Assembly (NCBI GenBank): GCA_020446505.1
Contig: JAGREN010000027.1
Coordinates: 1 to 63,746 of the forward strand
Direction of reading: 5' to 3'
Length of the DNA stretch: 63,746 nt
From: Novosphingobium sp.
GTDB lineage: Bacteria; Pseudomonadota; Alphaproteobacteria; Sphingomonadales; Sphingomonadaceae
Positions 1-63,746 of this stretch are shown here, piece by piece. The translations under genes and the position numbers were made by a program. Position 1 is the stretch's first letter, and each line of letters starts with the position of its first letter. Under the pieces are notes generated by a model. It ran no database searches and had not been told where the DNA came from. It worked only from the letters and a program-made list of their open reading frames with translations.

Positions 1-204
1 GGCCAGACCGGCAAGATCGTCGCTCCGGAAGTCTATATCGCTATCGGCATCTCGGGCGCGATCCAGCACCTCGCCGGCATGAAGGATTCGAAGACGATCA
101 TCGCCATCAACAAGGACGAAGAAGCCCCGATCTTCCAGGTCGCCGACATCGGCCTCGTCGGCGACCTGTTCAAGGTCGTGCCGGAGCTGACCAGCAAGCT
201 CTGA
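1..204 (+). CDS. etfA: Electron transfer flavoprotein alpha subunit, C-terminal part
   Basis: The first 67 codons read in frame 1 to a TGA and match the C-terminal FAD-binding domain of ETF alpha: the segments [20 protein letters not shown], then [19 protein letters not shown] and [15 protein letters not shown], are the conserved FAD-contacting core of the family. ETF alpha/beta passes electrons from acyl-CoA dehydrogenases to ETF-ubiquinone oxidoreductase in the cytoplasm. The start lies outside the window. The protein is a plausible electron acceptor for the three acyl-CoA dehydrogenases of the island further right, though it belongs to the core genome. A hairpin terminator follows the stop codon. 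Confidence 0.95.
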
Positions 205-230
205 TTAAGCGGTACATCGCGAAATTCAGG

Positions 231-258
231 AACCCCGGTCGGAAACGGCCGGGGTTTT
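231..258 (+). terminator. Rho-independent terminator after etfA
   Basis: AACCCCGG (231-238) can pair with CCGGGGTT (249-256) around a 10-nt loop, and the stem runs into four T residues. It lies 27 bases after the etfA stop and just before the convergent GNAT gene, so it probably ends etfA transcription. Confidence 0.85.
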
Positions 259-262
259 CGAT

Positions 263-799
263 TCAGACTCTACGTTCGAGCAAGTCCATACATGTGCCAT
301 CGCTCTCGAACGTCTTGGTGGCAAAGCGCCTGTAACCGAGCCGGGCGGCGAGTGTGTGCGAAGGCTCATTATCCCTTTCGATCATAGCGACCGTTCTTCG
401 GATCGAATGTGCGGCGTCGAACCATGCAAGGATCGCGGTCATGGCCTCTGTGGCCACGCCGCGCCGCCAGTAATCGGGGCGAACGATCCATCCTGCCTCG
501 ACCACGTCCGAGAATTCGGCCGGATCTCTGCGCCAGCTATGGAACAAGCCAGTGCTGGCGATGATATCTTCGCCGCCACGCTCACGCACGAACAGCGGTC
601 CATAGCCATAGAGCGTCCAACTCCCAGCCGAGCGCATCAGCCGTTCCCAGTGGTCGACTGCGTCCTCCCGCCTTTCCCCGAGGTAGCGCCGCGTTTCCTC
701 GTCGCTCGTGAGCGCCGTGATCTGCGCGAAGTCGCCAGCGCGCGGCTTCCACAATTCGAAGCGCTCTGTTGCAAGGAACGGAGATGCGTTCACAGCCAC
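263..799 (-). CDS. GNAT family N-acetyltransferase (RimJ/RimL-like)
   Basis: 178 residues, the usual size for RimJ/RimL-type acetyltransferases that transfer acetyl from acetyl-CoA to an amino group of a protein or small molecule. The acetyl-CoA pyrophosphate loop is seen as [11 protein letters not shown] around residue 110, followed by the family's late ERDNEPS/AARLGY pattern. The start is a GTG that overlaps the end of the upstream DUF445 gene by 10 bases, so the two are probably cotranscribed and translationally coupled. The acceptor substrate cannot be told from sequence. Confidence 0.85.
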
Positions 800-2052
800 C
801 CATCCACCGCATGAATCGCAAGCCCGAACGTGCCGCCAACAAGTGTCCCGTTAATGCGGATGAACTGAAGGTCGCGGCCTACCGCCCCCTCCACCCGATC
901 GGTGACGGTCTGTGCGTCCCAGCGTTTCACTGTCTCCGACACCAACCGCACGATCTCGTCACCATAGCGCGACACCGTCCCGACCAAAGTGCGCCGCGCG
1001 AAGCGGTTGATCTGCACCTGCAAGGCGGGATCGTCGCGCAGCGCGGCACCCAGTTCGGCTAGTGCCGAGCCAAGATGGCCGGAGAGCGCCGTCTCCGGAT
1101 CGCGTGCTGCCGCAATCAGACCCAGCCGGATGCGTTCCCACATGCCCTGCCACCAGTCCGCCACAGCCGGGTTTTCGAGCAGCTCGTTCTTCAGGGCTTC
1201 TACACGCGCGCGCATCTTGGGCTTTTCGACGAGGTCACGCGCTAGCTGCTCCAGCCCTTCCTCGATCTTCAGGCGCAGCGGATGGTCCGGCATCACCATC
1301 ATTTCGGCTAGCAGCTTGTAGAGGCCGTCCAGCACCTTGTTGGCGATAGTCTCGTCGATCCCGGTCCAGCGCATCAGCCGCCCCGAGCGTTCACTTATCA
1401 TCTCGCGCACCAGCGGCTCGTTGTCCTCGAGCACGTTGCCGATCTTGCGGATCACCGCCTCGATGATCGGCAGGTGCTTGCCATCGGCAATCATGGCGTC
1501 GAGCATCCGGCCCATCAGCGGCGAGACATCGAGTTTCATGAGTTGCTGCCACAGGCCGGCGCGCACCTGCCGTCCGAGTCGCTCCGGGTCGAGAGCTTCG
1601 AGCATGTCGGCGAACAGGCTCGCCGCACCGCCTCGCAGCCGGCCTTCGCTTCCCTCCGTGGGGGCGAGCAGGAAACCGCCCGCCGCGCTCGCGAAGTTGA
1701 AACCGCCAATGCGCCTCGCAACGACCTGCGGCGTGAGAAAATTGGCACGCAGGAACGAGGCCATCGTTTCAGCGATACGGTCCTTGTTCTCCGGGATGAT
1801 CGCCGTGTGCGGGATCGGCAGGCCGAGCGGTCTGCGGAACAGCGCGGTTACGGCGAACCAGTCGGCAAGGCCGCCTACCATCGCCGCCTCGACGAAAGCG
1901 ATCGCATAGCCCCAGGCGGGATGCGGCCCTTCGAACCGGCGCAGCAATACGAAGCAAATCGCCATCGCCAGCAACAGTCCGGTAGCGAATAGGCGCATGC
2001 GCCGGGCGGGGTCCGCAACTGGCAGTCGAGCTGGGCCGGATACTTTGGGCAC
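790..2052 (-). CDS. DUF445 domain membrane-anchored protein
   Basis: 420 residues. One N-terminal membrane segment (around residues 20-40) is followed by a conserved GGLADWFAVTALF stretch and PIPHTAIIPENKDRI, the hallmark of the DUF445 (YjiN-like) family. The rest is a long alpha-helical region, with a further hydrophobic segment at the C-terminus ([19 protein letters not shown]). The function of the family is not established. It starts with GTG 14 bases after the RND pump gene on the same strand and overlaps the GNAT gene, suggesting a four-gene operon of adaptor, pump, DUF445 and GNAT. Confidence 0.85.
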   Translation of the reverse strand: MPKVSGPARLPVADPARRMRLFATGLLLAMAICFVLLRRFEGPHPAWGYAIAFVEAAMVGGLADWFAVTALFRRPLGLPIPHTAIIPENKDRIAETMASFLRANFLTPQVVARRIGGFNFASAAGGFLLAPTEGSEGRLRGGAASLFADMLEALDPERLGRQVRAGLWQQLMKLDVSPLMGRMLDAMIADGKHLPIIEAVIRKIGNVLEDNEPLVREMISERSGRLMRWTGIDETIANKVLDGLYKLLAEMMVMPDHPLRLKIEEGLEQLARDLVEKPKMRARVEALKNELLENPAVADWWQGMWERIRLGLIAAARDPETALSGHLGSALAELGAALRDDPALQVQINRFARRTLVGTVSRYGDEIVRLVSETVKRWDAQTVTDRVEGAVGRDLQFIRINGTLVGGTFGLAIHAVDGWL

Positions 2053-2066
2053 CTTGATCGGCTCCC

Positions 2067-5000
2067 CTATTCGGCGGGGAATTCGCCGTAGTCTTCCTTG
2101 CGGCGGTTGCGCTCGGCGTCCGCATGCTCAGGCTCGAAGGTCAGCAGCTTGCGGCGCAGGTAGGGGCCGATGCGCTTCTCGAAACCGTCGGCAATGCTGA
2201 AGGCGGCAGGCACGATAAGCAGCGTCAGCAAGGTCGACATGATGAGGCCGCCGATCACCATCGTGCCCATCGGCGCGCGCCAGGCGCCATCGCCATTGAG
2301 CGCGAGAGCGGTCGGAAGCATGCCTGCGGTCATGGCCACGGTCGTCATCACGATCGGCTGCGCGCGCTTGCGCCCGGCGTCGATAATCGCGTCCATCTTC
2401 GGCACGCCCCGCGCCATCTCCTCGATCGCGAAGTCGATCAGCAGGATCGAGTTCTTGCCGACGATGCCCAGCAGCATGAGGATACCGATGAACACCGGCA
2501 TCGAGAGCGACTGGCCGGTAATCAGCAACGCGATCAGCCCGCCAAGAGGCGCGAGCGACAGCGAAGACATGTTGACGAGCGGCGAAATGACGCGGTGATA
2601 GAGAAGGACCATCACGGCGAAGACGAGCAGGATCCCCGAAGGCACGGCGACCAGAAGATTGTTGAGCATCTCCTGCTGCCATTCATCCGAACCGTACGGC
2701 TTGTTGCTGATGCCCCTGGGGAGATTCTTCATCACGGGAAGAGCCTTGATGGCCTTGTCCGCTTCGCTCTTGACCACGCCCGGCGCAAGGTCCGCACCGA
2801 CGAAGACGCGGCGCTCCTGGTTGTAGCGCTGGATCTGTGTCGGGCCTGAGCCGAATGAAATCTCGGCTACGCGCGAAAGCGGGACGGACCCTCCATTGGC
2901 AGTCGGAACCGGGAGATTCTCGATATTCGTGATATCGCGCCGGTCGTGTTCGGACAGGCGGACGCGGATCGGCACCTGCCGGTCCCGCAAGGAGAACTTG
3001 GCTGCGTTCTGGTCGATCTCGCCCAGTGTCGCGATGCGGATCGCCTGGCTTAGCGACGCAGTGGAAACGCCAAGCTCCGCCGCAAGGTCAAGACGCGGAC
3101 GGATAACAATTTCAGGGCGCCGCATGTCGGCAGAGATACGCGGCGCGACAACGAGTTTGTCGAGCCCGTTCATCTGCTCGACCAGCGTGGCCGCGGTCTT
3201 GTTCAGCAGGTCCGAATCGCTGCCGGTCAACATCACCGAAATGTCACGGCCGGTCCCGCTGCCGCCCCCGCTGCTCATGTTGACGAAGGAAACACGGGCG
3301 TCGGCGATTTGCTGCAGCTTGCCGTTCAGCGCGTTCTCGACTTCGCCGCTGGTCTTGGTGCGGTCTTCATCGAGCGTGACCATGACCCGGCCGCTGCCCT
3401 CGGTCACCCTCTGGAAGACGTGAACGACGTCAGGATCCTTTTCCATAACGCGCCGAACCTGGTCAGACACGGCTTCGGTCTGCTTGAGCGTCGTTCCCGG
3501 CGTCATCTCGATCTGCACGCCGACAAAATCGTTGTTTTGCTGAGGGAAGAACTCCATCGGCAGCAGCGTTGCTGTGATGCCTGTCAGCGCCAGCGCGCCA
3601 GTGCCGATACCGATCATCCAGATGCGGTGGTCACGAAGGCGCGCCTTGAACCGATTGAACATCGACACACGCCCTTCGTGGTCCGCGTGATCGCGACGCC
3701 ACTTTTCGGCGCCAGTCTGGTCAAGCGACCAGTGCAGGACGCCCAGATACCTCTGCATCCACACACCACCGGCATGTTCGGCCTCGCCATGCGACTTGAG
3801 GAAATAGGCAGCGGCCATCGGCGTTATCATCCGGGCCACGGCAAGGCTCATCAGCACGGCCACCACGATGGTAAGGCCGAAAGCGCGGAAGATTTCGCCT
3901 GACACGCCCGGCATGATGCCGACTGGCAGGAAAACCGCCACGATCGAAAAGGTCGTGGCGACCACGGCAAGACCGATCTCGTCGGCGGCATCTATCGACG
4001 CCTGATAGGCAGTCTTGCCCATTCGCATGTGTCTGACGATGTTCTCGATCTCGACGATGGCGTCATCGACCAGCACGCCCGCGACGAGGCTGAGCGCGAG
4101 CAGCGACTGCATATTGAGCGAGAAGCCCATCAGGTCCATGAACCAGAAGGTCGGGATTGCCGAAAGCGGGATGGCGATGGCCGAAATGATCGTCGCTCGC
4201 CAGTCGCGCAGGAACAGGAAAACGACGACGACCGCCAGGATGGCGCCCTCGACCAGGGCTTCCATCGAACTGGTATAGGACGAGCGCGTGTAGCGCACGG
4301 TCGTGAACATCTCCTGGAATTTGACGCCGGGATTTTCGGCTTCCAGCTTTTCAAGCTCGTCGAGCGCGGAGTCATAGACGGTGACGTCCGAAGCGCCGCG
4401 CGCACGGGCAATATCGAAGGTGACGATCTGCTTGCCGTCGAACTTGGCGATATTGTCGACTTCGCCGAAGGAGTCTGACACGCGGGCGATGTCGGCCAGC
4501 TTGATGGTCCGGCCCGAGCCGAGCGCGATGTCCGTTTGCGACAGTTCAAATGCCGTACCGGCACTGCCCAGCACGCGCACCGACTGGCGCGATCCGCCAA
4601 TTTCGGCCTTGCCGCCAGCGGCGTCGAGATTGAGCTGGCGGAGCGCGGCATTGACCTGCGACGCCGTAACCCCAAGAGCCTGCATTCGGGCCGGGTCCAG
4701 AGTCACCAGTATTTCGCGATTGACGCCGCCCTGCCGGCTGACTTGCGCCATGCCGTCGATGCTGAGCAGGCGTTTGGCAACGGTATCGTCGATGAACCAC
4801 GACAACTGCTCGAGCGTCATGTCGTTGGTGGTCGCCGCGAAATAGGCAATCGGCTCGGACGTGGTCGTCGCCTTGGTGATCTGTGGCTCCAGAATCCCGT
4901 CGGGCAACTCGCTGCGCACCTGGTCGACAGCGTTCTTGACCTCGTTGACGGCCGTATTGATGTCTTCGCCGAGCTCGAATTCGATGAACGAGCTGCTGGA

Positions 5001-5270
5001 CCCTTCGCGTGCGGTCGAGCCAATGGTCTTGACGCCGCTGATCGAGCGGACCGCGGCTTCGACCCGCTGGGTAATCTGGGTTTCGATCTCGGTCGGCGCG
5101 GCGCCTGGCTGCGCGATGTTCACGATAACCACCGGAAATTCGATATCCGGCTGCTGGTTGATGTCCATCCGCATGAAGCTGACGACACCGGCAATAATCA
5201 GCCCCGCGAACATCACGATCGGGATGACCGGATTGCGGATCGACCAGGCGGAGATGTTCCTCAGGTCCAT
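2067..5270 (-). CDS. RND efflux permease (AcrB/MexF superfamily)
   Basis: 1067 residues, the expected length of an inner-membrane RND pump. It shows the amphipathic N-terminal helix with the first membrane segment (SIRNPVIPIVMFAGLIIAG), the two periplasmic loops, and the proton-relay segment GVLVDDAIVEIENIV with paired aspartates in TM4. A linker of about 50 residues enriched in charged residues joins the halves. The sequence is closer to the multidrug/hydrophobe (HAE1-type) branch than to metal pumps, by eye. It lies 11 bases downstream of its periplasmic adaptor gene. No outer-membrane TolC-like partner is encoded nearby, so one must be supplied from elsewhere. Confidence 0.93.
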   Translation of the reverse strand: MDLRNISAWSIRNPVIPIVMFAGLIIAGVVSFMRMDINQQPDIEFPVVIVNIAQPGAAPTEIETQITQRVEAAVRSISGVKTIGSTAREGSSSSFIEFELGEDINTAVNEVKNAVDQVRSELPDGILEPQITKATTTSEPIAYFAATTNDMTLEQLSWFIDDTVAKRLLSIDGMAQVSRQGGVNREILVTLDPARMQALGVTASQVNAALRQLNLDAAGGKAEIGGSRQSVRVLGSAGTAFELSQTDIALGSGRTIKLADIARVSDSFGEVDNIAKFDGKQIVTFDIARARGASDVTVYDSALDELEKLEAENPGVKFQEMFTTVRYTRSSYTSSMEALVEGAILAVVVVFLFLRDWRATIISAIAIPLSAIPTFWFMDLMGFSLNMQSLLALSLVAGVLVDDAIVEIENIVRHMRMGKTAYQASIDAADEIGLAVVATTFSIVAVFLPVGIMPGVSGEIFRAFGLTIVVAVLMSLAVARMITPMAAAYFLKSHGEAEHAGGVWMQRYLGVLHWSLDQTGAEKWRRDHADHEGRVSMFNRFKARLRDHRIWMIGIGTGALALTGITATLLPMEFFPQQNNDFVGVQIEMTPGTTLKQTEAVSDQVRRVMEKDPDVVHVFQRVTEGSGRVMVTLDEDRTKTSGEVENALNGKLQQIADARVSFVNMSSGGGSGTGRDISVMLTGSDSDLLNKTAATLVEQMNGLDKLVVAPRISADMRRPEIVIRPRLDLAAELGVSTASLSQAIRIATLGEIDQNAAKFSLRDRQVPIRVRLSEHDRRDITNIENLPVPTANGGSVPLSRVAEISFGSGPTQIQRYNQERRVFVGADLAPGVVKSEADKAIKALPVMKNLPRGISNKPYGSDEWQQEMLNNLLVAVPSGILLVFAVMVLLYHRVISPLVNMSSLSLAPLGGLIALLITGQSLSMPVFIGILMLLGIVGKNSILLIDFAIEEMARGVPKMDAIIDAGRKRAQPIVMTTVAMTAGMLPTALALNGDGAWRAPMGTMVIGGLIMSTLLTLLIVPAAFSIADGFEKRIGPYLRRKLLTFEPEHADAERNRRKEDYGEFPAE

Positions 5271-5281
5271 GTCGGTGCCTG

Positions 5282-6478
5282 TCAGGAACCCTTCGCGCGC
5301 TGCGCTTTGACCTTCTCGCCAGGCGAGAGGAAGGCGCCAGCACGCATCACCACGCGCTCGGATCCGGTGAGGCCCTCGGTCACGACGATGCTGTCCGCGG
5401 TGACCGAACCGGTTTTCACATTGCGCCGTACGACCCTGTCGTCCTTGCCGACGACATAGACATAGCTGCCCTTGTCATCGGCGAGGATAGCTGATTCGGG
5501 CAATTTGGGCGCAACGACTGCGCCAGCCGAGATGACGGCCTCGGCAAAGCCGCCAGGTCGCAATTCGGCTGCATAGGGCAGGGCGATCCGTACCGTACCC
5601 TGGCGATTCTGCGGATCGATGACTGGTGAAATCTGCCAGACCTCGCCGGTGAAGCTCTTTTCGCTGCCGACCGGAGTCACGGACGCATGAATGCCGGTGG
5701 AAATCTGGCTCAGCGACTCCTCCGTGAGGTCTGCACGCAGTTCCATCTCGCCGCCCTTGGCGATCCGGAACAGCACGCCGCTGCCCGAGCTCACGACCTG
5801 CGCAGGCTCGACCTGCCGGTCCAGCACCAGGCCGGCTGCGGGCGCGACAATGTTGAGACGGTTGTTCCTGGCGCGGGTTTCACCAAGCTGCGCCTGCGCG
5901 ACGCGCACCCTGGCCGCTGCGGCATCGCGCGTTGCCGTCAGCCTGTCGACATCCGCCTTGGAGACAAAGCCGCGTTCCACCAGTTGCAGCGCGCGATCGA
6001 GGTTGGCCTGAGCCAGCCGCGCATCCGCCTGCGCGACGCCGATCTGCGCCTGAAGGCTCGCAGCCTGCTGAACCTGAACCGAGCGATCGATTACCGCCAG
6101 CACCTGACCGGCAGAGACCCAGTCGCCCGGCTCGACCAGCACGCGCTCGACGCGACCGCCTTCGCCCACGACGCCGACAGGAAGTTCCCGCCGCGCAGCA
6201 AGCGTACCGGTCGTCTTGATTTCGCCTGCGACGGTGGCCCGGCCCGGTTGCAGCACTGTCACGACAGGGACTTGCTGAACGGAATCGCTGTCGAGTTCGT
6301 TGGGGGCAACCAGACGATTGATGAACCAGAGACCGACGAGCACGAGAACGACGAGGCCGCCGATCAGTGCCATGCGCCGGGTTATGAGGCCTTCGCCTCC
6401 GTCGGGCAACATGTCGTGCCCGGAATCGCTCTGTTCCGCCAACGCCTCGTCGGCGTCTATCTTGGCGTCATAGTTCAT
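5282..6478 (-). CDS. RND efflux periplasmic adaptor subunit (membrane fusion protein)
   Basis: About 398 residues from the ATG at 6478; an in-frame GTG at 6490 would add four residues. After a cytoplasmic tail of about 35 residues there is one membrane anchor (MALIGGLVVLVLVGLWFI), then the split biotinyl-lipoyl domain (ELPVGVVGEGGRVERVLVEPGDWVSAG), an alpha-helical hairpin (AQADARLAQANLDRALQLV) and the beta-barrel and membrane-proximal domains. It bridges the pump to an outer-membrane channel. It is the first gene of the efflux operon and is followed by the permease. Confidence 0.92.
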   Translation of the reverse strand: MNYDAKIDADEALAEQSDSGHDMLPDGGEGLITRRMALIGGLVVLVLVGLWFINRLVAPNELDSDSVQQVPVVTVLQPGRATVAGEIKTTGTLAARRELPVGVVGEGGRVERVLVEPGDWVSAGQVLAVIDRSVQVQQAASLQAQIGVAQADARLAQANLDRALQLVERGFVSKADVDRLTATRDAAAARVRVAQAQLGETRARNNRLNIVAPAAGLVLDRQVEPAQVVSSGSGVLFRIAKGGEMELRADLTEESLSQISTGIHASVTPVGSEKSFTGEVWQISPVIDPQNRQGTVRIALPYAAELRPGGFAEAVISAGAVVAPKLPESAILADDKGSYVYVVGKDDRVVRRNVKTGSVTADSIVVTEGLTGSERVVMRAGAFLSPGEKVKAQRAKGS

Positions 6479-6742
6479 GCCGTCCACCACTATTCCGCCT
6501 GCGTCGCTCCAATGCGCGCGGTCGGCCCGGTCACTTGCACGAAGCGCCGTAACGCTTCGAAACAGGCAATCCTCGCAATGCCATGCGAAGATCGAAACCT
6601 GCCTTATACAGGCGGCGTGACGGTGGCAACGCCAACCTGCTGCACCGCGACAAGGCGCGACAAAGCCGGAATTGCCTTACGACGGTCGAAAGCGCCGGGT
6701 CGGGCCGCCGCGCAGCCCGTACCGGCGCTGACCTGCTTAAGT

Positions 6743-7006
6743 TCAGCGAACCCTGCCGCGCTGGATGAGGTTGGCAATACCCAGAAGGATCACCGCGCCA
6801 ACGACGGCAATAATCAGGCCGGTAATCGAAAATTCCTTCACCGATCCGGCAAAACCGAACTGGTTGGCAACGAGATTGCCGACGACCGAGCCGACGCAGC
6901 CAACGACGATGTTCCAGAAAATGCCCATCGAGGCATCGCGATTCATCACCAGACTGGCAAGCCAGCCCGCTACGCCACCAACGATCAGTGCGATAATCCA
7001 ACCCAT
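6743..7006 (-). CDS. GlsB/YeaQ/YmgE family small membrane protein
   Basis: 87 residues with three membrane segments rich in glycine: MGWIIALIVGGVAGWLASLV, then IFWNIVVGCVGSVVGNLVA and FSITGLIIAVVGAVILLGIAN. This is the transglycosylase-associated (GlsB/YeaQ) family, often linked with stress responses, with no defined biochemical role. A very good ribosome binding site (GAGGAGGA) precedes the ATG. It stands alone; about 260 bases separate it from the efflux operon, in which I see nothing recognisable. Confidence 0.9.
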   Translation of the reverse strand: MGWIIALIVGGVAGWLASLVMNRDASMGIFWNIVVGCVGSVVGNLVANQFGFAGSVKEFSITGLIIAVVGAVILLGIANLIQRGRVR

Positions 7007-7145
7007 TACGTCCTCCTCTTCCGGCGGGACGAAACGAGAATCGCGCGCCCCGGCAAGGGACTATAGCGATGGATCGGAGCTTTCGTAGAGGATTCGTCCG
7101 ATTGCCCGGATGCGGGACACAACGACGACCGAAACGTTCGGCGGA

Positions 7146-7445
7146 TCAGTACTTCTGCTGGCGCTCGTACAGATCGCGATAATGCTGGATGCGCGTCACG
7201 CGCAGGCCCTGCATACCCGAACGGTCAACTGCGCGCTGCCAGGATGCGAACTCCTCCAGCGTGAGCTGGTAACGTTCGCAGACTTCATCGATGGTCAGCA
7301 AGCCACCGTTAACCGCAGCCACGACTTCAGCCTTGCGCCTGACGACCCAACGCGTGGTGTTCGGCGGCGGCAACGAGTCCAGCGTAAGCGGCTCGCCGAG
7401 CGGGCCGATTACCTGTGCGGGGCGGATTTTCTGGTTCTCGATCAT
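7146..7445 (-). CDS. sciP: DUF1153 protein, SciP-type CtrA inhibitor
   Basis: 99 residues from the ATG at 7445, which is preceded by a GAGGG ribosome binding site; the open frame continues upstream but without a good start. The protein is a DUF1153 helix-turn-helix protein: VIGPLGEPLTLDSLPPPNT, then RWVVRRKAEVVAAV and ERYQLTLEEFASWQ. In Caulobacter SciP binds CtrA and blocks its transcriptional activation in G1 cells; the family is almost confined to Alphaproteobacteria. Two bases separate it from the upstream small gene, so the two are cotranscribed. Confidence 0.9.
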   Translation of the reverse strand: MIENQKIRPAQVIGPLGEPLTLDSLPPPNTTRWVVRRKAEVVAAVNGGLLTIDEVCERYQLTLEEFASWQRAVDRSGMQGLRVTRIQHYRDLYERQQKY

Positions 7446-7447
7446 CT

Positions 7448-7768
7448 TTACCCTCGTTCGCCGGTGTCGTTCATGCCGGCGACATAGGTGACAGTGCATC
7501 CACCACGTTTTCGATTGACTGAACTGGTCTGGTTAACAAGGTCGAAACGCTCGGTAATGCGTTCAAGCGAGAACGCCGCGCGACGACTGAAGCTTCCGAA
7601 CGCGCGTACCGGGCCGGTTCCCTGGAACTCGTCAAGCGCGTTGCGTGCCTCGACCGCAGCAAGCAGGCGTGTGCGCAGAGCATGCCAGTCGGGATGCGCA
7701 CAGCCTAGCAGTGCGTCCCCTTCCGGAGCAGCGGGCGACCATTGGCCGGGATCGAAAACAATGTTCAT
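7448..7768 (-). CDS. Conserved-looking small protein upstream of sciP, function unknown
   Basis: 106 residues. No domain recognised. It is moderately charged, without a signal peptide or membrane segment; the N-terminal part is acidic (DPGQWSPAAPEGDALLGCAHPDW) and the middle part predicts helices. The last 25 residues are basic and of low complexity. It starts with a clear ATG and ends two bases before sciP, so it leads a two-gene operon. Its position suggests a connection with cell-cycle control or only shared transcription; neither is shown. Confidence 0.65.
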   Translation of the reverse strand: MNIVFDPGQWSPAAPEGDALLGCAHPDWHALRTRLLAAVEARNALDEFQGTGPVRAFGSFSRRAAFSLERITERFDLVNQTSSVNRKRGGCTVTYVAGMNDTGERG

Positions 7769-7801
7769 GGCGAGTCCTATAGACCCGCTTTGGTCAAGGC
7801 G

Positions 7802-7822
7802 AGGTAAAGGCGCGCTTTACCT
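7802..7822. promoter_or_regulatory. Perfect 8-bp inverted repeat between divergent sciP operon and mnmA
   Basis: AGGTAAAG (7802-7809) and CTTTACCT (7815-7822) flank GCGCG. It is centred about 45 bases upstream of the small gene that leads the sciP operon and about 105 bases upstream of mnmA. It could be an operator or a hairpin; there is no T-run, so a terminator is less likely. Confidence 0.4.
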
Positions 7823-7919
7823 TCCATTGACGATGATTAATCGACGTTGACGGTCTCGGGTGCCGGAAAGTTGCCGCGGGTTCACCTTGAAGCCGCTTGC
7901 CCCTATATGGCCTGCGATC

Positions 7920-9134
7920 ATGGCAAGCACCCAGCTTCAGACCTCCGGCTCTAACCCGGATGACGCCGCGTGGCTCTTCCAGCTATCCGGTCCGATGGCG
8001 GACAGGCGGATCGTCGTTGCCATGTCCGGCGGGGTCGACAGCTCCGTCGTGGCTGCACTCGCGGCACAAAGCGGCGCCGAGGTCATTGGCGTGACCCTGC
8101 AACTATACGACTATGGCGCGGCGACGGGCCGCAAGGGCGCCTGCTGTGCCGGCGACGACATCCGCGATGCGCGCGCCGTGGCGGACCGCCTTGGCATCGC
8201 GCACTATGTTTTCGACCACGAAAGCCGCTTTCGCGAGGAGGTCGTGGAAACCTTCGCCGACGAATACATGGCCGGCAAGACGCCGATCCCGTGCATTCGC
8301 TGCAATATGGGGCCGAAGTTCACCGACCTGCTGCAAATGGCGCGCGACCTCGGGGCCGATTGCCTTGCAACCGGGCACTATGTCCGCCGCGTCGAAGGAG
8401 CTGCTGGATCCGAGCTGCACCGGGCTCTCGATCCCGCACGCGACCAGAGCTACTTCTTGTACGGGACTACTGAAGAGCAGCTCGATTTCCTGCGCTTTCC
8501 GCTTGGAGGACTGCCCAAGAGCGAAACGCGTGCCATTGCCGAAGCATTTGGGCTCGGCGTTGCCGCCAAGCCGGACAGCCAGGACATCTGCTTCGTGCCT
8601 GATGGCGACTACGCCAAGGTGGTTAGCGCGATTCGCCCCGAAGGCGTGCTGCCGGGCGAAATCGTCCACGCCCGGACCGGCGAAGTGCTCGGAGAGCATC
8701 GCGGCGTGATTCACTACACCGTCGGACAGCGACGCGGGCTCGAAATCGGCGGACAGCCAGAGCCGCTCTATGTGACCGGGATCGACGCGCCCGGCCGCCG
8801 CGTCATGGTTGGCCCTCGCGAAATGCTGGCGGTGGCAAGGGCGGGCATTACGGAAACGAATCGTATCGGCCCGCTGCCCGCGGAACCGCTCACCGCCAAG
8901 GTCCGCTCGCTCGCCAGGCCGGTGCCGGTCAGTCTCAAAGGAGAACTCGGAGGCGGCGCGCCGGCGACTCTGCACTTCGACCTGCCGGAATATGGAGTCG
9001 CGCCGGGGCAGGCTGCCGTGATCTATGCCGGAGAGCGCGTGGTCGGTGGCGGCTGGATCGAAACGACGACTGGTAGCGACGGTTCAGGCGATCAATCTGC
9101 AACTTCGAAAGCGCAGCCCTCGCCCTTGCGGTAA
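7920..9134 (+). CDS. mnmA: tRNA-specific 2-thiouridylase MnmA
   Basis: 404 residues from the ATG at 7920. MnmA thiolates U34 of tRNA Lys, Glu and Gln, using ATP and a persulfide relay. The PP-loop SGGVDSS is at residues 36-42. The catalytic pair is visible: Cys128 in PCIRCN and Cys224 in SQDICFV. The C-terminal beta-barrel domain ([20 protein letters not shown]) follows. The N-terminal 25 residues before [13 protein letters not shown] look unconserved, so translation may start at the methionine at residue 26. Its 3' end overlaps the convergent small gene by 43 bases. Confidence 0.95.
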
Positions 9135-9439
9135 CGCGCGGTTTCGCTTGCAACAGGGAAGACCCGTGCAGTCACGGTCTGCTCTTCATCGTCTTCGCTC
9201 AGCGAAACCAGGCCCATGCCGGGCAGGAAATCGTCGCGACACTGTTCGAGCGGCCGCCCGGCGACGAACCGGCAGGAACAGCCGATCCGCGAAGCATAGG
9301 CGGCACCCGCTTCGGCACGAGCCGTCAAAGGTTTCCAGAACCAGACCAGCGCAGCGATTGCCGCCAGAATCGACCAGAAAAGCACGCGTCGCTGCCAGCC
9401 CCGTCGCCGAGGCGCCTGCCTAGTTGCGCTACGCTTCAT
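9092..9439 (-). CDS. Small single-pass membrane protein, function unknown
   Basis: 115 residues. A basic N-terminus ([17 protein letters not shown]) precedes one membrane segment ([17 protein letters not shown]) and a periplasmic domain with three cysteines (IGCSCRF and EQC) and an acidic patch (SEDDEEQ). No family recognised. It starts head-to-head with the serine hydrolase gene and overlaps the 3' end of mnmA on the opposite strand. Codon usage and a convincing membrane anchor argue that it is real; its role is unknown. Confidence 0.6.
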
Positions 9440-9486
9440 TGTGGGTGTTGCCTTCCCCTCCGGCCCCGCGCATGGGATGCACCACC

Positions 9487-10620
9487 ATGTCGAAGCGCTG
9501 GCTCTCCCTTATCCCGATGCTGCTTGTTCTGCCAAGCCTGTCGGGGTGTGGACAAGCCGATTCGGCCAGCCAAGGCCCTGCTGCGCCGAGCGAAACCTCG
9601 CTGGCGGCAATCGGACCCGATCCAGCGACCGACAAGATCGAGCTTGCGCGCACGATCGACCGGCTTTTCGACGATGAGGCGGTCGGAGAGACCCGCGCGC
9701 TGCTGGTGATGCATGGCGGCGAGATCGTCGCTGAGCGCTATGCCCAGGGCTACAATCGCAACACGCGGTTTCTCGGCTGGTCGATGACCAAATGCGTGAC
9801 CGGAATCATGATCGGCATGCTGGTCAGCGACGGACGTTTGCGACGCGACGAATCGGCTCCGGTCGCTCTGTGGGCGAGGCCGGGCGATCCGCGTGGCGAA
9901 ATTACGCTGCGGCAGCTCCTCCAGATGCGGACGGGTCTCCGACACTCCGAAAGCGCCGAACCGGTTCATGACTCGGATACGGCGCGCATGTTGTTCCTCG
10001 ACGGCCGCGAAAACATGGCGCGCTTTGCCGAGGCGCAGCCGCTCGAGACCGAACCGGGGTCGGTATACAAGTATTCGTCCGGCGCGAGCGTGATACTTTC
10101 CGACATCGCCACCCAGGTGCTGACTCGCAGCAGTGATCCGGCGCGGCGGCGCGCGGCGGTGGACACGTTCCTGCGCACCCGGCTGTTCGATCCGGCCGGT
10201 ATGGATTCGATGGTTCCCGAGTTCGATACCTCCGGCACCTTCATCGGAGCAGCCATGCTTCATGGCACGGCGCGGGACTGGGCCAAGCTCGGCGAGTTCC
10301 TGCGGAACGGCGGATCGGTTCGCGGAGCGCAGATCATCCCGCGCCGCTGGATCGAATTCATGCGCTCGCCTTCTCCGAAGAACCCCGGCTTTGGCGCGCA
10401 TCTGTGGCTGAACCGTCGCTATCCCGATGGCAGTGCGCAGCTGTTTCCAGAACGCGCACCGAAAAGCCTGTTCGGGTGCATCGGCCATCTTGGGCAATAC
10501 GTGATCAGCTCGCCCGACCAGAAACTGACCGTGGTCCGGCTCGGCCAGACCCCAGACGATAAACGCGAGGAACTACGGCGCCGACTGGGCGACCTCGTCA
10601 CGTTGTTTCCGGTCGGCTAG
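9487..10620 (+). CDS. Serine hydrolase lipoprotein, class C beta-lactamase family
   Basis: 377 residues from the ATG at 9487, chosen because it begins a lipoprotein signal peptide with lipobox LSGC (Cys21). The beta-lactamase/DD-peptidase nucleophile motif SxxK is at residues 99-102 (SMTK), and YKYSSG is the second-motif tyrosine region. The family includes esterases, peptidases and 6-aminohexanoate-oligomer hydrolases as well as beta-lactamases, so the substrate is open. In-frame starts at 9475 or 9424 are possible. The stop codon overlaps that of the convergent PhzF gene (shared CTAG). Confidence 0.85.
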   Translation: MSKRWLSLIPMLLVLPSLSGCGQADSASQGPAAPSETSLAAIGPDPATDKIELARTIDRLFDDEAVGETRALLVMHGGEIVAERYAQGYNRNTRFLGWSMTKCVTGIMIGMLVSDGRLRRDESAPVALWARPGDPRGEITLRQLLQMRTGLRHSESAEPVHDSDTARMLFLDGRENMARFAEAQPLETEPGSVYKYSSGASVILSDIATQVLTRSSDPARRRAAVDTFLRTRLFDPAGMDSMVPEFDTSGTFIGAAMLHGTARDWAKLGEFLRNGGSVRGAQIIPRRWIEFMRSPSPKNPGFGAHLWLNRRYPDGSAQLFPERAPKSLFGCIGHLGQYVISSPDQKLTVVRLGQTPDDKREELRRRLGDLVTLFPVG

Positions 10621-11414
10621 AGGAAGAACCGGCCCTCGACCACGGTCACGCAGCCGCCTTCCAGCCACACCCGATCCCCGTCGAGGCGGCAAGTCAGGTA
10701 TCCGCCGCGCGACGATGCCTGAAAGGCGGTAAGGCTCTCGCGGCCCAGCCTTTCGGTCCAGAACGGCGTCAGGACGGCATGGGCCGATCCGGTGACAGAA
10801 TCCTCGTCGACGCCAGCGCCGGGAACGAAGACCCGGCTTATGATGTCGGTATCTGCACCTCTCGCGGTGCAAATGAACTGTTCGTCCCCGATTGCGGCGA
10901 GAGCGCGAAAATCCGGCTTGAGCGAGCGGACTTGCTCTTCATCTTCGAAAATCAGCAGGGCATAGCGGTCACTGCTTCGCCATACCTCCAGCGGCTCGCT
11001 GCCAAGCGCGGCCACCGCCTCGGGGAAATCACCCGGTTGAGTCTCGATGGCAGGCAGCGCAACGCCGTAGCCCTCTCCGTCTCGGCGAACCTCGAGTATT
11101 CCCGCTTTGCGCGTGCGAAAACGCACGGATTCTCGGGTATCGTCCTGACCGAGCGATACATATCCTGCCGCCAGCGTCGCGTGGCCGCACAGCCGGATTT
11201 CATTCGTCGGCGTGAACCAGCGCAGTTCCCAGTCGGCCTCACCGGTCGCATCGCGAACCAGGAAGGCGGTTTCGGCAAAATTGTTCTCTTCGCCGATGGC
11301 TTGAAGAACGTCGTCCTCAAGCCAGCGATCCAGAATCATGACTGCAGCCTGGTTCCCCGAGAACGGCTCCGTGGCAAAGGCATCGACGTGCCAGTAGGGG
11401 GCAGATTCACGCAA
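10617..11414 (-). CDS. PhzF family isomerase/epimerase-like protein
   Basis: 265 residues, the normal PhzF length. The fold signature is seen as YWHVDAFATEPFSGNQAAV at the N-terminus, with the catalytic glutamate region ENNFAETAFLV near residue 44, and the second half repeat with DEDSVTGSAHAVL. Members are isomerases acting on small polar compounds; only PhzF itself is tied to phenazines and nothing else here suggests that pathway. The start is a TTG, three bases after the stop of the CDF transporter gene, so pdxH, the transporter and this gene form one operon. Confidence 0.85.
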   Translation of the reverse strand: MRESAPYWHVDAFATEPFSGNQAAVMILDRWLEDDVLQAIGEENNFAETAFLVRDATGEADWELRWFTPTNEIRLCGHATLAAGYVSLGQDDTRESVRFRTRKAGILEVRRDGEGYGVALPAIETQPGDFPEAVAALGSEPLEVWRSSDRYALLIFEDEEQVRSLKPDFRALAAIGDEQFICTARGADTDIISRVFVPGAGVDEDSVTGSAHAVLTPFWTERLGRESLTAFQASSRGGYLTCRLDGDRVWLEGGCVTVVEGRFFL

Positions 11415-11417
11415 TGG

Positions 11418-12347
11418 TCAACTTGCTGCAGGCGAATCGGGCAATACGTCGCGCGCAGCAATGCCGACTTCGTCGATCAGTCCTTCGGGGTCGGGATGGA
11501 TGAGAATTTCGACTTCGGGAAATTCTTCGTGAAGCCGCCGTTCGATGTCGTCCATCACCTTGTGCGCCTCGCGAATGGTCATGGTCGGGTCGATCCAGAC
11601 GTGAAACTGCACGAAATCGCGATTGCCCGAGGTGCGTGTTCGCAGGTCGTGGACTCCGCGCAGGTCCGGCTGACGTGCCATGACTTCGAGAAAGCGTTGC
11701 CGCTTTTCCGCAGGCCATTCATGGTCCATCAGTTGCTTGATAGCCTTTTGAGACGCGCCCCATGCGCCCCAGCCCAGCCAGGCCGCGATGATGAAGCCGA
11801 AAATCGGGTCGGCGCCTGCAACGCCGACATATTGATCGAGCGCGAGCGCCGCGATGACGGCGAGGTTGAGCAACAGGTCCGACTGGTAATGAACGTGATC
11901 GGTCTCGATGGCGAGACTGGCGGTCTTGCGGATCACATAGCGCTGCCAGGCCAGCAGGGCAAAGGTGGCGACGATCGCCACCAGGGAAACGGCGATGCCT
12001 TCACCCGCCGCTTCGGTACGCGAGCCACCGATAAATTGTTCCACTGCACGCGCGGCGATTGCCAGGGCGGAAATCGAGATGAGGACGACCTGGAACATCG
12101 CAGCGATAGCCTCGGCCTTGCCGTGCCCGAAGCGATGCTTGTCGTCGTCCGGCTGCGAGGCGATCCAGACGCCCGCGAGTGTCGCCAGGCTCGCAACAAG
12201 ATCGAGCAGAGTGTCGGCAAGGCTGCCGAACATCGCGGTCGACCCCGTCTGCCAAGCAGCCCAGCCCTTGAGCGCAAGCAGGAACAAGGCCACCGCAATG
12301 CTCGCAAGAGCCGCACTGCGACGCAGGGTTTGCTGGTCCATGTTCAT
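11418..12347 (-). CDS. Cation diffusion facilitator metal transporter (FieF-like)
   Basis: 309 residues. The start ATG at 12347 overlaps the pdxH stop as ATGA. Six membrane segments; the metal site residues are visible as D..D in GSLADTLLD (TM2) and H..D in [11 protein letters not shown] (TM5), with [12 protein letters not shown] between TM2 and TM3. The C-terminal cytoplasmic domain shows [20 protein letters not shown]. The family exports zinc, iron or related divalent cations to the periplasm in exchange for protons. The aspartate/histidine pattern allows zinc, but specificity cannot be fixed. Confidence 0.9.
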
Positions 12348-12976
12348 GGATAAAGCATCGTGCTGGCCCAACCCGTACCGCTTCTTTCGAAACGATGCCG
12401 TTCGTGGAGGCGGTGAGGACGATCGATCCAGAATTCGATCGCCTTCGGAGCAAGGCGGAAACCCGTCCAGTGCGGCGGGCGGACTACATCTCCACCGGCG
12501 AATCGATTCTCTGCCTCGTCGTAGCGAGCAAGGAATGTCGAGCGCGCATCAAGCGGCGCGGACTGGTCCGATGCCACAGCGCCAAGCTGCGAATCGCGCG
12601 AACGGCTGGCGAAATAGGCATCGGCCGTGGCCTCGTCGACCTTGCCGAGCGGTCCTTCGATACGGATCTGGCGGCGCAGGCTCTTCCAATGGAAAAGCAA
12701 GGCGGCCTGCGGATTTTCGGAGATCTCGCGGCCCTTGCGACTATGCGAATTGGTGTAGAACACGAATCCGTCGGGTCCATGGCCCTTGAGCAGCACCATG
12801 CGGACGGAAGGCGCGCCCGACGCATTTGCAGTGGCAAGCGCCATCGCATTGGCATCGTTCGGCTCGCTCTGGCGCGCTTCTGCGAACCAGCGGTCGAAAA
12901 TCGCGAATGGGTCTCCGTCGTGGAGCAGTTCTATTTCATCGGTAGCGGGCACGTCTGTGTTCCGTTGCAAGGACAC
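12344..12976 (-). CDS. pdxH: Pyridoxamine 5'-phosphate oxidase
   Basis: About 210 residues from the GTG at 12976. The enzyme oxidises pyridoxamine or pyridoxine 5'-phosphate to pyridoxal phosphate with FMN. Seen: [34 protein letters not shown] (FMN-binding), [19 protein letters not shown], and the C-terminal [17 protein letters not shown]. The frame is open to a TTG at 13045, which has GGAAGGG just upstream, so the protein may have 23 more residues. It is the first gene of the operon with the CDF transporter and PhzF-like gene, divergent from the J-domain gene. Confidence 0.93.
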
Positions 12977-13129
12977 GATCTGGAATTGGATAGCCGGTTT
13001 GACGAACCGGATTTTCGCATCGGGCGCAACCCCCTTTACGGGCAATGGCCCTTCCGGACTTTGATCGAAGGCAAGTCAAGCAGGCAGGCGCGACTTGTTC
13101 TTGCGCGCGCAAGCACCTAGCTATCGGTC

Positions 13130-14059
13130 ATGGCCAAGGATCCATATTCCATTCTGGGAGTTGCGCGCGGGGCGAGCGAGAAGGAGGTCAAGTCGGCCTA
13201 TCGCAAGCTCGCCAAAGAGCTTCACCCCGATGCCAACAAGGACAATCCCAAGGCGACCGATCGCTTCAGCGAGGTGACGCAGGCATACGACCTGCTCTCC
13301 GACAAGGAAAAGCGCGCCCAGTTCGATCGTGGCGAGATCGACATGGACGGCAATCCGATTGGCGGTTTCGGCTTCGGAGGCGGTCCGGGCGGCGGCCAGC
13401 GTGGTTTTCGTGCCGAAGGTTTCGGGGGCGCAGAGGGCGTCGATCTAGGAGATATCCTCTCGGAAATGTTCGGCGGCCGAGGCGGCATGGGCGCAGGAAT
13501 GGGCGGAGCCCGGCCCGGCGGGCGTCAACGAGCCGCGCCACGCGGCGCCAACATGCAGTATCGCCTCAAGGTCTCGCTAACCGACGCCGCAACTCTCGCC
13601 GATCAGCGCATCACTCTGGCCGACGGCAAGACAATCGACCTCAAGCTGCCCAAGGGCGTAGAGGACGGCACCCAGATGCGTCTCCCCGGCAAGGGTGAGC
13701 AGGGTCCGGGTGGTGCGGGCGATGCACTGGTGACGATCCAGATCGGTTCGCACCCCTTTTTCACGCGCGATGGCGACGATTTGCGACTGAACCTGCCGGT
13801 AACTCTCGACGAGGCGCTACGCGGCGCCAAGGTCAAGGTGCCTACAGCAGACGGCGCAGTCATGCTCTCGATCCCCGCTGGAACCAGCACTGGCAAGGTA
13901 CTGCGGCTCAAGGGAAAGGGGTTCACTCGCAAGGACGGGACTCGTGGCGACCAGTTGGTAACCGTCGAAATCGTGCTTCCGGAGAAGGACGAGGATCTTC
14001 TTTCCCGCCTGGAAGGCTGGCAGGACACCCGAGCGGTGCGCGCCAAGCTCGGTGTCTAG
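13130..14059 (+). CDS. J-domain protein with DnaJ C-terminal domain (CbpA-like)
   Basis: 309 residues. An N-terminal J domain with the HPD motif at residues 32-34 (KELHPDANKD) is followed by a glycine-rich linker (FGFGGGPGGGQRGFR) and two substrate-binding beta-domains (YRLKVSLTDAATLADQRITL; LRLNLPVTLDEALRGAKVKV). The four-repeat zinc finger of DnaJ is absent, which makes it a class II co-chaperone like CbpA or DjlA-independent homologues. It stimulates a DnaK ATPase. It is followed by the BrkB-like gene after 45 bases. Confidence 0.92.
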   Translation: MAKDPYSILGVARGASEKEVKSAYRKLAKELHPDANKDNPKATDRFSEVTQAYDLLSDKEKRAQFDRGEIDMDGNPIGGFGFGGGPGGGQRGFRAEGFGGAEGVDLGDILSEMFGGRGGMGAGMGGARPGGRQRAAPRGANMQYRLKVSLTDAATLADQRITLADGKTIDLKLPKGVEDGTQMRLPGKGEQGPGGAGDALVTIQIGSHPFFTRDGDDLRLNLPVTLDEALRGAKVKVPTADGAVMLSIPAGTSTGKVLRLKGKGFTRKDGTRGDQLVTVEIVLPEKDEDLLSRLEGWQDTRAVRAKLGV

Positions 14060-14104
14060 GCAATTGCCGGAGACTCCCGAGCCATCGACCGTGAGTTCTG
14101 ACCT

Positions 14105-15088
14105 GTGACCGAGCCGGAAGTGGAGGAAAGCCCCGGTGGCGTGCTCGACCTCTCGCCCGAAGCGCGACGCAGACGGGCTGTCACCTTGCGAGGCCGGATC
14201 GAATCGGAAATCCTTCAGAAGGCCGGACCCGGCACGCGCATTTTCATGGTCGCCAAGCGAGTATGGGCGGGCGTCTACCACGATGGCTTCGTTCATGCTG
14301 GCAACTTCGCCTACATGGCCCTGCTCTCGCTGTTTCCATTCTTTATCGCCGCGGCGGCTTTCGTTTCGCTCATCGGCGAACAGGGGCAGCGGGACGCATC
14401 GATAAATGCCATCCTTGTTGCCCTGCCGCGCACGGTCGGCAACGCGATAGGACCGGTCGCGCGTGACGTGGTCGCCGCCCGGCAAGGCTGGCTGCTGTGG
14501 GTCGGCGGCGCCTTCGGACTGTGGACCGCAAGCAGCATGATCGAGACGATCCGCGACATCCTGCAGCGATCCTACGGGACCGTCGCGACGCGGGCCTTCT
14601 GGCAATACCGTATCGATTCGATGGGAGTCATTTTCGGATCGGTGGTCCTGCTCCTGCTGGCCCTTGGCGCACAGGTGGCGATGACGGCCGTCCAGCACTT
14701 CCTTGAGGCGTACTTTCCGGCGCTGGACAGCATCCTGAACGGCCTGATCGTCACCCGGCTGGTATCTGCCGCAGTCCTGTTTGCCGCAATCCTCGTCCTG
14801 TTCCGCACCCTGACGCCGCAGCAATATCAGGGGAGCAGCTATCCCAAATGGCCCGGCGCGCTGTTCGTTGCTGCCTGGTGGACTCTCCTGATCGAGGTGC
14901 TGCCCTTTGTGCTGCGGCGCTTCTTCAGTTACGATTTGACCTATGGAAGCCTTGCCGGCGTAATGATCGCGCTTTTCTTTTTCTGGCTGGTAGGCTTTGG
15001 AGTTGTAGTGGGGGCGTCCCTCAACGCTGCCCTTGCGGTCGTGCCCGAAGAAGAGGCATTGATCGACGAGGCTGGCGATAGCGAGTGA
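14105..15088 (+). CDS. YihY/BrkB family inner membrane protein
   Basis: 327 residues, GTG start. After about 55 cytoplasmic residues there are six membrane segments (for example FAYMALLSLFPFFIAAAAFV, and ALFFFWLVGFGVVVGASLN at the end), with the family motif W..R..YDLTYGSLAG around residue 280. The family was once called ribonuclease BN in error; its function is undefined. It lies between the J-domain gene and fabI on the same strand with short gaps (45 and 25 bases), consistent with cotranscription. Confidence 0.88.
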   Translation: MTEPEVEESPGGVLDLSPEARRRRAVTLRGRIESEILQKAGPGTRIFMVAKRVWAGVYHDGFVHAGNFAYMALLSLFPFFIAAAAFVSLIGEQGQRDASINAILVALPRTVGNAIGPVARDVVAARQGWLLWVGGAFGLWTASSMIETIRDILQRSYGTVATRAFWQYRIDSMGVIFGSVVLLLLALGAQVAMTAVQHFLEAYFPALDSILNGLIVTRLVSAAVLFAAILVLFRTLTPQQYQGSSYPKWPGALFVAAWWTLLIEVLPFVLRRFFSYDLTYGSLAGVMIALFFFWLVGFGVVVGASLNAALAVVPEEEALIDEAGDSE

Positions 15089-15113
15089 CCGATAAAAAGA
15101 CGGACGGGTGGAA

Positions 15114-15917
15114 ATGAGCGGTTTGATGCAAGGCAAGCGGGGCCTCGTTATGGGCCTAGCAAACGACAAGTCGCTTGCCTGGGGTATTGCGCAGCAGCTT
15201 CATCAACATGGGGCGGAACTGGCGTTTTCCTATCAGGGCGAAGCGCTGGAAAAGCGCGTAAGACCGCTTGCCGCGAGCCTTGGCAGCGATTTCCTGATCG
15301 ATTGCGACGTGTCCGAAATGAGCACGCTCGACAAGGCTTTCGATGAACTGGCAAAGACCTGGCCGACCATCGATTTCGTCGTTCACGCCATCGGCTTTTC
15401 GGACAAGAACGAACTGCGCGGTCGGTTTGTCGATACGAGCCTCGACAACTTCCTGATGACGATGAACATTTCCGCCTACAGCCTCGTCGCCGTGGCCCAG
15501 CGCGCCGCCCGCATGATGCCCGAAGGCGGATCGATGCTGACGCTAACCTATTATGGCTCGGAGAAAGTCGTCCCGCATTACAACGTGATGGGTGTGGCCA
15601 AGGCGGCTCTCGAAGCGAGCGTGCGCTATCTGGCGAACGACCTCGGCCCCGATGGCATCCGGGTCAACGGCCTGTCAGCCGGGCCGATCAAGACCCTGGC
15701 GGCGAGCGGCATCGGTGATTTCCGCTACATCCTGCGCTGGAACGAGCTCAATTCGCCGCTGCGCCGGAACGTGACCATCGACGACGTTGGCGGTGCCGGT
15801 CTGTACCTGCTGTCGGACCTGGCCTCCGGCGTCACCGGAGAGGTCCACCATGTCGACGCAGGCTATCACGTCGTCGGCATGAAGCAGGAAGACGCGCCCG
15901 ATATCGCTCTGGGTTGA
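15114..15917 (+). CDS. fabI: Enoyl-[acyl-carrier-protein] reductase (NADH) FabI
   Basis: 267 residues from the ATG at 15114, preceded by GGGTGGA. FabI reduces the enoyl-ACP double bond in the last step of each fatty acid elongation cycle. Seen: the N-terminal nucleotide-binding segment GLVMGLANDKSLAWG, catalytic Tyr156 and Lys163 in YNVMGVAK, Tyr146 in TYYGSEK, and the substrate-loop region SAGPIKTLAASGI. This is the last core gene before the catabolic island; its 3' end faces the thiolase gene with 15 bases between them. Confidence 0.95.
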   Translation: MSGLMQGKRGLVMGLANDKSLAWGIAQQLHQHGAELAFSYQGEALEKRVRPLAASLGSDFLIDCDVSEMSTLDKAFDELAKTWPTIDFVVHAIGFSDKNELRGRFVDTSLDNFLMTMNISAYSLVAVAQRAARMMPEGGSMLTLTYYGSEKVVPHYNVMGVAKAALEASVRYLANDLGPDGIRVNGLSAGPIKTLAASGIGDFRYILRWNELNSPLRRNVTIDDVGGAGLYLLSDLASGVTGEVHHVDAGYHVVGMKQEDAPDIALG

Positions 15918-15932
15918 GCAGCAGGTTCCTGA

Positions 15933-17183
15933 CTAGACCCGCTCGATGATGATCGCGGGCGCCATGCCGCCCGCAGCGCACATCGTGACGAGTCCATAAC
16001 GCCCGCCTGACCGCTCCAGTTCGTCGAGCGCCGTTCCGATCAGCATCGAGCCGGTCGCGCCGATCGGGTGGCCGAGCGCGATGGCGCCGCCGTTCACGTT
16101 GACTTTCGATCGGTCGAGATCGAGGTCACGCATGAATTTTTCGGCCACCACGGCGAAGGCCTCGTTGATTTCCCAGACGTCGATATCGTTTTTCGACAGA
16201 CCGGCACGCTGGAGAGCCTTTTGCGCAGCCGGTACCGGTGCATTCAGCATCAGGGTCGGATCGCCACCCATGTTGGCATAGGCAACGATTCGCGCGCGCG
16301 GGGTCAGGCCATGCTTCTGCGCATGTTCACCCGAGCAGACGAGGATTGCCGCGGCACCGTCGACGACGCCCGAACTGTTGCCTGCGTGATGGACCGGATC
16401 CCATTGCAGATCGGGAAAGCGCCGCGTGATCTTGTCGCCGTAGGTCTCGCCTGCCCCCAGATCGATGGCTTGCACGGCGGCAAAGGCGGGCTTCAGGCTT
16501 GCCATACTTTCCAGCGTGGTATCGGGCCTCGGCAATTCGTCATGATCGAGCGCGACACTTCCGTCCTCGTTCATGACTTGCACGATGGACCGCGAGAACC
16601 GGCCTTCGGCGATAGCGCGTCCGGCACGCTGCTGGCTCTCGACAGCAAGGGCATCGAGCACGTCGCGTCCCATGCCTTCCAGTGCGGCGATGGCGTCGGC
16701 GCAGACGCCCTGATGGGATTGCGGATGAAGCGCGTCGAGCGCCGCATTGCCTGCGCCCATTCGCATCGGAGCCAGTCCCGCTTCGGTTTCTTCCCGCGCC
16801 AGGCTGGCCGTGTAGCTCATCATTTCGCAGCCGCCGCCGACGAGGCAGTCTTCCATCCCGGACATGACCGATGCGGCAGCCAGGGCGACAGAGGTAATTC
16901 CGCCGCCGCAGAACCGGTCGAGCGTAGTGCCACTGACCGAGACATCGTAGCCTGCGGCCAGTGCCGCCATGCGGCCCATGTCTCCGCCCTGATGGCCCTT
17001 CTGTGCCGAGGTCGACCAGATGACGTCGTCGATCGTCGCCGTATCGATGCCGTTGCGGTCACGCAACGCCGCCAGAACCGTCGCGCCAAGGTGTTGCGGG
17101 TGCAGGTGTGCAAGCGCTCCCTTGCCGGGTTTGCCTATCCCGCGCGGCGTCCGCACGGCGTCGATGATGAATGCCTCTGGCAT
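15933..17183 (-). CDS. Acetyl-CoA C-acyltransferase (thiolase with complete active site)
   Basis: 416 residues. The nucleophile Cys92 lies in DRFCGGG, the general base His372 in GHPIGATG, and the second cysteine Cys402 in TMCAAGGMAP. It is therefore a true degradative or biosynthetic thiolase and the only one of the three thiolase-like proteins here with the full Cys-His-Cys set. It cleaves 3-ketoacyl-CoA in the last step of beta-oxidation. It is a single gene with its own copy of the island operator 28 bases upstream of the start. The chain specificity is unknown. Confidence 0.92.
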   Translation of the reverse strand: MPEAFIIDAVRTPRGIGKPGKGALAHLHPQHLGATVLAALRDRNGIDTATIDDVIWSTSAQKGHQGGDMGRMAALAAGYDVSVSGTTLDRFCGGGITSVALAAASVMSGMEDCLVGGGCEMMSYTASLAREETEAGLAPMRMGAGNAALDALHPQSHQGVCADAIAALEGMGRDVLDALAVESQQRAGRAIAEGRFSRSIVQVMNEDGSVALDHDELPRPDTTLESMASLKPAFAAVQAIDLGAGETYGDKITRRFPDLQWDPVHHAGNSSGVVDGAAAILVCSGEHAQKHGLTPRARIVAYANMGGDPTLMLNAPVPAAQKALQRAGLSKNDIDVWEINEAFAVVAEKFMRDLDLDRSKVNVNGGAIALGHPIGATGSMLIGTALDELERSGGRYGLVTMCAAGGMAPAIIIERV

Positions 17184-17211
17184 GTGCCCTTCGCAACCTC
17201 ACGTCCAAAAT

Positions 17212-17230
17212 TATCCTATAGTGCAACTTT
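17212..17230 (+). promoter_or_regulatory. Island operator copy, upstream of thiolase
   Basis: TATCC-tata-GTGCA-ACTTT, matching the right half of the island consensus TGCAC-N4-GTGCA-ATTTT and, in the left half, the TATCC variant also seen at 35085. It lies 28 bases upstream of the start at 17183, between that gene and the SMP-30 gene. Confidence 0.6.
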
Positions 17231-17269
17231 AGCAGAAGTGCTGCGCAAGGCAAGCGCGCTGGTCGCCTA

Positions 17270-18295
17270 TCAGAGCGGCCAGTTCGCTGCCGGAATGCCG
17301 GGCACTTTCATGCGTGCTCTCGCTATCGAGCCGCTGCCGCGCGACACCACGAAAAGGTCGCGCAGATCGGGCCCGCCCCATGCGAGATTGGTGGGAAAAT
17401 TGATCCGGGCTCCGGTCGGATCGTGGATCAAGGTCGAGAGCCTCCCCATGCGATCTACCGAAACGATACGGTTGGCGAACGGCAGGGTAACGAAAAGGCT
17501 CCCGTCCCGGTTCATCACAAGGCCGTCGCAATATCCCGTCAAGCCGCGTTGGCGGGCGGACATGGCCCGGATTTCCGCCGCCTTCTGGTCCGCCACCACC
17601 TTTCCCAGTTCAGGACTTGCGTATCGTTTGTTGGACAGGCCGCCATCCGCCGCTCGTTCCCATGTCACGATCCGGCCCTCGGCAGTCAGCGCGGCGAGAA
17701 GCTGGTCATCGTTCGACCCAAGACACAGGCCGTTCACGCCGCGCAGTCCGCGCGCAACGACGCGAGCTGAACCGTCGAGTGAGACGGCGAAGATGAACCC
17801 TTCTGCCTGCCTTGTACCGATATTCCCGACAGTCCAGCCGCTGTGGCTGCAATAGATGGTGCCGTCGCGCGCCACGACCGGACAGTTCGAAGCTACCAGT
17901 TTTCGCCCTTCCAGTTCCGCGACCAAAATCTCGACCGCGCCGGTCGCCGGATCGATCCGCCGCAGCGGTCCATCACGGCCATGCAGCGCGCCTACGCTGG
18001 CCGCGACAATGCGGCCCTGACCATCGAAGGCCATGCCACCAGTCGCGACAGGATCTCCGATATAGGACACGCTCCCGCCGGGCCGTCGCAATCCAACGGC
18101 CGCGTTTGAGCAAGAGAAGGCAATCGTTCCGTCCGGCGCTGTCACCAGCCCTTCGGCTCCTTCGATCCCTTCGATGACGACTTCGAAGTCGTCAGGCGAT
18201 AGATCCGGCGGGCGTTTTTCCAGCGCCCTTGCCAATGTAGCTGGGCCAGAGATCGACGCCAGAGCCGCAAGGGCAATAAGTTGTCGCCGGTTCAC
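17270..18295 (-). CDS. SMP-30/gluconolactonase/LRE family protein, exported
   Basis: 341 residues from a GTG at 18295 that begins a likely Tat signal peptide (NRRQLIALAALASISGPATL). The rest is a six-bladed beta-propeller of the SMP-30 lactonase type: GIEGAEGLVTAPDGTIAF, ATGGMAFDGQGRI, LVASNCPVVARDGTIYCS, RGVNGLCLGSNDDQL and GYCDGLVMNRDGSLFVTLPFANR. Such enzymes hydrolyse lactones using a divalent metal bound by Glu, Asn and Asp residues. It is the last gene of the DUF35/thiolase-like/crotonase operon, suggesting it opens a lactone made in the pathway. Other propellers of similar sequence are lyases, so lactonase activity is inferred. Confidence 0.82.
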   Translation of the reverse strand: MNRRQLIALAALASISGPATLARALEKRPPDLSPDDFEVVIEGIEGAEGLVTAPDGTIAFSCSNAAVGLRRPGGSVSYIGDPVATGGMAFDGQGRIVAASVGALHGRDGPLRRIDPATGAVEILVAELEGRKLVASNCPVVARDGTIYCSHSGWTVGNIGTRQAEGFIFAVSLDGSARVVARGLRGVNGLCLGSNDDQLLAALTAEGRIVTWERAADGGLSNKRYASPELGKVVADQKAAEIRAMSARQRGLTGYCDGLVMNRDGSLFVTLPFANRIVSVDRMGRLSTLIHDPTGARINFPTNLAWGGPDLRDLFVVSRGSGSIARARMKVPGIPAANWPL

Positions 18296-18308
18296 GACAC
18301 GGTGGAGA

Positions 18309-19100
18309 TCAGCGCCCTTGCCAGACCGGTGCGCGCTTTTCGGCGAAGGCACGGGGGCCTTCCTTCGAATCTTCCGTCGCAAGCACGATCTTGTTGCGCT
18401 CACGCGAGAGGCGGCGAAGGTCGGTATCGCTGCGGTCTACAGACTGGCGCGCCACGCGCAGGCTTTCGGTCACCGCGACAGGCGCATTGGCCATGATCGA
18501 GCGGGCGAGACCCAGCGCGGTTTCCATCAGGTTTTCAGGCTCGACCACCCGATTGACCATGCCATAGCCAGCCGCGAATTCGGCGGAGAACGCCTCACCG
18601 GTTGCGATCAGCTCGAGCGCGACGTTGCGCGGAAGGACGCGCGAGAGGCGTGAGTTACCGCCGCCATTGGCCATCAGGCCGCGCTTGACTTCGGGCAGGC
18701 CGAAACGCGTGCCAGTCGTGGCGACGATCATGTCACAGGCGAGGCACAGCTCTGTACCGCCGCCAAGTGCCGGACCGTCCACCGCCGCGATCCACGGCTT
18801 GTCCTTGATCGCATCGACGAAGCCCGCAAAACCCGCATCGTTCGGGCGCAGCTCCTGCACCCGGCCTGCTGCGATGACCTTAAGGTCCGCCCCGGCGCAA
18901 AACATGCCCGGCGTTGCCGAGGTGAGGATCGCGACCCGGATCGCCGGATCGGCCTCGACCCGGTCGACCGCGGCATTGAGCGCCTGCGCCGTCTCGATGT
19001 TGACGGCATTGCGCGCATCGGGCCGGTTGAACCGGATCAGCGCGATATGGTCTTCAACCACTTCGAAAAGCAGCGGCTCGGGTGCGGTGTCTTGGCTCAT
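18309..19100 (-). CDS. Enoyl-CoA hydratase/isomerase (crotonase family)
   Basis: 263 residues, normal for the family. The oxyanion-hole segments are seen: FCAGADLKVI around residues 65-75 and DGPALGGGTELCLACDMIVA around 110, followed by FGLPEVKRGLMANGG. The glutamate in GGTELCLACD is the position of one of the two catalytic glutamates of hydratases; the second position is occupied in the KRGLMANGG region by no obvious acid, so isomerase or another crotonase chemistry is possible. Operon with the thiolase-like gene (22-base gap) and the SMP-30 gene (13-base gap). Confidence 0.88.
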   Translation of the reverse strand: MSQDTAPEPLLFEVVEDHIALIRFNRPDARNAVNIETAQALNAAVDRVEADPAIRVAILTSATPGMFCAGADLKVIAAGRVQELRPNDAGFAGFVDAIKDKPWIAAVDGPALGGGTELCLACDMIVATTGTRFGLPEVKRGLMANGGGNSRLSRVLPRNVALELIATGEAFSAEFAAGYGMVNRVVEPENLMETALGLARSIMANAPVAVTESLRVARQSVDRSDTDLRRLSRERNKIVLATEDSKEGPRAFAEKRAPVWQGR

Positions 19101-19122
19101 CTCATGTCCTCGGTCGAAGCGG

Positions 19123-20313
19123 TCAGGTTTCGTCTCGGCTGAACACGAAAGCGGTGGACTTGGTCAAGCCGTTAGAGATCGTCGCGATGGCGCGCCTTGC
19201 GCCCGGCACCTGCCGTTCGCCGCAGCGGTCGCTCACCTGCGAGGCCGCCTCGATCATCTGGGTCATGCCGTGGAGGCGTCCTTCGCCCAGCGCCCCGCCG
19301 CCCGTGTTGATTGGTAGCTTCCCGCCAAGAGCGGCATGGCCATCGCGAAGGAAGGCAAGGCCTTCGCCGCGCTTGCAGATACCCAGGCCTTCCAGCCACA
19401 GGAATACGAAGGGGCTGAATCCGTCATAAAGATGGGCGTTGTCCATATCACCGGGCGCCATGCCGCTCGAAGCCCAGATGCGATCCGCAACCTGTTCGCA
19501 GCCAGTCCAGATGTCTTCCAGCGTCATCGGCACACCGGTCGGCGGCGAATGGGTTCCGGCGGCCATGCCGCTCAGCAGGGCTGGCTTTTGCCTGAGGTCG
19601 CGAGCTCGCTCTGCCGAAGTCAGCAGGATGGCCGCGCAGCCGTCCACCGGAATGTCGCAATCGAGGATCGACATCGGATCGGCGATCATGCGGGCATCGA
19701 GATAGTCGTCGCGCTCCAGCGTCTTGCCGAGCCAGTACCCGTTGGGATTGAGCTGGGTGTTCGCGCGGTTGTCGACGATGTAGCGCGCCATGTCCTCGCG
19801 CGAATAGCCGAACATCTCGAAGTAGCGGCGCAACACCGTCGCCGCCCAGGCTGGCGGCACGGAAAAGCCGAAGGGCGCGAAATACTGATCCTGCCCACTG
19901 GCATAGGCGCTGTCGAAGTTGATGTAGCTGCCTGCCGGGACGTGCAGCGCGCGATAGACCACGGCATGGCTGCACACCCCGCTCGCCACGGCCATTGCCG
20001 CATCGATAAACGCCTGAGTGACCATGCCGTTGGTCCAGCCGGTATAGGCGATCTGGTTCTGCACGCCGAGCTGTTCGCCGAGGTACCAGGGCGTCACCAC
20101 GTCGACGCCCTCCACCGTGCCCTTCGCGCCGCCATAGCGCGGCATGCCCGGCGAAGTCGCGATGCCATCGAGATCGCGCCGCGTCAGTCCTGCATCGGCA
20201 AGTGCCGTGTCGATCGCGTCCTTGGCCAGTTGCACCAGCGGCGTTTCAGACCGGCGGGTGAGCGCGGAATAGCCGATGCCCGCAACTGCGACCTTGTTGG
20301 CAAAAGCCCACAT
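19123..20313 (-). CDS. Cysteine-less thiolase-like protein, probable retro-aldolase subunit (Ltp2-like)
   Basis: 396 residues of thiolase fold (VAVAGIGYSALTRRSETPLV; the C-terminal part has NTGGGALGEGRLHGM). The nucleophile cysteine is missing: the segment around residues 90-98 reads YTGWTNGM. The GHPxG motif is replaced by GEGRLHG and the C-terminal cysteine is absent. A tyrosine in HLYDGFSPF (Tyr296) is conserved in lipid-transfer-protein-type thiolases. In steroid degraders such proteins pair with a DUF35 partner and cleave beta-hydroxyacyl-CoA by a retro-aldol reaction; here the DUF35 gene is immediately upstream and overlaps by one base (TGATG). The function is inferred. Confidence 0.8.
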   Translation of the reverse strand: MWAFANKVAVAGIGYSALTRRSETPLVQLAKDAIDTALADAGLTRRDLDGIATSPGMPRYGGAKGTVEGVDVVTPWYLGEQLGVQNQIAYTGWTNGMVTQAFIDAAMAVASGVCSHAVVYRALHVPAGSYINFDSAYASGQDQYFAPFGFSVPPAWAATVLRRYFEMFGYSREDMARYIVDNRANTQLNPNGYWLGKTLERDDYLDARMIADPMSILDCDIPVDGCAAILLTSAERARDLRQKPALLSGMAAGTHSPPTGVPMTLEDIWTGCEQVADRIWASSGMAPGDMDNAHLYDGFSPFVFLWLEGLGICKRGEGLAFLRDGHAALGGKLPINTGGGALGEGRLHGMTQMIEAASQVSDRCGERQVPGARRAIATISNGLTKSTAFVFSRDET

Positions 20314-20756
20314 CAGCTCTGCCCTCCTACGGCGCGGAACTGCGGCAAGGCGCAGTCTTCGCTGATGCGCTCGAATTCAACCTGCAACGGCATGCCAAGC
20401 CGCAGGTCTTCTGCTCGGGAACCGGGAAGGTTCGCCACGAGCAGCAGGTGCGGTTGCTCCACAAGCTCGACGATCCCGACCAGCAGCGGCAACTTGTCGG
20501 CAAATGCCGGGCCGGGCGAGTGATGGATTTCCGTCCAGGAAAACAGCTTGGCCTCACCGGACACGTCTTCGAATGCGAGATCGACCGAGCCACAGGCAGG
20601 GCAATTCATCGACGGCGCGTGGTTCCAGTGGCGACACTGGCGGCAGCGCTGAATTGCGAGGCGGCCTTCGTTCGCGGCCCGCCAGTAGTCGGCGCTGGCA
20701 TCGTCTGGAAACGGGCGCGGACGCACCGCTTCTTGCTTTTCGGAAGTGTCGCTCAC
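20313..20756 (-). CDS. DUF35 OB-fold protein with zinc ribbon, partner of thiolase-like protein
   Basis: 147 residues from a GTG at 20756 with GGAGAG upstream; a longer frame to 20783 exists but has no ribosome binding site. The N-terminal rubredoxin-like zinc ribbon is C-R-Q-C-R-H-W ... C-P-A-C (CxxC and CxxC), followed by the OB-fold (LFSWTEIHHSPGPAFADKLP). DUF35 proteins act as subunits of acyl-CoA thiolase-like enzymes and acetyl-CoA/ketone carboxylating systems. Directly adjacent to the cysteine-less thiolase-like gene, the pair probably forms an aldolase complex. The island operator lies 22 bases upstream of the start. Confidence 0.85.
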   Translation of the reverse strand: MSDTSEKQEAVRPRPFPDDASADYWRAANEGRLAIQRCRQCRHWNHAPSMNCPACGSVDLAFEDVSGEAKLFSWTEIHHSPGPAFADKLPLLVGIVELVEQPHLLLVANLPGSRAEDLRLGMPLQVEFERISEDCALPQFRAVGGQS

Positions 20757-20778
20757 CGGGTCACTCTCCACCAGATAT

Positions 20779-20797
20779 AGCACTCAAGTGCAATTTT
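20779..20797 (+). promoter_or_regulatory. Island operator copy, upstream of DUF35 operon
   Basis: AGCAC-tcaa-GTGCA-ATTTT, one of the best copies. It lies 22 bases upstream of the DUF35 GTG start, in the 156-base region shared with the divergent P450 gene, which has its own copy at 20881. Confidence 0.75.
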
Positions 20798-20853
20798 CAT
20801 AGCCCGCTCTGCCGCAATCCATGCCATCATGCAAGCACGGATGCCAAGAATCG

Positions 20854-20882
20854 TTGACGCGCGATGCGGTTCGCCATAATTA
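20854..20882 (+). promoter_or_regulatory. Possible sigma-70-type promoter of the P450 operon
   Basis: TTGACG at 20854-20859 and, after 17 bases, TAATTA at 20877-20882 (or CATAAT at 20875 with a 15-base spacer). Transcription would start inside or just after the operator at 20881-20899, so a bound repressor would block it. Prediction from sequence only. Confidence 0.45.
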
Positions 20883-20899
20883 CACTTAATTGCAAAATT
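20881..20899 (+). promoter_or_regulatory. Island operator copy, at P450 transcription start region
   Basis: TACAC-ttaa-TTGCA-AAATT, directly after the possible -10 box and ending 13 bases before the TTG start of the P450 gene. The ribosome binding site AGGAGAGG follows at once. Confidence 0.65.
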
Positions 20900-20912
20900 C
20901 AGGAGAGGTCCC

Positions 20913-22142
20913 TTGACCACACAGGCAACCCTCGAGGCAATCCCCGCGCATGTACCGCCCGAGCTGGTCGGCTCGTTCAATTTCTATACCTCCGAACAGA
21001 TGGTCCCGACGCCGCTGGGCGATCCGCAGGCAGCGACCAGCACCCTGCATTCCGGTCCGCCTGTGTTCTATGCGCCTAACAACACCCGAAATGGCGAAGG
21101 CACCTGGGTCGTGGTTCGCGCCGAGGACCAGCGCAAGGTCCTGCAGGACGGCATCACCTTTTCGAGCAACCGCCGGCTGTTTGCATCGGCGCTCGGCGAA
21201 GACTGGCCGCTGATCCCGCTGGAGATCGATCCGCCCGATCACGCCAAATGGCGCTCGCTGCTCAATCCGCTTTTGTCGCCCAAGCGCGTCGTGGCGCTCG
21301 AGCCAGCCGTGCGCGAACGCGCCGAGTTCCTGATCGAGGGCATCAAATCGCGCGGCAACGAATGCGAGATAATGAACGAGTTCTGCTTCCCGTTTGCGGT
21401 GAGCATCTTCCTGCAGTTCCTCGGCATCGGCAACGAGAACCTCGCCATGTTCGTCGACTGGGCGATGGACCTGCTGCACGGCGCTCCCGACAAGCGCACT
21501 GCAGCCGCTCGACGCTTCATCGCTTACCTCGATGATCTGCAGGCCGAACGCCGCAAGAAGCCGACCGACGACTTCATGTCCTTCGTCACCCAAGCCCAGG
21601 TCGACGGCCGCGGGATGACCGAACAGGAAGTTCGCGCCATGAGCGTGCTGCTTCTGATCGGCGGGCTGGACACTGTTGCGGCTGCACTCGGCTTCGATTT
21701 CTACTACCTCGCGCAAAATCCGGACCAGCAGGCACTGCTTCGCGCGGAGCCTGCAAGGCTGGTTCTGGCGGCAGAAGAATTGCTGCGCGCCTATCCGACC
21801 GTCACACCGACGCGCAAGGCAACCGTCGATGTCGTGCTCAACGGCGCGCCGATCAAGGCAGGCGATCTCGTGGCCTGCCCGTCGATGACAGCCAACCGCG
21901 ATCCGGCGGAATTTAACGATCCCGATTCCATTATCCTCGACCGCGAAGACAACCGCCACGTCGCCTTCGCCTATGGCGTCCACCGCTGCCTCGGCTCGCA
22001 TCTCGCCCGCCGCGAGATCGTCATCGGCCTTGAGGAATGGCTGGCGCGGATCGGTCCGTTCCGCATCAAGGAAGGCACGACGCCGATCACGCACGGCGGC
22101 TTCGTCTTCGGGGTCCACGACCTCGTACTGACCTGGGATTGA
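20913..22142 (+). CDS. Cytochrome P450, CYP101 (P450cam)-like
   Basis: 409 residues. TTG start with a strong ribosome binding site, AGGAGAGG. The I-helix oxygen-activation motif is GGLDT at 250-254, as in P450cam; ExxR is Glu289-LLR292; the haem ligand is Cys359 in YGVHRCLGSHLARRE. The C-terminal block resembles P450cam (ARREI..LEEWL...F.I). It should hydroxylate an alicyclic or terpenoid-type substrate with electrons from a ferredoxin; a three-cysteine ferredoxin follows after 11 bases. No ferredoxin reductase gene is nearby. Operon with ferredoxin and sulfatase. The CYP subfamily is not assigned, and similarity was judged by eye. Confidence 0.92.
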   Translation: MTTQATLEAIPAHVPPELVGSFNFYTSEQMVPTPLGDPQAATSTLHSGPPVFYAPNNTRNGEGTWVVVRAEDQRKVLQDGITFSSNRRLFASALGEDWPLIPLEIDPPDHAKWRSLLNPLLSPKRVVALEPAVRERAEFLIEGIKSRGNECEIMNEFCFPFAVSIFLQFLGIGNENLAMFVDWAMDLLHGAPDKRTAAARRFIAYLDDLQAERRKKPTDDFMSFVTQAQVDGRGMTEQEVRAMSVLLLIGGLDTVAAALGFDFYYLAQNPDQQALLRAEPARLVLAAEELLRAYPTVTPTRKATVDVVLNGAPIKAGDLVACPSMTANRDPAEFNDPDSIILDREDNRHVAFAYGVHRCLGSHLARREIVIGLEEWLARIGPFRIKEGTTPITHGGFVFGVHDLVLTWD

Positions 22143-22153
22143 GGAGCGCAACC

Positions 22154-22348
22154 ATGCGAATAAAGATCGATGGCGCGAAATGTCAGGGCAATGCCCGCTG
22201 CTGGGCGCTGGCGCCCGACATGTTCGAACTGAACGACGAAGGCTACATGGAAGAAGGCGTCATCGACGTCCCTGAAGGTGAGGAGAAACGCGCCTCCCGT
22301 GCCGCGCGAGCCTGCCCCGAGCGCGCTCTCACCATAATCGACGAATAG
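22154..22348 (+). CDS. Small [3Fe-4S]-type ferredoxin
   Basis: 64 residues, ATG at 22154 with GAGGAGC overlapping the P450 stop. Three cysteines only: Cys10, Cys16 (CQGNARC) and Cys54 (ACPERAL). The position where a [4Fe-4S] ferredoxin has its second cysteine is Asn13, so a [3Fe-4S] cluster is expected. Such small ferredoxins feed electrons to bacterial P450s. It sits between the P450 and sulfatase genes, with 3 bases to the latter, so it is the probable redox partner of the P450. CYP101 members normally use a [2Fe-2S] partner, which makes the pairing unusual. Confidence 0.9.
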   Translation: MRIKIDGAKCQGNARCWALAPDMFELNDEGYMEEGVIDVPEGEEKRASRAARACPERALTIIDE

Positions 22349-22351
22349 TCG

Positions 22352-24697
22352 ATGCGGGCGGAGAGGACAGGATCGCGGCAGTTTCGACAGGCGTTGCTGG
22401 GTTGCGCTGCGACCGGCAGCGTCCTGGCAGCGTCGGTAGTCTCCGCCAGCCCGCCCGGCGGCCAGACCACCCCGGCCCCGCCACCAGGCGCGACACTGGA
22501 AACGGCCGGCCCGCCCAAATGGCCTGAACCGGCAAGAGCACCTGCTGGCGCGCCCAACGTCCTCATCATCATGACCGACGACGTGGGTTTCGGATCGACC
22601 TCCACTTTCGGCGGCCCCGTTCCCACAACAACGTTCGATGCGCTGGCGCGTGAGGGCCTGCGCTACAATCGCTTCCATACCACCGCAATCTGTTCGCCGA
22701 CCCGCGCTTCGCTGCTTACCGGGCGCAATCCGCAGGATGTCGGCGTGGGCTATGTGACCAACTGGTCGAGCGGGTTCGACGGCTATAATTCGATGATCCC
22801 GAAAAGCGCGGGCACCCTGCCGCAAGTGCTGCGCGCAAACGGCTACGACACGGCCATGTTCGGCAAGGGCCATATTACGCCGGAATGGGAACAGGGACCG
22901 AACGGTCCGTTCGACAGATGGCCCACGGGCCTTGGCTTCGATTACTTCTACGGCTTCCTCGGTGCCGACACGAGCGCCTTTCAGCCGTCGCTGATCGAGA
23001 ACACGCGGCCGTCGCTCAAACCGCGCGAACCGGATTACCACCTTGACCGCGACCTTGCCGATCACGCTATCGACTGGATCGCCGAGCAGCGCGCCACAAC
23101 GCCCGACCGGCCCTTCTTTATCTACCTCGCGCCGGGTACCGCCCATGCCCCAAACCACGCGCCCAGGGAGTGGCTGGAGCGATTTCGCGGCAAGTTCGAT
23201 GGCGGTTGGGACAAGCTGCGAGAGGAAATCGTAAGCCGCCAAAGGAAGCTCGGGGTCATTCCACCAGGCACGCAGGATGCGCCGCGTCCCGAAACCCTGC
23301 CTCGGTGGGCCGATCTCTCACTTGAACGCCAGCGACTTTATGCCCGCTACATGGAGGCCTATGCGGCCTCTCTCGCCTATGCCGACCACGAAATCGGCCG
23401 CGTGATCGCCTCGCTGCGCGATAGTGGTGAGATCGACAATACGATGATCGTCTATATCCAGGGCGACAACGGAGCGAGCGCAGAAGGCAGTTTCGACGGC
23501 AAGCTGTTCGAGCAGTCTGCTCTGGCAGGCGTGAAGGAAGACCCGGCCTACGCCGAGAAGCATATCGACGATATCGGGACCGAGAGGGCTTACAACCTCA
23601 ACACCGGTGGGTGGGGCTGGGCGATGAACGCGCCGTTCCCCTGGGCGAAGCGCTATGGCTCGCATCTTGGCGGTACGCGCAACGGCATGGTCATATCGTG
23701 GAAGGGGCACATTGCCGATCGCGGAGGTCTGCGAAGCCAGTACCTGCACGTCAGCGACATCATGCCGACCGTGCTCGAAGCAGCAGGCATTGCCGCGCCC
23801 GAGCAACTCAATGGCGTGCGCCAGAAGCCCGTTACCGGAATCAGCGCAGCCTATACCCTCAAGTCCAGGACAGCGCCGTCCCGCCGCACCAGCCAGATTT
23901 TCGCCATGAGCGAAAACCTGGCGATCTATCGCGACGGTTGGATGGCCTCGAGCAAGCCGAAGGTGACGCCATGGGATGCAGTGCCACCTGCGCCTGTCAA
24001 ACTGGCGGACAGAAGTTGGGAACTTTACAATCTCGACCGCGACTTCAGCCAGTCGCGCGATGTGGCCAAGGACTATCCGGAACGGCTGTCCTCACTCGTC
24101 GGAGAATTCTGGAATGAGGCCCGCAATGGCCAGATCTTCCCGATCCATTCCACCGATGGCCAGCAGAAGGGCCGGCCCGATCCCAATCGCGACAGACGGC
24201 AATTCGTCTACACCCGGCCAGTCACGCAGGTCGCCGAAGCGGCTGCACCGCACATTGTCGGGCGCTCCTTCACGATCGAGGCCGACCTTGTTGCCGGTGA
24301 GGCGACCAACGGCGTACTCGTCGCACATGGCGGCAGGTTCAGCGGCTATTCGCTGTTCATGGACAAGGGGCGGCCGGTCTTTACCTACAACCTCACCCCG
24401 GCTCACCTGACACGCATCGAAGCGACTGCGCCGCTGATGCCTGGGCCGCACCGCATCGCCCTCACCTTCGCGATGGACGAGGAGAAGGGCCGTTCGCCCG
24501 CGACCGTCAGGATCATGGTGGACGGCAAGGAAGTGGCGTCAGGCCGCGTGCCGCAAACCTTTGCGCTCGTCGTCTCTCACAGCGAGGGTTTCGACGTCGG
24601 AGCGGACAATGTCAGCGCCGTCGATCCCGGATACGAAACAGAAAACAGCCGGTTCAGCGGGGTGCTGAACCGGCTGGTATTCTTGCTGTCAAACTGA
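22352..24697 (+). CDS. Arylsulfatase, exported, with C-terminal extra domain
   Basis: 781 residues. The N-terminus has a basic stretch and a hydrophobic segment typical of a signal peptide. The catalytic formylglycine signature CSPTRASLLTGR begins at Cys114 and metal-binding DD is at 76-77 (IIMTDDVGFG). A further motif GKGHITPEW follows, matching the second sulfatase signature region. Residues about 640-781 form a beta-rich, concanavalin-like C-terminal region (FTIEADLVAGEATNG ... SGYSLFMDKGRPVFTYNL). It hydrolyses sulfate esters and needs a formylglycine-generating or anSME maturase, not seen here. It starts 3 bases after the ferredoxin gene. Confidence 0.92.
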   Translation: MRAERTGSRQFRQALLGCAATGSVLAASVVSASPPGGQTTPAPPPGATLETAGPPKWPEPARAPAGAPNVLIIMTDDVGFGSTSTFGGPVPTTTFDALAREGLRYNRFHTTAICSPTRASLLTGRNPQDVGVGYVTNWSSGFDGYNSMIPKSAGTLPQVLRANGYDTAMFGKGHITPEWEQGPNGPFDRWPTGLGFDYFYGFLGADTSAFQPSLIENTRPSLKPREPDYHLDRDLADHAIDWIAEQRATTPDRPFFIYLAPGTAHAPNHAPREWLERFRGKFDGGWDKLREEIVSRQRKLGVIPPGTQDAPRPETLPRWADLSLERQRLYARYMEAYAASLAYADHEIGRVIASLRDSGEIDNTMIVYIQGDNGASAEGSFDGKLFEQSALAGVKEDPAYAEKHIDDIGTERAYNLNTGGWGWAMNAPFPWAKRYGSHLGGTRNGMVISWKGHIADRGGLRSQYLHVSDIMPTVLEAAGIAAPEQLNGVRQKPVTGISAAYTLKSRTAPSRRTSQIFAMSENLAIYRDGWMASSKPKVTPWDAVPPAPVKLADRSWELYNLDRDFSQSRDVAKDYPERLSSLVGEFWNEARNGQIFPIHSTDGQQKGRPDPNRDRRQFVYTRPVTQVAEAAAPHIVGRSFTIEADLVAGEATNGVLVAHGGRFSGYSLFMDKGRPVFTYNLTPAHLTRIEATAPLMPGPHRIALTFAMDEEKGRSPATVRIMVDGKEVASGRVPQTFALVVSHSEGFDVGADNVSAVDPGYETENSRFSGVLNRLVFLLSN

Positions 24698-24711
24698 GCC
24701 AAGGCGGGTTT

Positions 24712-24736
24712 GGCGGGAGAGGATGCCTCCCCCGCC
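24712..24736. terminator. Hairpin between convergent sulfatase and TonB receptor genes
   Basis: GGCGGGAGAGG (24712-24722) pairs with CCTCCCCCGCC (24726-24736) with one mismatch and a 3-base loop. It lies between the converging 3' ends. No T-run follows on either strand, so it is at best a terminator-like or transcript-stabilising hairpin. Confidence 0.5.
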
Positions 24737-24741
24737 TCAAC

Positions 24742-27666
24742 TCAGAACTGGAAGCGAACGCCTGCCGTGAAGGCCCGACCGATCACATCGTAGGTCGAGA
24801 TGTTGGTCGGCAGGTTCACGCCGGGAACGGTGCCCGGAATGATCGGCGGATCCTTGTCGAACAGGTTGTTCACGGTCGTGAAGAACTCGAACTTGCCGTC
24901 ATTATGCGGCACGATCCAGCGCAGCGACAGGTCGGTATAGACCACCGAGCCGACGGTCGGATTGACGAAGTTCGACAGGGCCACGTTGCCGGCGTTCACA
25001 TGGGTCATCTTGCCGATGTACTGCTCGGTCAGCGTAATGCCGAAGTGCTCGGTCGAATAGTCGACCGAAAGCGAACCGCGCCAGCGCGGATAGGCAACCG
25101 GGTTCGAGCCGACGACGTTCTTGCCCGCCCAGTGAATCACTGGCTGGCCTGCATAGGCCTGGGTGTCGAACTTATCGAGGTAGTTGGCATAGAGACGCAG
25201 CGACAGCGCGCCCGAGTTGCCCACCTGAGTACGATAGCTGGCGTCAAAGTCGATGCCCGTCGTGTTCAGGAAAGCGATGTTCGCTTCCGAAATGCGGATG
25301 AGCGAAGGGAACTCGTTGGGCGACGGGCGTGTGATCAGCGCACACTCCGGCGTGTTGGGGCCGAAAGTGTAGCAGTTGTTCAAAATCTGCGCCGAGGAAA
25401 GCGAGTCGATCGCGCCCTTCAGCTTGATGCGATAGTAGTCCACCGCGAAGCTGAAGCCCTGCATGAAGCTTGGCTGGAGCACGCCGCCGATGGTCAGCGT
25501 CTTCGCAACTTCCGGCTTCAGGTTCACGTTGCCGCCCGAAACGGTAGACGCGTTCTGGTTGAGCCCGGTGACCGGATCGAGAACGATGCCGATACCCGAC
25601 TGGTCGCCGCGGAACAGTTCGTAGAGGTTAGGCGCACGGATGTCGCGAGAGTAGGTGGCGCGAAGCAGCACGTCGCTGATCGGCTTGTAGACGCCGCCGA
25701 TCTTCCAGGTCGTGACCGAGCCCGAGGTCGAGTAATCGGTCAGACGAACCGCGCCGTTGAGGCTCAGCTCTTCGGCACCCGGCGTATTGGCGAGGATCGG
25801 AACGGCGACTTCGCCGAACACTTCCTTGACACTGAGGCTGCCACGGCCCGTGCCGACGTTGGTCAGCCAGTAGTAGAGCATCGAGCCGAGCAGGCCGCGA
25901 TCGGTCACGCCTGCGAAATAGGCGTTGCGTTCGGCCGCAGTGTCGAGCGTTGCCGGATCGGCGTTCGACGTCAGGTTGAACGACTGGTGGCGATATTCTG
26001 CGCCGACGACGACGTCGAGCGGACCCGCAGGCAAGTCGAACAGGCTGCCGCTGAGCGTTCCGACCACTGAATCGTGCTTGAAGCTGGCCCGATAGCTCGA
26101 AGTGCCGGTTGCATAGGCATAGCCTTCCGGACTGGTGTTGATCGGTGCACCATGGAATAGATCGAGCGGCTTACAGCCCGCGAAGGCCGAAGCGAACGAG
26201 GTCGTCAGCACGCGGCAGGTCGGAACCCCGTTGACCGAAACGACATCGACCGCCGCCAAGGTGTTCCGCCAGTTCCAGAGTCCGGACTGGTCCATCTTGT
26301 GCCTGGAATCGGCGTGCGTGTAGCTGAGCGAGGCCTTCCAGTTGCCAAGATCGGCATCGACACCGGCAGTCGCTTGCCAGAAGTCAGTGCGTTCATCGAC
26401 GTGCGAGCTCTGCTCGTTGCCCCAATAGGCCGAGAAACCGAACGATCCGCCGGGGGCAAGAGTGGCCGCAAGTGGAGCCGGAATGTAGGGATTGCCTTCG
26501 TAGATCGTAACGGTCGGCGCTGCCTGGGCGAAGCTGTTGGCCAGCGGATCGTAGGACAGGTCGGAACGAGAAACCGTGGCCTGGGCATAAACGTTCACAC
26601 CGTCGGCGACGTCGTAGCTCAGGCGGCCAAAGCCCTGATAGGTCTTGAACGGGGCCACCGTGTGGTTCGAATCCGGAATGCGATATCCGTCTCCGCCGAT
26701 GTTGAAACCGGGCGTTCCTGTCGCCGTCCCGGCGTTGAACGGCGAAAGGTTGCCGTCACGATCCAGCTTGAAACCGTTGTAGGGATTGCCTGCAGCGAAG
26801 ATCTTGCCGAATGCCGAATGGGTGGTGATGTTGATATCGGCCACCGCTGCGAGCGGGTTGAGCGAGCCGCCGGGCGAGCAAGCCGTCGGGTTGGTCGTGG
26901 TATTTACGCAACCCACCGTCGAGCCGACATAGGTATAGCCATCGCGGCCGATCTTGCGGTCGCCACGGCGCATGCCGTCATTGCTGTAGTATTCGGCGCT
27001 GAGCAGCAGGTGTCCGCGGTCGCCGCCAAAGCCCGTGCCGAAAGCCGCACCAAGCTTCTGGTTGCCGCCGTAGCCGCGCTCCGCGACGCCCGCCTGGGCA
27101 ACGCCCTTGAGGCCGGTGAAGTCCTTGTTGAGGATGAAGTTCACGACGCCGGCAACGGCGTCCGAGCCCCATGCCGCGGAGGCGCCGCCAGTGACCACGT
27201 CGACGCGTTCGACCAGCAGGTTCGGGATGACGTTGGTGTCGATCGTACCGATAAAGGTCGTCGGCGCAACGCGGATGCCGTCCATCAGGATGAGCGTGCG
27301 CAGCGGACCCTTCGGGTTGTTGCTGACCGTACCGAGGCCGCGCAGGTTGAGCACGTTGCCGTGGATCGGGAAGTTCGAGAAGTTGTTGGCCGACTTGCCC
27401 GGGCTGAGCGAGTTCTGGAACTGCGGCAGCTTGTTGAGCGCGTCCGGAATGTTGCTCGGCGTCGACTTGACGAGGTCTTCGACAGTGGCGACCGTGACGG
27501 GCGTCGGAGCCGTGTAGCCGTCGCGTACGATGCGCGTGCCGGTTACGACAATGGCGTCGGCGGCGTCAGCCGCTTCCTGCGGATCTTGTTCGTCCTGCGC
27601 AAAGGCGGGTACGGCGATTGTAAGCGCAGTCGTGGCGAACAGCGCGGTTACCATGCGGTGATTCAT
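24742..27666 (-). CDS. TonB-dependent outer membrane receptor
   Basis: 974 residues. Signal peptide MNHRMVTALFATTALTIAVP..AFA, then the N-terminal plug (ADAIVVTGTRI TonB-box region, TPVTVATVEDLVKSTPSNIP, LRGLGTVSNNPKGPLRTLI, VDVVTGGASAAWGSDAVAGV) and a 22-strand-type barrel ending in aromatic Phe. The long size and sphingomonad-type plug are typical of receptors for large or hydrophobic organic substrates in Sphingomonadales. The start has GGGGAGGA upstream. Two island operators precede it (27703 and 27739). It probably imports the island's substrate across the outer membrane. Confidence 0.95.
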   Translation of the reverse strand: MNHRMVTALFATTALTIAVPAFAQDEQDPQEAADAADAIVVTGTRIVRDGYTAPTPVTVATVEDLVKSTPSNIPDALNKLPQFQNSLSPGKSANNFSNFPIHGNVLNLRGLGTVSNNPKGPLRTLILMDGIRVAPTTFIGTIDTNVIPNLLVERVDVVTGGASAAWGSDAVAGVVNFILNKDFTGLKGVAQAGVAERGYGGNQKLGAAFGTGFGGDRGHLLLSAEYYSNDGMRRGDRKIGRDGYTYVGSTVGCVNTTTNPTACSPGGSLNPLAAVADINITTHSAFGKIFAAGNPYNGFKLDRDGNLSPFNAGTATGTPGFNIGGDGYRIPDSNHTVAPFKTYQGFGRLSYDVADGVNVYAQATVSRSDLSYDPLANSFAQAAPTVTIYEGNPYIPAPLAATLAPGGSFGFSAYWGNEQSSHVDERTDFWQATAGVDADLGNWKASLSYTHADSRHKMDQSGLWNWRNTLAAVDVVSVNGVPTCRVLTTSFASAFAGCKPLDLFHGAPINTSPEGYAYATGTSSYRASFKHDSVVGTLSGSLFDLPAGPLDVVVGAEYRHQSFNLTSNADPATLDTAAERNAYFAGVTDRGLLGSMLYYWLTNVGTGRGSLSVKEVFGEVAVPILANTPGAEELSLNGAVRLTDYSTSGSVTTWKIGGVYKPISDVLLRATYSRDIRAPNLYELFRGDQSGIGIVLDPVTGLNQNASTVSGGNVNLKPEVAKTLTIGGVLQPSFMQGFSFAVDYYRIKLKGAIDSLSSAQILNNCYTFGPNTPECALITRPSPNEFPSLIRISEANIAFLNTTGIDFDASYRTQVGNSGALSLRLYANYLDKFDTQAYAGQPVIHWAGKNVVGSNPVAYPRWRGSLSVDYSTEHFGITLTEQYIGKMTHVNAGNVALSNFVNPTVGSVVYTDLSLRWIVPHNDGKFEFFTTVNNLFDKDPPIIPGTVPGVNLPTNISTYDVIGRAFTAGVRFQF

Positions 27667-27702
27667 AATGTTCCTCCCCGGAGAGCGGGATCAACCCGTT
27701 TT

Positions 27703-27721
27703 TGCCTCTTGGTGCAAGTTT
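27703..27721 (+). promoter_or_regulatory. Island operator copy, promoter-proximal, TonB receptor
   Basis: TGCCT-cttg-GTGCA-AGTTT. It lies 36 bases upstream of the receptor ATG, and 36 bases (centre to centre) from the second copy at 27739. Confidence 0.5.
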
Positions 27722-27738
27722 GGTAGCGCGCCCAATTT

Positions 27739-27757
27739 TGCTAGTCAATGCAAAATT
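27739..27757 (+). promoter_or_regulatory. Island operator copy, distal, TonB receptor
   Basis: TGCTA-gtca-ATGCA-AAATT. It overlaps the last two bases of the esterase stop codon and lies 72 bases upstream of the receptor start. Confidence 0.6.
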
Positions 27758-29270
27758 AGAGCGGAATGAGACTGCCTGTCTCGCTTTTCCACTTGTTAAA
27801 CCAGAGTTTCATCGCCGGGCCGCCCATATTTTTTGCAGCGGCGCCGGCATTGCCGATGATCAGCGCGGAGTGTTGGTCCTGCCGAGTCGCAGGCCATTCA
27901 GGCAGCCCTTCTCCGTTCGGATCGGAACGCACGATGAAATTGTAGAGGTAGTCCTGAAGCCTTGCGGCAAGCGCGACCGACTCTCGATCCGTCGATGGAA
28001 GTGGCCCGAACAGGTAGGGCATATCGTCGCAGTGCGCCGCGCCCGGCAATGTGCCCCGCAATGCCGGAGGCAGATAATCGAAGTGATAGGACCAGGCAGG
28101 TGCGACGCGGGACTGCAGCGATGTCATGCCCAGTGCTGCGGAGGTAAACAGGAAGTCGGTCTGGACCCGACGCAGCAATTCAGCCTCGGAGAGGTCGCCA
28201 TATTGTGCGCGATAGACAGGGCCGACCACGTCGAGATCGATGCCGAAGCGGCTGCGCAGCATGGCCGCATCGAATCCCATCAGGCCGAAAACGCTCGCCT
28301 CGTTGCTGGTCGAACCGGATATGAGCGGCACCCTCGCCTGCTCCCCCTGTGCAAATACCTGCGAGAGCGGCGCTGCGAGATAGGCTCCGTCGACGATGGC
28401 TCCGAAGTCCGGCGCGTCAGGATCGGCAGCAAGGATCGCGTCAGACGACAGCGCCCGCAGCCGCTCCAGAGCTGCGGTGCCATCGCCTTTCACGCCTGCC
28501 CGTTGTGCGAATTCGACGCCCTGCCGTTCCGCCTTCCCGAGCGGCCGGTTGGCGTTGAACAGGCCGCCGCCGGAATGGACGCTGGCCTTGGCGAACAGGC
28601 CACGCGCCATGGGCGTCGCCATCAGGGCATTGACGCTCGATCCGCCAGCCGAACAGCCAAGTATCGTAACGTTGCCGGGATCGCCGCCGAACTTTGCGAT
28701 GTTCCGCCGCACCCAGTCGAGCGCGAGGACCTGATCGGACAGCCAGAAGTTGCCGGTGCCCCGGCCTGCTTCGGCAGTCAGCGCGGGATGCGCGAAGAAA
28801 CCGAGGCGACCGACCCGATAGTTCGGCGCGACCAGCACCACACCCTTTTCCAGCAAGGGCGTGAGACCCTGATCGGTAATGTAGCGGTTCGACCCGAAGG
28901 CATAAGCGCCGCCGTGAATCGAGACGAGCACTGGCAGCTTGCGCGCCCTCAGATCGGGAGTGAGGACATTGACGCTCAGGCAATCCTCGGACTGGTCGAG
29001 CGAAGGGCGTCCCTCCTCGTCACGCTGGATGCAGGTAGGTCCGAATCTGGTAGCGTCGCGCACGCCTTTCCAATTTGCGGTAGGCACGGAGTCGCGCCAA
29101 CGCATCTTGCCAACCGGCGGCGCGGCGAAGGGAATGCCGCGAAAGGCCGCGCCCTTGCCCAGTGCTTCGCCACGCACGCGTCCTGCATCGATAGTCACGA
29201 CCGGCGCGGTATTTGCACTAAGCAGGCCAAGGGCAGCGAGCGCCGCAAGTGGCCTGCCAATGCGTCTCAC
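27756..29270 (-). CDS. Carboxylesterase, type B family, exported
   Basis: 504 residues from a GTG that overlaps the stop of the upstream flavin oxidoreductase gene by 4 bases (GTGA). Signal peptide MRRIGRPLAALAALGLL. Type B carboxylesterase features: oxyanion HGGA at 119-122, the nucleophile elbow GCSAGG with Ser207 (usually GESAGG), SEDCLSVNV around 94-102, and the histidine region GAAHCDDMPYLFG. It hydrolyses a carboxylic ester outside the cytoplasmic membrane. Third gene of the operon CoA-transferase, flavin oxidoreductase, esterase. Confidence 0.9.
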   Translation of the reverse strand: MRRIGRPLAALAALGLLSANTAPVVTIDAGRVRGEALGKGAAFRGIPFAAPPVGKMRWRDSVPTANWKGVRDATRFGPTCIQRDEEGRPSLDQSEDCLSVNVLTPDLRARKLPVLVSIHGGAYAFGSNRYITDQGLTPLLEKGVVLVAPNYRVGRLGFFAHPALTAEAGRGTGNFWLSDQVLALDWVRRNIAKFGGDPGNVTILGCSAGGSSVNALMATPMARGLFAKASVHSGGGLFNANRPLGKAERQGVEFAQRAGVKGDGTAALERLRALSSDAILAADPDAPDFGAIVDGAYLAAPLSQVFAQGEQARVPLISGSTSNEASVFGLMGFDAAMLRSRFGIDLDVVGPVYRAQYGDLSEAELLRRVQTDFLFTSAALGMTSLQSRVAPAWSYHFDYLPPALRGTLPGAAHCDDMPYLFGPLPSTDRESVALAARLQDYLYNFIVRSDPNGEGLPEWPATRQDQHSALIIGNAGAAAKNMGGPAMKLWFNKWKSETGSLIPL

Positions 29271-30268
29271 AGGTTAAGCTCGACCATGTTCGCGTCGATC
29301 AGCCGCGGCAGCACTTCCTTTTCGAAGAGAAGCAGGCTCGCCCACGACAGGTCGGGATCGAGGCCGCCCAGCAGGGCATGGAAGTTGATCCCGGCATTGG
29401 CTGGCTGTTCCTTCAGCCACTCGAAGCACTGGTCGGGCGTGAGCACCTTGATGTTGGGCATCGCCTTGAGCGCCTCGACCGTGTCGGCAGCCTTGTAGAG
29501 CGTGTCGCCGGCGCCGCGTTCGTTCGCCCATTCGGCATAGGTGTTGGTGGCATAGGCGACGTGCGGGGCGACGCGCGGCCAGTCCCGGTCCGGGTCGTCG
29601 GTGATGTAGAGGAAGCTGGCGATGCTCTTGACGATCGGCTCGGGCGGCGGGAAGCCGAACTTGGCGCGCTCTTCGGCATACAGATCCCACAGGCCGGGAT
29701 GGCCGGGGAAATACTGGTAGCCGCCTTTCGCAGCCCGCAGCGCCGATTTCTCGGTCGAGCCGCCCATGTAGATCTTGGGACCGCCCGGCTGCACACCCGG
29801 CGGGGTGACTCGCACCATGCGACCCTCGTATTCGAACGGCTCGCCGCCCCACGCCTTCTTCAGCGTATCGAGCGCCTTGTTCATCAGACCGAGCTTCTTG
29901 GTGATGTCCTTGCCGAACATCTCGAACTCGTGCGGGCGGTAACCCATGCCTGCGGTCAGCCAGATGCGCCCGTTTGAAATGTTGTCCAGCACGGCGAGGT
30001 CTTCCGCCAGCCGCAGCGGATCGTGCATGGTGACGACAAGCGCCGAGAGGTGGACGAAAAGCTTCTGCGTCGCGCCAAAGATCGACGCGGCCTGCACCAT
30101 CGAACTTGGACAGTATCCGTGTTCGGCACCGTGATGCTCGGCGAGGAAGACCTGCGTGAAGCCCAGCTTGTCGGCCCAGGCTGCCTGTTCGATCGCCGTG
30201 CGGTACATCTGCGGATGCGGCGTGCCGAACGGCGGACTGTTCATGTCGTAGCGCAGGTTAAGCTGCAT
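29267..30268 (-). CDS. LLM class flavin-dependent oxidoreductase (luciferase-like)
   Basis: 333 residues from the ATG at 30268, with a GAGG ribosome binding site. Luciferase-like fold: EQAAWADKLGFTQVFLAEHHGAEHG near residue 20-45, then AEDLAVLDNISNGRIWLTAGMGY, and GGPKIYMGGSTEKSALRAA. These enzymes are FMN- or F420-dependent monooxygenases or dehydrogenases; those of the camphor type carry out Baeyer-Villiger oxidation with reduced flavin from a separate reductase. A flavin reductase is encoded at 41.2-41.9 kb in the same island. The exact reaction is unknown. Operon with the twin CoA-transferase (28-base gap) and the esterase. Confidence 0.88.
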   Translation of the reverse strand: MQLNLRYDMNSPPFGTPHPQMYRTAIEQAAWADKLGFTQVFLAEHHGAEHGYCPSSMVQAASIFGATQKLFVHLSALVVTMHDPLRLAEDLAVLDNISNGRIWLTAGMGYRPHEFEMFGKDITKKLGLMNKALDTLKKAWGGEPFEYEGRMVRVTPPGVQPGGPKIYMGGSTEKSALRAAKGGYQYFPGHPGLWDLYAEERAKFGFPPPEPIVKSIASFLYITDDPDRDWPRVAPHVAYATNTYAEWANERGAGDTLYKAADTVEALKAMPNIKVLTPDQCFEWLKEQPANAGINFHALLGGLDPDLSWASLLLFEKEVLPRLIDANMVELNL

Positions 30269-30296
30269 GGGAGAAATCCTCGAAGTTCGCCTGCGC

Positions 30297-32672
30297 TCAG
30301 GCCGTGACGTTGGACTGGATGCGCCCGGTAAGGTCGGTCGCCTGGATGGCAACGCCGCTGGCGATCAGCGCGTCGATCTCGCTGTCGGAATATCCAGCCT
30401 CGGTGAGCAGGTCGCGCGTGTGCTCGCCAAGGCGCGGACCATCGTCCCTGGCGAGACCCGGCGTGCGCGACAGCCGGTTGAACAGACCAAGTTCGCGGAT
30501 GTGTCCGTACATCGAATCGCGGCTTTCGAGGACGCGGTTGGTCTCGACCATCCAGTCGAACCAGAGCGACTCGTCCACCCACGTTTCCTCGCAGACGATC
30601 TCGGCAGGCGCGCCAGCAGCATCGAGCTTGCCGAACGCATCCTCGCTGGTCTGCCCCGCGAACCATTGATCGAGGTAAGCCTTGATCGCGTCATCGGCAG
30701 CGCGACGTTCGGCGTCGCTTGCGAGGCGCAGGTCTTGCGGCATGTCTGTCGCGCTGGCTAGCGCGGCGAAGCGGTCATCCTGACGGCAGCAAATGCAGAC
30801 CCAGCCATTGGTCGTGCGATAGATCCGGTCGAGCGCGTTGAAGCCCTGCTGCTCCTTGTCGGAACGCAGACCATAGACCGGCTTCATATTCGCATCGAGG
30901 AAATGCTCGGAAGTGGTCCACAGGCTGGAATGGAGCTGCGGGCATTCGACATATTCGCCAAAGCCGCGCTCATCGCGGTTTTCCAGCGCCATGATCGCTG
31001 TCACGGCAGCGAGGAAGCCGTTGTTGTAGTCCTCGTTGCCGAAGGCAGCGCGGTTGGGCAGGTTGCCGTCGCCGCCGACTTCATAGAGCAGACCGACCCA
31101 GCCACTGACCAGGGGCGCGAAGGCCTTGAGCAGCGACTTGGGACCAGCCGATCCATAACCGGGCAGGTAGAGATAGACGAGGTCGGGCTTGATCGCCTTG
31201 AGCGCCTCATAGCCGATGCCGAGCTTGTCCGCCTTGCCGGGGCGCAGGTTGTGGGTGACGATGTCTGCCGTCGCGACCAGCCGCTTGGCTGCCTCCAGTC
31301 CTTCCGGAGTCTTCAGATCGAGCACCACGTCGCGCTTGCCGCGATTGGCTGCGTCGAACACGTCAGGGAGAGGGCGCATCTGGTCGCCGGTGGGAGTCTC
31401 GATCTTGATGACGTCCGCACCCAGATCGTTCAGCAGACGGCCGCCGAAGCCGACCGCGAAGAACGAGGAGAAATCGACGATCCGCACGCCTTCGAGCGGG
31501 CGCGCAATGTCGCGCCGCTTCGGCCCGGCCGTGCGCTGCGGGGCGGCCTGCAGTTCGGCTAACCGGGCATTGTCGGCGCCGATTGCGGGCGCGGGTTTTG
31601 GCGTATCGCAGGCGCTGACCGAAAAGCGGGCGGCAGGCGCGGCCTGATAGATCGTGCCATAGTCCGGATCGGGCATGGCGATCCGCATGTTGGCGAACTC
31701 CACCTGCTCGTCGAGCAGGATCTCGCCCGGCTCCAGCACGGGGAGGGAGGCGACGTCGGCTGCGTGGAACAGCGGAATCCATTCGTCGCGCGGCTTCGCC
31801 TTGAAGGCATCGAAGATGTCGACACGCGCGGCCTGGTATTCATCCTCGCTCAGCGGAAAGGCCATCTCCGGTCCGTTGACCGCCTTGATCCTGTCGCCGA
31901 AGCCGAGAATGTCGAAAGCCGGCTTGAACCCGCCCGAGCCGGTGTGGATCTGCAGGAACTTGCCGTCCCCGCATTCGAACACGCCTGTCACCAGCCGGAC
32001 GTAACCGAAGCGGTCGACCGCGCCGGAATCGCCCTTCTTGATGTAGGACATGCCGTCTTCCTGCCACCAGTGGTTCATCGGGCTTTGCGCAAGGAAGGCG
32101 TCCAGCAGAGAGGCTTCGGTACCTTGTCCTTCGCCGATCGAACGGCGGGCGCGAAGAGCCGAAAGCACGTTGATCGTGGCGAGGAATGCCTGCCCGTAAT
32201 GGAGCGCCGGATGGCCGAGATACATCGGCCCGTCGCGGAACGAGCTGCCGCGATCGACCATGACGCCAAGCTTCGCGGCAGCGAGCGATTCCCCGTAGGG
32301 CCGGTCCGAATAGGGCGTATCCGTGCTGTAGCCGGTGAGCGAGCAGGATACGAGCGCCGGGAAATCCCGCGACAAGGATGCCTCATCGAGGCCGAGCGAG
32401 GCGGCTTCGTTGGCAGGCAGGCCGTGGATCAGCACGTCGGCAGTCTTGAGCAGCGCCCGCAACGCTTCGGCATCGCTGGCCAGGTCGATCTCGACGCTGG
32501 CCTTGCCGCGGTCCCAGCCCTTGCGCGTCAGGTCATGCGCGAAGACGTCGCCGCCGACAGGCTCGACCTTGATGACTTCCGCGCCGTGGTCGGCAAGGAG
32601 CATCGCTGTCATCGCGCCGGGAAGGACGCCGGCCAGTTCGATGACGCGTAGGTGCTGTAGCGGACCAGCCAT
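30297..32672 (-). CDS. Fused twin-domain type III CoA-transferase (CaiB/BaiF family)
   Basis: 791 residues, two CaiB/BaiF domains in tandem. Domain 1 (about 1-370) starts LQHLRVIELAGVLPGAMTAML and keeps the catalytic aspartate Asp191 in ASLLDAFLA. Domain 2 (about 390-791) starts GVRIVDFSSFFAVGFGGRLL; at the equivalent position it reads ECPQLHSSL, with His581 instead of aspartate. One half therefore probably carries the chemistry and the other is structural. It transfers CoA to a carboxylic acid. Ribosome binding site GGGAG; island operator 31 bases upstream. First gene of the operon with the flavin oxidoreductase and esterase. Confidence 0.9.
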   Translation of the reverse strand: MAGPLQHLRVIELAGVLPGAMTAMLLADHGAEVIKVEPVGGDVFAHDLTRKGWDRGKASVEIDLASDAEALRALLKTADVLIHGLPANEAASLGLDEASLSRDFPALVSCSLTGYSTDTPYSDRPYGESLAAAKLGVMVDRGSSFRDGPMYLGHPALHYGQAFLATINVLSALRARRSIGEGQGTEASLLDAFLAQSPMNHWWQEDGMSYIKKGDSGAVDRFGYVRLVTGVFECGDGKFLQIHTGSGGFKPAFDILGFGDRIKAVNGPEMAFPLSEDEYQAARVDIFDAFKAKPRDEWIPLFHAADVASLPVLEPGEILLDEQVEFANMRIAMPDPDYGTIYQAAPAARFSVSACDTPKPAPAIGADNARLAELQAAPQRTAGPKRRDIARPLEGVRIVDFSSFFAVGFGGRLLNDLGADVIKIETPTGDQMRPLPDVFDAANRGKRDVVLDLKTPEGLEAAKRLVATADIVTHNLRPGKADKLGIGYEALKAIKPDLVYLYLPGYGSAGPKSLLKAFAPLVSGWVGLLYEVGGDGNLPNRAAFGNEDYNNGFLAAVTAIMALENRDERGFGEYVECPQLHSSLWTTSEHFLDANMKPVYGLRSDKEQQGFNALDRIYRTTNGWVCICCRQDDRFAALASATDMPQDLRLASDAERRAADDAIKAYLDQWFAGQTSEDAFGKLDAAGAPAEIVCEETWVDESLWFDWMVETNRVLESRDSMYGHIRELGLFNRLSRTPGLARDDGPRLGEHTRDLLTEAGYSDSEIDALIASGVAIQATDLTGRIQSNVTA

Positions 32673-32703
32673 GCAAATCTCCCAATCTTCACTTCGTCAT
32701 TTC

Positions 32704-32727
32704 AAAATTGCACATGAGTGCAATAAA
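32704..32727 (-). promoter_or_regulatory. Island operator copy, upstream of twin CoA-transferase
   Basis: The most symmetric copy: on the minus strand TGCAC-tcat-GTGCA-ATTTT. Both arms are flanked by A/T (AAAAT on the plus-strand left, ATAAA on the right). It is 31 bases upstream of the start and 11 bases from the end of the MFS gene. Confidence 0.8.
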
Positions 32728-32738
32728 GGCAAGCGGGT

Positions 32739-34043
32739 TCAGACCTCGGCCACTTCCTCGCCGACGGCGCGCCGCAAAATCGGCAAGGCAATGCGCATGG
32801 TGACAAGCGCGAGAACCGCGCCGCCGATGGTCACGACAGCGAGCGACATGCCCACCTGCGCCTCATCGGCAAACACATGGTCGGTCAGAAAGCCGACGAG
32901 CGCCGGTCCGCCGCCGAAGCCCGCGATATTGAACACGAACATCAGCAGACCGAGCAGCTGTCCGCGCGCGTGACTCGGCGCGAGCAAGGCGATGATCGCC
33001 GAGCCGTAGACGATGAACGGAACGGTGATGATCTGAATGAGCGCATAGCAGGCGAGGAACAGGTAGGGGTTGGAAACGAAGAATGCGGCTACCACCGCTG
33101 GCGACAGCGCCAGGATCGTCCAGGTGTAGAATCGCAGGTGGGCGTCGCGCATGCCCCGCGTGAACAGGGTGTCGACGATTCGCCCGCACATGATGAGTGC
33201 AAGGGCGCCGAGAATGTTCATCATCGAAAGCGCCACGCCATATCGCGCCGGCTCCCAGCCGAAATGCCGGTCCATGTAGGTTGGCACCCACGAGGTCAGC
33301 GAATAGCCGACCATGGCAAGGCAGGTGAAAGCAAAGGCGACGAGGCCTGCCAGCTTGCCATGCCGGGCGAAGAACGACTTGAGGTCTCCGCGCTGGGCGC
33401 TGTCGCCTGCTGTCTGGCGGCGCGGCGGATCCGGAAAGCTGAGCGCGAGGAAGGCCAGCGCAAAACCCGGAATGCCGACCAGCCAGAACGTGATCTGCCA
33501 GTAACTCGCATGCCCGACGACCGGCCACTCGACGTGCGTCATCGTCTGGGCAAAAGCGATGGCCAGCCCGCCAAGTCCGAAGGCAGCGGCCGAACCGGTC
33601 TTGCCCGCCGACTGGAAAACCGACGTCGCCATGGTCACTTTCTGCGGCGGGAAGGCATCGCCAATCAGCGAATAGGCCGAGGGCAGCAGCGCCGCTTCGC
33701 CGATGCCGACGACGACCCGGCAGGCCAGCAGGGCGGGGAAGGTCGAAACAAGGCCGCAAGCAAATGTCGCTGCCGCCCAGACCAGTACGCCGAAAAATAT
33801 GACCAGCCGGCGCGGGAACTTGTCAGCCGCCCAGCCGAGTGGAACTCCGAACACGGCATAGGCGAAGGCGAATGCCGGGCCGAGCACGAGGCTCATCTCG
33901 ACGTCCGAAAGCTGCATCGTCTCCTTGATCGGAGAGACGAGCATCGAAACGGCGAGCCGGTCCAGCCAGGCGAAGACGTAGATAAGGAAGAGGGCGGCAA
34001 CCATGCCCCATGCCCGCCCCAATGGCTGGCTTGCAGTGTTCAT
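32739..34043 (-). CDS. MFS transporter
   Basis: 434 residues with 12 predicted membrane segments (for example WGMVAALFLIYVFAWLDRLAVSMLV at the start) and the MFS motif A-like PLGWAADKFPRRLVIFFGVLVWAAA after TM2. The GIGEAALLPSAYSLIGDAFPP segment is typical of sugar-acid/aromatic-acid-like MFS carriers. It resembles the second island MFS gene at 39.9-41.2 kb (shared GEA..S.IGD.FPPQ region), suggesting duplicated carriers. It follows the crotonase gene by 35 bases. Substrate unknown. Confidence 0.9.
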   Translation of the reverse strand: MNTASQPLGRAWGMVAALFLIYVFAWLDRLAVSMLVSPIKETMQLSDVEMSLVLGPAFAFAYAVFGVPLGWAADKFPRRLVIFFGVLVWAAATFACGLVSTFPALLACRVVVGIGEAALLPSAYSLIGDAFPPQKVTMATSVFQSAGKTGSAAAFGLGGLAIAFAQTMTHVEWPVVGHASYWQITFWLVGIPGFALAFLALSFPDPPRRQTAGDSAQRGDLKSFFARHGKLAGLVAFAFTCLAMVGYSLTSWVPTYMDRHFGWEPARYGVALSMMNILGALALIMCGRIVDTLFTRGMRDAHLRFYTWTILALSPAVVAAFFVSNPYLFLACYALIQIITVPFIVYGSAIIALLAPSHARGQLLGLLMFVFNIAGFGGGPALVGFLTDHVFADEAQVGMSLAVVTIGGAVLALVTMRIALPILRRAVGEEVAEV

Positions 34044-34078
34044 GGCCCAGGCCCCTCTCGTTTCCCGTTCCGCCGGGT

Positions 34079-34978
34079 TCAGGCTTCGCCGGCCTGCTTC
34101 TTGTTCTCGGAAGCCATCTTCTTGCCGTCGAAACCGCCGGAGAGCGAGCCTGAAACGATCTGGTTATGCGCGTGGGCGAGATGGTGCATGTGGAACACCG
34201 CATCCATCGACGTGCGCTTGCCGCGCGCTTCCTCGACGTGATTGATCGCCTGCTTGCAAAGCGCGAGGCCGAACCGGGGGCGAGTCGCGATCTCGGCTGC
34301 CATCTTCCCGACCTCCTCGCGCAGAGTCTCGCGCGGGAACATGCGGTTGACCATGCCGAACTGGTAGGCACGCTCCGCCGGCATGCGCTCGCCCAGAAGG
34401 AGCAGCTCGCGCGCGACTCGCGGCGGCAATTCGAAGGCGTGAGCGAAGTATTCGACTCCCGGAAAACCCATGCGCACGACCGGATCCTGGAAGAAGGCAT
34501 CTTCCGAAGCGACGATCAGGTCGCACACCCAGGCCAGCATCAGGCCGCCCGCAACACAGGCGCCCTGCACCATGGCGATCATCGGCTTGGGAATTTCCTG
34601 CCAGCGGCGGCAGAACCCCAGATAGACGTCCTGCTCCAGCGCATATTGCGCTTCAGCGCCTTCCAGCCCTTCGTGGCTGTACCACAGCGCCCTGCGATTG
34701 CGCAGCATGGTGCGGTCGTAGTCCGGCGTGCCGAGATCGTGCCCGGAAGAGAAGTGTTTGCCGTTGCCGCCCAGCACGATGACCTTGACCTCAGCGTCCT
34801 CGACTGCCCGTTTGAACAGGTCGTCAAGCTGGCCAAGCAGCCTGTAGTTCTGCGTGTTGGCATAGTCGGGCCGGTCGAGCATGATCCATGCAACCTGATC
34901 GCGCACCTCGTAGGTGACGAACTGCGGTTCAGACTCGCTATGCCCGGAGGCTCCCGATTCGGCGGATTTCGTGGTCAT
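34079..34978 (-). CDS. Enoyl-CoA hydratase/isomerase family protein
   Basis: 299 residues from the ATG at 34978; a TTG at 34999 would add seven. Crotonase signatures: GGNGKHFSSGHDLGTPDYDR (first oxyanion loop) and QGACVAGGLMLAWVCDLIVASEDA (second). The long loop after the first motif and the C-terminal FHMHHLAHAHNQI are typical of the larger crotonase subgroup found next to acyl-CoA dehydrogenases. A plain hydratase glutamate pair is not obvious, so isomerase or other activity is possible. Divergent from the acyl-CoA dehydrogenase pair; operator copies lie on both sides of the gap. Confidence 0.87.
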   Translation of the reverse strand: MTTKSAESGASGHSESEPQFVTYEVRDQVAWIMLDRPDYANTQNYRLLGQLDDLFKRAVEDAEVKVIVLGGNGKHFSSGHDLGTPDYDRTMLRNRRALWYSHEGLEGAEAQYALEQDVYLGFCRRWQEIPKPMIAMVQGACVAGGLMLAWVCDLIVASEDAFFQDPVVRMGFPGVEYFAHAFELPPRVARELLLLGERMPAERAYQFGMVNRMFPRETLREEVGKMAAEIATRPRFGLALCKQAINHVEEARGKRTSMDAVFHMHHLAHAHNQIVSGSLSGGFDGKKMASENKKQAGEA

Positions 34979-35027
34979 GTCTGACGTCTCGCTCTCCAAG
35001 GGGCGCAGGGAACCGCGCCTAACAATT

Positions 35028-35046
35028 TATACCGTGATGCAGGTTT
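35028..35046 (+). promoter_or_regulatory. Island operator copy, crotonase side of divergent region
   Basis: TATAC-cgtg-ATGCA-GGTTT, 49 bases upstream of the crotonase start at 34978. Weaker than the other copies but of the same format. Confidence 0.4.
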
Positions 35047-35084
35047 GCGCTCACTCTCCAATACTGCATAGCAGCATCGAATCC

Positions 35085-35103
35085 TATCCCCAAGTGCAGA
35101 ATT
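35085..35103 (+). promoter_or_regulatory. Island operator copy, acyl-CoA dehydrogenase side of divergent region
   Basis: TATCC-ccaa-GTGCA-GAATT, about 100 bases upstream of the probable start of the first acyl-CoA dehydrogenase gene (59 bases from the earlier possible TTG at 35163). Confidence 0.6.
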
Positions 35104-35207
35104 TAGATTGACAGCGCACCTGTGTCAGCTAATCAGTCAGCTTATAGGAAGCCGCCGGAACATTGTGTCGCGGCGCGCCAGAAGCAGTTTGTGGGGAGAT
35201 CCTGGGC

Positions 35208-36395
35208 TTGTTTGCCGACCTTCCGATCGACGAATTTCGTCCGGCAATACGCGATTGGATACGGGAGAATTTCCCGGCCGGTCTGCGTGGTTGCCGCGCG
35301 CCGACCAACGGCCACGAACCCCCGGTCGGCCCGCCGGGAGAGTTCGTGCTGTGGAAGCAGCGCTGCGCCGATGCCGGTCTCGGGACCCCGATGTGGCCTG
35401 TGGAATTCGGCGGGGCCGGGCTCGATCAGGCGAAAGCGGATATCCTCGCAGAAGAACTGCTCGAAGCAGGCGCGTTCAATCCCATTGCCGGGCTTGGCGC
35501 GATGATGCTTGGCCCCACGCTGCTGGAATTCGGAACCGAAGAGCAGAAGCGGATTCACCTGCCGCCGATCGCTCGCGGCGACCTGATGTGGTGCCAGGGC
35601 TTTTCCGAGCCGGGCGCCGGTTCGGACCTCGCTGCCCTGCGCATGCGCTGCGAAGACAAGGGCGATCACTTCCTGCTCAACGGGCAGAAGGTCTGGACCT
35701 CCTACGCGCACCATTCCGACTGGTGCTTCGCCATCGCGCGCACCAGCACCGAGAAGAAACAGGGCGGCATCACCTTCTTGCTGGTCGACATGAAGTCGCC
35801 GGGCCTCGACGTGCGGCCGATCCAGCTCATCAACGGCATTTCGCACTTCTGCGAAACCTTCTTCAACGACGTGAAGGTGCCGAAGGAAAACCTCGTCGGC
35901 GAGGTCAACAACGGCTGGACAGTTGCCAAACGGCTGCTGCAGCACGAGCGGACCAGCCTTTCGAGCCTGCGCCGAGCCAATGCCAAGACCTATGATCTGG
36001 TCAGCATTGCCCAGCGCTATTGCGAGAAAGCGCCGGACGGCACGCTTGCGGACAAGGATCTCAGGCAACGGCTCGCCGATCACCTGCTCAGCGAGCATGC
36101 CTATGCCCTCACGCTGGAACGCCGCGCCGCGGAAGAGGAAGCCGGACTCAACCCGACGACGCCTGTCTCGACGATGAAGAACCTTGGCTCGAAGGTCGGC
36201 CTGCAACTCGGCGAACTGGCAGTCGAGATTCTCGGCAACCGCAGCATGGGCTGGGAGGGCGACGGCTACACCAGCGAGGAACTGGAACTGACGAGCCTGT
36301 GGCTCCATTCCAAGTGTTACTCGATCTACGGCGGAACCTACGAAATCCAGAACAACATCACCGCGCAACGCGAACTCGGGCTGCCCAAGTCATGA
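35208..36395 (+). CDS. Acyl-CoA dehydrogenase, subunit 1 of a likely heteromeric pair
   Basis: About 395 residues from TTG 35208, preceded by GGGGAG; TTG 35163 would add 15. ACAD features: GAMMLGPTLLEFGTEEQK, WCQGFSEPGAGSDLAALRM (FAD/substrate region), WTSYAHHSDWCF, and the C-terminal YGGTYEIQNNITAQRELGLPKS. Where medium-chain ACADs carry the catalytic glutamate of YEGT it has a glycine (IYGGTYEIQ), so the base lies elsewhere, possibly in the partner. The next ACAD gene overlaps by ATGA, as in the two-subunit enzymes of steroid side-chain degradation. It oxidises acyl-CoA to enoyl-CoA, passing electrons to ETF. Confidence 0.88.
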   Translation: MFADLPIDEFRPAIRDWIRENFPAGLRGCRAPTNGHEPPVGPPGEFVLWKQRCADAGLGTPMWPVEFGGAGLDQAKADILAEELLEAGAFNPIAGLGAMMLGPTLLEFGTEEQKRIHLPPIARGDLMWCQGFSEPGAGSDLAALRMRCEDKGDHFLLNGQKVWTSYAHHSDWCFAIARTSTEKKQGGITFLLVDMKSPGLDVRPIQLINGISHFCETFFNDVKVPKENLVGEVNNGWTVAKRLLQHERTSLSSLRRANAKTYDLVSIAQRYCEKAPDGTLADKDLRQRLADHLLSEHAYALTLERRAAEEEAGLNPTTPVSTMKNLGSKVGLQLGELAVEILGNRSMGWEGDGYTSEELELTSLWLHSKCYSIYGGTYEIQNNITAQRELGLPKS

Positions 36396-37540
36396 CCGAC
36401 CGCGCATTCGTCCCGAATGAAGAGCAGGCCATGCTCCGCGAATCGGCGCTCGGCTGGGTGCGCGAAAACGCGCCGATCAGCGACTTGCGCAAGTTGCGCA
36501 CGGACAACCTCGAGACTGGCTTCGACCCCGACCTGTTCGCCGAAATGGCCGAAATGGGCTGGACCGGCATCCTCGTACCCGAGGACCACGGCGGCTTCGG
36601 ATTCGGCCACGCGAGCATGGGCCTCGTCGCGGAACAGATGGGACGCAATCTCGTCGCTTCGCCGCTGATCGGCAGCGCCGTTGCGGCGACCGATGCTCTG
36701 GCCCTGTTCGGCACCGAAGAGCAGAAAGCCGAATGGCTGCCGCGCCTCCTGAGCGGGGAAATTCACGCCGCGATCGCGCTGGAGGAAACCATCGCGCATA
36801 ATCCGGCCGGCGTTGCACTGACGGCCTGCCGCGAGGGCGATGGCTGGATTCTCGAAGGCCACAAGCAGCCGGTGTTCGACTTTGGCAAGGCCGGTCTTGT
36901 GATCGTGGTCGCGCGCACTTCAGGAGCGCCGGGCGACGCGGAAGGCGTGACCCTGTTCCTGTGCCCTGGCGATGCAGGGGGCATTTCGGCCAGGCGGCTC
37001 ACGCAGGTCGATTCGCGAGGCGCCTGGGCGCTCGCTTTTGACGGATGCGCGCTGGGCGCTGGCAGCATTCTCGGCGAAGTCGACAAGGGCCTCCCCGCAC
37101 TTGAAACCGTGCTCGACCGGGCGCGGGCCGTGCTTGCCGCCGAAATGATCGGCAGCACTACCCAGGCCTTCGAAACGACGATCGAATATCTCAAGACCCG
37201 CGTTCAGTTCGACCAGCCAATCGGTTCGTTTCAGGCGCTCCAGCACCGCGCGGCGGAGCTGCTCAGCGAGATCGAGCTGGCGCGATCGGCCGTCTGGGCC
37301 GCGCTTGCAGCAATCGACGCGGGCGACGACGATGTCCCGCAACTGACTTCGCTGGCCAAGGCTCTGGCAGGAAAGGCTTTCCGCCGCGCTGCGCAGGAGA
37401 TGGTGCAGCTTCATGGCGGCATCGGCATGACCGACGAGCACGATTCCGGCCTCTATCTCAAGCGTGCGCACGTCACTGACATGACCTTCGGAAGTGTCGC
37501 CTTTCACCGGGACCGCTATGCCCGGCTTGCAGGCATCTGA
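36392..37540 (+). CDS. Acyl-CoA dehydrogenase, subunit 2 of a likely heteromeric pair
   Basis: 382 residues from ATG 36392, overlapping the previous gene as ATGA. ACAD fold: GFGFGHASMGLVAEQMGRNL, GTEEQKAEWLPRLLSGEIHAAIALEE, LVIVVARTSGAPG, and near the end QLHGGIGMTDEHDSGLYLKRA. This C-terminal form is the QxHGGIG type of ACAD partner subunits. Together with the upstream gene it probably forms an alpha2beta2 enzyme like the ChsE/FadE pairs of steroid degraders; that is inferred from gene order. It ends 78 bases before the TetR gene, which could be cotranscribed. Confidence 0.86.
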   Translation: MTDRAFVPNEEQAMLRESALGWVRENAPISDLRKLRTDNLETGFDPDLFAEMAEMGWTGILVPEDHGGFGFGHASMGLVAEQMGRNLVASPLIGSAVAATDALALFGTEEQKAEWLPRLLSGEIHAAIALEETIAHNPAGVALTACREGDGWILEGHKQPVFDFGKAGLVIVVARTSGAPGDAEGVTLFLCPGDAGGISARRLTQVDSRGAWALAFDGCALGAGSILGEVDKGLPALETVLDRARAVLAAEMIGSTTQAFETTIEYLKTRVQFDQPIGSFQALQHRAAELLSEIELARSAVWAALAAIDAGDDDVPQLTSLAKALAGKAFRRAAQEMVQLHGGIGMTDEHDSGLYLKRAHVTDMTFGSVAFHRDRYARLAGI

Positions 37541-37618
37541 CCCTGTCATCGCCGCGAATATGCAAGGACGGTCATTTTCCGGGGTGACGCGCCAATCCAA
37601 TCGTGGCTAACTGATGCC

Positions 37619-38389
37619 ATGAGCGCACCCAGACCGGCATCGCAGCCTTCTTCCACCCAAAAGCCAGCCTCCCCTCGCAAAGGTGAGGCGAACACGAGAG
37701 CCAACGGCTATTCCAGCCCGTCGATCATCGCTCGGCGGCATCGTATTCTCGACGAAACCCGCCGCATGATCGACGAGGTCGGCATCACCAACCTGAGCAT
37801 GGACGATGTGGCCAAGCGCGCCGACGTCGCCAAGCGCACGCTCTACAATGCTTTCCAGAGCAAGGAGCATCTGGTTGCATCGGCAATCAGCAAATATTTC
37901 GAGGATTACGCCAACATCATCGAATATTCGACCGAGGCAGGGTCTCTCGACCGGATGATCGAGCACCTTGCCATTGTCGCTTTCCGGAACCTCTCGATCC
38001 GCAACTACACGCGCGCCTTGATGAACGTGTATTTCTCGTCAGACGTCGATCCGGAGATCCGACTGGCCATTCACCAGATCGCAGCGAAGCCCCAGGAGCC
38101 GTGGGTGCTGGCGATGGAGCGCAAGCGCCAGCTCCAGCCCTGGATAGACGCTGAAGACCTGCTGACCATGCTGGTTCGCTACCGCTACGCGACTGCCCAT
38201 GCCTGGGCCGAAGGCCTCATCCCCGACGACCAACTCGTGACCGAAGTGATTCGAGGCTTCCTGACCTTTGCGGCTGGTGCGGTAACCGGGGCGGCGCGCA
38301 AGCAGATCATCGAGGTTCTGACGAACCTGGAGGATCATCCTTTCGTGAAGAACCCGCCGCGGATGATGCAGCGCAAGTCCAAGGACTGA
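37619..38389 (+). CDS. TetR/AcrR family transcriptional regulator, candidate island regulator
   Basis: 256 residues. After a low-complexity, proline-rich N-terminal extension of about 35 residues the TetR helix-turn-helix is RRHRILDETRRMIDEVG then MDDVAKRADVAKRTLYNAFQSKEHLVASAIS (residues about 38-90), followed by an all-helical ligand domain. It is the only transcription regulator gene inside the island and is therefore the best candidate to bind the repeated operator, whose two-fold symmetry suits a TetR dimer. No good operator copy precedes its own gene. Acyl-CoA or a substrate could be the ligand. Confidence 0.85.
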   Translation: MSAPRPASQPSSTQKPASPRKGEANTRANGYSSPSIIARRHRILDETRRMIDEVGITNLSMDDVAKRADVAKRTLYNAFQSKEHLVASAISKYFEDYANIIEYSTEAGSLDRMIEHLAIVAFRNLSIRNYTRALMNVYFSSDVDPEIRLAIHQIAAKPQEPWVLAMERKRQLQPWIDAEDLLTMLVRYRYATAHAWAEGLIPDDQLVTEVIRGFLTFAAGAVTGAARKQIIEVLTNLEDHPFVKNPPRMMQRKSKD

Positions 38390-38391
38390 CG

Positions 38392-38412
38392 CCGGACCAG
38401 AGTCAGGTCCGG
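38392..38412. terminator. Hairpin between convergent TetR and aldehyde dehydrogenase genes
   Basis: CCGGACC (38392-38398) pairs with GGTCCGG (38406-38412) around a 7-base loop, in the space between the two converging stop codons. No T-run, so possibly a weak bidirectional terminator. Confidence 0.45.
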
Positions 38413-39902
38413 ATCCAGACGCCCTTGGTTTCGAGATAGGCTTCGATGTGCTCGCTGCCGCCCTCGCGGCCGAACCCGCTCATCTTGTAGCCGCCGAAGG
38501 GAACGGCCGGGTCCATCGCGCCATAGTGGTTGACCCAGACGGTGCCTGCCCGGATCGCCTTTACCGCGCGGTGGGCGCGGGTGATGTCGCGGGTCCAGAC
38601 GGCAGCAGCGAGTCCAAATTCGGTGTCGTTGGCGCGGGCGACGACTTCCTCGAAGGTGTCGAACGGCAGCACGCAGGCGACCGGACCAAAGATTTCCTCA
38701 CGCGCAACGCGCATGTCGTCGCTCACGCTACCGAGTACCGTTGGCGGGACGAAGAAGCCCGACTCGTAGCCGCCATCGCGCAAGGGCGCACCGCCCAAAG
38801 CGACGCGCGCGCCTTCCTGCGGGCCGATTTCGAGATAGCTGCAAACCCGGTCGAACTGGCCTTGCGAGACGATCGGCCCGATCTGGGTATCGGGATCGAG
38901 TGTATGGCCTAGTCGCAGAGTGCCGCCGAATTCGACCAGCCGCGCCACGAATTCATCGTGGATCGGGCGCTCGACGAATATCCGCGACCCGGCGCTGCAC
39001 ACCTGTCCGCTGTTGTTGAAGATCGCCATGGCAGCGGCCGGAACCGCAAGGTCAAGGTCGGCATCGGCGAAGATGATGTTGGGAGATTTGCCGCCCAGTT
39101 CCATCGTCACGCGCTTAACCGAGCCGGCAGATGCGGCGATGATCCGCTGGCCAGTGCCGCAGGAGCCAGTGAAGGTGATCTTGTTGACGTCCGGATGGTC
39201 GGAGAGCGCCGCGCCAGCCGCACCATGTCCGGTCACGACGTTGACCACGCCCGGTGGGATGCCGGCCTCAAGGCACAGCTCACCAAACCGAAGTGGCGTG
39301 AGCGAGCCTTTTTCCGATGGCTTGAGCACGACCGTGCAGCCTGCCGCCAGAGCCGGAGCGCATTTCCAGGCCGCGCAAAAGACCGGCCCGTTCCACGGAA
39401 TGATCGCGCCGACCACGCCGACGGGTTCGCGCAATGTGTAGGACAGAAGATCGACCGGCGAGGAATTGCCCAGCGTCTCGCCATGAATCGAAGTTGCAAG
39501 CCCGGCATAGTGCCGCAAGGCGCGCACCACCATCGATTCGAAATTGCGCGATGGCGTGATCGGCCTGCCCATTTCGAGCGTGTCGACCAGTGCGATATCG
39601 GCAAATTCGGCTTCGACCAGATCGGCGAGCTTGAGCAGGACTGCCTGACGCTCCGACGGCCTGAACCGGCTCCACGGTCCTTCCTCGAAGGCGCGGCGCG
39701 CCGAGGCCACGGCCTTGTCGATATCCTCGGCATTGCCCTCCGCGATCTGCGCGATAACCGCGCCGCTGCACGGATCGACCGCATCGAACCACTGACCACT
39801 CGACGGCTCGACATGCTTGCCGTTGATGAGGTGCAGGGTCTTCGCACGGTAGGCGGCAGGCAGGGCCGGCTGCTCGATCTTCGGAAAGGCGGGAGCGTTC
39901 AT
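38403..39902 (-). CDS. Aldehyde dehydrogenase family protein
   Basis: 499 residues from ATG 39902, which overlaps the MFS gene stop as ATGA. The active site is complete: Asn171 (PWNGP), Lys194 (LKPSE), Glu268 (ELGGK) and Cys302 (GQVCSAG), with the NAD-binding FTGSCGTGQRI. It oxidises an aldehyde to the carboxylate with NAD(P). In the operon it follows a quinohaemoprotein alcohol dehydrogenase, so the two would convert alcohol to acid. Last gene of the five-gene operon with MFS, flavin reductase, crotonase and PQQ dehydrogenase. Confidence 0.93.
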   Translation of the reverse strand: MNAPAFPKIEQPALPAAYRAKTLHLINGKHVEPSSGQWFDAVDPCSGAVIAQIAEGNAEDIDKAVASARRAFEEGPWSRFRPSERQAVLLKLADLVEAEFADIALVDTLEMGRPITPSRNFESMVVRALRHYAGLATSIHGETLGNSSPVDLLSYTLREPVGVVGAIIPWNGPVFCAAWKCAPALAAGCTVVLKPSEKGSLTPLRFGELCLEAGIPPGVVNVVTGHGAAGAALSDHPDVNKITFTGSCGTGQRIIAASAGSVKRVTMELGGKSPNIIFADADLDLAVPAAAMAIFNNSGQVCSAGSRIFVERPIHDEFVARLVEFGGTLRLGHTLDPDTQIGPIVSQGQFDRVCSYLEIGPQEGARVALGGAPLRDGGYESGFFVPPTVLGSVSDDMRVAREEIFGPVACVLPFDTFEEVVARANDTEFGLAAAVWTRDITRAHRAVKAIRAGTVWVNHYGAMDPAVPFGGYKMSGFGREGGSEHIEAYLETKGVWIRT

Positions 39903-41233
39903 GTCTGGGCGTCCTTGGTTTCGGCGAGGCGGCGCATCGAGCTGCGCCCCATGCCAAACAGTACGGCTGCAATTGTCAGCACGATGGAAATGAGCAGGAT
40001 GAGCGAGGTGCCGACCTTCTGCGGGTCGCCCAGAACCTTGTCCGTGAAGAAGCCGACGAGCGAGGTGCCGAGCGCCATGCCGATCAGTCCGGTGACCAGA
40101 ACGAAGATAGCCGAGACGCGGCCTCTCAGTTCCGGCGGCGTGACCACCTGTGTGGCGGCAGGCCCGATCGACGAGCTCGACAGGATGAAGACCATGTAGA
40201 TGCCGAACAGCACCACCGTGTACCACGGGTTGCCGACGAGATACGCGGCAATCGCGAAGGGTGCAGCCATGACCAGGGTGATGAGGCACCACAGCAGGTG
40301 CGCATCGGTCCGACCCTGCGCGTAGAGCTTGTCGACCACCCAGCCATGCACCGGCAAGCTGAAGGCCGGAAGCATCTGGGCAACGCCCATGGCAAGGCCG
40401 ATCTGGGTCGGCGTCCAGCCGAAGCTGCGGGTCAGGTAGGTCGGGCTCCAGAGCTGCAAGGCTATGGTCACAGTGTAGACGAGGCCGATGCCGAGGATGA
40501 TGCCGGAAAAGCAGCGGGGGTGTGAAAAGATGAAACGCAGCGCCTCGCCGTATCCGCCGCCGCCAGCAGTCGCTCCGGCAGGCTTGTGGCGGCCCGGCTC
40601 GGGAAACAGGAATACCAGCAGAGCGGTCGCGATGCCGGGAATGCCAGTGACTATGAACGCCTGCTGCCAGGGCTTGAACATCCCAAGGCCAGGCCAGTGC
40701 GATATCTTTCCTTCGAGAATGATGCCCACCAGCGGCCCGCCAAGCAGGAAGACGATGCCTGCCCCCATCACACCGCCCATCACGAAGATCGACATGGCGA
40801 GCGACACGCGCTGCGGCGGGAAGCTGTCCCCGATGATCGAATAGGCGCCAGTGGTGTAGCCAGCCTCGCCTGCACCGACCAGCGAACGACCGAGTGCCAG
40901 CATGGCGAATGTCGCCGCCAGACCGCAGGCTGCTGCGCCCGCGCTCCACACGACAATGCAGCCGAACAGCACCCAGCGACGGCTCGACCGGTCGAGCAGC
41001 AGGCCGACGGGCACCGCGCAGATGCTGTAAAGAACGGCAAAGGCCGGGCCTTGCAGCAAGCTGATCTGGAAGTCGGAAAGGCCAAGGTCGGCCTTTATCG
41101 GCTCGACCATCAGGGCCATCAGGTAACGATCCGCAAGCGAGCGGATGTAGAGCAGGAACAGCACGCCGACCGTCAGCCAGGCAATCGTGCTCTTTGGGTA
41201 GGTCGGACCTGAATGGGCCAAGGTTGCGCTCAT
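39899..41233 (-). CDS. MFS transporter
   Basis: 444 residues, 12 membrane segments. TM2-3 loop motif VGLLLDRSSRRWVLFGCIVVW and GAGEAGYTTGAYSIIGDSFPPQRVSLAMSI. Resembles the MFS gene at 32.7-34.0 kb. Start ATG overlaps the stop of the flavin reductase gene by one base (TGATG), so it is translated in the same operon. Probably imports or exports an island substrate or intermediate; direction unknown. Confidence 0.9.
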   Translation of the reverse strand: MSATLAHSGPTYPKSTIAWLTVGVLFLLYIRSLADRYLMALMVEPIKADLGLSDFQISLLQGPAFAVLYSICAVPVGLLLDRSSRRWVLFGCIVVWSAGAAACGLAATFAMLALGRSLVGAGEAGYTTGAYSIIGDSFPPQRVSLAMSIFVMGGVMGAGIVFLLGGPLVGIILEGKISHWPGLGMFKPWQQAFIVTGIPGIATALLVFLFPEPGRHKPAGATAGGGGYGEALRFIFSHPRCFSGIILGIGLVYTVTIALQLWSPTYLTRSFGWTPTQIGLAMGVAQMLPAFSLPVHGWVVDKLYAQGRTDAHLLWCLITLVMAAPFAIAAYLVGNPWYTVVLFGIYMVFILSSSSIGPAATQVVTPPELRGRVSAIFVLVTGLIGMALGTSLVGFFTDKVLGDPQKVGTSLILLISIVLTIAAVLFGMGRSSMRRLAETKDAQT

Positions 41234-41883
41234 CAGGTCTTGCCTCTCTTTGTGCTCTTGGCCCGCTCTTCGTCGTAGCGTGGCCGTTCCAGCGCGAACT
41301 GGTCCGTCGTGCGAGCGTACCAGCCTGCTCCGTGGGTCCGTCCGATCAGCCCCATCGCGGGGGTGTCGAAGTAGAGCTTTTCGGGATTGGAGATGAATTC
41401 GTCCGCGACATGCATGGCGACCACTTCGCCCACCACGACCGTCTGTTTCCCGATCTCGATCGCTTCGCGCAATTCACACTCGAAACTGACGGGGCTGGAG
41501 GCGATGCGCGGAGGAGTGACCTTGGTCGATGGCAAAAGCGCGATCCCCGCATAGTCGGCTTCGCTCACGTCGCGCGGCGCATCGACGCTGGAGAGGTTCA
41601 TGGTCTCGGCATCGGCCTCGCTGACGAGGTTCACCACGAATTCGCGGCTCGCGACGATGTTCGTTGCCGTATCCTTTAGCGCGCCGGTGCGGAAATCGTG
41701 CAGCAGGCCGAGCATGACCAGCGGCGGATCGACTCCGCAGGCATTGAAGAAGCTGTAGGGCGCAATGTTGACCAGTCCGTCGCCCGACTGCGTGCATATC
41801 CACGCGATCGGGCGCGGCGTGATCGTGGAATTCATCAGCTTGTAACGCTGACCGAGATCCATTTCGCTCATGTCGAACTGCAT
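41233..41883 (-). CDS. Flavin reductase family protein (FMN-binding)
   Basis: 216 residues of the flavin reductase-like split-barrel family: MNSTITPRPIAWICTQSGDG, NIAPYSFFNACGVDPPLVMLG, KDTATNIVASREFVVNLVS and FECELREAIEIGKQTVVVGEV. Members bind FMN and either reduce free flavin with NAD(P)H for a monooxygenase or catalyse a related reaction. Its likely client is the luciferase-like oxidoreductase at 29.3-30.3 kb, encoded in another operon of the island. It lies between the crotonase and MFS genes of the operon. Confidence 0.85.
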   Translation of the reverse strand: MQFDMSEMDLGQRYKLMNSTITPRPIAWICTQSGDGLVNIAPYSFFNACGVDPPLVMLGLLHDFRTGALKDTATNIVASREFVVNLVSEADAETMNLSSVDAPRDVSEADYAGIALLPSTKVTPPRIASSPVSFECELREAIEIGKQTVVVGEVVAMHVADEFISNPEKLYFDTPAMGLIGRTHGAGWYARTTDQFALERPRYDEERAKSTKRGKT

Positions 41884-41889
41884 GACGGA

Positions 41890-42684
41890 TCAGCCCTTGG
41901 CCTTGCGGGCTTCCGAACGAGCGAGGAATGCCGCCCGCGCCCTGGCCAGTTCTTCGCCCCCTTGCGTGATGTGACAATAGGCCAGTTCGAGCGCGAGCGC
42001 CGCATCGAGGCTAGAAGCTTCCGCCTCATGGATCAGCCGCTTGGTGATCTCGACCGCCTGCCGGTTACCCTCGCCAAGGTTGGCTGCATAGGCGAGTGCT
42101 GCATCGAGCGCCTGCCCGTCAGGAACGACGTGCGTGAGGAGGCCCAGTTCCTTCGCCTCGCCAGTGCCGAGCACGCGGCACGACAGCAGGATGTCTGACG
42201 CCCTGCCGCGGCCAAGCCGCTGGGTCAGGTGCCAGGCGATCCCGCCATCGGGCACGATGCCGAGGTTGACGAAGGGTGCGCCGAACTGCGTGCTCTCGCC
42301 GGCAAACACGAGATCGCAGCACAGGGTCATGCCCCATGCGACGCCCCAGGCGCCGGTCTCGACCGCGGCAATCGTCGGCATCGGCAAGGCCTGCAACCGC
42401 GACAGGGCGCGCTGGCCGATTTCGAGCCGCTTGCCGAGCCGCAAGGCTCCCTCGCCGCGCGCAGGTGGAATCTTCACGTCACCACCGCTCGAAAAGTAGT
42501 TCTCCGCGCCTTGCAGGATAAGCGCGCGAGCAGGCGTGTCGGATTCCAGTTCGGACAACAGCTCGCCGAAGGCTTCCCACATGTCGAAGGAGACAGTGTT
42601 GCGTGCTTTCGGGCGATTGAGCGTCGCAACGACAATGCCGTCGTCACGCCGCTCGATCAGGAGATCGCCTTGGTCCGCGCTCAT
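41890..42684 (-). CDS. Enoyl-CoA hydratase/isomerase family protein
   Basis: 264 residues. Crotonase loops: LQGAENYFSSGGDVKIPP and VETGAWGVAWGMTLCCDLVFAGEST. The second-loop region FVNLGIVPDGGIAWHLTQRLG is followed by the long C-terminal helix. Start ATG overlaps the PQQ dehydrogenase stop (ATGA). The glycine/aspartate-rich segment GIVPDGG is typical of family members acting as isomerases or hydratases; the exact reaction is not clear. Operon member between flavin reductase and PQQ dehydrogenase. Confidence 0.87.
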   Translation of the reverse strand: MSADQGDLLIERRDDGIVVATLNRPKARNTVSFDMWEAFGELLSELESDTPARALILQGAENYFSSGGDVKIPPARGEGALRLGKRLEIGQRALSRLQALPMPTIAAVETGAWGVAWGMTLCCDLVFAGESTQFGAPFVNLGIVPDGGIAWHLTQRLGRGRASDILLSCRVLGTGEAKELGLLTHVVPDGQALDAALAYAANLGEGNRQAVEITKRLIHEAEASSLDAALALELAYCHITQGGEELARARAAFLARSEARKAKG

Positions 42685-44732
42685 TTCTGGTCTTTCGTCT
42701 CGCGCGCCCGCTGGCGGATGTAGTGGCGCAGGCCTTCGAGCTCCTCGTCGGTGAGGTTGTCGAACTTGCCCATGCCGCGCGCCATCGAGGCACCGTCATG
42801 CACGACCGAGCGGAAAGCGGCAGCATCGAGCGGGATCGGCGACATGCGCAGGTCAGGCGCAGCGCCGCCTGCCATCATGCCTGCACCGTGGCAGATGTTG
42901 CAGCTCTGGTTGTAGATGCCTGCACCAATCGCGGCCTTGGCCGGATCGACGACGAATGCCGGATCGTCCGCGATCTCGGCCGTGTAGGGTTCCGGCTCGG
43001 GCAAGGTTCCCTTGGCTCCGAGCGCAAAGGTGAGAACCCGGCGCTTCTGCTGGCGATAGTCCCAGTTGGGCTGGTTCGCGAAGCTGGAACGGTAGCTGGC
43101 GATCACGGTGACGTACTGCTTGCCATCGACCTTGTAGGTGATCGGAGCCGAGAGAATGCCGTTCTGGGCATTGAACGACCATAGCTGCTTGCCGGTATCG
43201 GCAGACAGCGCGACGATCTCGCCGCTGTTCTGGCCCTGGAACACGAGGTTGCCTGCGGTCGCGAGGACGCCGCCGTTGAAGGTGTTGGGAGTGGTGACTT
43301 CCCAGGCCTTCTGCTGCTTCACCGGATCCCAGGCGATCAGCTTGCTGACCGGCGGATCGGTCTTGATGTCGGGCGGCGGTGCGCCGAGGCCGGTGTTCAC
43401 GAACATGCCGAGCTTGGGCGACCATTCCTTCATGTTGGCGGGATCGATATGGACGCGGCCCGCTTCCATGACCGGAATATAGGTCAGGCCGGTCTTGGGG
43501 CTGTGCGCCATTGCCTGAACACCATGCGCGCCGGCCGGGAACGGGAACAGCACGAAGGGCTTGCCATCGGGATAGAGCGCTTCGGGGTTGATCTGCGGCC
43601 GACCGGTCGCAAGGTCCACTTTCTCGGCCCAGTTCACCTTGGCGAACTTGCCGGGCTCATTGACCAGTTTGCCGGTCTTGCGGTCGATCACATAGTAGAA
43701 ACCGTTCTTCGGCGCGTGGATCAGCACGTCGCGCGGCTTGCCGTCGATGTCGAGCGAGGTCAGGCCGATGTCCATGGCGTTGTTGAAGTCCCAGGTTACG
43801 CCGGGATTTGTCTGATAGTGCCAGGCACGCTTGCCGGTCTTGGCATCGAGCGCGACGATCGAGGCGAGATAGAGATTATCGCCACCGCCGGGGCTGCGGA
43901 TCTTCTGGTTCCACGGGAAGCCGTTGCCGGTGCCGAGATAGACGCGGTCGTACTTCGGATCATAGGTCATCGAGTGATAGACCGCGCCACCGCCGCCGAA
44001 TTTCCACCATTCGCCGGTCCACGTCTTGGCTGCTTCCAGCGTCGTCTCGTCCTTGTCGACCGCAGGGTTGCCGGGCACGACGTACCAGCGCCATGCCTTC
44101 TTGCCGGTGTTGATGTCATAGGCGGTGACGTAGCCGCGCACTGGCGAATAATCGGCTCCGCCGAAGCCGATCACGACCACATTGCCTGCGACGAGTGGCG
44201 GGCCGGTGATGTAGGCGCCCGGTGCCTCGTCAAGCGTCTGGACGCTCCACAGTTCCTTGCCATCCTTGGCATCGACGGCGACCAGGCGGCCTTCGCGCGT
44301 TGCGGCAAAGACCTTGCCGTTGCGATAGGCGATGCCGCGAATGCCCCAGCCCGCGCGCATGTGCGTGCCTGCATCGGGCGCATCGGCCACCTTGGGATCG
44401 TATTCCCACAGCAACTTGCCGGTCTTGGCGTCGAGCGCCCGGATCACGCTGAGGCCAGCGCCAAAATAGACTACGCCATTGAGTTCAAGCGGCTGCGTAT
44501 AGGCATCGAAGCTGTCGATATCGTAGGACCAGGCGAGACCCAGATCGGAGACGTTCGATGCGTTGATCTCGTCCAGCGCGCTGTAATGAAGCTGGTTGTC
44601 GTCGGCACCATAGGCGTACCAGTCATCGCCCGACAGTGCTTCGGTCTGCTGACCCATCTGCGTACATGCGGCGAGCGGCATCATGGCTGCGGCTGCGCCC
44701 AGCAGGAGCGCTCGCTTAACAAATCCGGTCAT
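42681..44732 (-). CDS. PQQ-dependent quinohaemoprotein dehydrogenase, lipoprotein
   Basis: 683 residues from ATG 44732. Signal with lipobox PLAAC, then an eight-bladed PQQ propeller (WSYDIDSFDAYTQPLELNGV, TGEWWKFGGGGAVYHSMTYD, TWDFNNAMDIGLTS with the active-site aspartate) and a C-terminal cytochrome c domain with haem site C611-NI-C614-H615. The vicinal cysteine pair of usual quinoproteins is replaced by GIRGIAY. It should oxidise an alcohol in the periplasm and pass electrons to the respiratory chain. PQQ genes are not in the window. First gene of its operon, with the island operator 53 bases upstream. Confidence 0.92.
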   Translation of the reverse strand: MTGFVKRALLLGAAAAMMPLAACTQMGQQTEALSGDDWYAYGADDNQLHYSALDEINASNVSDLGLAWSYDIDSFDAYTQPLELNGVVYFGAGLSVIRALDAKTGKLLWEYDPKVADAPDAGTHMRAGWGIRGIAYRNGKVFAATREGRLVAVDAKDGKELWSVQTLDEAPGAYITGPPLVAGNVVVIGFGGADYSPVRGYVTAYDINTGKKAWRWYVVPGNPAVDKDETTLEAAKTWTGEWWKFGGGGAVYHSMTYDPKYDRVYLGTGNGFPWNQKIRSPGGGDNLYLASIVALDAKTGKRAWHYQTNPGVTWDFNNAMDIGLTSLDIDGKPRDVLIHAPKNGFYYVIDRKTGKLVNEPGKFAKVNWAEKVDLATGRPQINPEALYPDGKPFVLFPFPAGAHGVQAMAHSPKTGLTYIPVMEAGRVHIDPANMKEWSPKLGMFVNTGLGAPPPDIKTDPPVSKLIAWDPVKQQKAWEVTTPNTFNGGVLATAGNLVFQGQNSGEIVALSADTGKQLWSFNAQNGILSAPITYKVDGKQYVTVIASYRSSFANQPNWDYRQQKRRVLTFALGAKGTLPEPEPYTAEIADDPAFVVDPAKAAIGAGIYNQSCNICHGAGMMAGGAAPDLRMSPIPLDAAAFRSVVHDGASMARGMGKFDNLTDEELEGLRHYIRQRARETKDQK

Positions 44733-44785
44733 CAGGCTACGTCCTCGCAATTCTTATGAGCCGCACCTCCCGATGTGCGGATAAC

Positions 44786-44804
44786 TGCACGATGGTGCAA
44801 TTTT
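44786..44804 (+). promoter_or_regulatory. Island operator copy, between PQQ dehydrogenase and NTF2-like genes
   Basis: TGCAC-gatg-GTGCA-ATTTT, an almost ideal copy in a 151-base divergent region; 53 bases upstream of the PQQ gene and 79 bases upstream of the NTF2-like gene. One site may serve both. Confidence 0.75.
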
Positions 44805-44883
44805 CAGGTGAAGTCAACTGCGCTCCGTGCTATCGCTCCAAATGCGGCGAACGAGCCGGTCAAGTCGATCAGGAGAGAATGGG

Positions 44884-45522
44884 ATGAGTGATACCAACCG
44901 CAGGGGCGCACTGGCCGCCGCAGCACTGGCCACGGGAATTGCCGCGATGGCGACGCCCGTGAAAGCTGGCGCGAAGAAGGGCGGCAAGGATCTGGCCAGG
45001 ATGGTCGACGAGCTGACTTCGCGCGCAGCGGTAGAGGAAGTGCTGCTCGACTATGCGCGTGGCAACGACCACGGCGACGATGCGATGATCCGCTCGTGCT
45101 TCTGGCCCGAATCGAAGCACAAGCACGGCGGCTTCGATGGCACTTCGACGGCGTTCGTGGACTTCGCCATGAAGGTCGGCGCCTCGCTCAAATATTCCAA
45201 GCACCATATCAGCAACATTTCGGTTCGCGTCGATGGCGACCGGGCCTTCAGCGAATGCTATTATTTCGCGCATCACCGCCGCAACAAGAAGGACGGTACC
45301 GGCGAGGAAGACGCCTTTTTCGAGGGCCGCTACATCGACATCTTGCAGCGCCGCGATGGCGTGTGGAAGATCATCCAGCGGCGCGGCACGTCGGACTGGA
45401 ACTCGCCGGTATTCCCGGCCGAATCGCCTTACGACAGTCTCCCTGCCGGCAGCCATGCGCTGCGCAGCAAGGACGATGCCTATTACCAGATGCTGGCGCT
45501 GTTCGAGGCCGGCAAGTCCTGA
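44884..45522 (+). CDS. SnoaL/NTF2-like protein with Tat signal, nuclear-transport-factor-2 fold
   Basis: 212 residues, ATG at 44884 after AGGAGAGAATGGG. The N-terminus (SDTNRRGALAAAALATG) has a twin-arginine and a hydrophobic run, so it is probably exported by Tat. The rest is an SnoaL-like NTF2 fold: LDYARGNDHGDDAMIRSCF, YSKHHISNISVRVDGDRAFS and RYIDILQRRDGVWKIIQRR. NTF2-like proteins include dehydratases, isomerases and hydroxylases of polycyclic or terpenoid compounds, but also binding proteins. Alone on the plus strand, with the operator site shared with the PQQ gene. Confidence 0.8.
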   Translation: MSDTNRRGALAAAALATGIAAMATPVKAGAKKGGKDLARMVDELTSRAAVEEVLLDYARGNDHGDDAMIRSCFWPESKHKHGGFDGTSTAFVDFAMKVGASLKYSKHHISNISVRVDGDRAFSECYYFAHHRRNKKDGTGEEDAFFEGRYIDILQRRDGVWKIIQRRGTSDWNSPVFPAESPYDSLPAGSHALRSKDDAYYQMLALFEAGKS

Positions 45523-45539
45523 CCTGATCGCGTGCAGGC

Positions 45540-45565
45540 GACCGCGGGCATCACTGTCCGCGGTC
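45540..45565. terminator. Hairpin between NTF2-like gene and second PQQ dehydrogenase
   Basis: GACCGCGG (45540-45547) pairs with CCGCGGTC (45558-45565) around a 10-base loop, overlapping the 3' end of the convergent PQQ gene. No T-run; terminator-like only. Confidence 0.45.
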
Positions 45566-47632
45566 GTCTATCGCCGGCCCTTTCGGCTGCTCTTTCGCAA
45601 GCTCGCGAGCTCGCTGGCGCAGGTAATGCGCGATGGAGCGCAACTCGCGCTCTGGCACCTCGGTGAAGGCCGGCATGCCGCGCGCAACAACCGGGCTGTG
45701 GCGTACGAATTCCACAAAGGTATCGGCATCGAGGGGCACGCCCGAGCGCAGCAGGTCCGGCGCAGCGCCGCCCGCCATTGCCGACGCGCCGTGGCATGTC
45801 GCGCAGCGGTCGGCATAGGCTAGCGCACCTTCCCTGGCGAGAACCGGATCGACCTTGAACGCCGGGTTGTCGGGAATGGCCATGTCCTTCACGCGCGGTT
45901 CGGGCAGCTTGTCCTTGCCATCGAGCGCAAAGGCGAGAACGCGCCATTGCTGCGTGTAGTAATCGTATTCGGGCTCAAAGCCCTGCGCGGTCGGGAAACG
46001 CGAGCCAGCGATTACCGCGATGTACTGCTTGCCACCTGCCCGGAAGGTGATCGGTTGCGCCATGACCGCGCTCTGCGCCTCGAAGGTCCAGAGTTGCTTG
46101 CCGGTATCCGCTGCAAGGATCACGAAGTGGCCGTCGGCGCGGCCCTGAATGACCAGGTTGCCAGCCGTCGTCGCCGTGCCGCCGCTGCCACGAATGCCCT
46201 TCATCGGGATGCGCCAGGCTTCCTTCTGCGTGGCGGGGTTCCAAGCCAGCAGGAACGAGCTGGGCTCGCGCGGCATGGTCATTTTCGGCAAGGGACCGAT
46301 GCCGTTCGAGATGCGCTGCCCGTCCCTGAAGCGCCACTGCGACAGCGGCTCGTCGGGATCGACGTAGACGCGGCCCTGATCCATCGCCGGGATGTAGACC
46401 AGCCCGCTGGCCGGATTGTAGGACATCGCCTCGATATTGTGCGCGCCGAACGGAGAGGGGTAGACGATTGCCGGTTTGCCGCCAGGGAAGCGAGCCTCGG
46501 GATTCTCGATCGGTTTGCCGGTCTTCTGGTCGATGGCGCTGGCCCATGTGGTCGGTACGATCGGCTCGGCAGAAATGAGTTTTCCGTCCTTGCGGTCGAT
46601 CACATAGAAGAAGCCGTTCTTGGGCGCGTGGAGGATTACATCGCGCGGCTTGCCATCGACTTGCAGCTCGGCAAGTTCGATGTCCATTGCCGAATTGAAG
46701 TCCCACGTCTCGCCGGGGTTGGTCTGGTAGTGCCAGACATATTCGCCGGTATCGGCATCGAGCGCGACGATGGAGCAGACGAACAGGTTGTCGCCGCCGC
46801 CGGGACTGCGAATCTTGCGGTTCCACGGTGCGCCGTTGCCCGTGCCGAGATAGACCCGGTTGTATTTCGGATCATAAGCCATGGTGTTCCACACGGTCGC
46901 GCCGCCGCCGAATTTCCACCACTCGCCAGTCCAGGTCTTCGCGGCCATTTCCATGGCCTTGTTCTCGAAGCCCTTCGCCGGATCGCCGGGCACGGTATAG
47001 AACCGCCATGCCTGCTTTCCGGTGTTCTGGTCGTAGGCCGTCACATAGCCGCGCACCGGCGCATAGTCCGCACCGCCGTGGCCGATGACGACCTTGTCCT
47101 TGTAGACCCACGGCGCGCCGGAAATGTAACGTCCGTCGTTGTGCTCGGTGGTCTGTGCGGTCCACACAACCTTGCCCGTCTTCGCATCGAGCGCGATCAG
47201 CCGCCCGTCGAGCGTGCCCGTGAAGACCTTGCCATTGGCATAGGCGATGCCGCGACTGCCCCAAGCTCCGCGCAATTCGACGCCTGCCTTCTCGCGGGTC
47301 TTGCTGTCGTATTGCCAGAGCAGCTTGCCGGTGGTCGCATCGAGCGCGTGGACGTGGCTGGCTCCTGCCGCGAAATAGACGACGCCATCGACAGCCACAG
47401 GCGCGGTCAGGCTCTGGCCGCCGACGTCGATGTCATAGTGCCAGGCGAGTTTGAGCCGGTCGAGATTACCGTCGTTGATCTCGGCGAGCGGCGAATAGTG
47501 CGTCGTGGTCGGCCCGTCGTAGTCCGGCCAGTCGTCGCCGTTCGTCGCGTCTCCGCCGCCATGCGAACAGGCAGCGAGCGCCAGTGCGGCGACCCCTGCG
47601 AACCAGAACTTCGGCATCCTCAAAATTCGCAT
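45551..47632 (-). CDS. Second PQQ-dependent quinohaemoprotein dehydrogenase, lipoprotein
   Basis: 693 residues, ATG 47632. Lipobox LAAC (LALAACSHGGGD) and propeller motifs as in the first copy (TGEWWKFGGGATVWNTM, TWDFNSAMDIELAEL), then a cytochrome c domain with haem site C610-AT-C613-H614. Here the usual vicinal cysteines are replaced by WGSRGIAY. The two PQQ enzymes are clearly paralogous but serve separate operons, so they may act on different alcohols or stereoisomers. The gene ends the operon APH kinase, SDR, ACAD, AMP ligase, PQQ, starting one base after the ligase stop (TGAGATG). Confidence 0.92.
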   Translation of the reverse strand: MRILRMPKFWFAGVAALALAACSHGGGDATNGDDWPDYDGPTTTHYSPLAEINDGNLDRLKLAWHYDIDVGGQSLTAPVAVDGVVYFAAGASHVHALDATTGKLLWQYDSKTREKAGVELRGAWGSRGIAYANGKVFTGTLDGRLIALDAKTGKVVWTAQTTEHNDGRYISGAPWVYKDKVVIGHGGADYAPVRGYVTAYDQNTGKQAWRFYTVPGDPAKGFENKAMEMAAKTWTGEWWKFGGGATVWNTMAYDPKYNRVYLGTGNGAPWNRKIRSPGGGDNLFVCSIVALDADTGEYVWHYQTNPGETWDFNSAMDIELAELQVDGKPRDVILHAPKNGFFYVIDRKDGKLISAEPIVPTTWASAIDQKTGKPIENPEARFPGGKPAIVYPSPFGAHNIEAMSYNPASGLVYIPAMDQGRVYVDPDEPLSQWRFRDGQRISNGIGPLPKMTMPREPSSFLLAWNPATQKEAWRIPMKGIRGSGGTATTAGNLVIQGRADGHFVILAADTGKQLWTFEAQSAVMAQPITFRAGGKQYIAVIAGSRFPTAQGFEPEYDYYTQQWRVLAFALDGKDKLPEPRVKDMAIPDNPAFKVDPVLAREGALAYADRCATCHGASAMAGGAAPDLLRSGVPLDADTFVEFVRHSPVVARGMPAFTEVPERELRSIAHYLRQRARELAKEQPKGPAIDDRGQ

Positions 47633-47633
47633 C

Positions 47634-49169
47634 TCAGCCCCCGATGGTCCGCTCTGTCGGCCAGTATTTCTGGCGCAGCGCCTTCTTGTTGACCTTGCCC
47701 ATTACCGTGCGCCCGATGTCGTCGACGAAATCGTAGCTGCGCGGACACTTGAACCCGGCTAAGGCGGCGCGGCAGAAGGCGTTGAGTTCGTCCGCGCTTG
47801 GCGGATTTGCCGGGTCTTCGGGAATGACCAGCGCCTTCACTTCCTCGCCCATCTCGGCATTGGGAACGCCGAGCACGGCAACGTCGGAGACCTGCGGGTG
47901 GCCCATCAGCACATGCTCGGCCTCGGCGGGATAGATGTTGACGCCCCCGGACACGATCATGTCGGAAACCCGGTCGGTGATGAACAGATAGCCTTCCTCG
48001 TCGACATAGCCGACTTCGCCCAGCGTGAAGACGCCCGGCGCGATGTGCGCGGCGGCGGTCTTTTCGGGATCGCCTTCGTAGATGATCCCGCGCCCGCTGG
48101 TGTCGCGGAAATAGACCTGGCCTTCCTTGCCCGCACCAAGCTCTCCGCCATCCTCGCCGATGATGACCGTCTCGTATGGCGGCTGCGCCTTGCCGACCGA
48201 ACCGGGGCGCTCAAGCCATTCCTGCGACGAGATGAAGTTCGTCGTGCCTGCCTCGGTCCCGCCGTAGGCTTCGGCCAGCACCGGCCCGAACCACTGGATC
48301 ATCGCACGCTTGACCTCGCGCGGGCAGGCAGCCCCGGTATGGGCGAGGCGCTGCATGCTGGACACGTCGTACTTGGCGCGCACTTCCTCGGGCAGGGCGA
48401 GAAGCCGCTGGAAATGCGTCGGCACCATGGTCGATCCGGCGATGCGATGCTTGTCGATCAGGCGAAGCGCGCCTTCGGCATCGAAATGCTCCATGACTAC
48501 CAATGCCGTTCCGGCGAACAGGCTGCGCACCTGCACCAGCGGCCCGGTGTGATAAAGCGGGCTGACCACCAGCGAGGGTGACGGGATCGCCTTGGGACGC
48601 TGGAGTTCAGCATAGCCCGCGATCGTATCGGCGGTCGGCCAATACGGCGGCGGTGTCAGCGTTGCCTTGGGTGTTCCTGTCGTGCCGGATGTGTAGTGCA
48701 AGTGGGGAAGCGGGGCGCGGTCTGTCGGCGGTTCCGCGTCGGATGCGGCGGCCAGCCACTCATCCCATGAAATGAGCCCGGCGCGCGGCTCGCAACGCCA
48801 GCCGACGACCAAGGGAACTCCGGCTTCCGCTGCGGCGGCGAGACCGACCTCGGCCGTTTCGGGGCCGACCAGAAGCACCGACGTGCCTGAGTCCTTGAGG
48901 ATGTACGCAACCTCGCCAGCAGTCAGGTGATAACTCACCGGCACAGTCGACACGCCCGCCTCGATCCCCGCAACGAAGGCGAGAACGTTTTCCGCAGCAT
49001 TGGGCGCAAAGACCGCAACGCGGCGCTTGCCGTCCACGGCGGCAGCCATGGCATTGGCAGCGCGGTTGAGGATCGGATCGACCTCGTTCCACGTCAGACT
49101 GGTGCGCTCGTCCACCAGCGCGAGACCGTCGCGACGCTCGGGCGCGACCGATTGCAGCGTCAGAGACAT
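47634..49169 (-). CDS. Acyl-CoA synthetase (AMP-binding, ANL superfamily)
   Basis: 511 residues. ATP/AMP motif HYTSGTTGTPKATL, EAYGGTEAGTTNF, then the C-terminal hinge DRVSDMIVSGGVNIYPAE and the catalytic lysine in GKVNKKALRQKYW. The ligase forms an acyl-CoA from a free acid, ATP and CoA. The start overlaps the ACAD stop by one base. In the operon it sits with an APH kinase and an ACAD10/11-like dehydrogenase, so a hydroxy acid substrate is plausible, but the family includes short, medium and aromatic acid ligases. Confidence 0.93.
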   Translation of the reverse strand: MSLTLQSVAPERRDGLALVDERTSLTWNEVDPILNRAANAMAAAVDGKRRVAVFAPNAAENVLAFVAGIEAGVSTVPVSYHLTAGEVAYILKDSGTSVLLVGPETAEVGLAAAAEAGVPLVVGWRCEPRAGLISWDEWLAAASDAEPPTDRAPLPHLHYTSGTTGTPKATLTPPPYWPTADTIAGYAELQRPKAIPSPSLVVSPLYHTGPLVQVRSLFAGTALVVMEHFDAEGALRLIDKHRIAGSTMVPTHFQRLLALPEEVRAKYDVSSMQRLAHTGAACPREVKRAMIQWFGPVLAEAYGGTEAGTTNFISSQEWLERPGSVGKAQPPYETVIIGEDGGELGAGKEGQVYFRDTSGRGIIYEGDPEKTAAAHIAPGVFTLGEVGYVDEEGYLFITDRVSDMIVSGGVNIYPAEAEHVLMGHPQVSDVAVLGVPNAEMGEEVKALVIPEDPANPPSADELNAFCRAALAGFKCPRSYDFVDDIGRTVMGKVNKKALRQKYWPTERTIGG

Positions 49170-50395
49170 CAGCGGCGCCCTTCAGCAACCTGCGCCACGA
49201 CCAGCTTGGCGAGCTGCGACATGTGCGCTTCGTCAGGGCCGTCAGCCATGCGCAGATAGCGCGCCGTGGTGAAGATCGTCGCCAGCGGGAAATCGCGGCT
49301 GAAGCCGATCGCGCCATGTACCTGCATGGCCCGGTCAGCGACGATCTGCGCCATATTCGGCGCGACGATCTTGATCGCGGCGATCAGATCCTTCGAAGCC
49401 TTGCCGCCGCGCCGGTCGATGGCGTCTGCGGTCTTGAGCGTGAGCAGGCGCGCCTGTTCGATCTCGCAGAACGAGCGGGCGATATCTGCCCGCACCATGC
49501 CCTGATCGGAGAGCTTGCGACCGAAGGCTACGCGCTCGTCCGCGCGCTTGCACATCAGTTCGAGTGCGCGCTGGGCCATGCCGATCACGCGCATGGCGTG
49601 GTGCATGCGGCCCGGCCCGAGGCGACCTTGCGCGATCTCGAAGCCGCGGCCTTCGCCAAGCAGCATGTTCTCCTTGGGCACGCGCACGTTGGTGAACTCG
49701 ATTTCGCAGTGTCCGCCCGGCATGTGATAGGTGCCGATCACGTCGAGCGGCCGGATCACGTTTATGCCCGGCGTATCGGCGGGAATGATGATCTGCGAAT
49801 GTTGCTGGTGGCGTGGCCGGTCCGGATCAGGCGTATGGCCGAGCAGGATGTAGACCTTGCAGCGCGGGTCCATGGCACTTGAAATCCACCACTTGCGGCC
49901 ATTGATGACGTAGTCGTCGCCGTCGGCTTCGATCTTCGTGGCGATATTGGTCGCGTCCGAGGAAGCTACGGCAGGCTCGGTCATCACATAGGCGGACTTG
50001 ATATCGCCATCGAGCAAGGGATGCAGCCAGCGTTCGCGCTGTTCTTCCGTGCCGTACTTGGCGAGGATTTCCATGTTCCCGGTGTCGGGCGCATTGCAGT
50101 TGAAGAACTCCGACGCACCCAGAACACGGCCCATTTCCTCGGCCAGCGGCGCATATTCAAGGTTCTTGAGACCGGGACTGTAGGGCGCGTAGTCTTCTGG
50201 CAGGAACAGGTTCCACAGCCCTTCGGCCTTGGCCTTTTCCTTGATCGCCTCGCCGCCGGGCCACGGCGTCCAGGCATTGGCCGGATCGTGGAGGAATGCC
50301 TCGCGCTCCGCCTCGATCGGATAGATGTGCTGGTCCATGAAGGAGATCAGCCGCTCGCGCAGATCGCGAACCTTGGGGCTGTATTCGAAGTCCAC
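49169..50395 (-). CDS. Acyl-CoA dehydrogenase, ACAD10/11-like
   Basis: 408 residues, GTG start with GAGGAGATAGACCG. ACAD motifs: GNMEILAKYGTEEQRERWL, YVMTEPAVASSDATNI, WWISSAMDPRCKVYILLGHTPD, then QVHGAIGFSRDFPLATIFT and RMADGPDEAH. The C-terminal DGPDEAH form is typical of the ACAD10/ACAD11 group, which in animals is fused to an APH-type kinase; here the kinase is a separate gene two positions upstream. That group helps convert 4-hydroxyacyl-CoA through a phosphorylated intermediate. Function by analogy. Confidence 0.88.
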   Translation of the reverse strand: MDFEYSPKVRDLRERLISFMDQHIYPIEAEREAFLHDPANAWTPWPGGEAIKEKAKAEGLWNLFLPEDYAPYSPGLKNLEYAPLAEEMGRVLGASEFFNCNAPDTGNMEILAKYGTEEQRERWLHPLLDGDIKSAYVMTEPAVASSDATNIATKIEADGDDYVINGRKWWISSAMDPRCKVYILLGHTPDPDRPRHQQHSQIIIPADTPGINVIRPLDVIGTYHMPGGHCEIEFTNVRVPKENMLLGEGRGFEIAQGRLGPGRMHHAMRVIGMAQRALELMCKRADERVAFGRKLSDQGMVRADIARSFCEIEQARLLTLKTADAIDRRGGKASKDLIAAIKIVAPNMAQIVADRAMQVHGAIGFSRDFPLATIFTTARYLRMADGPDEAHMSQLAKLVVAQVAEGRR

Positions 50396-50410
50396 CGGTC
50401 TATCTCCTCA

Positions 50411-51151
50411 TCAAAGCGTCACGCCGCCATCGGCGACGATGGTCTGGCCGGTCACGAAGCCGGCCAGCGGGGAAGCGAGGAACAAGGCAACGCCTGCCAT
50501 TTCCTCGATGGTGCCGAAGCGGTGCAGCGGGATCTTGGACAGCGCTTTCTCGCGCCGTTCGGGGTGATCCATCGTCACCTTGGTCATCTTGGTTTCGACG
50601 AGGCTCGGCGCGATGCCGTTCACCCGCACGCCCTCACCTGCCCACGCCAGAGCCAGCGTGCGCACTAATTGTACCGCGCCAGCCTTCGACGAGGCATAGG
50701 CCGGATTCGCCAGCGTTGCCTTGAAGGCGCCAATCGAGCTGACGACGATGATCGAACCCTGCCCTGCCGCCAGCGCCTCGTGAAAGCGCTCCGATATCTG
50801 CAACACGCTCGACAGGTTGACTGCCACGACCTTGTCAAAATGCTCGCGCTGGAACTCCTGCCGTTTGTAAAGCACCGCGCCCTGCGAATGGACCAGCACG
50901 TCGAGCCCGTTGACAAACGGATCGGGCGCGTCGGCGATGGAAGCGGGATCGCTGACGTCGACTTGCGAATAGCCCAGCCCTTCAAGGTCCGAACCGTCGT
51001 CCGCGCTGTAGTCTGCTACCGACGCGCGCGTACCCCAGACATGGACTTGCGCTCCGCGCGCACGAAACGCCTGCGCAATCCCGTTGCCGATACCGCTCGA
51101 TCCACCGACGACGAGCACGCGCTTGCCCGAAAAATCGAGTTCGCCGCTCAT
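50411..51151 (-). CDS. Short-chain dehydrogenase/reductase
   Basis: 246 residues from the ATG at 51151 that overlaps the APH stop (ATGA). NAD(P)-binding GGSSGIGNGIAQAF, central VHSQGAVLYKRQEF, catalytic YASSKAG and the C-terminal VADGGVTL. The dinucleotide preference is not decided by the short loop after the second strand. It oxidises a hydroxyl group or reduces a ketone; in the operon a 3-hydroxyacyl-CoA dehydrogenase-like role is possible. Second gene of its operon. Confidence 0.92.
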   Translation of the reverse strand: MSGELDFSGKRVLVVGGSSGIGNGIAQAFRARGAQVHVWGTRASVADYSADDGSDLEGLGYSQVDVSDPASIADAPDPFVNGLDVLVHSQGAVLYKRQEFQREHFDKVVAVNLSSVLQISERFHEALAAGQGSIIVVSSIGAFKATLANPAYASSKAGAVQLVRTLALAWAGEGVRVNGIAPSLVETKMTKVTMDHPERREKALSKIPLHRFGTIEEMAGVALFLASPLAGFVTGQTIVADGGVTL

Positions 51152-52188
51152 TGCCCCAAAACTCCCGTTTTCATCCAGCGCCGCGCGCGTTCGAACAGCC
51201 ACTTGGCGCGCTTGTGCAGGCGCTCGCCCACGTCTTGCGGAGCCTTGCCGGCGCAGGCCCGCGCATAGGTCCCTTCAAGCAGGATGCCGAGTTTGTAGCA
51301 GGCGAAGACCCCGTACCAGTCGACGCGTTCGACGCTACGCGTGGCATGCGCGGCATAGTGTGAAACCAGTTCCTCGGCGGTGGGAAAGCCGTTCCACGGC
51401 TCGATCGACAACATGCCGCCATCCGGTCCTTGCGGCCAGGTGGCGAGCACCCAGCCGAGATCGATCAGCGGGTCGCCTATCGTCGCCAGTTCCCAGTCGA
51501 TGATCGCGGCAAGTTCCGGGCTGTCATTGCGGTACATGACATTTGCGAGGTGGTAGTCGCCATGCAGGATGCCCGGCACGAAGCAGTCAGGCCGTGCGCT
51601 TTCCAGCCATTGAGCGACGCTCGCGACGTCGCCGAGTTCTGCCGGCCCCGGCCATCCCTGAAGTTCCGTGTAGCTTTCGAGCTGGCTGCCCCAGCGCGCT
51701 ACTTGCCTTTCGAGAAAGCCGTCGGTCTTGCCGAAATCGCCAAGGCCAATCTGATCGGGCACGAGCGCGTGCAAGGCTGCCAGTCCTTCGACGAGAGCAA
51801 GACCCATGCGTTGCTGCACGGCTGGGTCGTGGTGCGTCTCTGGAATTCCATTCTGCGGATTGAAGCCTTCGATCGGCTCCATCAGGTAGAAGGCCGCGCC
51901 GATGACGTCCTCATCCGGGCAGGCGGCAATAAGCCGCGGATGCGGCACCTCGCTCGCTGCGATCGCAGCGAGCAGCCGCCCCTCGCGCCGCATCGTCTCG
52001 TTGCTGTTGGCGCGGGCATGGACGGGCGGACGGCGCAGCACAAAGTCGCGTCCGCTTCGGGAAAAGCGCAGCAGCACGTTCTGGCTGCCGCCAGCGAGCT
52101 TGGCCACATCGCCGAGCGGTCCACTGCCGAGACCCTTCGCATCCATCCACTGAGTCAGTCGATCGAGATCGACCCCCAAGTCACCCAT
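51148..52188 (-). CDS. APH-type phosphotransferase family protein, ACAD10/11 kinase-like
   Basis: 346 residues. Kinase motifs: catalytic HGDYHLANVMYR (HGD at 209-211) and the metal-binding IIDWELATIGDPLIDLGW (Asp231). GGSQNVLLRFSRSG near the N-terminus is the nucleotide-binding loop. This family includes aminoglycoside kinases, but the acyl-CoA-gene context and ACAD neighbours point to the branch that phosphorylates hydroxyacyl-CoA, as in animal ACAD10/11 and bacterial LvaA of levulinate catabolism. First gene of its operon, operator 45 bases upstream. No LvaB-like small subunit is seen. Confidence 0.85.
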   Translation of the reverse strand: MGDLGVDLDRLTQWMDAKGLGSGPLGDVAKLAGGSQNVLLRFSRSGRDFVLRRPPVHARANSNETMRREGRLLAAIAASEVPHPRLIAACPDEDVIGAAFYLMEPIEGFNPQNGIPETHHDPAVQQRMGLALVEGLAALHALVPDQIGLGDFGKTDGFLERQVARWGSQLESYTELQGWPGPAELGDVASVAQWLESARPDCFVPGILHGDYHLANVMYRNDSPELAAIIDWELATIGDPLIDLGWVLATWPQGPDGGMLSIEPWNGFPTAEELVSHYAAHATRSVERVDWYGVFACYKLGILLEGTYARACAGKAPQDVGERLHKRAKWLFERARRWMKTGVLGQ

Positions 52189-52233
52189 CTTGCATCCACC
52201 TTTCGTAAGGCAGCTTCATGCACCGATCATTTC

Positions 52234-52252
52234 TGCATTGCAATGCAATTTT
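52234..52252 (+). promoter_or_regulatory. Island operator copy, upstream of APH kinase operon
   Basis: TGCAT-tgca-ATGCA-ATTTT. It overlaps the last base region of the CoA-transferase stop codon and lies 45 bases upstream of the APH start at 52188. Confidence 0.7.
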
Positions 52253-53508
52253 CAATCGGCGCGCACCTTCTCCCTCTGCCGGATGACGCCCTGACCCTCC
52301 AGTTTCGCCAGTTCGTCCGGCTCGCACGACAGCCAGTCGGCAAGGACTTCGCGGCTATGCTCGCCTACTTGAGGCGGGCGATAGCGATAGTCGGCAGGCG
52401 TCGCAGAGAGCTTGCCCGGATAGGCGACCGTCGGGATTGCAACGCCATCGTCGCGGGTAAAGCGGTGCACCGTCTTGCGATGCTCGACGAAGGGATCGGC
52501 GAATACATCGGCAATCGTATTGACCGGCCCGGCGGGGATGCCTTTGGCGACCAGTCGTTCGATCAGCGGCCCACTCTCGAACTCGCGCACGACTTCCTGC
52601 ACCCTGGCTTCGATGGCGTCGCGGTTGATGAGACGGGACCGGCCAGTCCTGAAACGCTCGTCGTCGGCCAGTTCCGGCACGCCCATCTCATTGCAGAAGG
52701 CGCGAAACTGGCCGTCGTTGCCAATGGCGATAATCATGATGCCGTCGGCAACTTCGAAGGTCTTGTAAGGGACAACTGTCGGATGACGGTTGCCGAGCCT
52801 GCCGGGGTTGATGCCGCCGACCAGCCAGTTCGATGCCTGGTTCGCCAGCATCGCGATCTGCGTATCGAGCAGCGACACGTCGATCTGCTGACCCTCGCCC
52901 GTTCGCTCTGCATGGCGAAGCGCCATCATGATGGAGACAGTCGCGTACATGCCGGTCGACAGGTCGGCCATGGCGACGCCCGCGCGCAGCGGCCCGCCGT
53001 GCTCCTCGCCGGTTACCGACATGAACCCGCCCATGCCCTGCGCGACAAAGTCGTAGCCGCCCCTGTCGGCATAGGGGCCGGACTGCCCGAAGCCGGTGAT
53101 CGAGCAGTAGACGATGCTCGGATTGAGCGCGGCAACCGAAACGTAGTCGAGGCCGTATTTCGCAAGCCCGCCGACCTTGAAATTCTCGACGAGGATGTCG
53201 GCCTCGGCAGCAAGCCTGCGGACCAGTGCCGCTCCTTCGGGATTGGCGATATCGATGGCAGCCGACCGCTTGTTGCGGTTGGCGCAGAGGTAGTAGGCGC
53301 TTTCCTGCGGGTCTTCCGAGCCGTCGGGCAGGCTTAGAAATGGCGGACCCCATCCGCGCGTATCATCGCCCTTGCCGGGCAGTTCGACCTTGAGCACGTC
53401 GGCGCCGAAGTCGGCGAGAATCTGGGTCGACCATGGCCCGGCAAGGACTCGTGAAAGATCGAGAACCTTGATGCCTTCAAGAGCGCGTTTCGGCGTCGCT
53501 TCACTCAT
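52252..53508 (-). CDS. Type III CoA-transferase (CaiB/BaiF family)
   Basis: 418 residues. Starts LEGIKVLDLSRVLAGPWSTQ; the catalytic aspartate Asp215 is in DVSLLDTQIA; ANRNKRSAAIDIANPEG and FVAQGMGGFMSVTGEEHGG are typical. The single-domain form with an intact active site contrasts with the twin-domain protein at 30-32.7 kb. It transfers CoA between carboxylic acids. It follows the MDR gene by 13 bases in a two-gene operon. Confidence 0.92.
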   Translation of the reverse strand: MSEATPKRALEGIKVLDLSRVLAGPWSTQILADFGADVLKVELPGKGDDTRGWGPPFLSLPDGSEDPQESAYYLCANRNKRSAAIDIANPEGAALVRRLAAEADILVENFKVGGLAKYGLDYVSVAALNPSIVYCSITGFGQSGPYADRGGYDFVAQGMGGFMSVTGEEHGGPLRAGVAMADLSTGMYATVSIMMALRHAERTGEGQQIDVSLLDTQIAMLANQASNWLVGGINPGRLGNRHPTVVPYKTFEVADGIMIIAIGNDGQFRAFCNEMGVPELADDERFRTGRSRLINRDAIEARVQEVVREFESGPLIERLVAKGIPAGPVNTIADVFADPFVEHRKTVHRFTRDDGVAIPTVAYPGKLSATPADYRYRPPQVGEHSREVLADWLSCEPDELAKLEGQGVIRQREKVRAD

Positions 53509-53521
53509 CGTATCGCTCTCC

Positions 53522-54535
53522 TCAACCTAGCCGGACCAACGTGCGGCCAAGGTTCGAACCATCGAACAGTCCAAGGAATGCGCCAACGGCATTGTCGATG
53601 CCCTCACGCACGGTATCGGCCTGCTTTAGCAGTCCAGCCTTGTGCCACGCCTTCATGTCGGCAAGGAAATGCTGCTCGAGATCCATGTGATCGGTGGCGA
53701 TAAAGCCCTTGAGCTCAAGGCGCTTGGTCATGATTTGCGTGAGGTTGCGCGGCGGCGTCACAGCGCCAGCTGCATTGTATTGCGAGATCATCCCGCAGAT
53801 CGCCATGCGCGCGAAGGGATTGGCGAGAGCAATGGCAGCGTGGAGATGGTCGCCGCCGACATTGTCGAAATAGAGATCGATGCCAGACGCACCAATTGCC
53901 TTGACCTCGCGCGCCAGCGCCTTGGTGAGGTTGTCTTCGGCCTTGTAGTCGATCACGCCGTCCAGCTGCAGCACGTCGCGCAGGAACGCGGCCTTGTGCT
54001 CTCCGCCTGCCGCGCCGATGACCTTGTGCCCCTTGATCTTCGCCATCTGGCAGACGAGCGAACCGACGCCGCCCGATGCCGCCGAAACGAACACGACGTC
54101 TCCGGGAGTCAGCCTGCCGATGTGCAGCAAACCAGCATAGGCGGTCAGGCCCGTTACACCCGCGAAGCCGAGCCACGATTGCGGCGGCAGTTCGGAACCG
54201 TCGCGCAACTGCAATGCATCGGCGGGCGCGGTAAAGGCCTCTCTCCAGCCGAGACGCGAGAACACCAGATCGCCGGGAGCGAAACCGGAATCGCTTGATG
54301 CGATGACTTCTCCAATAGCCGGACCTTCCATTGCTGCGTCGAGCTGGAACGGCGGCACATAGCTTTTCGCATCGTCCATCCGTCCGCGCATGGCAGGATC
54401 GATCGCCATGAACAGGTTGCGCACCTGAACTTCGCCGGCACCGGGAGCAGGCACCTCGCGTTCAGCCATGGCGAAGTCTTCCGGGACCGGCGATCCGACG
54501 GGTCGCCGCTTCAATTGCACCTCGCGCGAAATCAC
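53522..54535 (-). CDS. NADP-dependent medium-chain oxidoreductase (2-alkenal/prostaglandin reductase-like)
   Basis: 337 residues, GTG start after GGGAGAGAG. No zinc ligands; MDR fold of the leukotriene B4/2-alkenal reductase type: YAGLLHIGRLTPGDVVFVSAASGGVGS, AKIKGHKVIGAAGG, YFDNVGGDHL and the C-terminal LGLFDGSNLGRTLVRLG. It reduces the C=C of alpha,beta-unsaturated ketones or aldehydes with NADPH. First gene of the operon; the operator lies 67 bases upstream. Confidence 0.9.
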   Translation of the reverse strand: MISREVQLKRRPVGSPVPEDFAMAEREVPAPGAGEVQVRNLFMAIDPAMRGRMDDAKSYVPPFQLDAAMEGPAIGEVIASSDSGFAPGDLVFSRLGWREAFTAPADALQLRDGSELPPQSWLGFAGVTGLTAYAGLLHIGRLTPGDVVFVSAASGGVGSLVCQMAKIKGHKVIGAAGGEHKAAFLRDVLQLDGVIDYKAEDNLTKALAREVKAIGASGIDLYFDNVGGDHLHAAIALANPFARMAICGMISQYNAAGAVTPPRNLTQIMTKRLELKGFIATDHMDLEQHFLADMKAWHKAGLLKQADTVREGIDNAVGAFLGLFDGSNLGRTLVRLG

Positions 54536-54602
54536 AATTCTCTCTCCCGGTCCTTGGCTTTACGGGTGGGAGCCTTAGCTTCCCTGAGGTCCGGATTCAA
54601 CT

Positions 54603-54626
54603 ATTTCTGCACTCAAGGTCAAAATT
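54603..54626. promoter_or_regulatory. Island operator copy between MDR and thiolase-like genes
   Basis: TGCAC-tcaa-GGTCA-AAATT on the plus strand (54608-54626), or TGACC-ttga-GTGCA-GAAAT on the minus strand. It lies 67 bases from the MDR start and 45 bases from the divergent thiolase-like start. Confidence 0.55.
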
Positions 54627-54671
54627 GCTCGACAGCACCGAAGCGAGTTGATAGCCATATGAGCACAGCAC

Positions 54672-56168
54672 ATGCCTGATCAGTTTGATCTACTGCCGAT
54701 CATCGTCGGCGTCGGTCAGGTCAATGACCGGCCCGCCAATCCGCTCGACGGCATGGATCCGGTCGCGCTGATGATCGAGGCACTGCGTCGTGCGCAAACC
54801 GATGCAGGCGCACCACTGCTTGCCTCGGCGGATACCCTTGCGACGGTGAAGCAAATTTCCTTTGCGCAGATCTGGGATTGCGGGGCGCAGGTCGCGAGAG
54901 CCATCGGCGCGACCGAGGCGACAGTCAGCGAGACCTTGCTGCCAAGTGGCGAAAGTCCGGTCCGCCTGCTTAATGACGCAGCAAACCGGATCGGTTCGGG
55001 CGAAATCGAAGTTGCGCTGGTCTGCGGTGGCGAGGCGCTGCGCACGGCTGCAGCGCATGTCGCGGCAGCCGAACAAGGCCGCAAACTCGATCCGGTGCGC
55101 GAAGCCAGGCACCGTGTTCGCACGGGTTATGCTGCGCAGCATAGACTTGTCGCACCAGTTGATTTCTACCCGCTCTACGAGAACGCCTTGCGCGCATCGC
55201 TCGGGCAATCGCTCGAAGAGGCGCAGGCGGAGAGCGGCACGATCTGGTCGCTTTTCTCGCAAATTGCTGCAGGCAATCCACACGCCTGGATCAGGGAGGG
55301 CAAGACAGCCGGAGAGATCGCGAAGCCATCGCCCGGCAATCGCATGATCGCCTTTCCCTACACCAAGCTTCAGGTTGCCAACAGCGCGGTCAATCAGGGC
55401 GCAGCATTTATCGTTACGAGTGTGGGCAAAGCTCGCGGGCTGGGCATTCCACAATCGCAATGGGTCTTCGTCGGCAATGGCGCTGGCGCGAACGAACCGG
55501 AAGATGTGCTGATGCGCGACCGGTTCGATCACAGTACCTCGATGGAAGTAGCAATCCGCAAGGCACTGGAACTGAATGAGGTCGGCCCGGCGGAACTCGA
55601 CGCAGTGGAACTCTACAGTTGCTTCCCCTGTGTGCCGAAGATGGCGCGGCGGATCATCGACTGGCCGCTCGACAAGCCTGCGAGCGTGTTTGGCGGACTC
55701 ACCTTCGGCGGAGGCCCGGTCGGCAACTACATGTCGCACGCCATCGCCTCGATGACCGATCTCTTGCGGGCCGAAGGTGGAACGGGCCTGTTGTTCGGCA
55801 ACGGCGGCATAGCCACGCGCAACCACGCGATCGTGCTTTCCAGCCAGCCGATAGCAGCCGCAGCATTTCCTCGCAGTCATGATTTTCAGTCCGAGGCGGA
55901 TGGCTCACGCGGCCCGATACCGGCGCTGGCTCCCAACCATGTCGGCCCGGCCACCATCGAGACATGGACGGTCTTTTTCGGGCGCGACGGAACGCCTGAT
56001 TCAGGGGTCGTCGTAGCACGAACACCGCAAGGCGAACGCACGCTCGCATGGCTTTCTCTGAATGACTGCGCCAGTCTCACCTCCAACTCGAACGCCTGTC
56101 GGGAACCGGTTGGACGAGCGGGCACAGTCGTTGCCGAAGAGAGCGGGCGCTGCTGGCAATTTTCGTGA
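54672..56168 (+). CDS. Thiolase-like protein of the TLP1 type with C-terminal extra domain
   Basis: 498 residues. Thiolase fold with IIVGVGQVNDRPANPLDGMDP at the start and the C-terminal addition typical of thiolase-like protein type 1. No nucleophile cysteine: the loop after ETLLPSGESP lacks it. The GHPxG region is GGGPVGNYMSHAI. Around residue 400 the extra C-terminal domain begins (GPATIETWTVFFGRDG). Its chemistry is undefined; CoA-related binding or a non-thiolytic C-C reaction is likely. Single gene; divergent from the MDR operon and convergent with the crotonase gene. Confidence 0.82.
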   Translation: MPDQFDLLPIIVGVGQVNDRPANPLDGMDPVALMIEALRRAQTDAGAPLLASADTLATVKQISFAQIWDCGAQVARAIGATEATVSETLLPSGESPVRLLNDAANRIGSGEIEVALVCGGEALRTAAAHVAAAEQGRKLDPVREARHRVRTGYAAQHRLVAPVDFYPLYENALRASLGQSLEEAQAESGTIWSLFSQIAAGNPHAWIREGKTAGEIAKPSPGNRMIAFPYTKLQVANSAVNQGAAFIVTSVGKARGLGIPQSQWVFVGNGAGANEPEDVLMRDRFDHSTSMEVAIRKALELNEVGPAELDAVELYSCFPCVPKMARRIIDWPLDKPASVFGGLTFGGGPVGNYMSHAIASMTDLLRAEGGTGLLFGNGGIATRNHAIVLSSQPIAAAAFPRSHDFQSEADGSRGPIPALAPNHVGPATIETWTVFFGRDGTPDSGVVVARTPQGERTLAWLSLNDCASLTSNSNACREPVGRAGTVVAEESGRCWQFS

Positions 56169-56196
56169 GATCGCCGGTTGCGGAGCGCGCCGGAAA

Positions 56197-56988
56197 TCAG
56201 GTCTCCCGCCCCTTGCGCCGGTTCTGGTTGTCGATGAAATCCTGCATCTGGACAGTCGGCTCATCGGAGAGGAATGCCGATGCGAAACTATCAATCCCGG
56301 CCGCAACGGCTTCATTGAGAGGCAAGTGTTCCCATGAGTGGATAAGCTGCTTCTGCAGCCGCACGGCAATGGGCGCGCAGGCCATGATCTTTTCGAGAAT
56401 GACACGCACGGCTGCGTCGAGGGCGCTCTCGGGAACCAGTCGATCGATAAGGCCCCACGCCAAGGCGTCTCGTGAAGATACATTCTCGCCAAGCAGCAGC
56501 ATCTGGCGCGTGCGCCCCCAGCCGATCAGCATGGGCAGCAAGGCCGCTTCGACCACGGAAGGTATGCCCAGTTTGACTTCGGGCATTCCGAACTCTGCAT
56601 TTTCAGAGGCGATCCGGAAATCGCAACAGGCCGCGATCTCGAGTCCTGCCCCGAAGGTGTAGCCGTTGATGCGCGCGATGGATGGAACCGGCAGCGACCG
56701 GATCGCGTCGCAGCACCGATGCACCCTCGTAATGAATGCTCGGGCCTCGTCAGGGCCGGCAAGCGTGGCCATCTCCTTGATGTCTGCGCCGCCGATGAAA
56801 GCCTTGGGGCCTGTCCCGGTCAGGACTACCGCGCGAAGGTTTTCGTCTTGGGCCAGATTGGCGATCGCACGCTCCAGCTCCTCCATCAACTCGCTGTTGA
56901 GCGAGTTCAGCCTCGAGGCATTGTCGATCACGACCGTTACGACGAGGCCGCCATCAAGCCGTTCCCTGTCCAAGCGTACTTGCTGCAT
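56197..56988 (-). CDS. Enoyl-CoA hydratase/isomerase family protein
   Basis: 263 residues from ATG 56988, preceded by AGGGA; an in-frame ATG at 57024 would add 12. Crotonase motifs: PKAFIGGADIKEMATLAGP (first loop) and NGYTFGAGLEIAACCDFRIASENAEFGMPEVKLGIPS (second loop). Both glutamate positions of hydratases look occupied or near (GLEIAACCD, PEVKLGIPS), so a hydratase is plausible. It is divergent from the hydroxyisobutyrate-dehydrogenase-like gene; only degenerate operator-like matches are present in that gap (for example GTGCA at 57075). Confidence 0.88.
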   Translation of the reverse strand: MQQVRLDRERLDGGLVVTVVIDNASRLNSLNSELMEELERAIANLAQDENLRAVVLTGTGPKAFIGGADIKEMATLAGPDEARAFITRVHRCCDAIRSLPVPSIARINGYTFGAGLEIAACCDFRIASENAEFGMPEVKLGIPSVVEAALLPMLIGWGRTRQMLLLGENVSSRDALAWGLIDRLVPESALDAAVRVILEKIMACAPIAVRLQKQLIHSWEHLPLNEAVAAGIDSFASAFLSDEPTVQMQDFIDNQNRRKGRET

Positions 56989-57181
56989 TCCCATCCGGTC
57001 CCTCGCCAGCCAGTTCGCTCGCATGGTGACAAGGTATGACCCGAAGCGCTAGGTGTCCGCACAACGTAAGCCCGGTGCAAAGATGATGGGCTTCGGCCCG
57101 GACGCATTGGGCTGAAGACTCGAACGGTGCCTCAATTCGGACTGCGGCGGCACCGCACATGGGATGGGAGGAAGCAAGGAC

Positions 57182-57964
57182 ATGAAAGTCGGTTGGATCG
57201 GACTTGGCGAAATCGGCAAGCACATGGCTCTGCGCGTGCTGGACGCTGGCCACGATCTTGTCGCCTACGATCGCGGAGCCGGCAAGGAGGAGGTCGCCGC
57301 AAAGGGCGCCAGGATGACCAGCGATTACGCGGCCCTCGCGGCCGGTTGCGAGGCGCTCTGCCTGTGCCTGTTCAGCGATGCGCAGGTGCGCGACGTTCTG
57401 TTCGACCAGGGCACATTGGCGGCAATGCAGCCAGGCAGCGTTCTTGCCATTCACACGACCGGATCGCCTGCCCTCGCCCGCGAAATTGGCGAACGCGCGC
57501 CGCCAGGCGTCTCGGTGCTCGACGCCTGCTTCAGCGGCGGACCGCACGAGACGGCCAACGGCGACCTGACGCTGATGGTCGGCGGCGACGAGCAGGTGCT
57601 CGAAAAGGCACGGCCCGTGCTTTCGACCTATGCATCGCGCATCAACCACATGGGGCCGCTCGGGGCCGGGCAAACGCTCAAACTGCTGAACAATCTCCTC
57701 TTCGCGACGAACCTGATGCAGGCTGCCGAAATCCTCGACATCGCCAGGACCCAGGGGCTCGATCCCCAGTTCGCGGCGAAGGTGATCTGCCAGTCCAGCG
57801 GCGGCTCCATGGCGATGGGCCTGCTCCAGAATGGACCAGCGGAACTGACCCTGAATGCTGCGCGGCATTACATGGTCAAGGACGTCGATGCCGCTTCCGA
57901 GGCCGCGAAGGACACGGGGATCGATGTGTCGACCTTCCGGAAGACACTGGACTATTACCGCTAG
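57182..57964 (+). CDS. NAD(P)-dependent oxidoreductase, 3-hydroxyisobutyrate dehydrogenase family
   Basis: 260 residues, ATG 57182 with GGGAGGAAGGA. Dinucleotide-binding MKVGWIGLGEIGKHMA; FSGGPHETANGDLTLMVGG substrate loop; and the catalytic lysine region GAGQTLKLLNNLLFATN. The family oxidises beta-hydroxy acids. Followed directly by an MFS gene (stop and GTG adjacent), so it is the first gene of a two-gene operon, possibly handling a branched-chain or 3-hydroxy acid intermediate. Confidence 0.9.
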   Translation: MKVGWIGLGEIGKHMALRVLDAGHDLVAYDRGAGKEEVAAKGARMTSDYAALAAGCEALCLCLFSDAQVRDVLFDQGTLAAMQPGSVLAIHTTGSPALAREIGERAPPGVSVLDACFSGGPHETANGDLTLMVGGDEQVLEKARPVLSTYASRINHMGPLGAGQTLKLLNNLLFATNLMQAAEILDIARTQGLDPQFAAKVICQSSGGSMAMGLLQNGPAELTLNAARHYMVKDVDAASEAAKDTGIDVSTFRKTLDYYR

Positions 57965-59155
57965 GTGGAAGGAGCCTCCACCTCATCAACCGATCTACGG
58001 GCAGGTCTCAACACCGCGGGCAAGATCGCGGTCGTGCTCGGCGGCGTCTTGCCCGGCATTGCCACGGGGACGATCTCGGTCATGCTGCCGGGCATTTCCG
58101 ATGCCTTCAGCGACGGCGGCAACGACCTGCAGATCAAGATGGTGGCAACGGCGGCGGGCCTCGGCATGATGGTCGGCGCGCCGCTCGGTGGTTATCTGTC
58201 AGACCGTCTGGGCAAGATGCCGGTGCTGGCTTTCGTGACGCTGCTCTTCGGCCTTGCCGGGTCTGCCGCCGTGTTCGCTGGCGCCCTGTGGCATCTGATT
58301 GCCTTGCGGTTCGTCATCGGTTTCTGCTCCGGGACGATATCGGTCTGCTACCTCGCGCTGATCGGCGATGCATTTCAGGATCAGTCGCAAAGCCGCTGGC
58401 TGGGCTACAACGGGGCGGCGGCCACGTTCGTGCTGATGCTGCTCAATCCTGTAGCCGGGGCGCTGGTTGATACCGGCTGGCGCAACGGATTTCTCATCTA
58501 TGCGCTGGCGTTCCCGACATTGGGTCTCGTGTTTGCCGGGGTTCCGCGTGGCCGGAGCAATTTCACGAAACCAGATGCCAGAAGCGAAGCGGGCAGCGCA
58601 TTCAGAATGCCCTGGGCCGCGATGGTGCTTGCGATAGTCGCTGGCACTATCGCGACCGGCACGATGCTCTACTGGCCGTTCCGGTTGCGCGAAATAGGAG
58701 TGACCTCGGCGCGCGACCTCGGCTTCTATGTGTTGCCCAATGTCCTGCTGGTCGGCATTTCCGCGTTTCTCTATGGTTTTGTGCGACGCTATCTTGCGAT
58801 GGCCCAAGTATTCATGGCCTGCGGCTTCTGCTCCGCGCTCGGCCTCTCGATCATCGCCTTTTCGACACATCCGTCACTCACGATGGTCGGGCTGGCCATC
58901 GAAGGCATTGCAGTCGGGCTCATCACGCCCAACCTCACCATGTTCACGATTTCGCTCTCCACCGAGGCGACACGAGCCCGCACACTCGGCGTAATGAAAG
59001 GCGTCTACTTCGGCAGCCCGTTCCTCACGCAATTCGTACTCGAATGGGTTAGTGGACAGTCGGGTCCGGCTGGCGCGCTGTTGGCCATTGCAGGCATGTC
59101 GACCGGCCTGGGCATTTTCATGGTGCCCAATGCGGTGCGCCGGCCTCGAACCTGA
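57965..59155 (+). CDS. MFS transporter
   Basis: 396 residues, twelve membrane segments, starting with GTG one base after the dehydrogenase stop. The first transmembrane region GKIAVVLGGVLPGIATGTISV and the TM2-3 loop APLGGYLSDRLGKMPVLAFV are MFS-like. It differs from the two other MFS proteins of the island in length and motifs. No recognisable substrate. Very few ribosome-binding features, so translation probably depends on coupling to the preceding gene. Confidence 0.88.
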   Translation: MEGASTSSTDLRAGLNTAGKIAVVLGGVLPGIATGTISVMLPGISDAFSDGGNDLQIKMVATAAGLGMMVGAPLGGYLSDRLGKMPVLAFVTLLFGLAGSAAVFAGALWHLIALRFVIGFCSGTISVCYLALIGDAFQDQSQSRWLGYNGAAATFVLMLLNPVAGALVDTGWRNGFLIYALAFPTLGLVFAGVPRGRSNFTKPDARSEAGSAFRMPWAAMVLAIVAGTIATGTMLYWPFRLREIGVTSARDLGFYVLPNVLLVGISAFLYGFVRRYLAMAQVFMACGFCSALGLSIIAFSTHPSLTMVGLAIEGIAVGLITPNLTMFTISLSTEATRARTLGVMKGVYFGSPFLTQFVLEWVSGQSGPAGALLAIAGMSTGLGIFMVPNAVRRPRT

Positions 59156-59239
59156 GGGCCTGGTCAGACGCAACCGAAAGCTACCCTTTGTGAAAGATGG
59201 ACAGGGAGGACGCTCCCGCCCCTGCTTCCCCGGCACTCT

Positions 59240-60412
59240 TCAATCAACAGCCAGCACGGCATCCAGAAAGACATAGCTGGCGATCGGCTTGAACCACGCC
59301 ATTTGAGGTTCCTCGACGAAGCGCAGGCCCGGCAGACGCAAAAGCCGGTCGAGAAAGGCGCGGGCTTCCGCGAGGCCAAGCTGCGCGCCGGGGCAGCGGT
59401 GAGGACCGTCGCCAAAGCTCATGTAGCCGCTTCCCGGTGTCTTCGTGGCCGCGCGGTGCGGATCGACGAGGTGCGGGCAGGGGCCGGTAGCCGCCTCGTC
59501 GGTATTCGCCTTGCGCACGTCAATGGTGAGCGAGGTGCCGGCGCGCACGAGACCGTAGCCCGGCAAATCGATGTCGGCAGCGGCGTAGCGTCTGATGTAG
59601 CCCACGATCGGTTCAAGCCGGAGGATCTCGTCGATGATTGCCAATTGCACCTGTGGTCCGGAATTGCGGAACTGATCGGCCAGGTCGGGATTGTCGATCA
59701 TGTACCAGGTGCACATCACGATCAGCTCGCGCGTCGTCACCATTCCGGCGAAGGCATAAGAGCGCACCTCGGTGTGGATGAGCTGGTCCGATGCTCCGGC
59801 ATCGAGCATTCGCGAAATCACGTCATCGCGGCGGTGCTCCCGGCGAGCCTCGATTGCGGGCAGCACATCCGTCTCGAAAAATTGGCGAACCGCCTCGTCC
59901 GTTTCGGATTTGACCGGGCGGTTCGATGCGGGATCGGTATTGATGGTGTCCCTGATCCGGCGCGTGATCACCGGGAGATCGGAATGATCGAGGCCGAGCA
60001 CTTCGGCGGCAACCGCCACCGCGTATTCGAAGGCCATCTGGTCGAGCCGGGCCGTTTTTTCCGAAGCGATCCGGGCAACGATGCTCTCCGCAGTCGCTTC
60101 CATGATCGGTTCGTAGCGATCCTTGATCGCCCGCAGAGTGAAGAACGGTGCGACTGCCGCGCGACGCTTGCGGTGACGTTCGCCGTCGAGGTGGAACAGC
60201 GTCATCCGGTCTTCGTCGACCGGCTGGCTTTCAGAGACGCCGGCACCCGATTGCAGTACGTCGGTGCTGCGCAGGAGCGCGCTGGCCGCCGGAAACGTCT
60301 TGATCGCACTGGCCAGCTTCGCCGGCGAAGTCGACTCGGTGGCGAGCTTCGCAGTCTTGGTTCCAGGCCCAATATTTAGACCTTCCATCAGGCTATCCGT
60401 CCTGTCCGACAT
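59240..60412 (-). CDS. Cytochrome P450 with atypical I-helix (AGMVTT)
   Basis: 390 residues. Haem ligand Cys340 in FGDGPHRCPGAQ, ExxR at 262-265 (EILR). The I-helix motif is A222-G-M-V225-T-T: the usual acidic residue (AG[DE]T) is replaced by valine, as seen in some P450s with altered proton delivery. The product is not the CYP101 type of the first P450. No ferredoxin or reductase is adjacent, so a partner comes from elsewhere (perhaps the 22.2-kb ferredoxin). A weak operator-like match lies at 60460. Single gene at the end of the island. Confidence 0.9.
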   Translation of the reverse strand: MSDRTDSLMEGLNIGPGTKTAKLATESTSPAKLASAIKTFPAASALLRSTDVLQSGAGVSESQPVDEDRMTLFHLDGERHRKRRAAVAPFFTLRAIKDRYEPIMEATAESIVARIASEKTARLDQMAFEYAVAVAAEVLGLDHSDLPVITRRIRDTINTDPASNRPVKSETDEAVRQFFETDVLPAIEARREHRRDDVISRMLDAGASDQLIHTEVRSYAFAGMVTTRELIVMCTWYMIDNPDLADQFRNSGPQVQLAIIDEILRLEPIVGYIRRYAAADIDLPGYGLVRAGTSLTIDVRKANTDEAATGPCPHLVDPHRAATKTPGSGYMSFGDGPHRCPGAQLGLAEARAFLDRLLRLPGLRFVEEPQMAWFKPIASYVFLDAVLAVD

Positions 60413-61040
60413 ATCACTCTCACTTTGGCAGGTCGCATGGGCGCGCTGCTATTAGGACAAGGCATGATGTGCAGAATGCAGACCCTATGCGCAATCGGCA
60501 ATCCGGCACCGGATGGTCGTCCGCTTTCAGGTGCAACGACTGTCATACTCAATGACCGGAAAGTCGGGGCAAGCGGACGTCGCGCGCTTGTCCGGCGGCA
60601 GCGACGTTCGATCAGTTGCCAATCCTGATTTGGAAGACATGCATGCAACCGGGGAAAGCTACCGCTTCGTGGTGCCGCCACCTACAAAGACGCCGCGCTT
60701 CGGTTCCATGACACCGAAGCTTGCATGCCGCGTGGCAATGCGAATGAGCCAAGATTGCTGGATCGCGCGCTATTCTGGCCACATCGAGGCAGGGGAAACC
60801 AGACCCCATGTTTCCATACTCATTCCATAGGGAACGAGTGGCGCTGATCTAACGTTGAAAAGCTGGCGCACCCGACAATGCTAAAACTTCTGTCGCAGGC
60901 AGTGCCGGGACGTCCCTAACTACTCTGTAAAATCAGGGATTTGTCTTCTACCATGTTCACGGTTGATCGCCCCCGTTTGTCTGCATTTCGATCACCATGT
61001 GGGGTCGAAAGTTGGAACAATTTTATGGTGTGTATAACCT
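60413..61040. other. 628-base stretch without a recognised gene
   Basis: No convincing open reading frame: short open frames on both strands lack starts, ribosome binding sites and family matches. It holds a weak operator-like site, AGGCA-tgat-GTGCA-GAATG, at 60460-60478 (48 bases upstream of the second P450) and an imperfect 22-base palindrome, ACTCATTCCATAGGGAACGAGT, at 60818-60839. I saw no tRNA or tmRNA end although the integrase gene follows, so the integration target is not visible here. Confidence 0.5.
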
Positions 61041-62186
61041 ATGGCACTGACAGCATTGAAGGTGAAGAACGCCAAGCCCGGTCGCTACGTTGATGGGCGT
61101 GGCTTGTGTCTTTTCGTGAAGGAGAGCGGCTCCCGCAGCTGGGTCTTGCGGATGCAGCATAACGGCAGGCGGCGCGACTACGGATTGGGATCGGCGCTCG
61201 ATGTGACGCTGACCGAGGCGCGGGACGCCGCAGCCGCATTGCGCCGCCAGGTTCGCGCTGGGATCGATCCCGTTGCCGAACGAAGGAAGTCGCGCAAGGT
61301 GGTGCCGAGCTTCGAAACCGCAGCGCGCGAATGCTACGAGGCATTGAAGGACGGCTGGAAGAACCAGAACTATCGCAACTGGATTTCCAGCATGGAGAAC
61401 CACGTTTTCCCGCTGATCGGCAGGAAGCCCGTCGATCAGGTGGACAACACCCACGTCGTCGAGGTGCTCACGCCCATCTGGCTCGAAATCCCCGATACCG
61501 CCCGCAAGATTCTCCAGCGTATCGGTGCCGTGCTCGACTTCGCGCATATCAAGGGATGGCGCGAGGAAGAGGCCGCGCTGCGCTCAGTCCGCAAGGGCTT
61601 GCCACGCCAGACCGACAAGGTCGAGCACTTCAAGGCCATGCCCTATGCCGACATTCCGGCGTTCATGAAGGAGTTGGCGAACGCATCACCCACCACGGGC
61701 CGCGATGCCCTGCGGTTCACCATCTATAACGCCGTGCGGTCGAGCGAGACGCGCAAGGCCGTCTGGACCGAGATCGACCTCGACAAGGCGGTCTGGACCA
61801 TCCCCGGCGAGCGCATGAAAGCAAAGGAAACGCATGTGGTGCCGCTCTCTAGGGCAGCGGTTTCCATTCTGCTTCGGCGCTGGAAACTGCGCACGAGCGA
61901 CGATGGCCTCGTTTTCTCGAACAATGGCGAGAAGCCCATCAGCGACATGACGATGACCAAGCTATTGCGCGACGCAGGGATCAAGGGCGCAACAGTCCAC
62001 GGCTTTCGTTCGGCATTCACCGATTGGGCAGCGGAAAAGACCGACTTTCCGAAGGAAGTGGCAGACAAGGCATTGGCCCACAAACTGAGCAACCAGGTCG
62101 AGGCCGCCTACCGTCGCACCGACTTCTTCGACAAGCGGCGCGAGTTGATGGCGGTTTGGGCGGAATATTTGAATCCGGAATCATAA
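61041..62186 (+). CDS. P4-type tyrosine recombinase (integrase)
   Basis: 381 residues with an N-terminal DUF4102-like arm (LTALKVKNAKPGRYVDGRGL) and core. Catalytic residues: Arg233 in VRSSET, His320-xx-Arg323 in HGFRS, His347 in LAHKLS and Tyr357 in AYRRT. All active-site positions are intact, so it could be active. P4-like integrases usually insert into tRNA genes or other conserved sites. It marks the left end of an element that continues rightward or beyond the window. Confidence 0.93.
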   Translation: MALTALKVKNAKPGRYVDGRGLCLFVKESGSRSWVLRMQHNGRRRDYGLGSALDVTLTEARDAAAALRRQVRAGIDPVAERRKSRKVVPSFETAARECYEALKDGWKNQNYRNWISSMENHVFPLIGRKPVDQVDNTHVVEVLTPIWLEIPDTARKILQRIGAVLDFAHIKGWREEEAALRSVRKGLPRQTDKVEHFKAMPYADIPAFMKELANASPTTGRDALRFTIYNAVRSSETRKAVWTEIDLDKAVWTIPGERMKAKETHVVPLSRAAVSILLRRWKLRTSDDGLVFSNNGEKPISDMTMTKLLRDAGIKGATVHGFRSAFTDWAAEKTDFPKEVADKALAHKLSNQVEAAYRRTDFFDKRRELMAVWAEYLNPES

Positions 62187-62338
62187 CGTTCGAAGGTGCC
62201 ACAAGTGCAAAGCTATGCACGGCCCCGACTTCGACTAGATTTGGCTATCAGGTTCGTTACGATCCAATTCTTTGGCTGCTTCGCGGGCTTTTCGGACGCC
62301 GCAAGCCAATTCTGATATCGGATTATAGGGGGGTTACA

Positions 62339-63046
62339 ATGAAGTATTTGTGGACGGCAGGCCTAGTCCTAACGCTTGCGGCCTGTGGTCAAGCTCCGAA
62401 CCCAGCGCCCGAAGATGTTCAAGTTGAAGCTGGCTCAGTTGGCGATGCTTTCGATCCTGCAACAGCTGAGATTTCGTTGGACGCTTCACCGCAAAGCGAC
62501 ACGCAAATCCGGTTCGTTGTGACAACCAATCTTCCAACTCCGGTAGAGGTTATGGCTGGAGTAGCTTTGGCGGGTCAGAAGCCTGACGACGTCTTCATAG
62601 GTCACAGCGAGCGAGTTACACTTGCGTCCTCTCGCACCGAATTTGTCCTCGATACCTCCAGCGCTCGCAACGCGTTGCCGAGCGGAGAATATGATGCAGA
62701 GGTGAGTTTCTACCCACGTTGGGGAGCGGAGAATGGTAATCCAGCCGCAAAGACCGCACCCGAACTCGAAGCTACGGACAGGATCACATTGGGCGGTTCG
62801 GGAGAGGATCGCGCAGACGCCGAGCGCAGGAATGAGCTGCAACGTTGGGTAATGGGTAATATCGGCATGAATGTGCCATGGAATCGAGAGAACTTCGAGG
62901 CGCGGCTTGGTCCTGCGCAGAAGGGACCTTCGACAATGTCGAGATTGCACGACGCCTACTACTTCCCAGATGCTGATATGACCTTCCTGGTCAATCGCCT
63001 TAAGAACGAAGTGACGGTGTGGCGCGTGGGCGATGTGACAGAGTGA
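62339..63046 (+). CDS. Putative lipoprotein of unknown function
   Basis: 235 residues, ATG 62339 with GGGGGG upstream. Signal peptide MKYLWTAGLVLTLAAC gives a lipidated Cys16. No known domain; the mature part is beta-rich with an internal segment TQIRFVVTTNLPTPVEVMAGV. Compositionally it appears somewhat lower in GC than the core genome by eye. It lies between integrase and the two DNA-binding genes, so it is cargo of the element. Could be a defence-associated or surface protein; nothing supports a specific function. Confidence 0.7.
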   Translation: MKYLWTAGLVLTLAACGQAPNPAPEDVQVEAGSVGDAFDPATAEISLDASPQSDTQIRFVVTTNLPTPVEVMAGVALAGQKPDDVFIGHSERVTLASSRTEFVLDTSSARNALPSGEYDAEVSFYPRWGAENGNPAAKTAPELEATDRITLGGSGEDRADAERRNELQRWVMGNIGMNVPWNRENFEARLGPAQKGPSTMSRLHDAYYFPDADMTFLVNRLKNEVTVWRVGDVTE

Positions 63047-63080
63047 CAGGAGTCCGGTCGGCTTTTCCCTAAAGAGGGTT

Positions 63081-63281
63081 TCAATGCCACCGGTCTGAAA
63101 CTCGCAGCTCAACGAACTTCTGCAAGCTGGCAGTGGTAACGCGCGTTGCCTTGCCGATCTTCACCGTTTCGAGTTCGCCCGTCGCGATCAGCTGGTAGAG
63201 CTTCGTCCGCCCAACACCTATCATACGGGCAGCTTCATTGACCCTGACGCAGATCGGCTCGACAGGTTGATGGCCGCTCAT
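63081..63281 (-). CDS. Small helix-turn-helix protein, excisionase/MerR-like
   Basis: 66 residues: ICVRVNEAARMIGVGRTKLYQLIATGELETVKIGKATRVTTASLQKFVE is a MerR-type helix-turn-helix as in excisionases and DNA-binding proteins of integrated elements. The start overlaps the stop of the AlpA-like gene (ATGA). A recombination directionality factor or small regulator is likely. Confidence 0.8.
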   Translation of the reverse strand: MSGHQPVEPICVRVNEAARMIGVGRTKLYQLIATGELETVKIGKATRVTTASLQKFVELRVSDRWH

Positions 63282-63484
63282 TCCGCCGGTTCCTCTTCAC
63301 GATAGTGAGCGGGATCGGCGATCCAGCGATTGATGGCAGACTCGTGCCAGCCCGCGCCGTGGATGCTGATCTTCACTTGCGACGGGAACGTGCCTTCGGC
63401 GATCTTGCGATAAATGGTGGAGCGGGAAAGTCCGGTGCGGTCGAGCACGGTCTTGAGACGGATGATGCGTTCGGTATTCGACAT
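63278..63484 (-). CDS. AlpA family small DNA-binding protein
   Basis: 68 residues: IIRLKTVLDRTGLSRSTIYRKIAEGTFPSQVKIS is the AlpA winged helix-turn-helix. AlpA activates integrase and excision genes in P4-like elements. It heads a two-gene set with the excisionase-like protein. The remaining 262 bases to the window end carry no recognisable gene. Confidence 0.85.
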   Translation of the reverse strand: MSNTERIIRLKTVLDRTGLSRSTIYRKIAEGTFPSQVKISIHGAGWHESAINRWIADPAHYREEEPAE

Positions 63485-63746
63485 AGGGCATTCTCACTTT
63501 GGTATCGGCAGCCCCTCTGCGGAACATAATGAGAACTTTTATGAAAGGCGCAAGGGCCAGGTTCAGTTGGAATTCGGGCAATTCTTCAACGATTTGCACG
63601 ATTTGAACCATCTATGGACGGTTAGAGACTTTTGCGGACAAACCGCTTCTTCGCCTTTGGTTCTGAGAATTTTTTCGTTCGACGTGATCTTGCGGCTCGC
63701 GCGCGCGAATTTGCGACGGCAGAGATGGATTTCCGCGCCATCTTTG

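Follow-up and report, generated by a model that had tools for sequence, protein, structure and literature searches.

A conserved 24-bp palindrome before the predicted units of a catabolic island in Novosphingobium sp. and the TetR-family protein proposed to bind it

The window analyzed here is a stretch of 63,746 nucleotides from Novosphingobium sp. (contig JAGREN010000027.1 of assembly GCA_020446505.1), and it contains eleven copies of a 24-bp palindrome, AAWWTTGCAC-N4-GTGCAAWWTT, which precede all 12 predicted units (31 genes, with predicted unit boundaries) of a catabolic island at 15.9-56.2 kb. Judging from the sequence, these copies are very probably the operators of one catabolic regulon, which a TetR-family protein encoded in the island would repress as a dimer. 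In the proposed circuit, the TetR dimer (gene at 37619-38389) would bind the palindrome before every unit and keep the 31 genes off; an inducer, perhaps the substrate but more probably a CoA-thioester intermediate of a putative alicyclic or terpenoid-like acid pathway, would then bind TetR, so that the repressor would leave and the pathway would be expressed together. Since the gene for TetR comes third in a unit that itself has sites in front, the circuit is probably autoregulated.

The eleven copies listed in an initial annotation are all present and align in one ungapped register, and the constant spacing of 4 bases claimed there is found between the half sites TTGCAC and GTGCAA in 11/11 sites. 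The annotation had described a 19-bp motif with one A/T tail, of which the core stands and the extent does not, because A/T arms are found on both sides; two of its starts (32704 and 54603) are starts of the 24-mer and the others are core starts. De novo EM at width 24, run on 25 intergenic stretches with 25 bases of padding, reached a log-likelihood ratio of 110.6; eight letter-shuffled sets, run with fewer starts and rounds, reached 67.1-79.2. The match list from the unshuffled stretches holds 9/11 sites, those at 35023 and 35080 being absent. A 19-bp motif without symmetry was tried and rejected, with a likelihood ratio of 76.5 (50.7-57.7 in shuffles) compared with that of the 24-bp form and with mixed sites. 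The leave-one-out scores, obtained with a symmetrized matrix by scoring each site from the other ten, range from 15.3 to 30.3 bits, and the best non-site place in the window scores 12.0 (63580). In an order-1 Markov control of 40 simulated windows, the mean maximum was 11.4 and the largest 18.0; since the maxima reach this value, the copies with cores at 35028 (15.3) and 35085 (18.9) are borderline by score alone. The exact core TGCACNNNNGTGCA has two copies only (sites 32704 and 44781), and the draft genome has no further exact copy.

Site 1 (17207..17230, AAAATTATCCTATAGTGCAACTTT, leave-one-out score 23.5) lies upstream of the thiolase gene of unit 1 (15933..17183, minus strand), and 21/24 of its letters are identical in G052, a genome of the same genus. 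Site 2 (20774..20797, GATATAGCACTCAAGTGCAATTTT, 24.2) is intergenic and upstream of unit 2 (17270..20756, minus strand; SGL-like protein, enoyl-CoA hydratase, lipid-transfer thiolase and ChsH2-like DUF35 protein) only when GTG 20756 is taken as the DUF35 start, and in-frame GTGs are also found at 20771 and 20783. Site 3 (20876..20899, ATAATTACACTTAATTGCAAAATT, 30.3) precedes unit 3 (20913..24697, plus strand), which consists of a CYP101-like P450 nearest to P450cam/CYP101, a small ferredoxin (22154-22348) and a sulfatase. Sites 4 (27698..27721, GTTTTTGCCTCTTGGTGCAAGTTT, 20.1) and 5 (27734..27757, AATTTTGCTAGTCAATGCAAAATT, 21.4), 36 bp apart, are both upstream of the TonB-dependent receptor gene that forms unit 4 (24742..27666, minus strand); at the TonB-receptor promoter, site spacings of 18 or 36 bp occur. 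Site 6 (32704..32727, AAAATTGCACATGAGTGCAATAAA, 22.3), with the exact core, precedes unit 5 (27756..32672, minus strand), which encodes a carboxylesterase, a luciferase-like monooxygenase having no PDB match at 1e-20, and a double CoA-transferase III.

The weakest, site 7 (35023..35046, CAATTTATACCGTGATGCAGGTTT, 15.3), is upstream of unit 6 (32739..34999, minus strand; MFS transporter and enoyl-CoA hydratase), and site 8 (35080..35103, AATCCTATCCCCAAGTGCAGAATT, 18.9), whose 24 letters are all identical in G052 (L110:622), is upstream of unit 7 (35163..38389, plus strand), in which the TetR gene follows two acyl-CoA dehydrogenase genes, pimC/pimD-like yet far under the cut-offs of those models. 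Site 9 (44781..44804, ATAACTGCACGATGGTGCAATTTT, 25.2), again with the exact core, occupies a putative divergent promoter between unit 8 (38403..44750, minus strand; aldehyde dehydrogenase, MFS, flavin reductase, enoyl-CoA hydratase and PQQ alcohol dehydrogenase) and the SnoaL-like gene of unit 9 (44827..45522, plus strand). Site 10 (52229..52252, ATTTCTGCATTGCAATGCAATTTT, 25.6) precedes unit 10 (45551..52188, minus strand; PQQ alcohol dehydrogenase, acyl-CoA ligase, acyl-CoA dehydrogenase, SDR and APH-like kinase), and site 11 (54603..54626, ATTTCTGCACTCAAGGTCAAAATT, 22.8) lies in another putative divergent promoter, between unit 11 (52252..54535, minus strand; CoA-transferase III and zinc alcohol dehydrogenase) and the thiolase-like gene of unit 12 (54672..56168, plus strand). 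Assignments were made by Pfam for units 1, 4-6 and 9-11 and by Pfam and NCBIfam for unit 2. All copies had been thought intergenic, and given the gene starts used here this is true of 9/11 in their whole length, while those at 27734 and 52229 overlap the last 2 bases and the last 1 base of a neighboring gene, respectively. A sigma-70 scan of 44.7-54.7 kb found 2 candidates against 1.6 expected and placed no promoter with confidence, and no tRNA was found at the island edge in the window.

Two weaker places deserve mention. Directly before the TetR gene, a degenerate site (37556..37579) scores 3.7, and its G052 equivalent 2.1; the corresponding scores in L140-L144, L146 and L147 are 11-18, and the sequence in the window is probably weak or inactive. 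Of 30 alignment rows of TetR relatives with at least 41% identity, 11 reach a score of 14.8 or more in the 300 bp before TetR and 19 do not. A candidate weak neighbor of site 11 (54621..54644, 18 bp away) scores 4.2 in the window, and its G052 counterpart 19.9; in the comparison of relative loci touching this neighbor, L146 was left out in addition to the duplicates L139, L145 and L147.

For confinement, the draft genome (3,180,832 bases, 178 contigs, 94% complete) was searched with profile R1, built from the 11 sites. Nine of the sites were found at E<1, sites 7 and 8 (35023 and 35080) being missed, and the sole place outside the island up to E 10 was C158:2413 (E 1.08). The absence of copies from the 1-15.9 kb core, noted earlier, is borne out by a maximum matrix score of 5.7 there, and a weaker twelfth copy that had been suggested at 60460 was dropped, with a score of -4.1 and rank 313. 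The sites are nearly restricted to the pathway island, as expected of a local catabolic regulon; this supports the initial idea of a single local regulon, with its predicted extent corrected from 37 kb to 15.9-56.2 kb.

Conservation in related genomes, which the initial annotation had put forward as a check, was clear. In the comparison with G052, 239/261 bases (92%) are identical inside sites and 400/574 (70%) outside (Fisher 2e-13). In 39 relative loci, 79/115 sites are at most 200 bp upstream of an orthologue of an island gene (7% at random) and 0/115 lie inside an orthologue (42% at random), the median distance from site center to orthologue start being 72 bp; the remaining 36/115 do not precede a recognized orthologue. 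Here orthologues are at least 40% identical, and a site counts as inside when both gene ends are over 40 bases away. The 39 loci are those left from 42 after omission of the duplicates L139, L145 and L147; L146, a near-copy of L141 from another record, was kept, and without it the counts are 78/113 upstream and 0 inside. The 42 loci, duplicates included, hold 121 sites scoring at least 16 against 2.3 in Markov controls, and these counts are enriched by choice because the loci were picked for a profile match or a TetR match. The motif is kept in relatives despite rearranged gene order. Among these relatives, the cultured strain Croceicoccus estronivorus MH-B5 (L147) has orthologues of most island genes.

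The TetR protein had been named as candidate regulator, and in other genomes the motif indeed co-occurs with close relatives of it, often nearby. Within the genus, profile matches were found in 3/3 genomes with a TetR relative of at least 43% identity (G052, G039 and G030) and in 0/8 of the others tried. In a draw of 396 other genomes of the family, where a match means a profile E of at most 0.7 and at most 6 TetR candidates were scored per genome, matches were found in 12/16 genomes with such a relative and in 25/380 others (p 1e-10); because of the limit of 6 candidates, TetR relatives may be missed in the 25 genomes. A targeted search found 3/16 TetR-bearing genomes without a profile match (G214, G246 and G323), of which G214 and G246 nevertheless hold matrix sites of 16-20 near TetR; in G427 the single match is about 200 kb away from TetR. 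In short loci chosen for their TetR similarity and nothing else, a site of at least 16 was present in 13/20 at 40% identity or more, in 3/15 at 29-38%, and in 1/23 of the remote or partial matches; L013-L032 in this count are short or remote matches whose identity value is a placeholder. Over all loci of at least 40% identity, not just short ones, 23/30 have a site, L057 and L058 lying inside L147 and L145.

The proposed binder is a protein of 256 aa (37619..38389, plus strand) with a TetR_N helix-turn-helix (PF00440, E 9.8e-14, 51.3 bits against a cut-off of 24), and its AlphaFold2 model is almost wholly helical (pLDDT 80, pTM 0.70). Its recognition helix VAKRT(L/I)YN is found in 30/30 alignment rows of at least 41% identity, near-duplicates included, and 15 rows at 27-38% have VAQRT in 9, other words in 5 and VAKRT in 1. 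This last one, the 38% paralogue L082, has no site in its 2.7-kb locus, and paralogues of 28-30% (L009, L079 and L083) do have a site nearby. A plasmid search with the protein gave two remote matches only (38% and 32%).

Several other explanations of the sites were weighed. Palindromes arising by chance in A/T-rich intergenic sequence, or a copied repeat element, might be suspected because the bare core TGCAC-N4-GTGCA with at most two mismatches is not above chance in the shuffle comparison (31 places against 38.2 expected). However, the full motif is far above the shuffled and Markov controls and the center bases differ between sites while the arms are kept, and we regard this explanation as refuted, with almost no probability left to it, because relatives keep the sites although their gene order is rearranged. 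Elements of NtrC or sigma-54 come to mind since NtrC half sites are also TGCAC...GTGCA. The NtrC consensus is GCAC-N7-GTGC, with 7 bases between, and that of sigma-54 is GG/GC 12 bp apart with no two-fold symmetry. The spacing of 4 in all eleven sites, and a motif that tracks TetR and hardly occurs outside one island, make such elements extremely improbable.

Binding by a regulator encoded elsewhere or by a second TetR paralogue, with the island TetR merely traveling along, would explain why a profile match occurs in 25/380 genomes lacking a close TetR, in some of them a strong one (G425, E 0.013; G245, E 0.017), and why a second paralogue (37-44% identical) lies beside a site in L140, L142, L143 and L144, in three of which its helix, VAKQT, is one residue off VAKRT. 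We consider this unlikely, since the TetR at 37619-38389 is the sole regulator that Pfam picked up among the predicted island genes, sites adjoin the island-type TetR even in distant relatives, two Emcibacter records included, and the loci of 29-38% paralogues seldom have a site. Slightly less unlikely, TetR might bind the sites as an activator or dual regulator, which the median site-to-start distance would permit at some promoters; repression is preferred, since the divergent-promoter and paired sites fit occlusion and the compared catabolic TetR proteins KstR (PMC1995591) and EdcR (PMC8700777) are repressors.

Repression by the island TetR, as preferred here, would assign an operator and a regulator to the 31-gene catabolic island, and the motif would mark genes of the same pathway elsewhere despite changed gene order, including those away from the regulator. 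The purified regulator could reveal the inducer and hence the substrate, and might be used as a biosensor. We looked through the literature for TTGCAC/GTGCAA with TetR, for sphingomonad TetR operators and regulons and for the enzyme combination of the island; within this search, which covered few subscription journals, no paper with the string TGCACNNNNGTGCA and no description of the motif or regulon was found.

Among known systems, PheR of Sphingobium (phenanthrene) is likewise a sphingomonad catabolic repressor, but belongs to the IclR family and has a different operator (PMC13273656). EdcR of Caenibius tardaugens (estradiol catabolism; PMC8700777) is a sphingomonad TetR repressor of a catabolic cluster; its operator as given there, TnnCnnTACnAnTnGTAnnGnnA, is not matched exactly anywhere in the window or in the 14 relative loci checked, and its reported TetR_C_11 domain (PF16859) was not found at E<=0.1 in the window TetR or its relatives L147 and L148. 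Thermus FadR (TetR family, acyl-CoA-bound entries) resembles the island protein in fold, taking Foldseek ranks 13-15 with TMq values (0.57-0.60) that top the list, but is 15-16% identical over the aligned part. The best PDB match by sequence and fold is KstR (Foldseek ranks 1-6, TMq 0.53-0.57), whose mycobacterial regulon for lipid and cholesterol catabolism is described in PMC1995591 as having a TetR repressor and a palindrome that stands before the repressor's own gene as well as many genes of catabolism; divergent promoters are found there too, as is a paired site. The KstR operator given there, TnnAACnnGTTnnA, differs from the island operator TTGCAC-N4-GTGCAA with A/T arms; the island TetR does not reach the KstR equivalog model (45.2 bits, cut-off 280), and phylum and gene set are different. 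The inducers of KstR are steroid CoA thioesters. By its sequence, the island is best read as a local repressor regulon of KstR-like type that would serve an undescribed and perhaps terpenoid-like pathway. More tentatively, and with rather less than even confidence, we suggest a sphingomonad counterpart of the KstR regulon, in which a VAKRT master-repressor subfamily and its operator, extending from Sphingomonadaceae to Emcibacter, would govern an undescribed degradation of cyclic terpenoid or steroid-like acids, with tandem operators of 18-bp pitch through which the outer-membrane receptor would be controlled cooperatively.

De novo motif discovery in 25 intergenic stretches, for which the site list of the initial annotation was not supplied, has returned a 24-bp palindrome with a consensus close to AAAATTGCAC-N4-GTGCAATTTT. 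Its log-likelihood ratio was 110.6, compared with 67.1-79.2 in eight letter-shuffled sets analyzed with fewer starts, and its hit list includes nine of the eleven sites described initially as TGCAC-N4-GTGCA with one A/T tail. All eleven sequences are present where they had been placed (24-bp starts 17207, 20774, 20876, 27698, 27734, 32704, 35023, 35080, 44781, 52229, and 54603) and the sites are real, but the palindrome has two A/T arms rather than one. The short core alone was rejected as the signal, since with up to two mismatches it occurs at 31 places in the window versus 38 expected; its exact form is found at two places in the window, which are the only exact ones in the 3.18-Mb draft genome. 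By a symmetrised bit-score matrix built from the window sites, leave-one-out scores of the eleven were 15.3-30.3, while elsewhere in the window the score did not exceed 12.0 and simulated windows had a mean maximum of 11.4 (the largest of 40 being 18.0). The weakest copies are 35023 and 35080, and the latter is identical in every letter in the nearest relative, G052. A weaker twelfth site proposed at 60460 was discarded (score -4.1), and the reported absence of the motif from the 1-15.9 kb core region agrees with a matrix maximum of 5.7 there. The literature searched yielded no account of this motif.

Each of the eleven sites precedes a predicted gene on at least one side, those at 44781 and 54603 each standing between a divergent gene pair, and the TonB receptor gene is preceded by two. 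Two sites overlap the final one or two bases of the adjoining gene, and 20774 is intergenic only if the DUF35 gene starts with the GTG at 20756. On the present gene calls, a site stands upstream of every one of the 12 predicted transcription units at 15.9-56.2 kb (31 genes in total), whose boundaries were inferred from gene direction and spacing. For the genes past 56.2 kb (enoyl-CoA hydratase, hydroxyisobutyrate dehydrogenase, MFS transporter, second P450, and integrase), no site was found by the matrix. The tyrosine integrase gene (61041-62186, +) is located just outside the regulon, and no tRNA gene is present in the window. When a sequence profile built from the eleven sites, which it fits by construction, was run on the window's own genome (178 contigs, 94% complete), nine of the sites and one other place were obtained up to E 10, and 35023 and 35080 were not recovered. 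The other place, G000:C158:2413-2440 (L111 2415; E 1.08), precedes an NAD(P) transhydrogenase beta-subunit (PNTB) gene by 331 bp and is possibly a chance match.

In G052, which belongs to the same genus, the same operons are spread over several contigs. In the comparison of orthologous intergenic regions proposed initially, the sites were better kept than their flanks: in eight aligned regions, 239 of 261 bases were identical within sites and 400 of 574 outside (Fisher 2e-13, with bases treated as independent). Using the window-only matrix, we detected 121 sites of at least 16 bits in 42 relative loci, which had been chosen because each contained a profile hit or matched TetR and which include duplicates, versus 2.3 expected from Markov controls. 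With three duplicate loci left out, 79 of 115 sites lie no more than 200 bp upstream of an island-gene orthologue (7% of random positions), none lies inside one (42% of random positions), and 36 do not precede any recognized orthologue. Gene order varies among genomes, yet genes for the double CoA transferase, enoyl-CoA hydratases, pimC-like dehydrogenase, PQQ dehydrogenase, TonB receptor, and TetR recur, each preceded by a site. Site neighbors at 18 or 36 bp also recur, mainly at the TonB-receptor promoter (27698/27734 in the window, 27698-27757) or an equivalent place; other tandems are L108 6619/6637/6655 (6619-6678), L135 18172/18208 (18172-18231), and L112 12234/12252/12288 (12234-12311). 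Around 124 sites, second places of at least 5 bits numbered nine at offset 18 and nine at offset 36 (next offset, five), and the 18-bp signal may be partly due to sharing of A/T arms between adjoining palindromes.

The TetR gene (37619-38389, +) encodes the single transcription factor found in Pfam scans of predicted island genes, and five comparisons connect it with the motif. Among 396 other genomes of the family, for which TetR and profile searches were matched by genome handle and up to six TetR candidates were scored per genome, so that some relatives were possibly missed, 12 of the 16 that have a TetR relative at 43% identity or above gave profile hits at E<=0.7, as did 25 of the remaining 380 (p 1e-10); at least two sites were found in 5 of 16 and 4 of 380, respectively. 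A targeted search at E<=3 gave hits in 13 of 16 TetR-bearing genomes; one of the 16 genomes lacking a TetR match had a hit, as did one of the 11 in which paralogues of 29-37% were the sole TetR matches. Within the genus, hits were present in 3/3 genomes with TetR of at least 43% and in 0/8 others tried. Among short loci picked by TetR similarity alone, the site was present in 13 of 20 at 40% identity or more, 3 of 15 at 29-38%, and one of the 23 whose matches were remote or partial. The recognition helix is VAKRT(L/I)YN in all 30 relative rows of at least 41%, a count that includes near-duplicates. In the 15 rows at 27-38% it is VAQRT nine times, VAPKT, VSSRT, IAHRT, or VAQKT five times, and VAKRT once (L082). 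A score of at least 14.8 occurs within 300 bp upstream of TetR in 11 of the 30 rows, including records L148 and L149 (47-48% G+C) from Emcibacter, a genus of another order (Emcibacterales); the TetR-like gene of L149 (1872-2633) has a stop near its start, shown as X. The site directly before TetR is degenerate in the window (3.7) and in G052 (2.1). The TetR gene lies downstream of the two acyl-CoA dehydrogenase genes in the same orientation, however, so that autoregulation by way of the sites at 35023 and 35080 is probable.

Several observations stand against a strict link with this TetR. In the targeted search, the profile found nothing in three of the 16 TetR-bearing genomes, though loci of two of these (G214 and G246) have matrix sites near TetR, and in G427 the sole hit is about 200 kb from the TetR gene. 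Of the 25 genomes having hits without a close TetR, 21 have a single place; some of these hits may be chance and some may belong to paralogues. Strong hits among them (E 0.013-0.052) are G425:C1:1253197, G245:C2:230894, G095:C59:40059, and G118:C1:959231. Sites near 28-30% paralogues (L009 1355, L079 1246, and L083 1424) suggest that related operators may be used by a wider TetR group. In L140 (3636-4316), L142 (3637-4404), L143 (1656-2543), and L144 (1889-2641), a second TetR paralogue of 37-44% identity, whose helix reads VSRQT or VAKQT, forms a divergent pair with the double CoA-transferase gene, and a site lies in the interval; the island of the window yielded no such paralogue.

The island encodes a CYP101-like P450 with ferredoxin, luciferase-like monooxygenase, flavin reductase, two PQQ alcohol dehydrogenases, CoA transferases, a ligase, several acyl-CoA dehydrogenases and hydratases, thiolases, a DUF35/lipid-transfer pair, an esterase, a sulfatase, the TonB receptor, and MFS transporters. 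This gene set suggests that an alicyclic or terpenoid-like compound is oxidized and degraded in a beta-oxidation-like manner. The small single-cluster ferredoxin gene (22154-22348, +), between the P450 and sulfatase genes, probably encodes the P450's electron donor. The PQQ alcohol dehydrogenase genes look like duplicates, because a 300-nt stretch common to both (43666-43965 and 46578-46877) is 79% identical.

The initial interpretation of the sites as operators of one local regulon is supported, and the best-supported reading of the regulator is a predicted KstR-like local repressor. In structure matches of its AlphaFold2 model (pLDDT 80, pTM 0.70), KstR was best (ranks 1-6), and Thermus FadR at ranks 13-15 had the highest TMq (0.57-0.60). 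Because several of the KstR and FadR entries are bound to CoA thioesters, a CoA-thioester inducer is weakly suggested. The reported EdcR operator was not matched exactly anywhere in the window or in 14 loci, including L147 from Croceicoccus estronivorus; likewise, the PF16859 domain reported for EdcR is absent at E<=0.1 from the window's TetR protein and from those of L147 and L148. The TetR protein is not itself a KstR, since it reaches 45 bits where the cut-off is 280 and the operator is different. KstR (PMC1995591) controls a large catabolic regulon via a palindrome close to promoters, and its own gene is among those it represses. With the corrections made here, the initial observation is confirmed, and the palindromes mark a predicted new regulon that is well defined and of a familiar kind.
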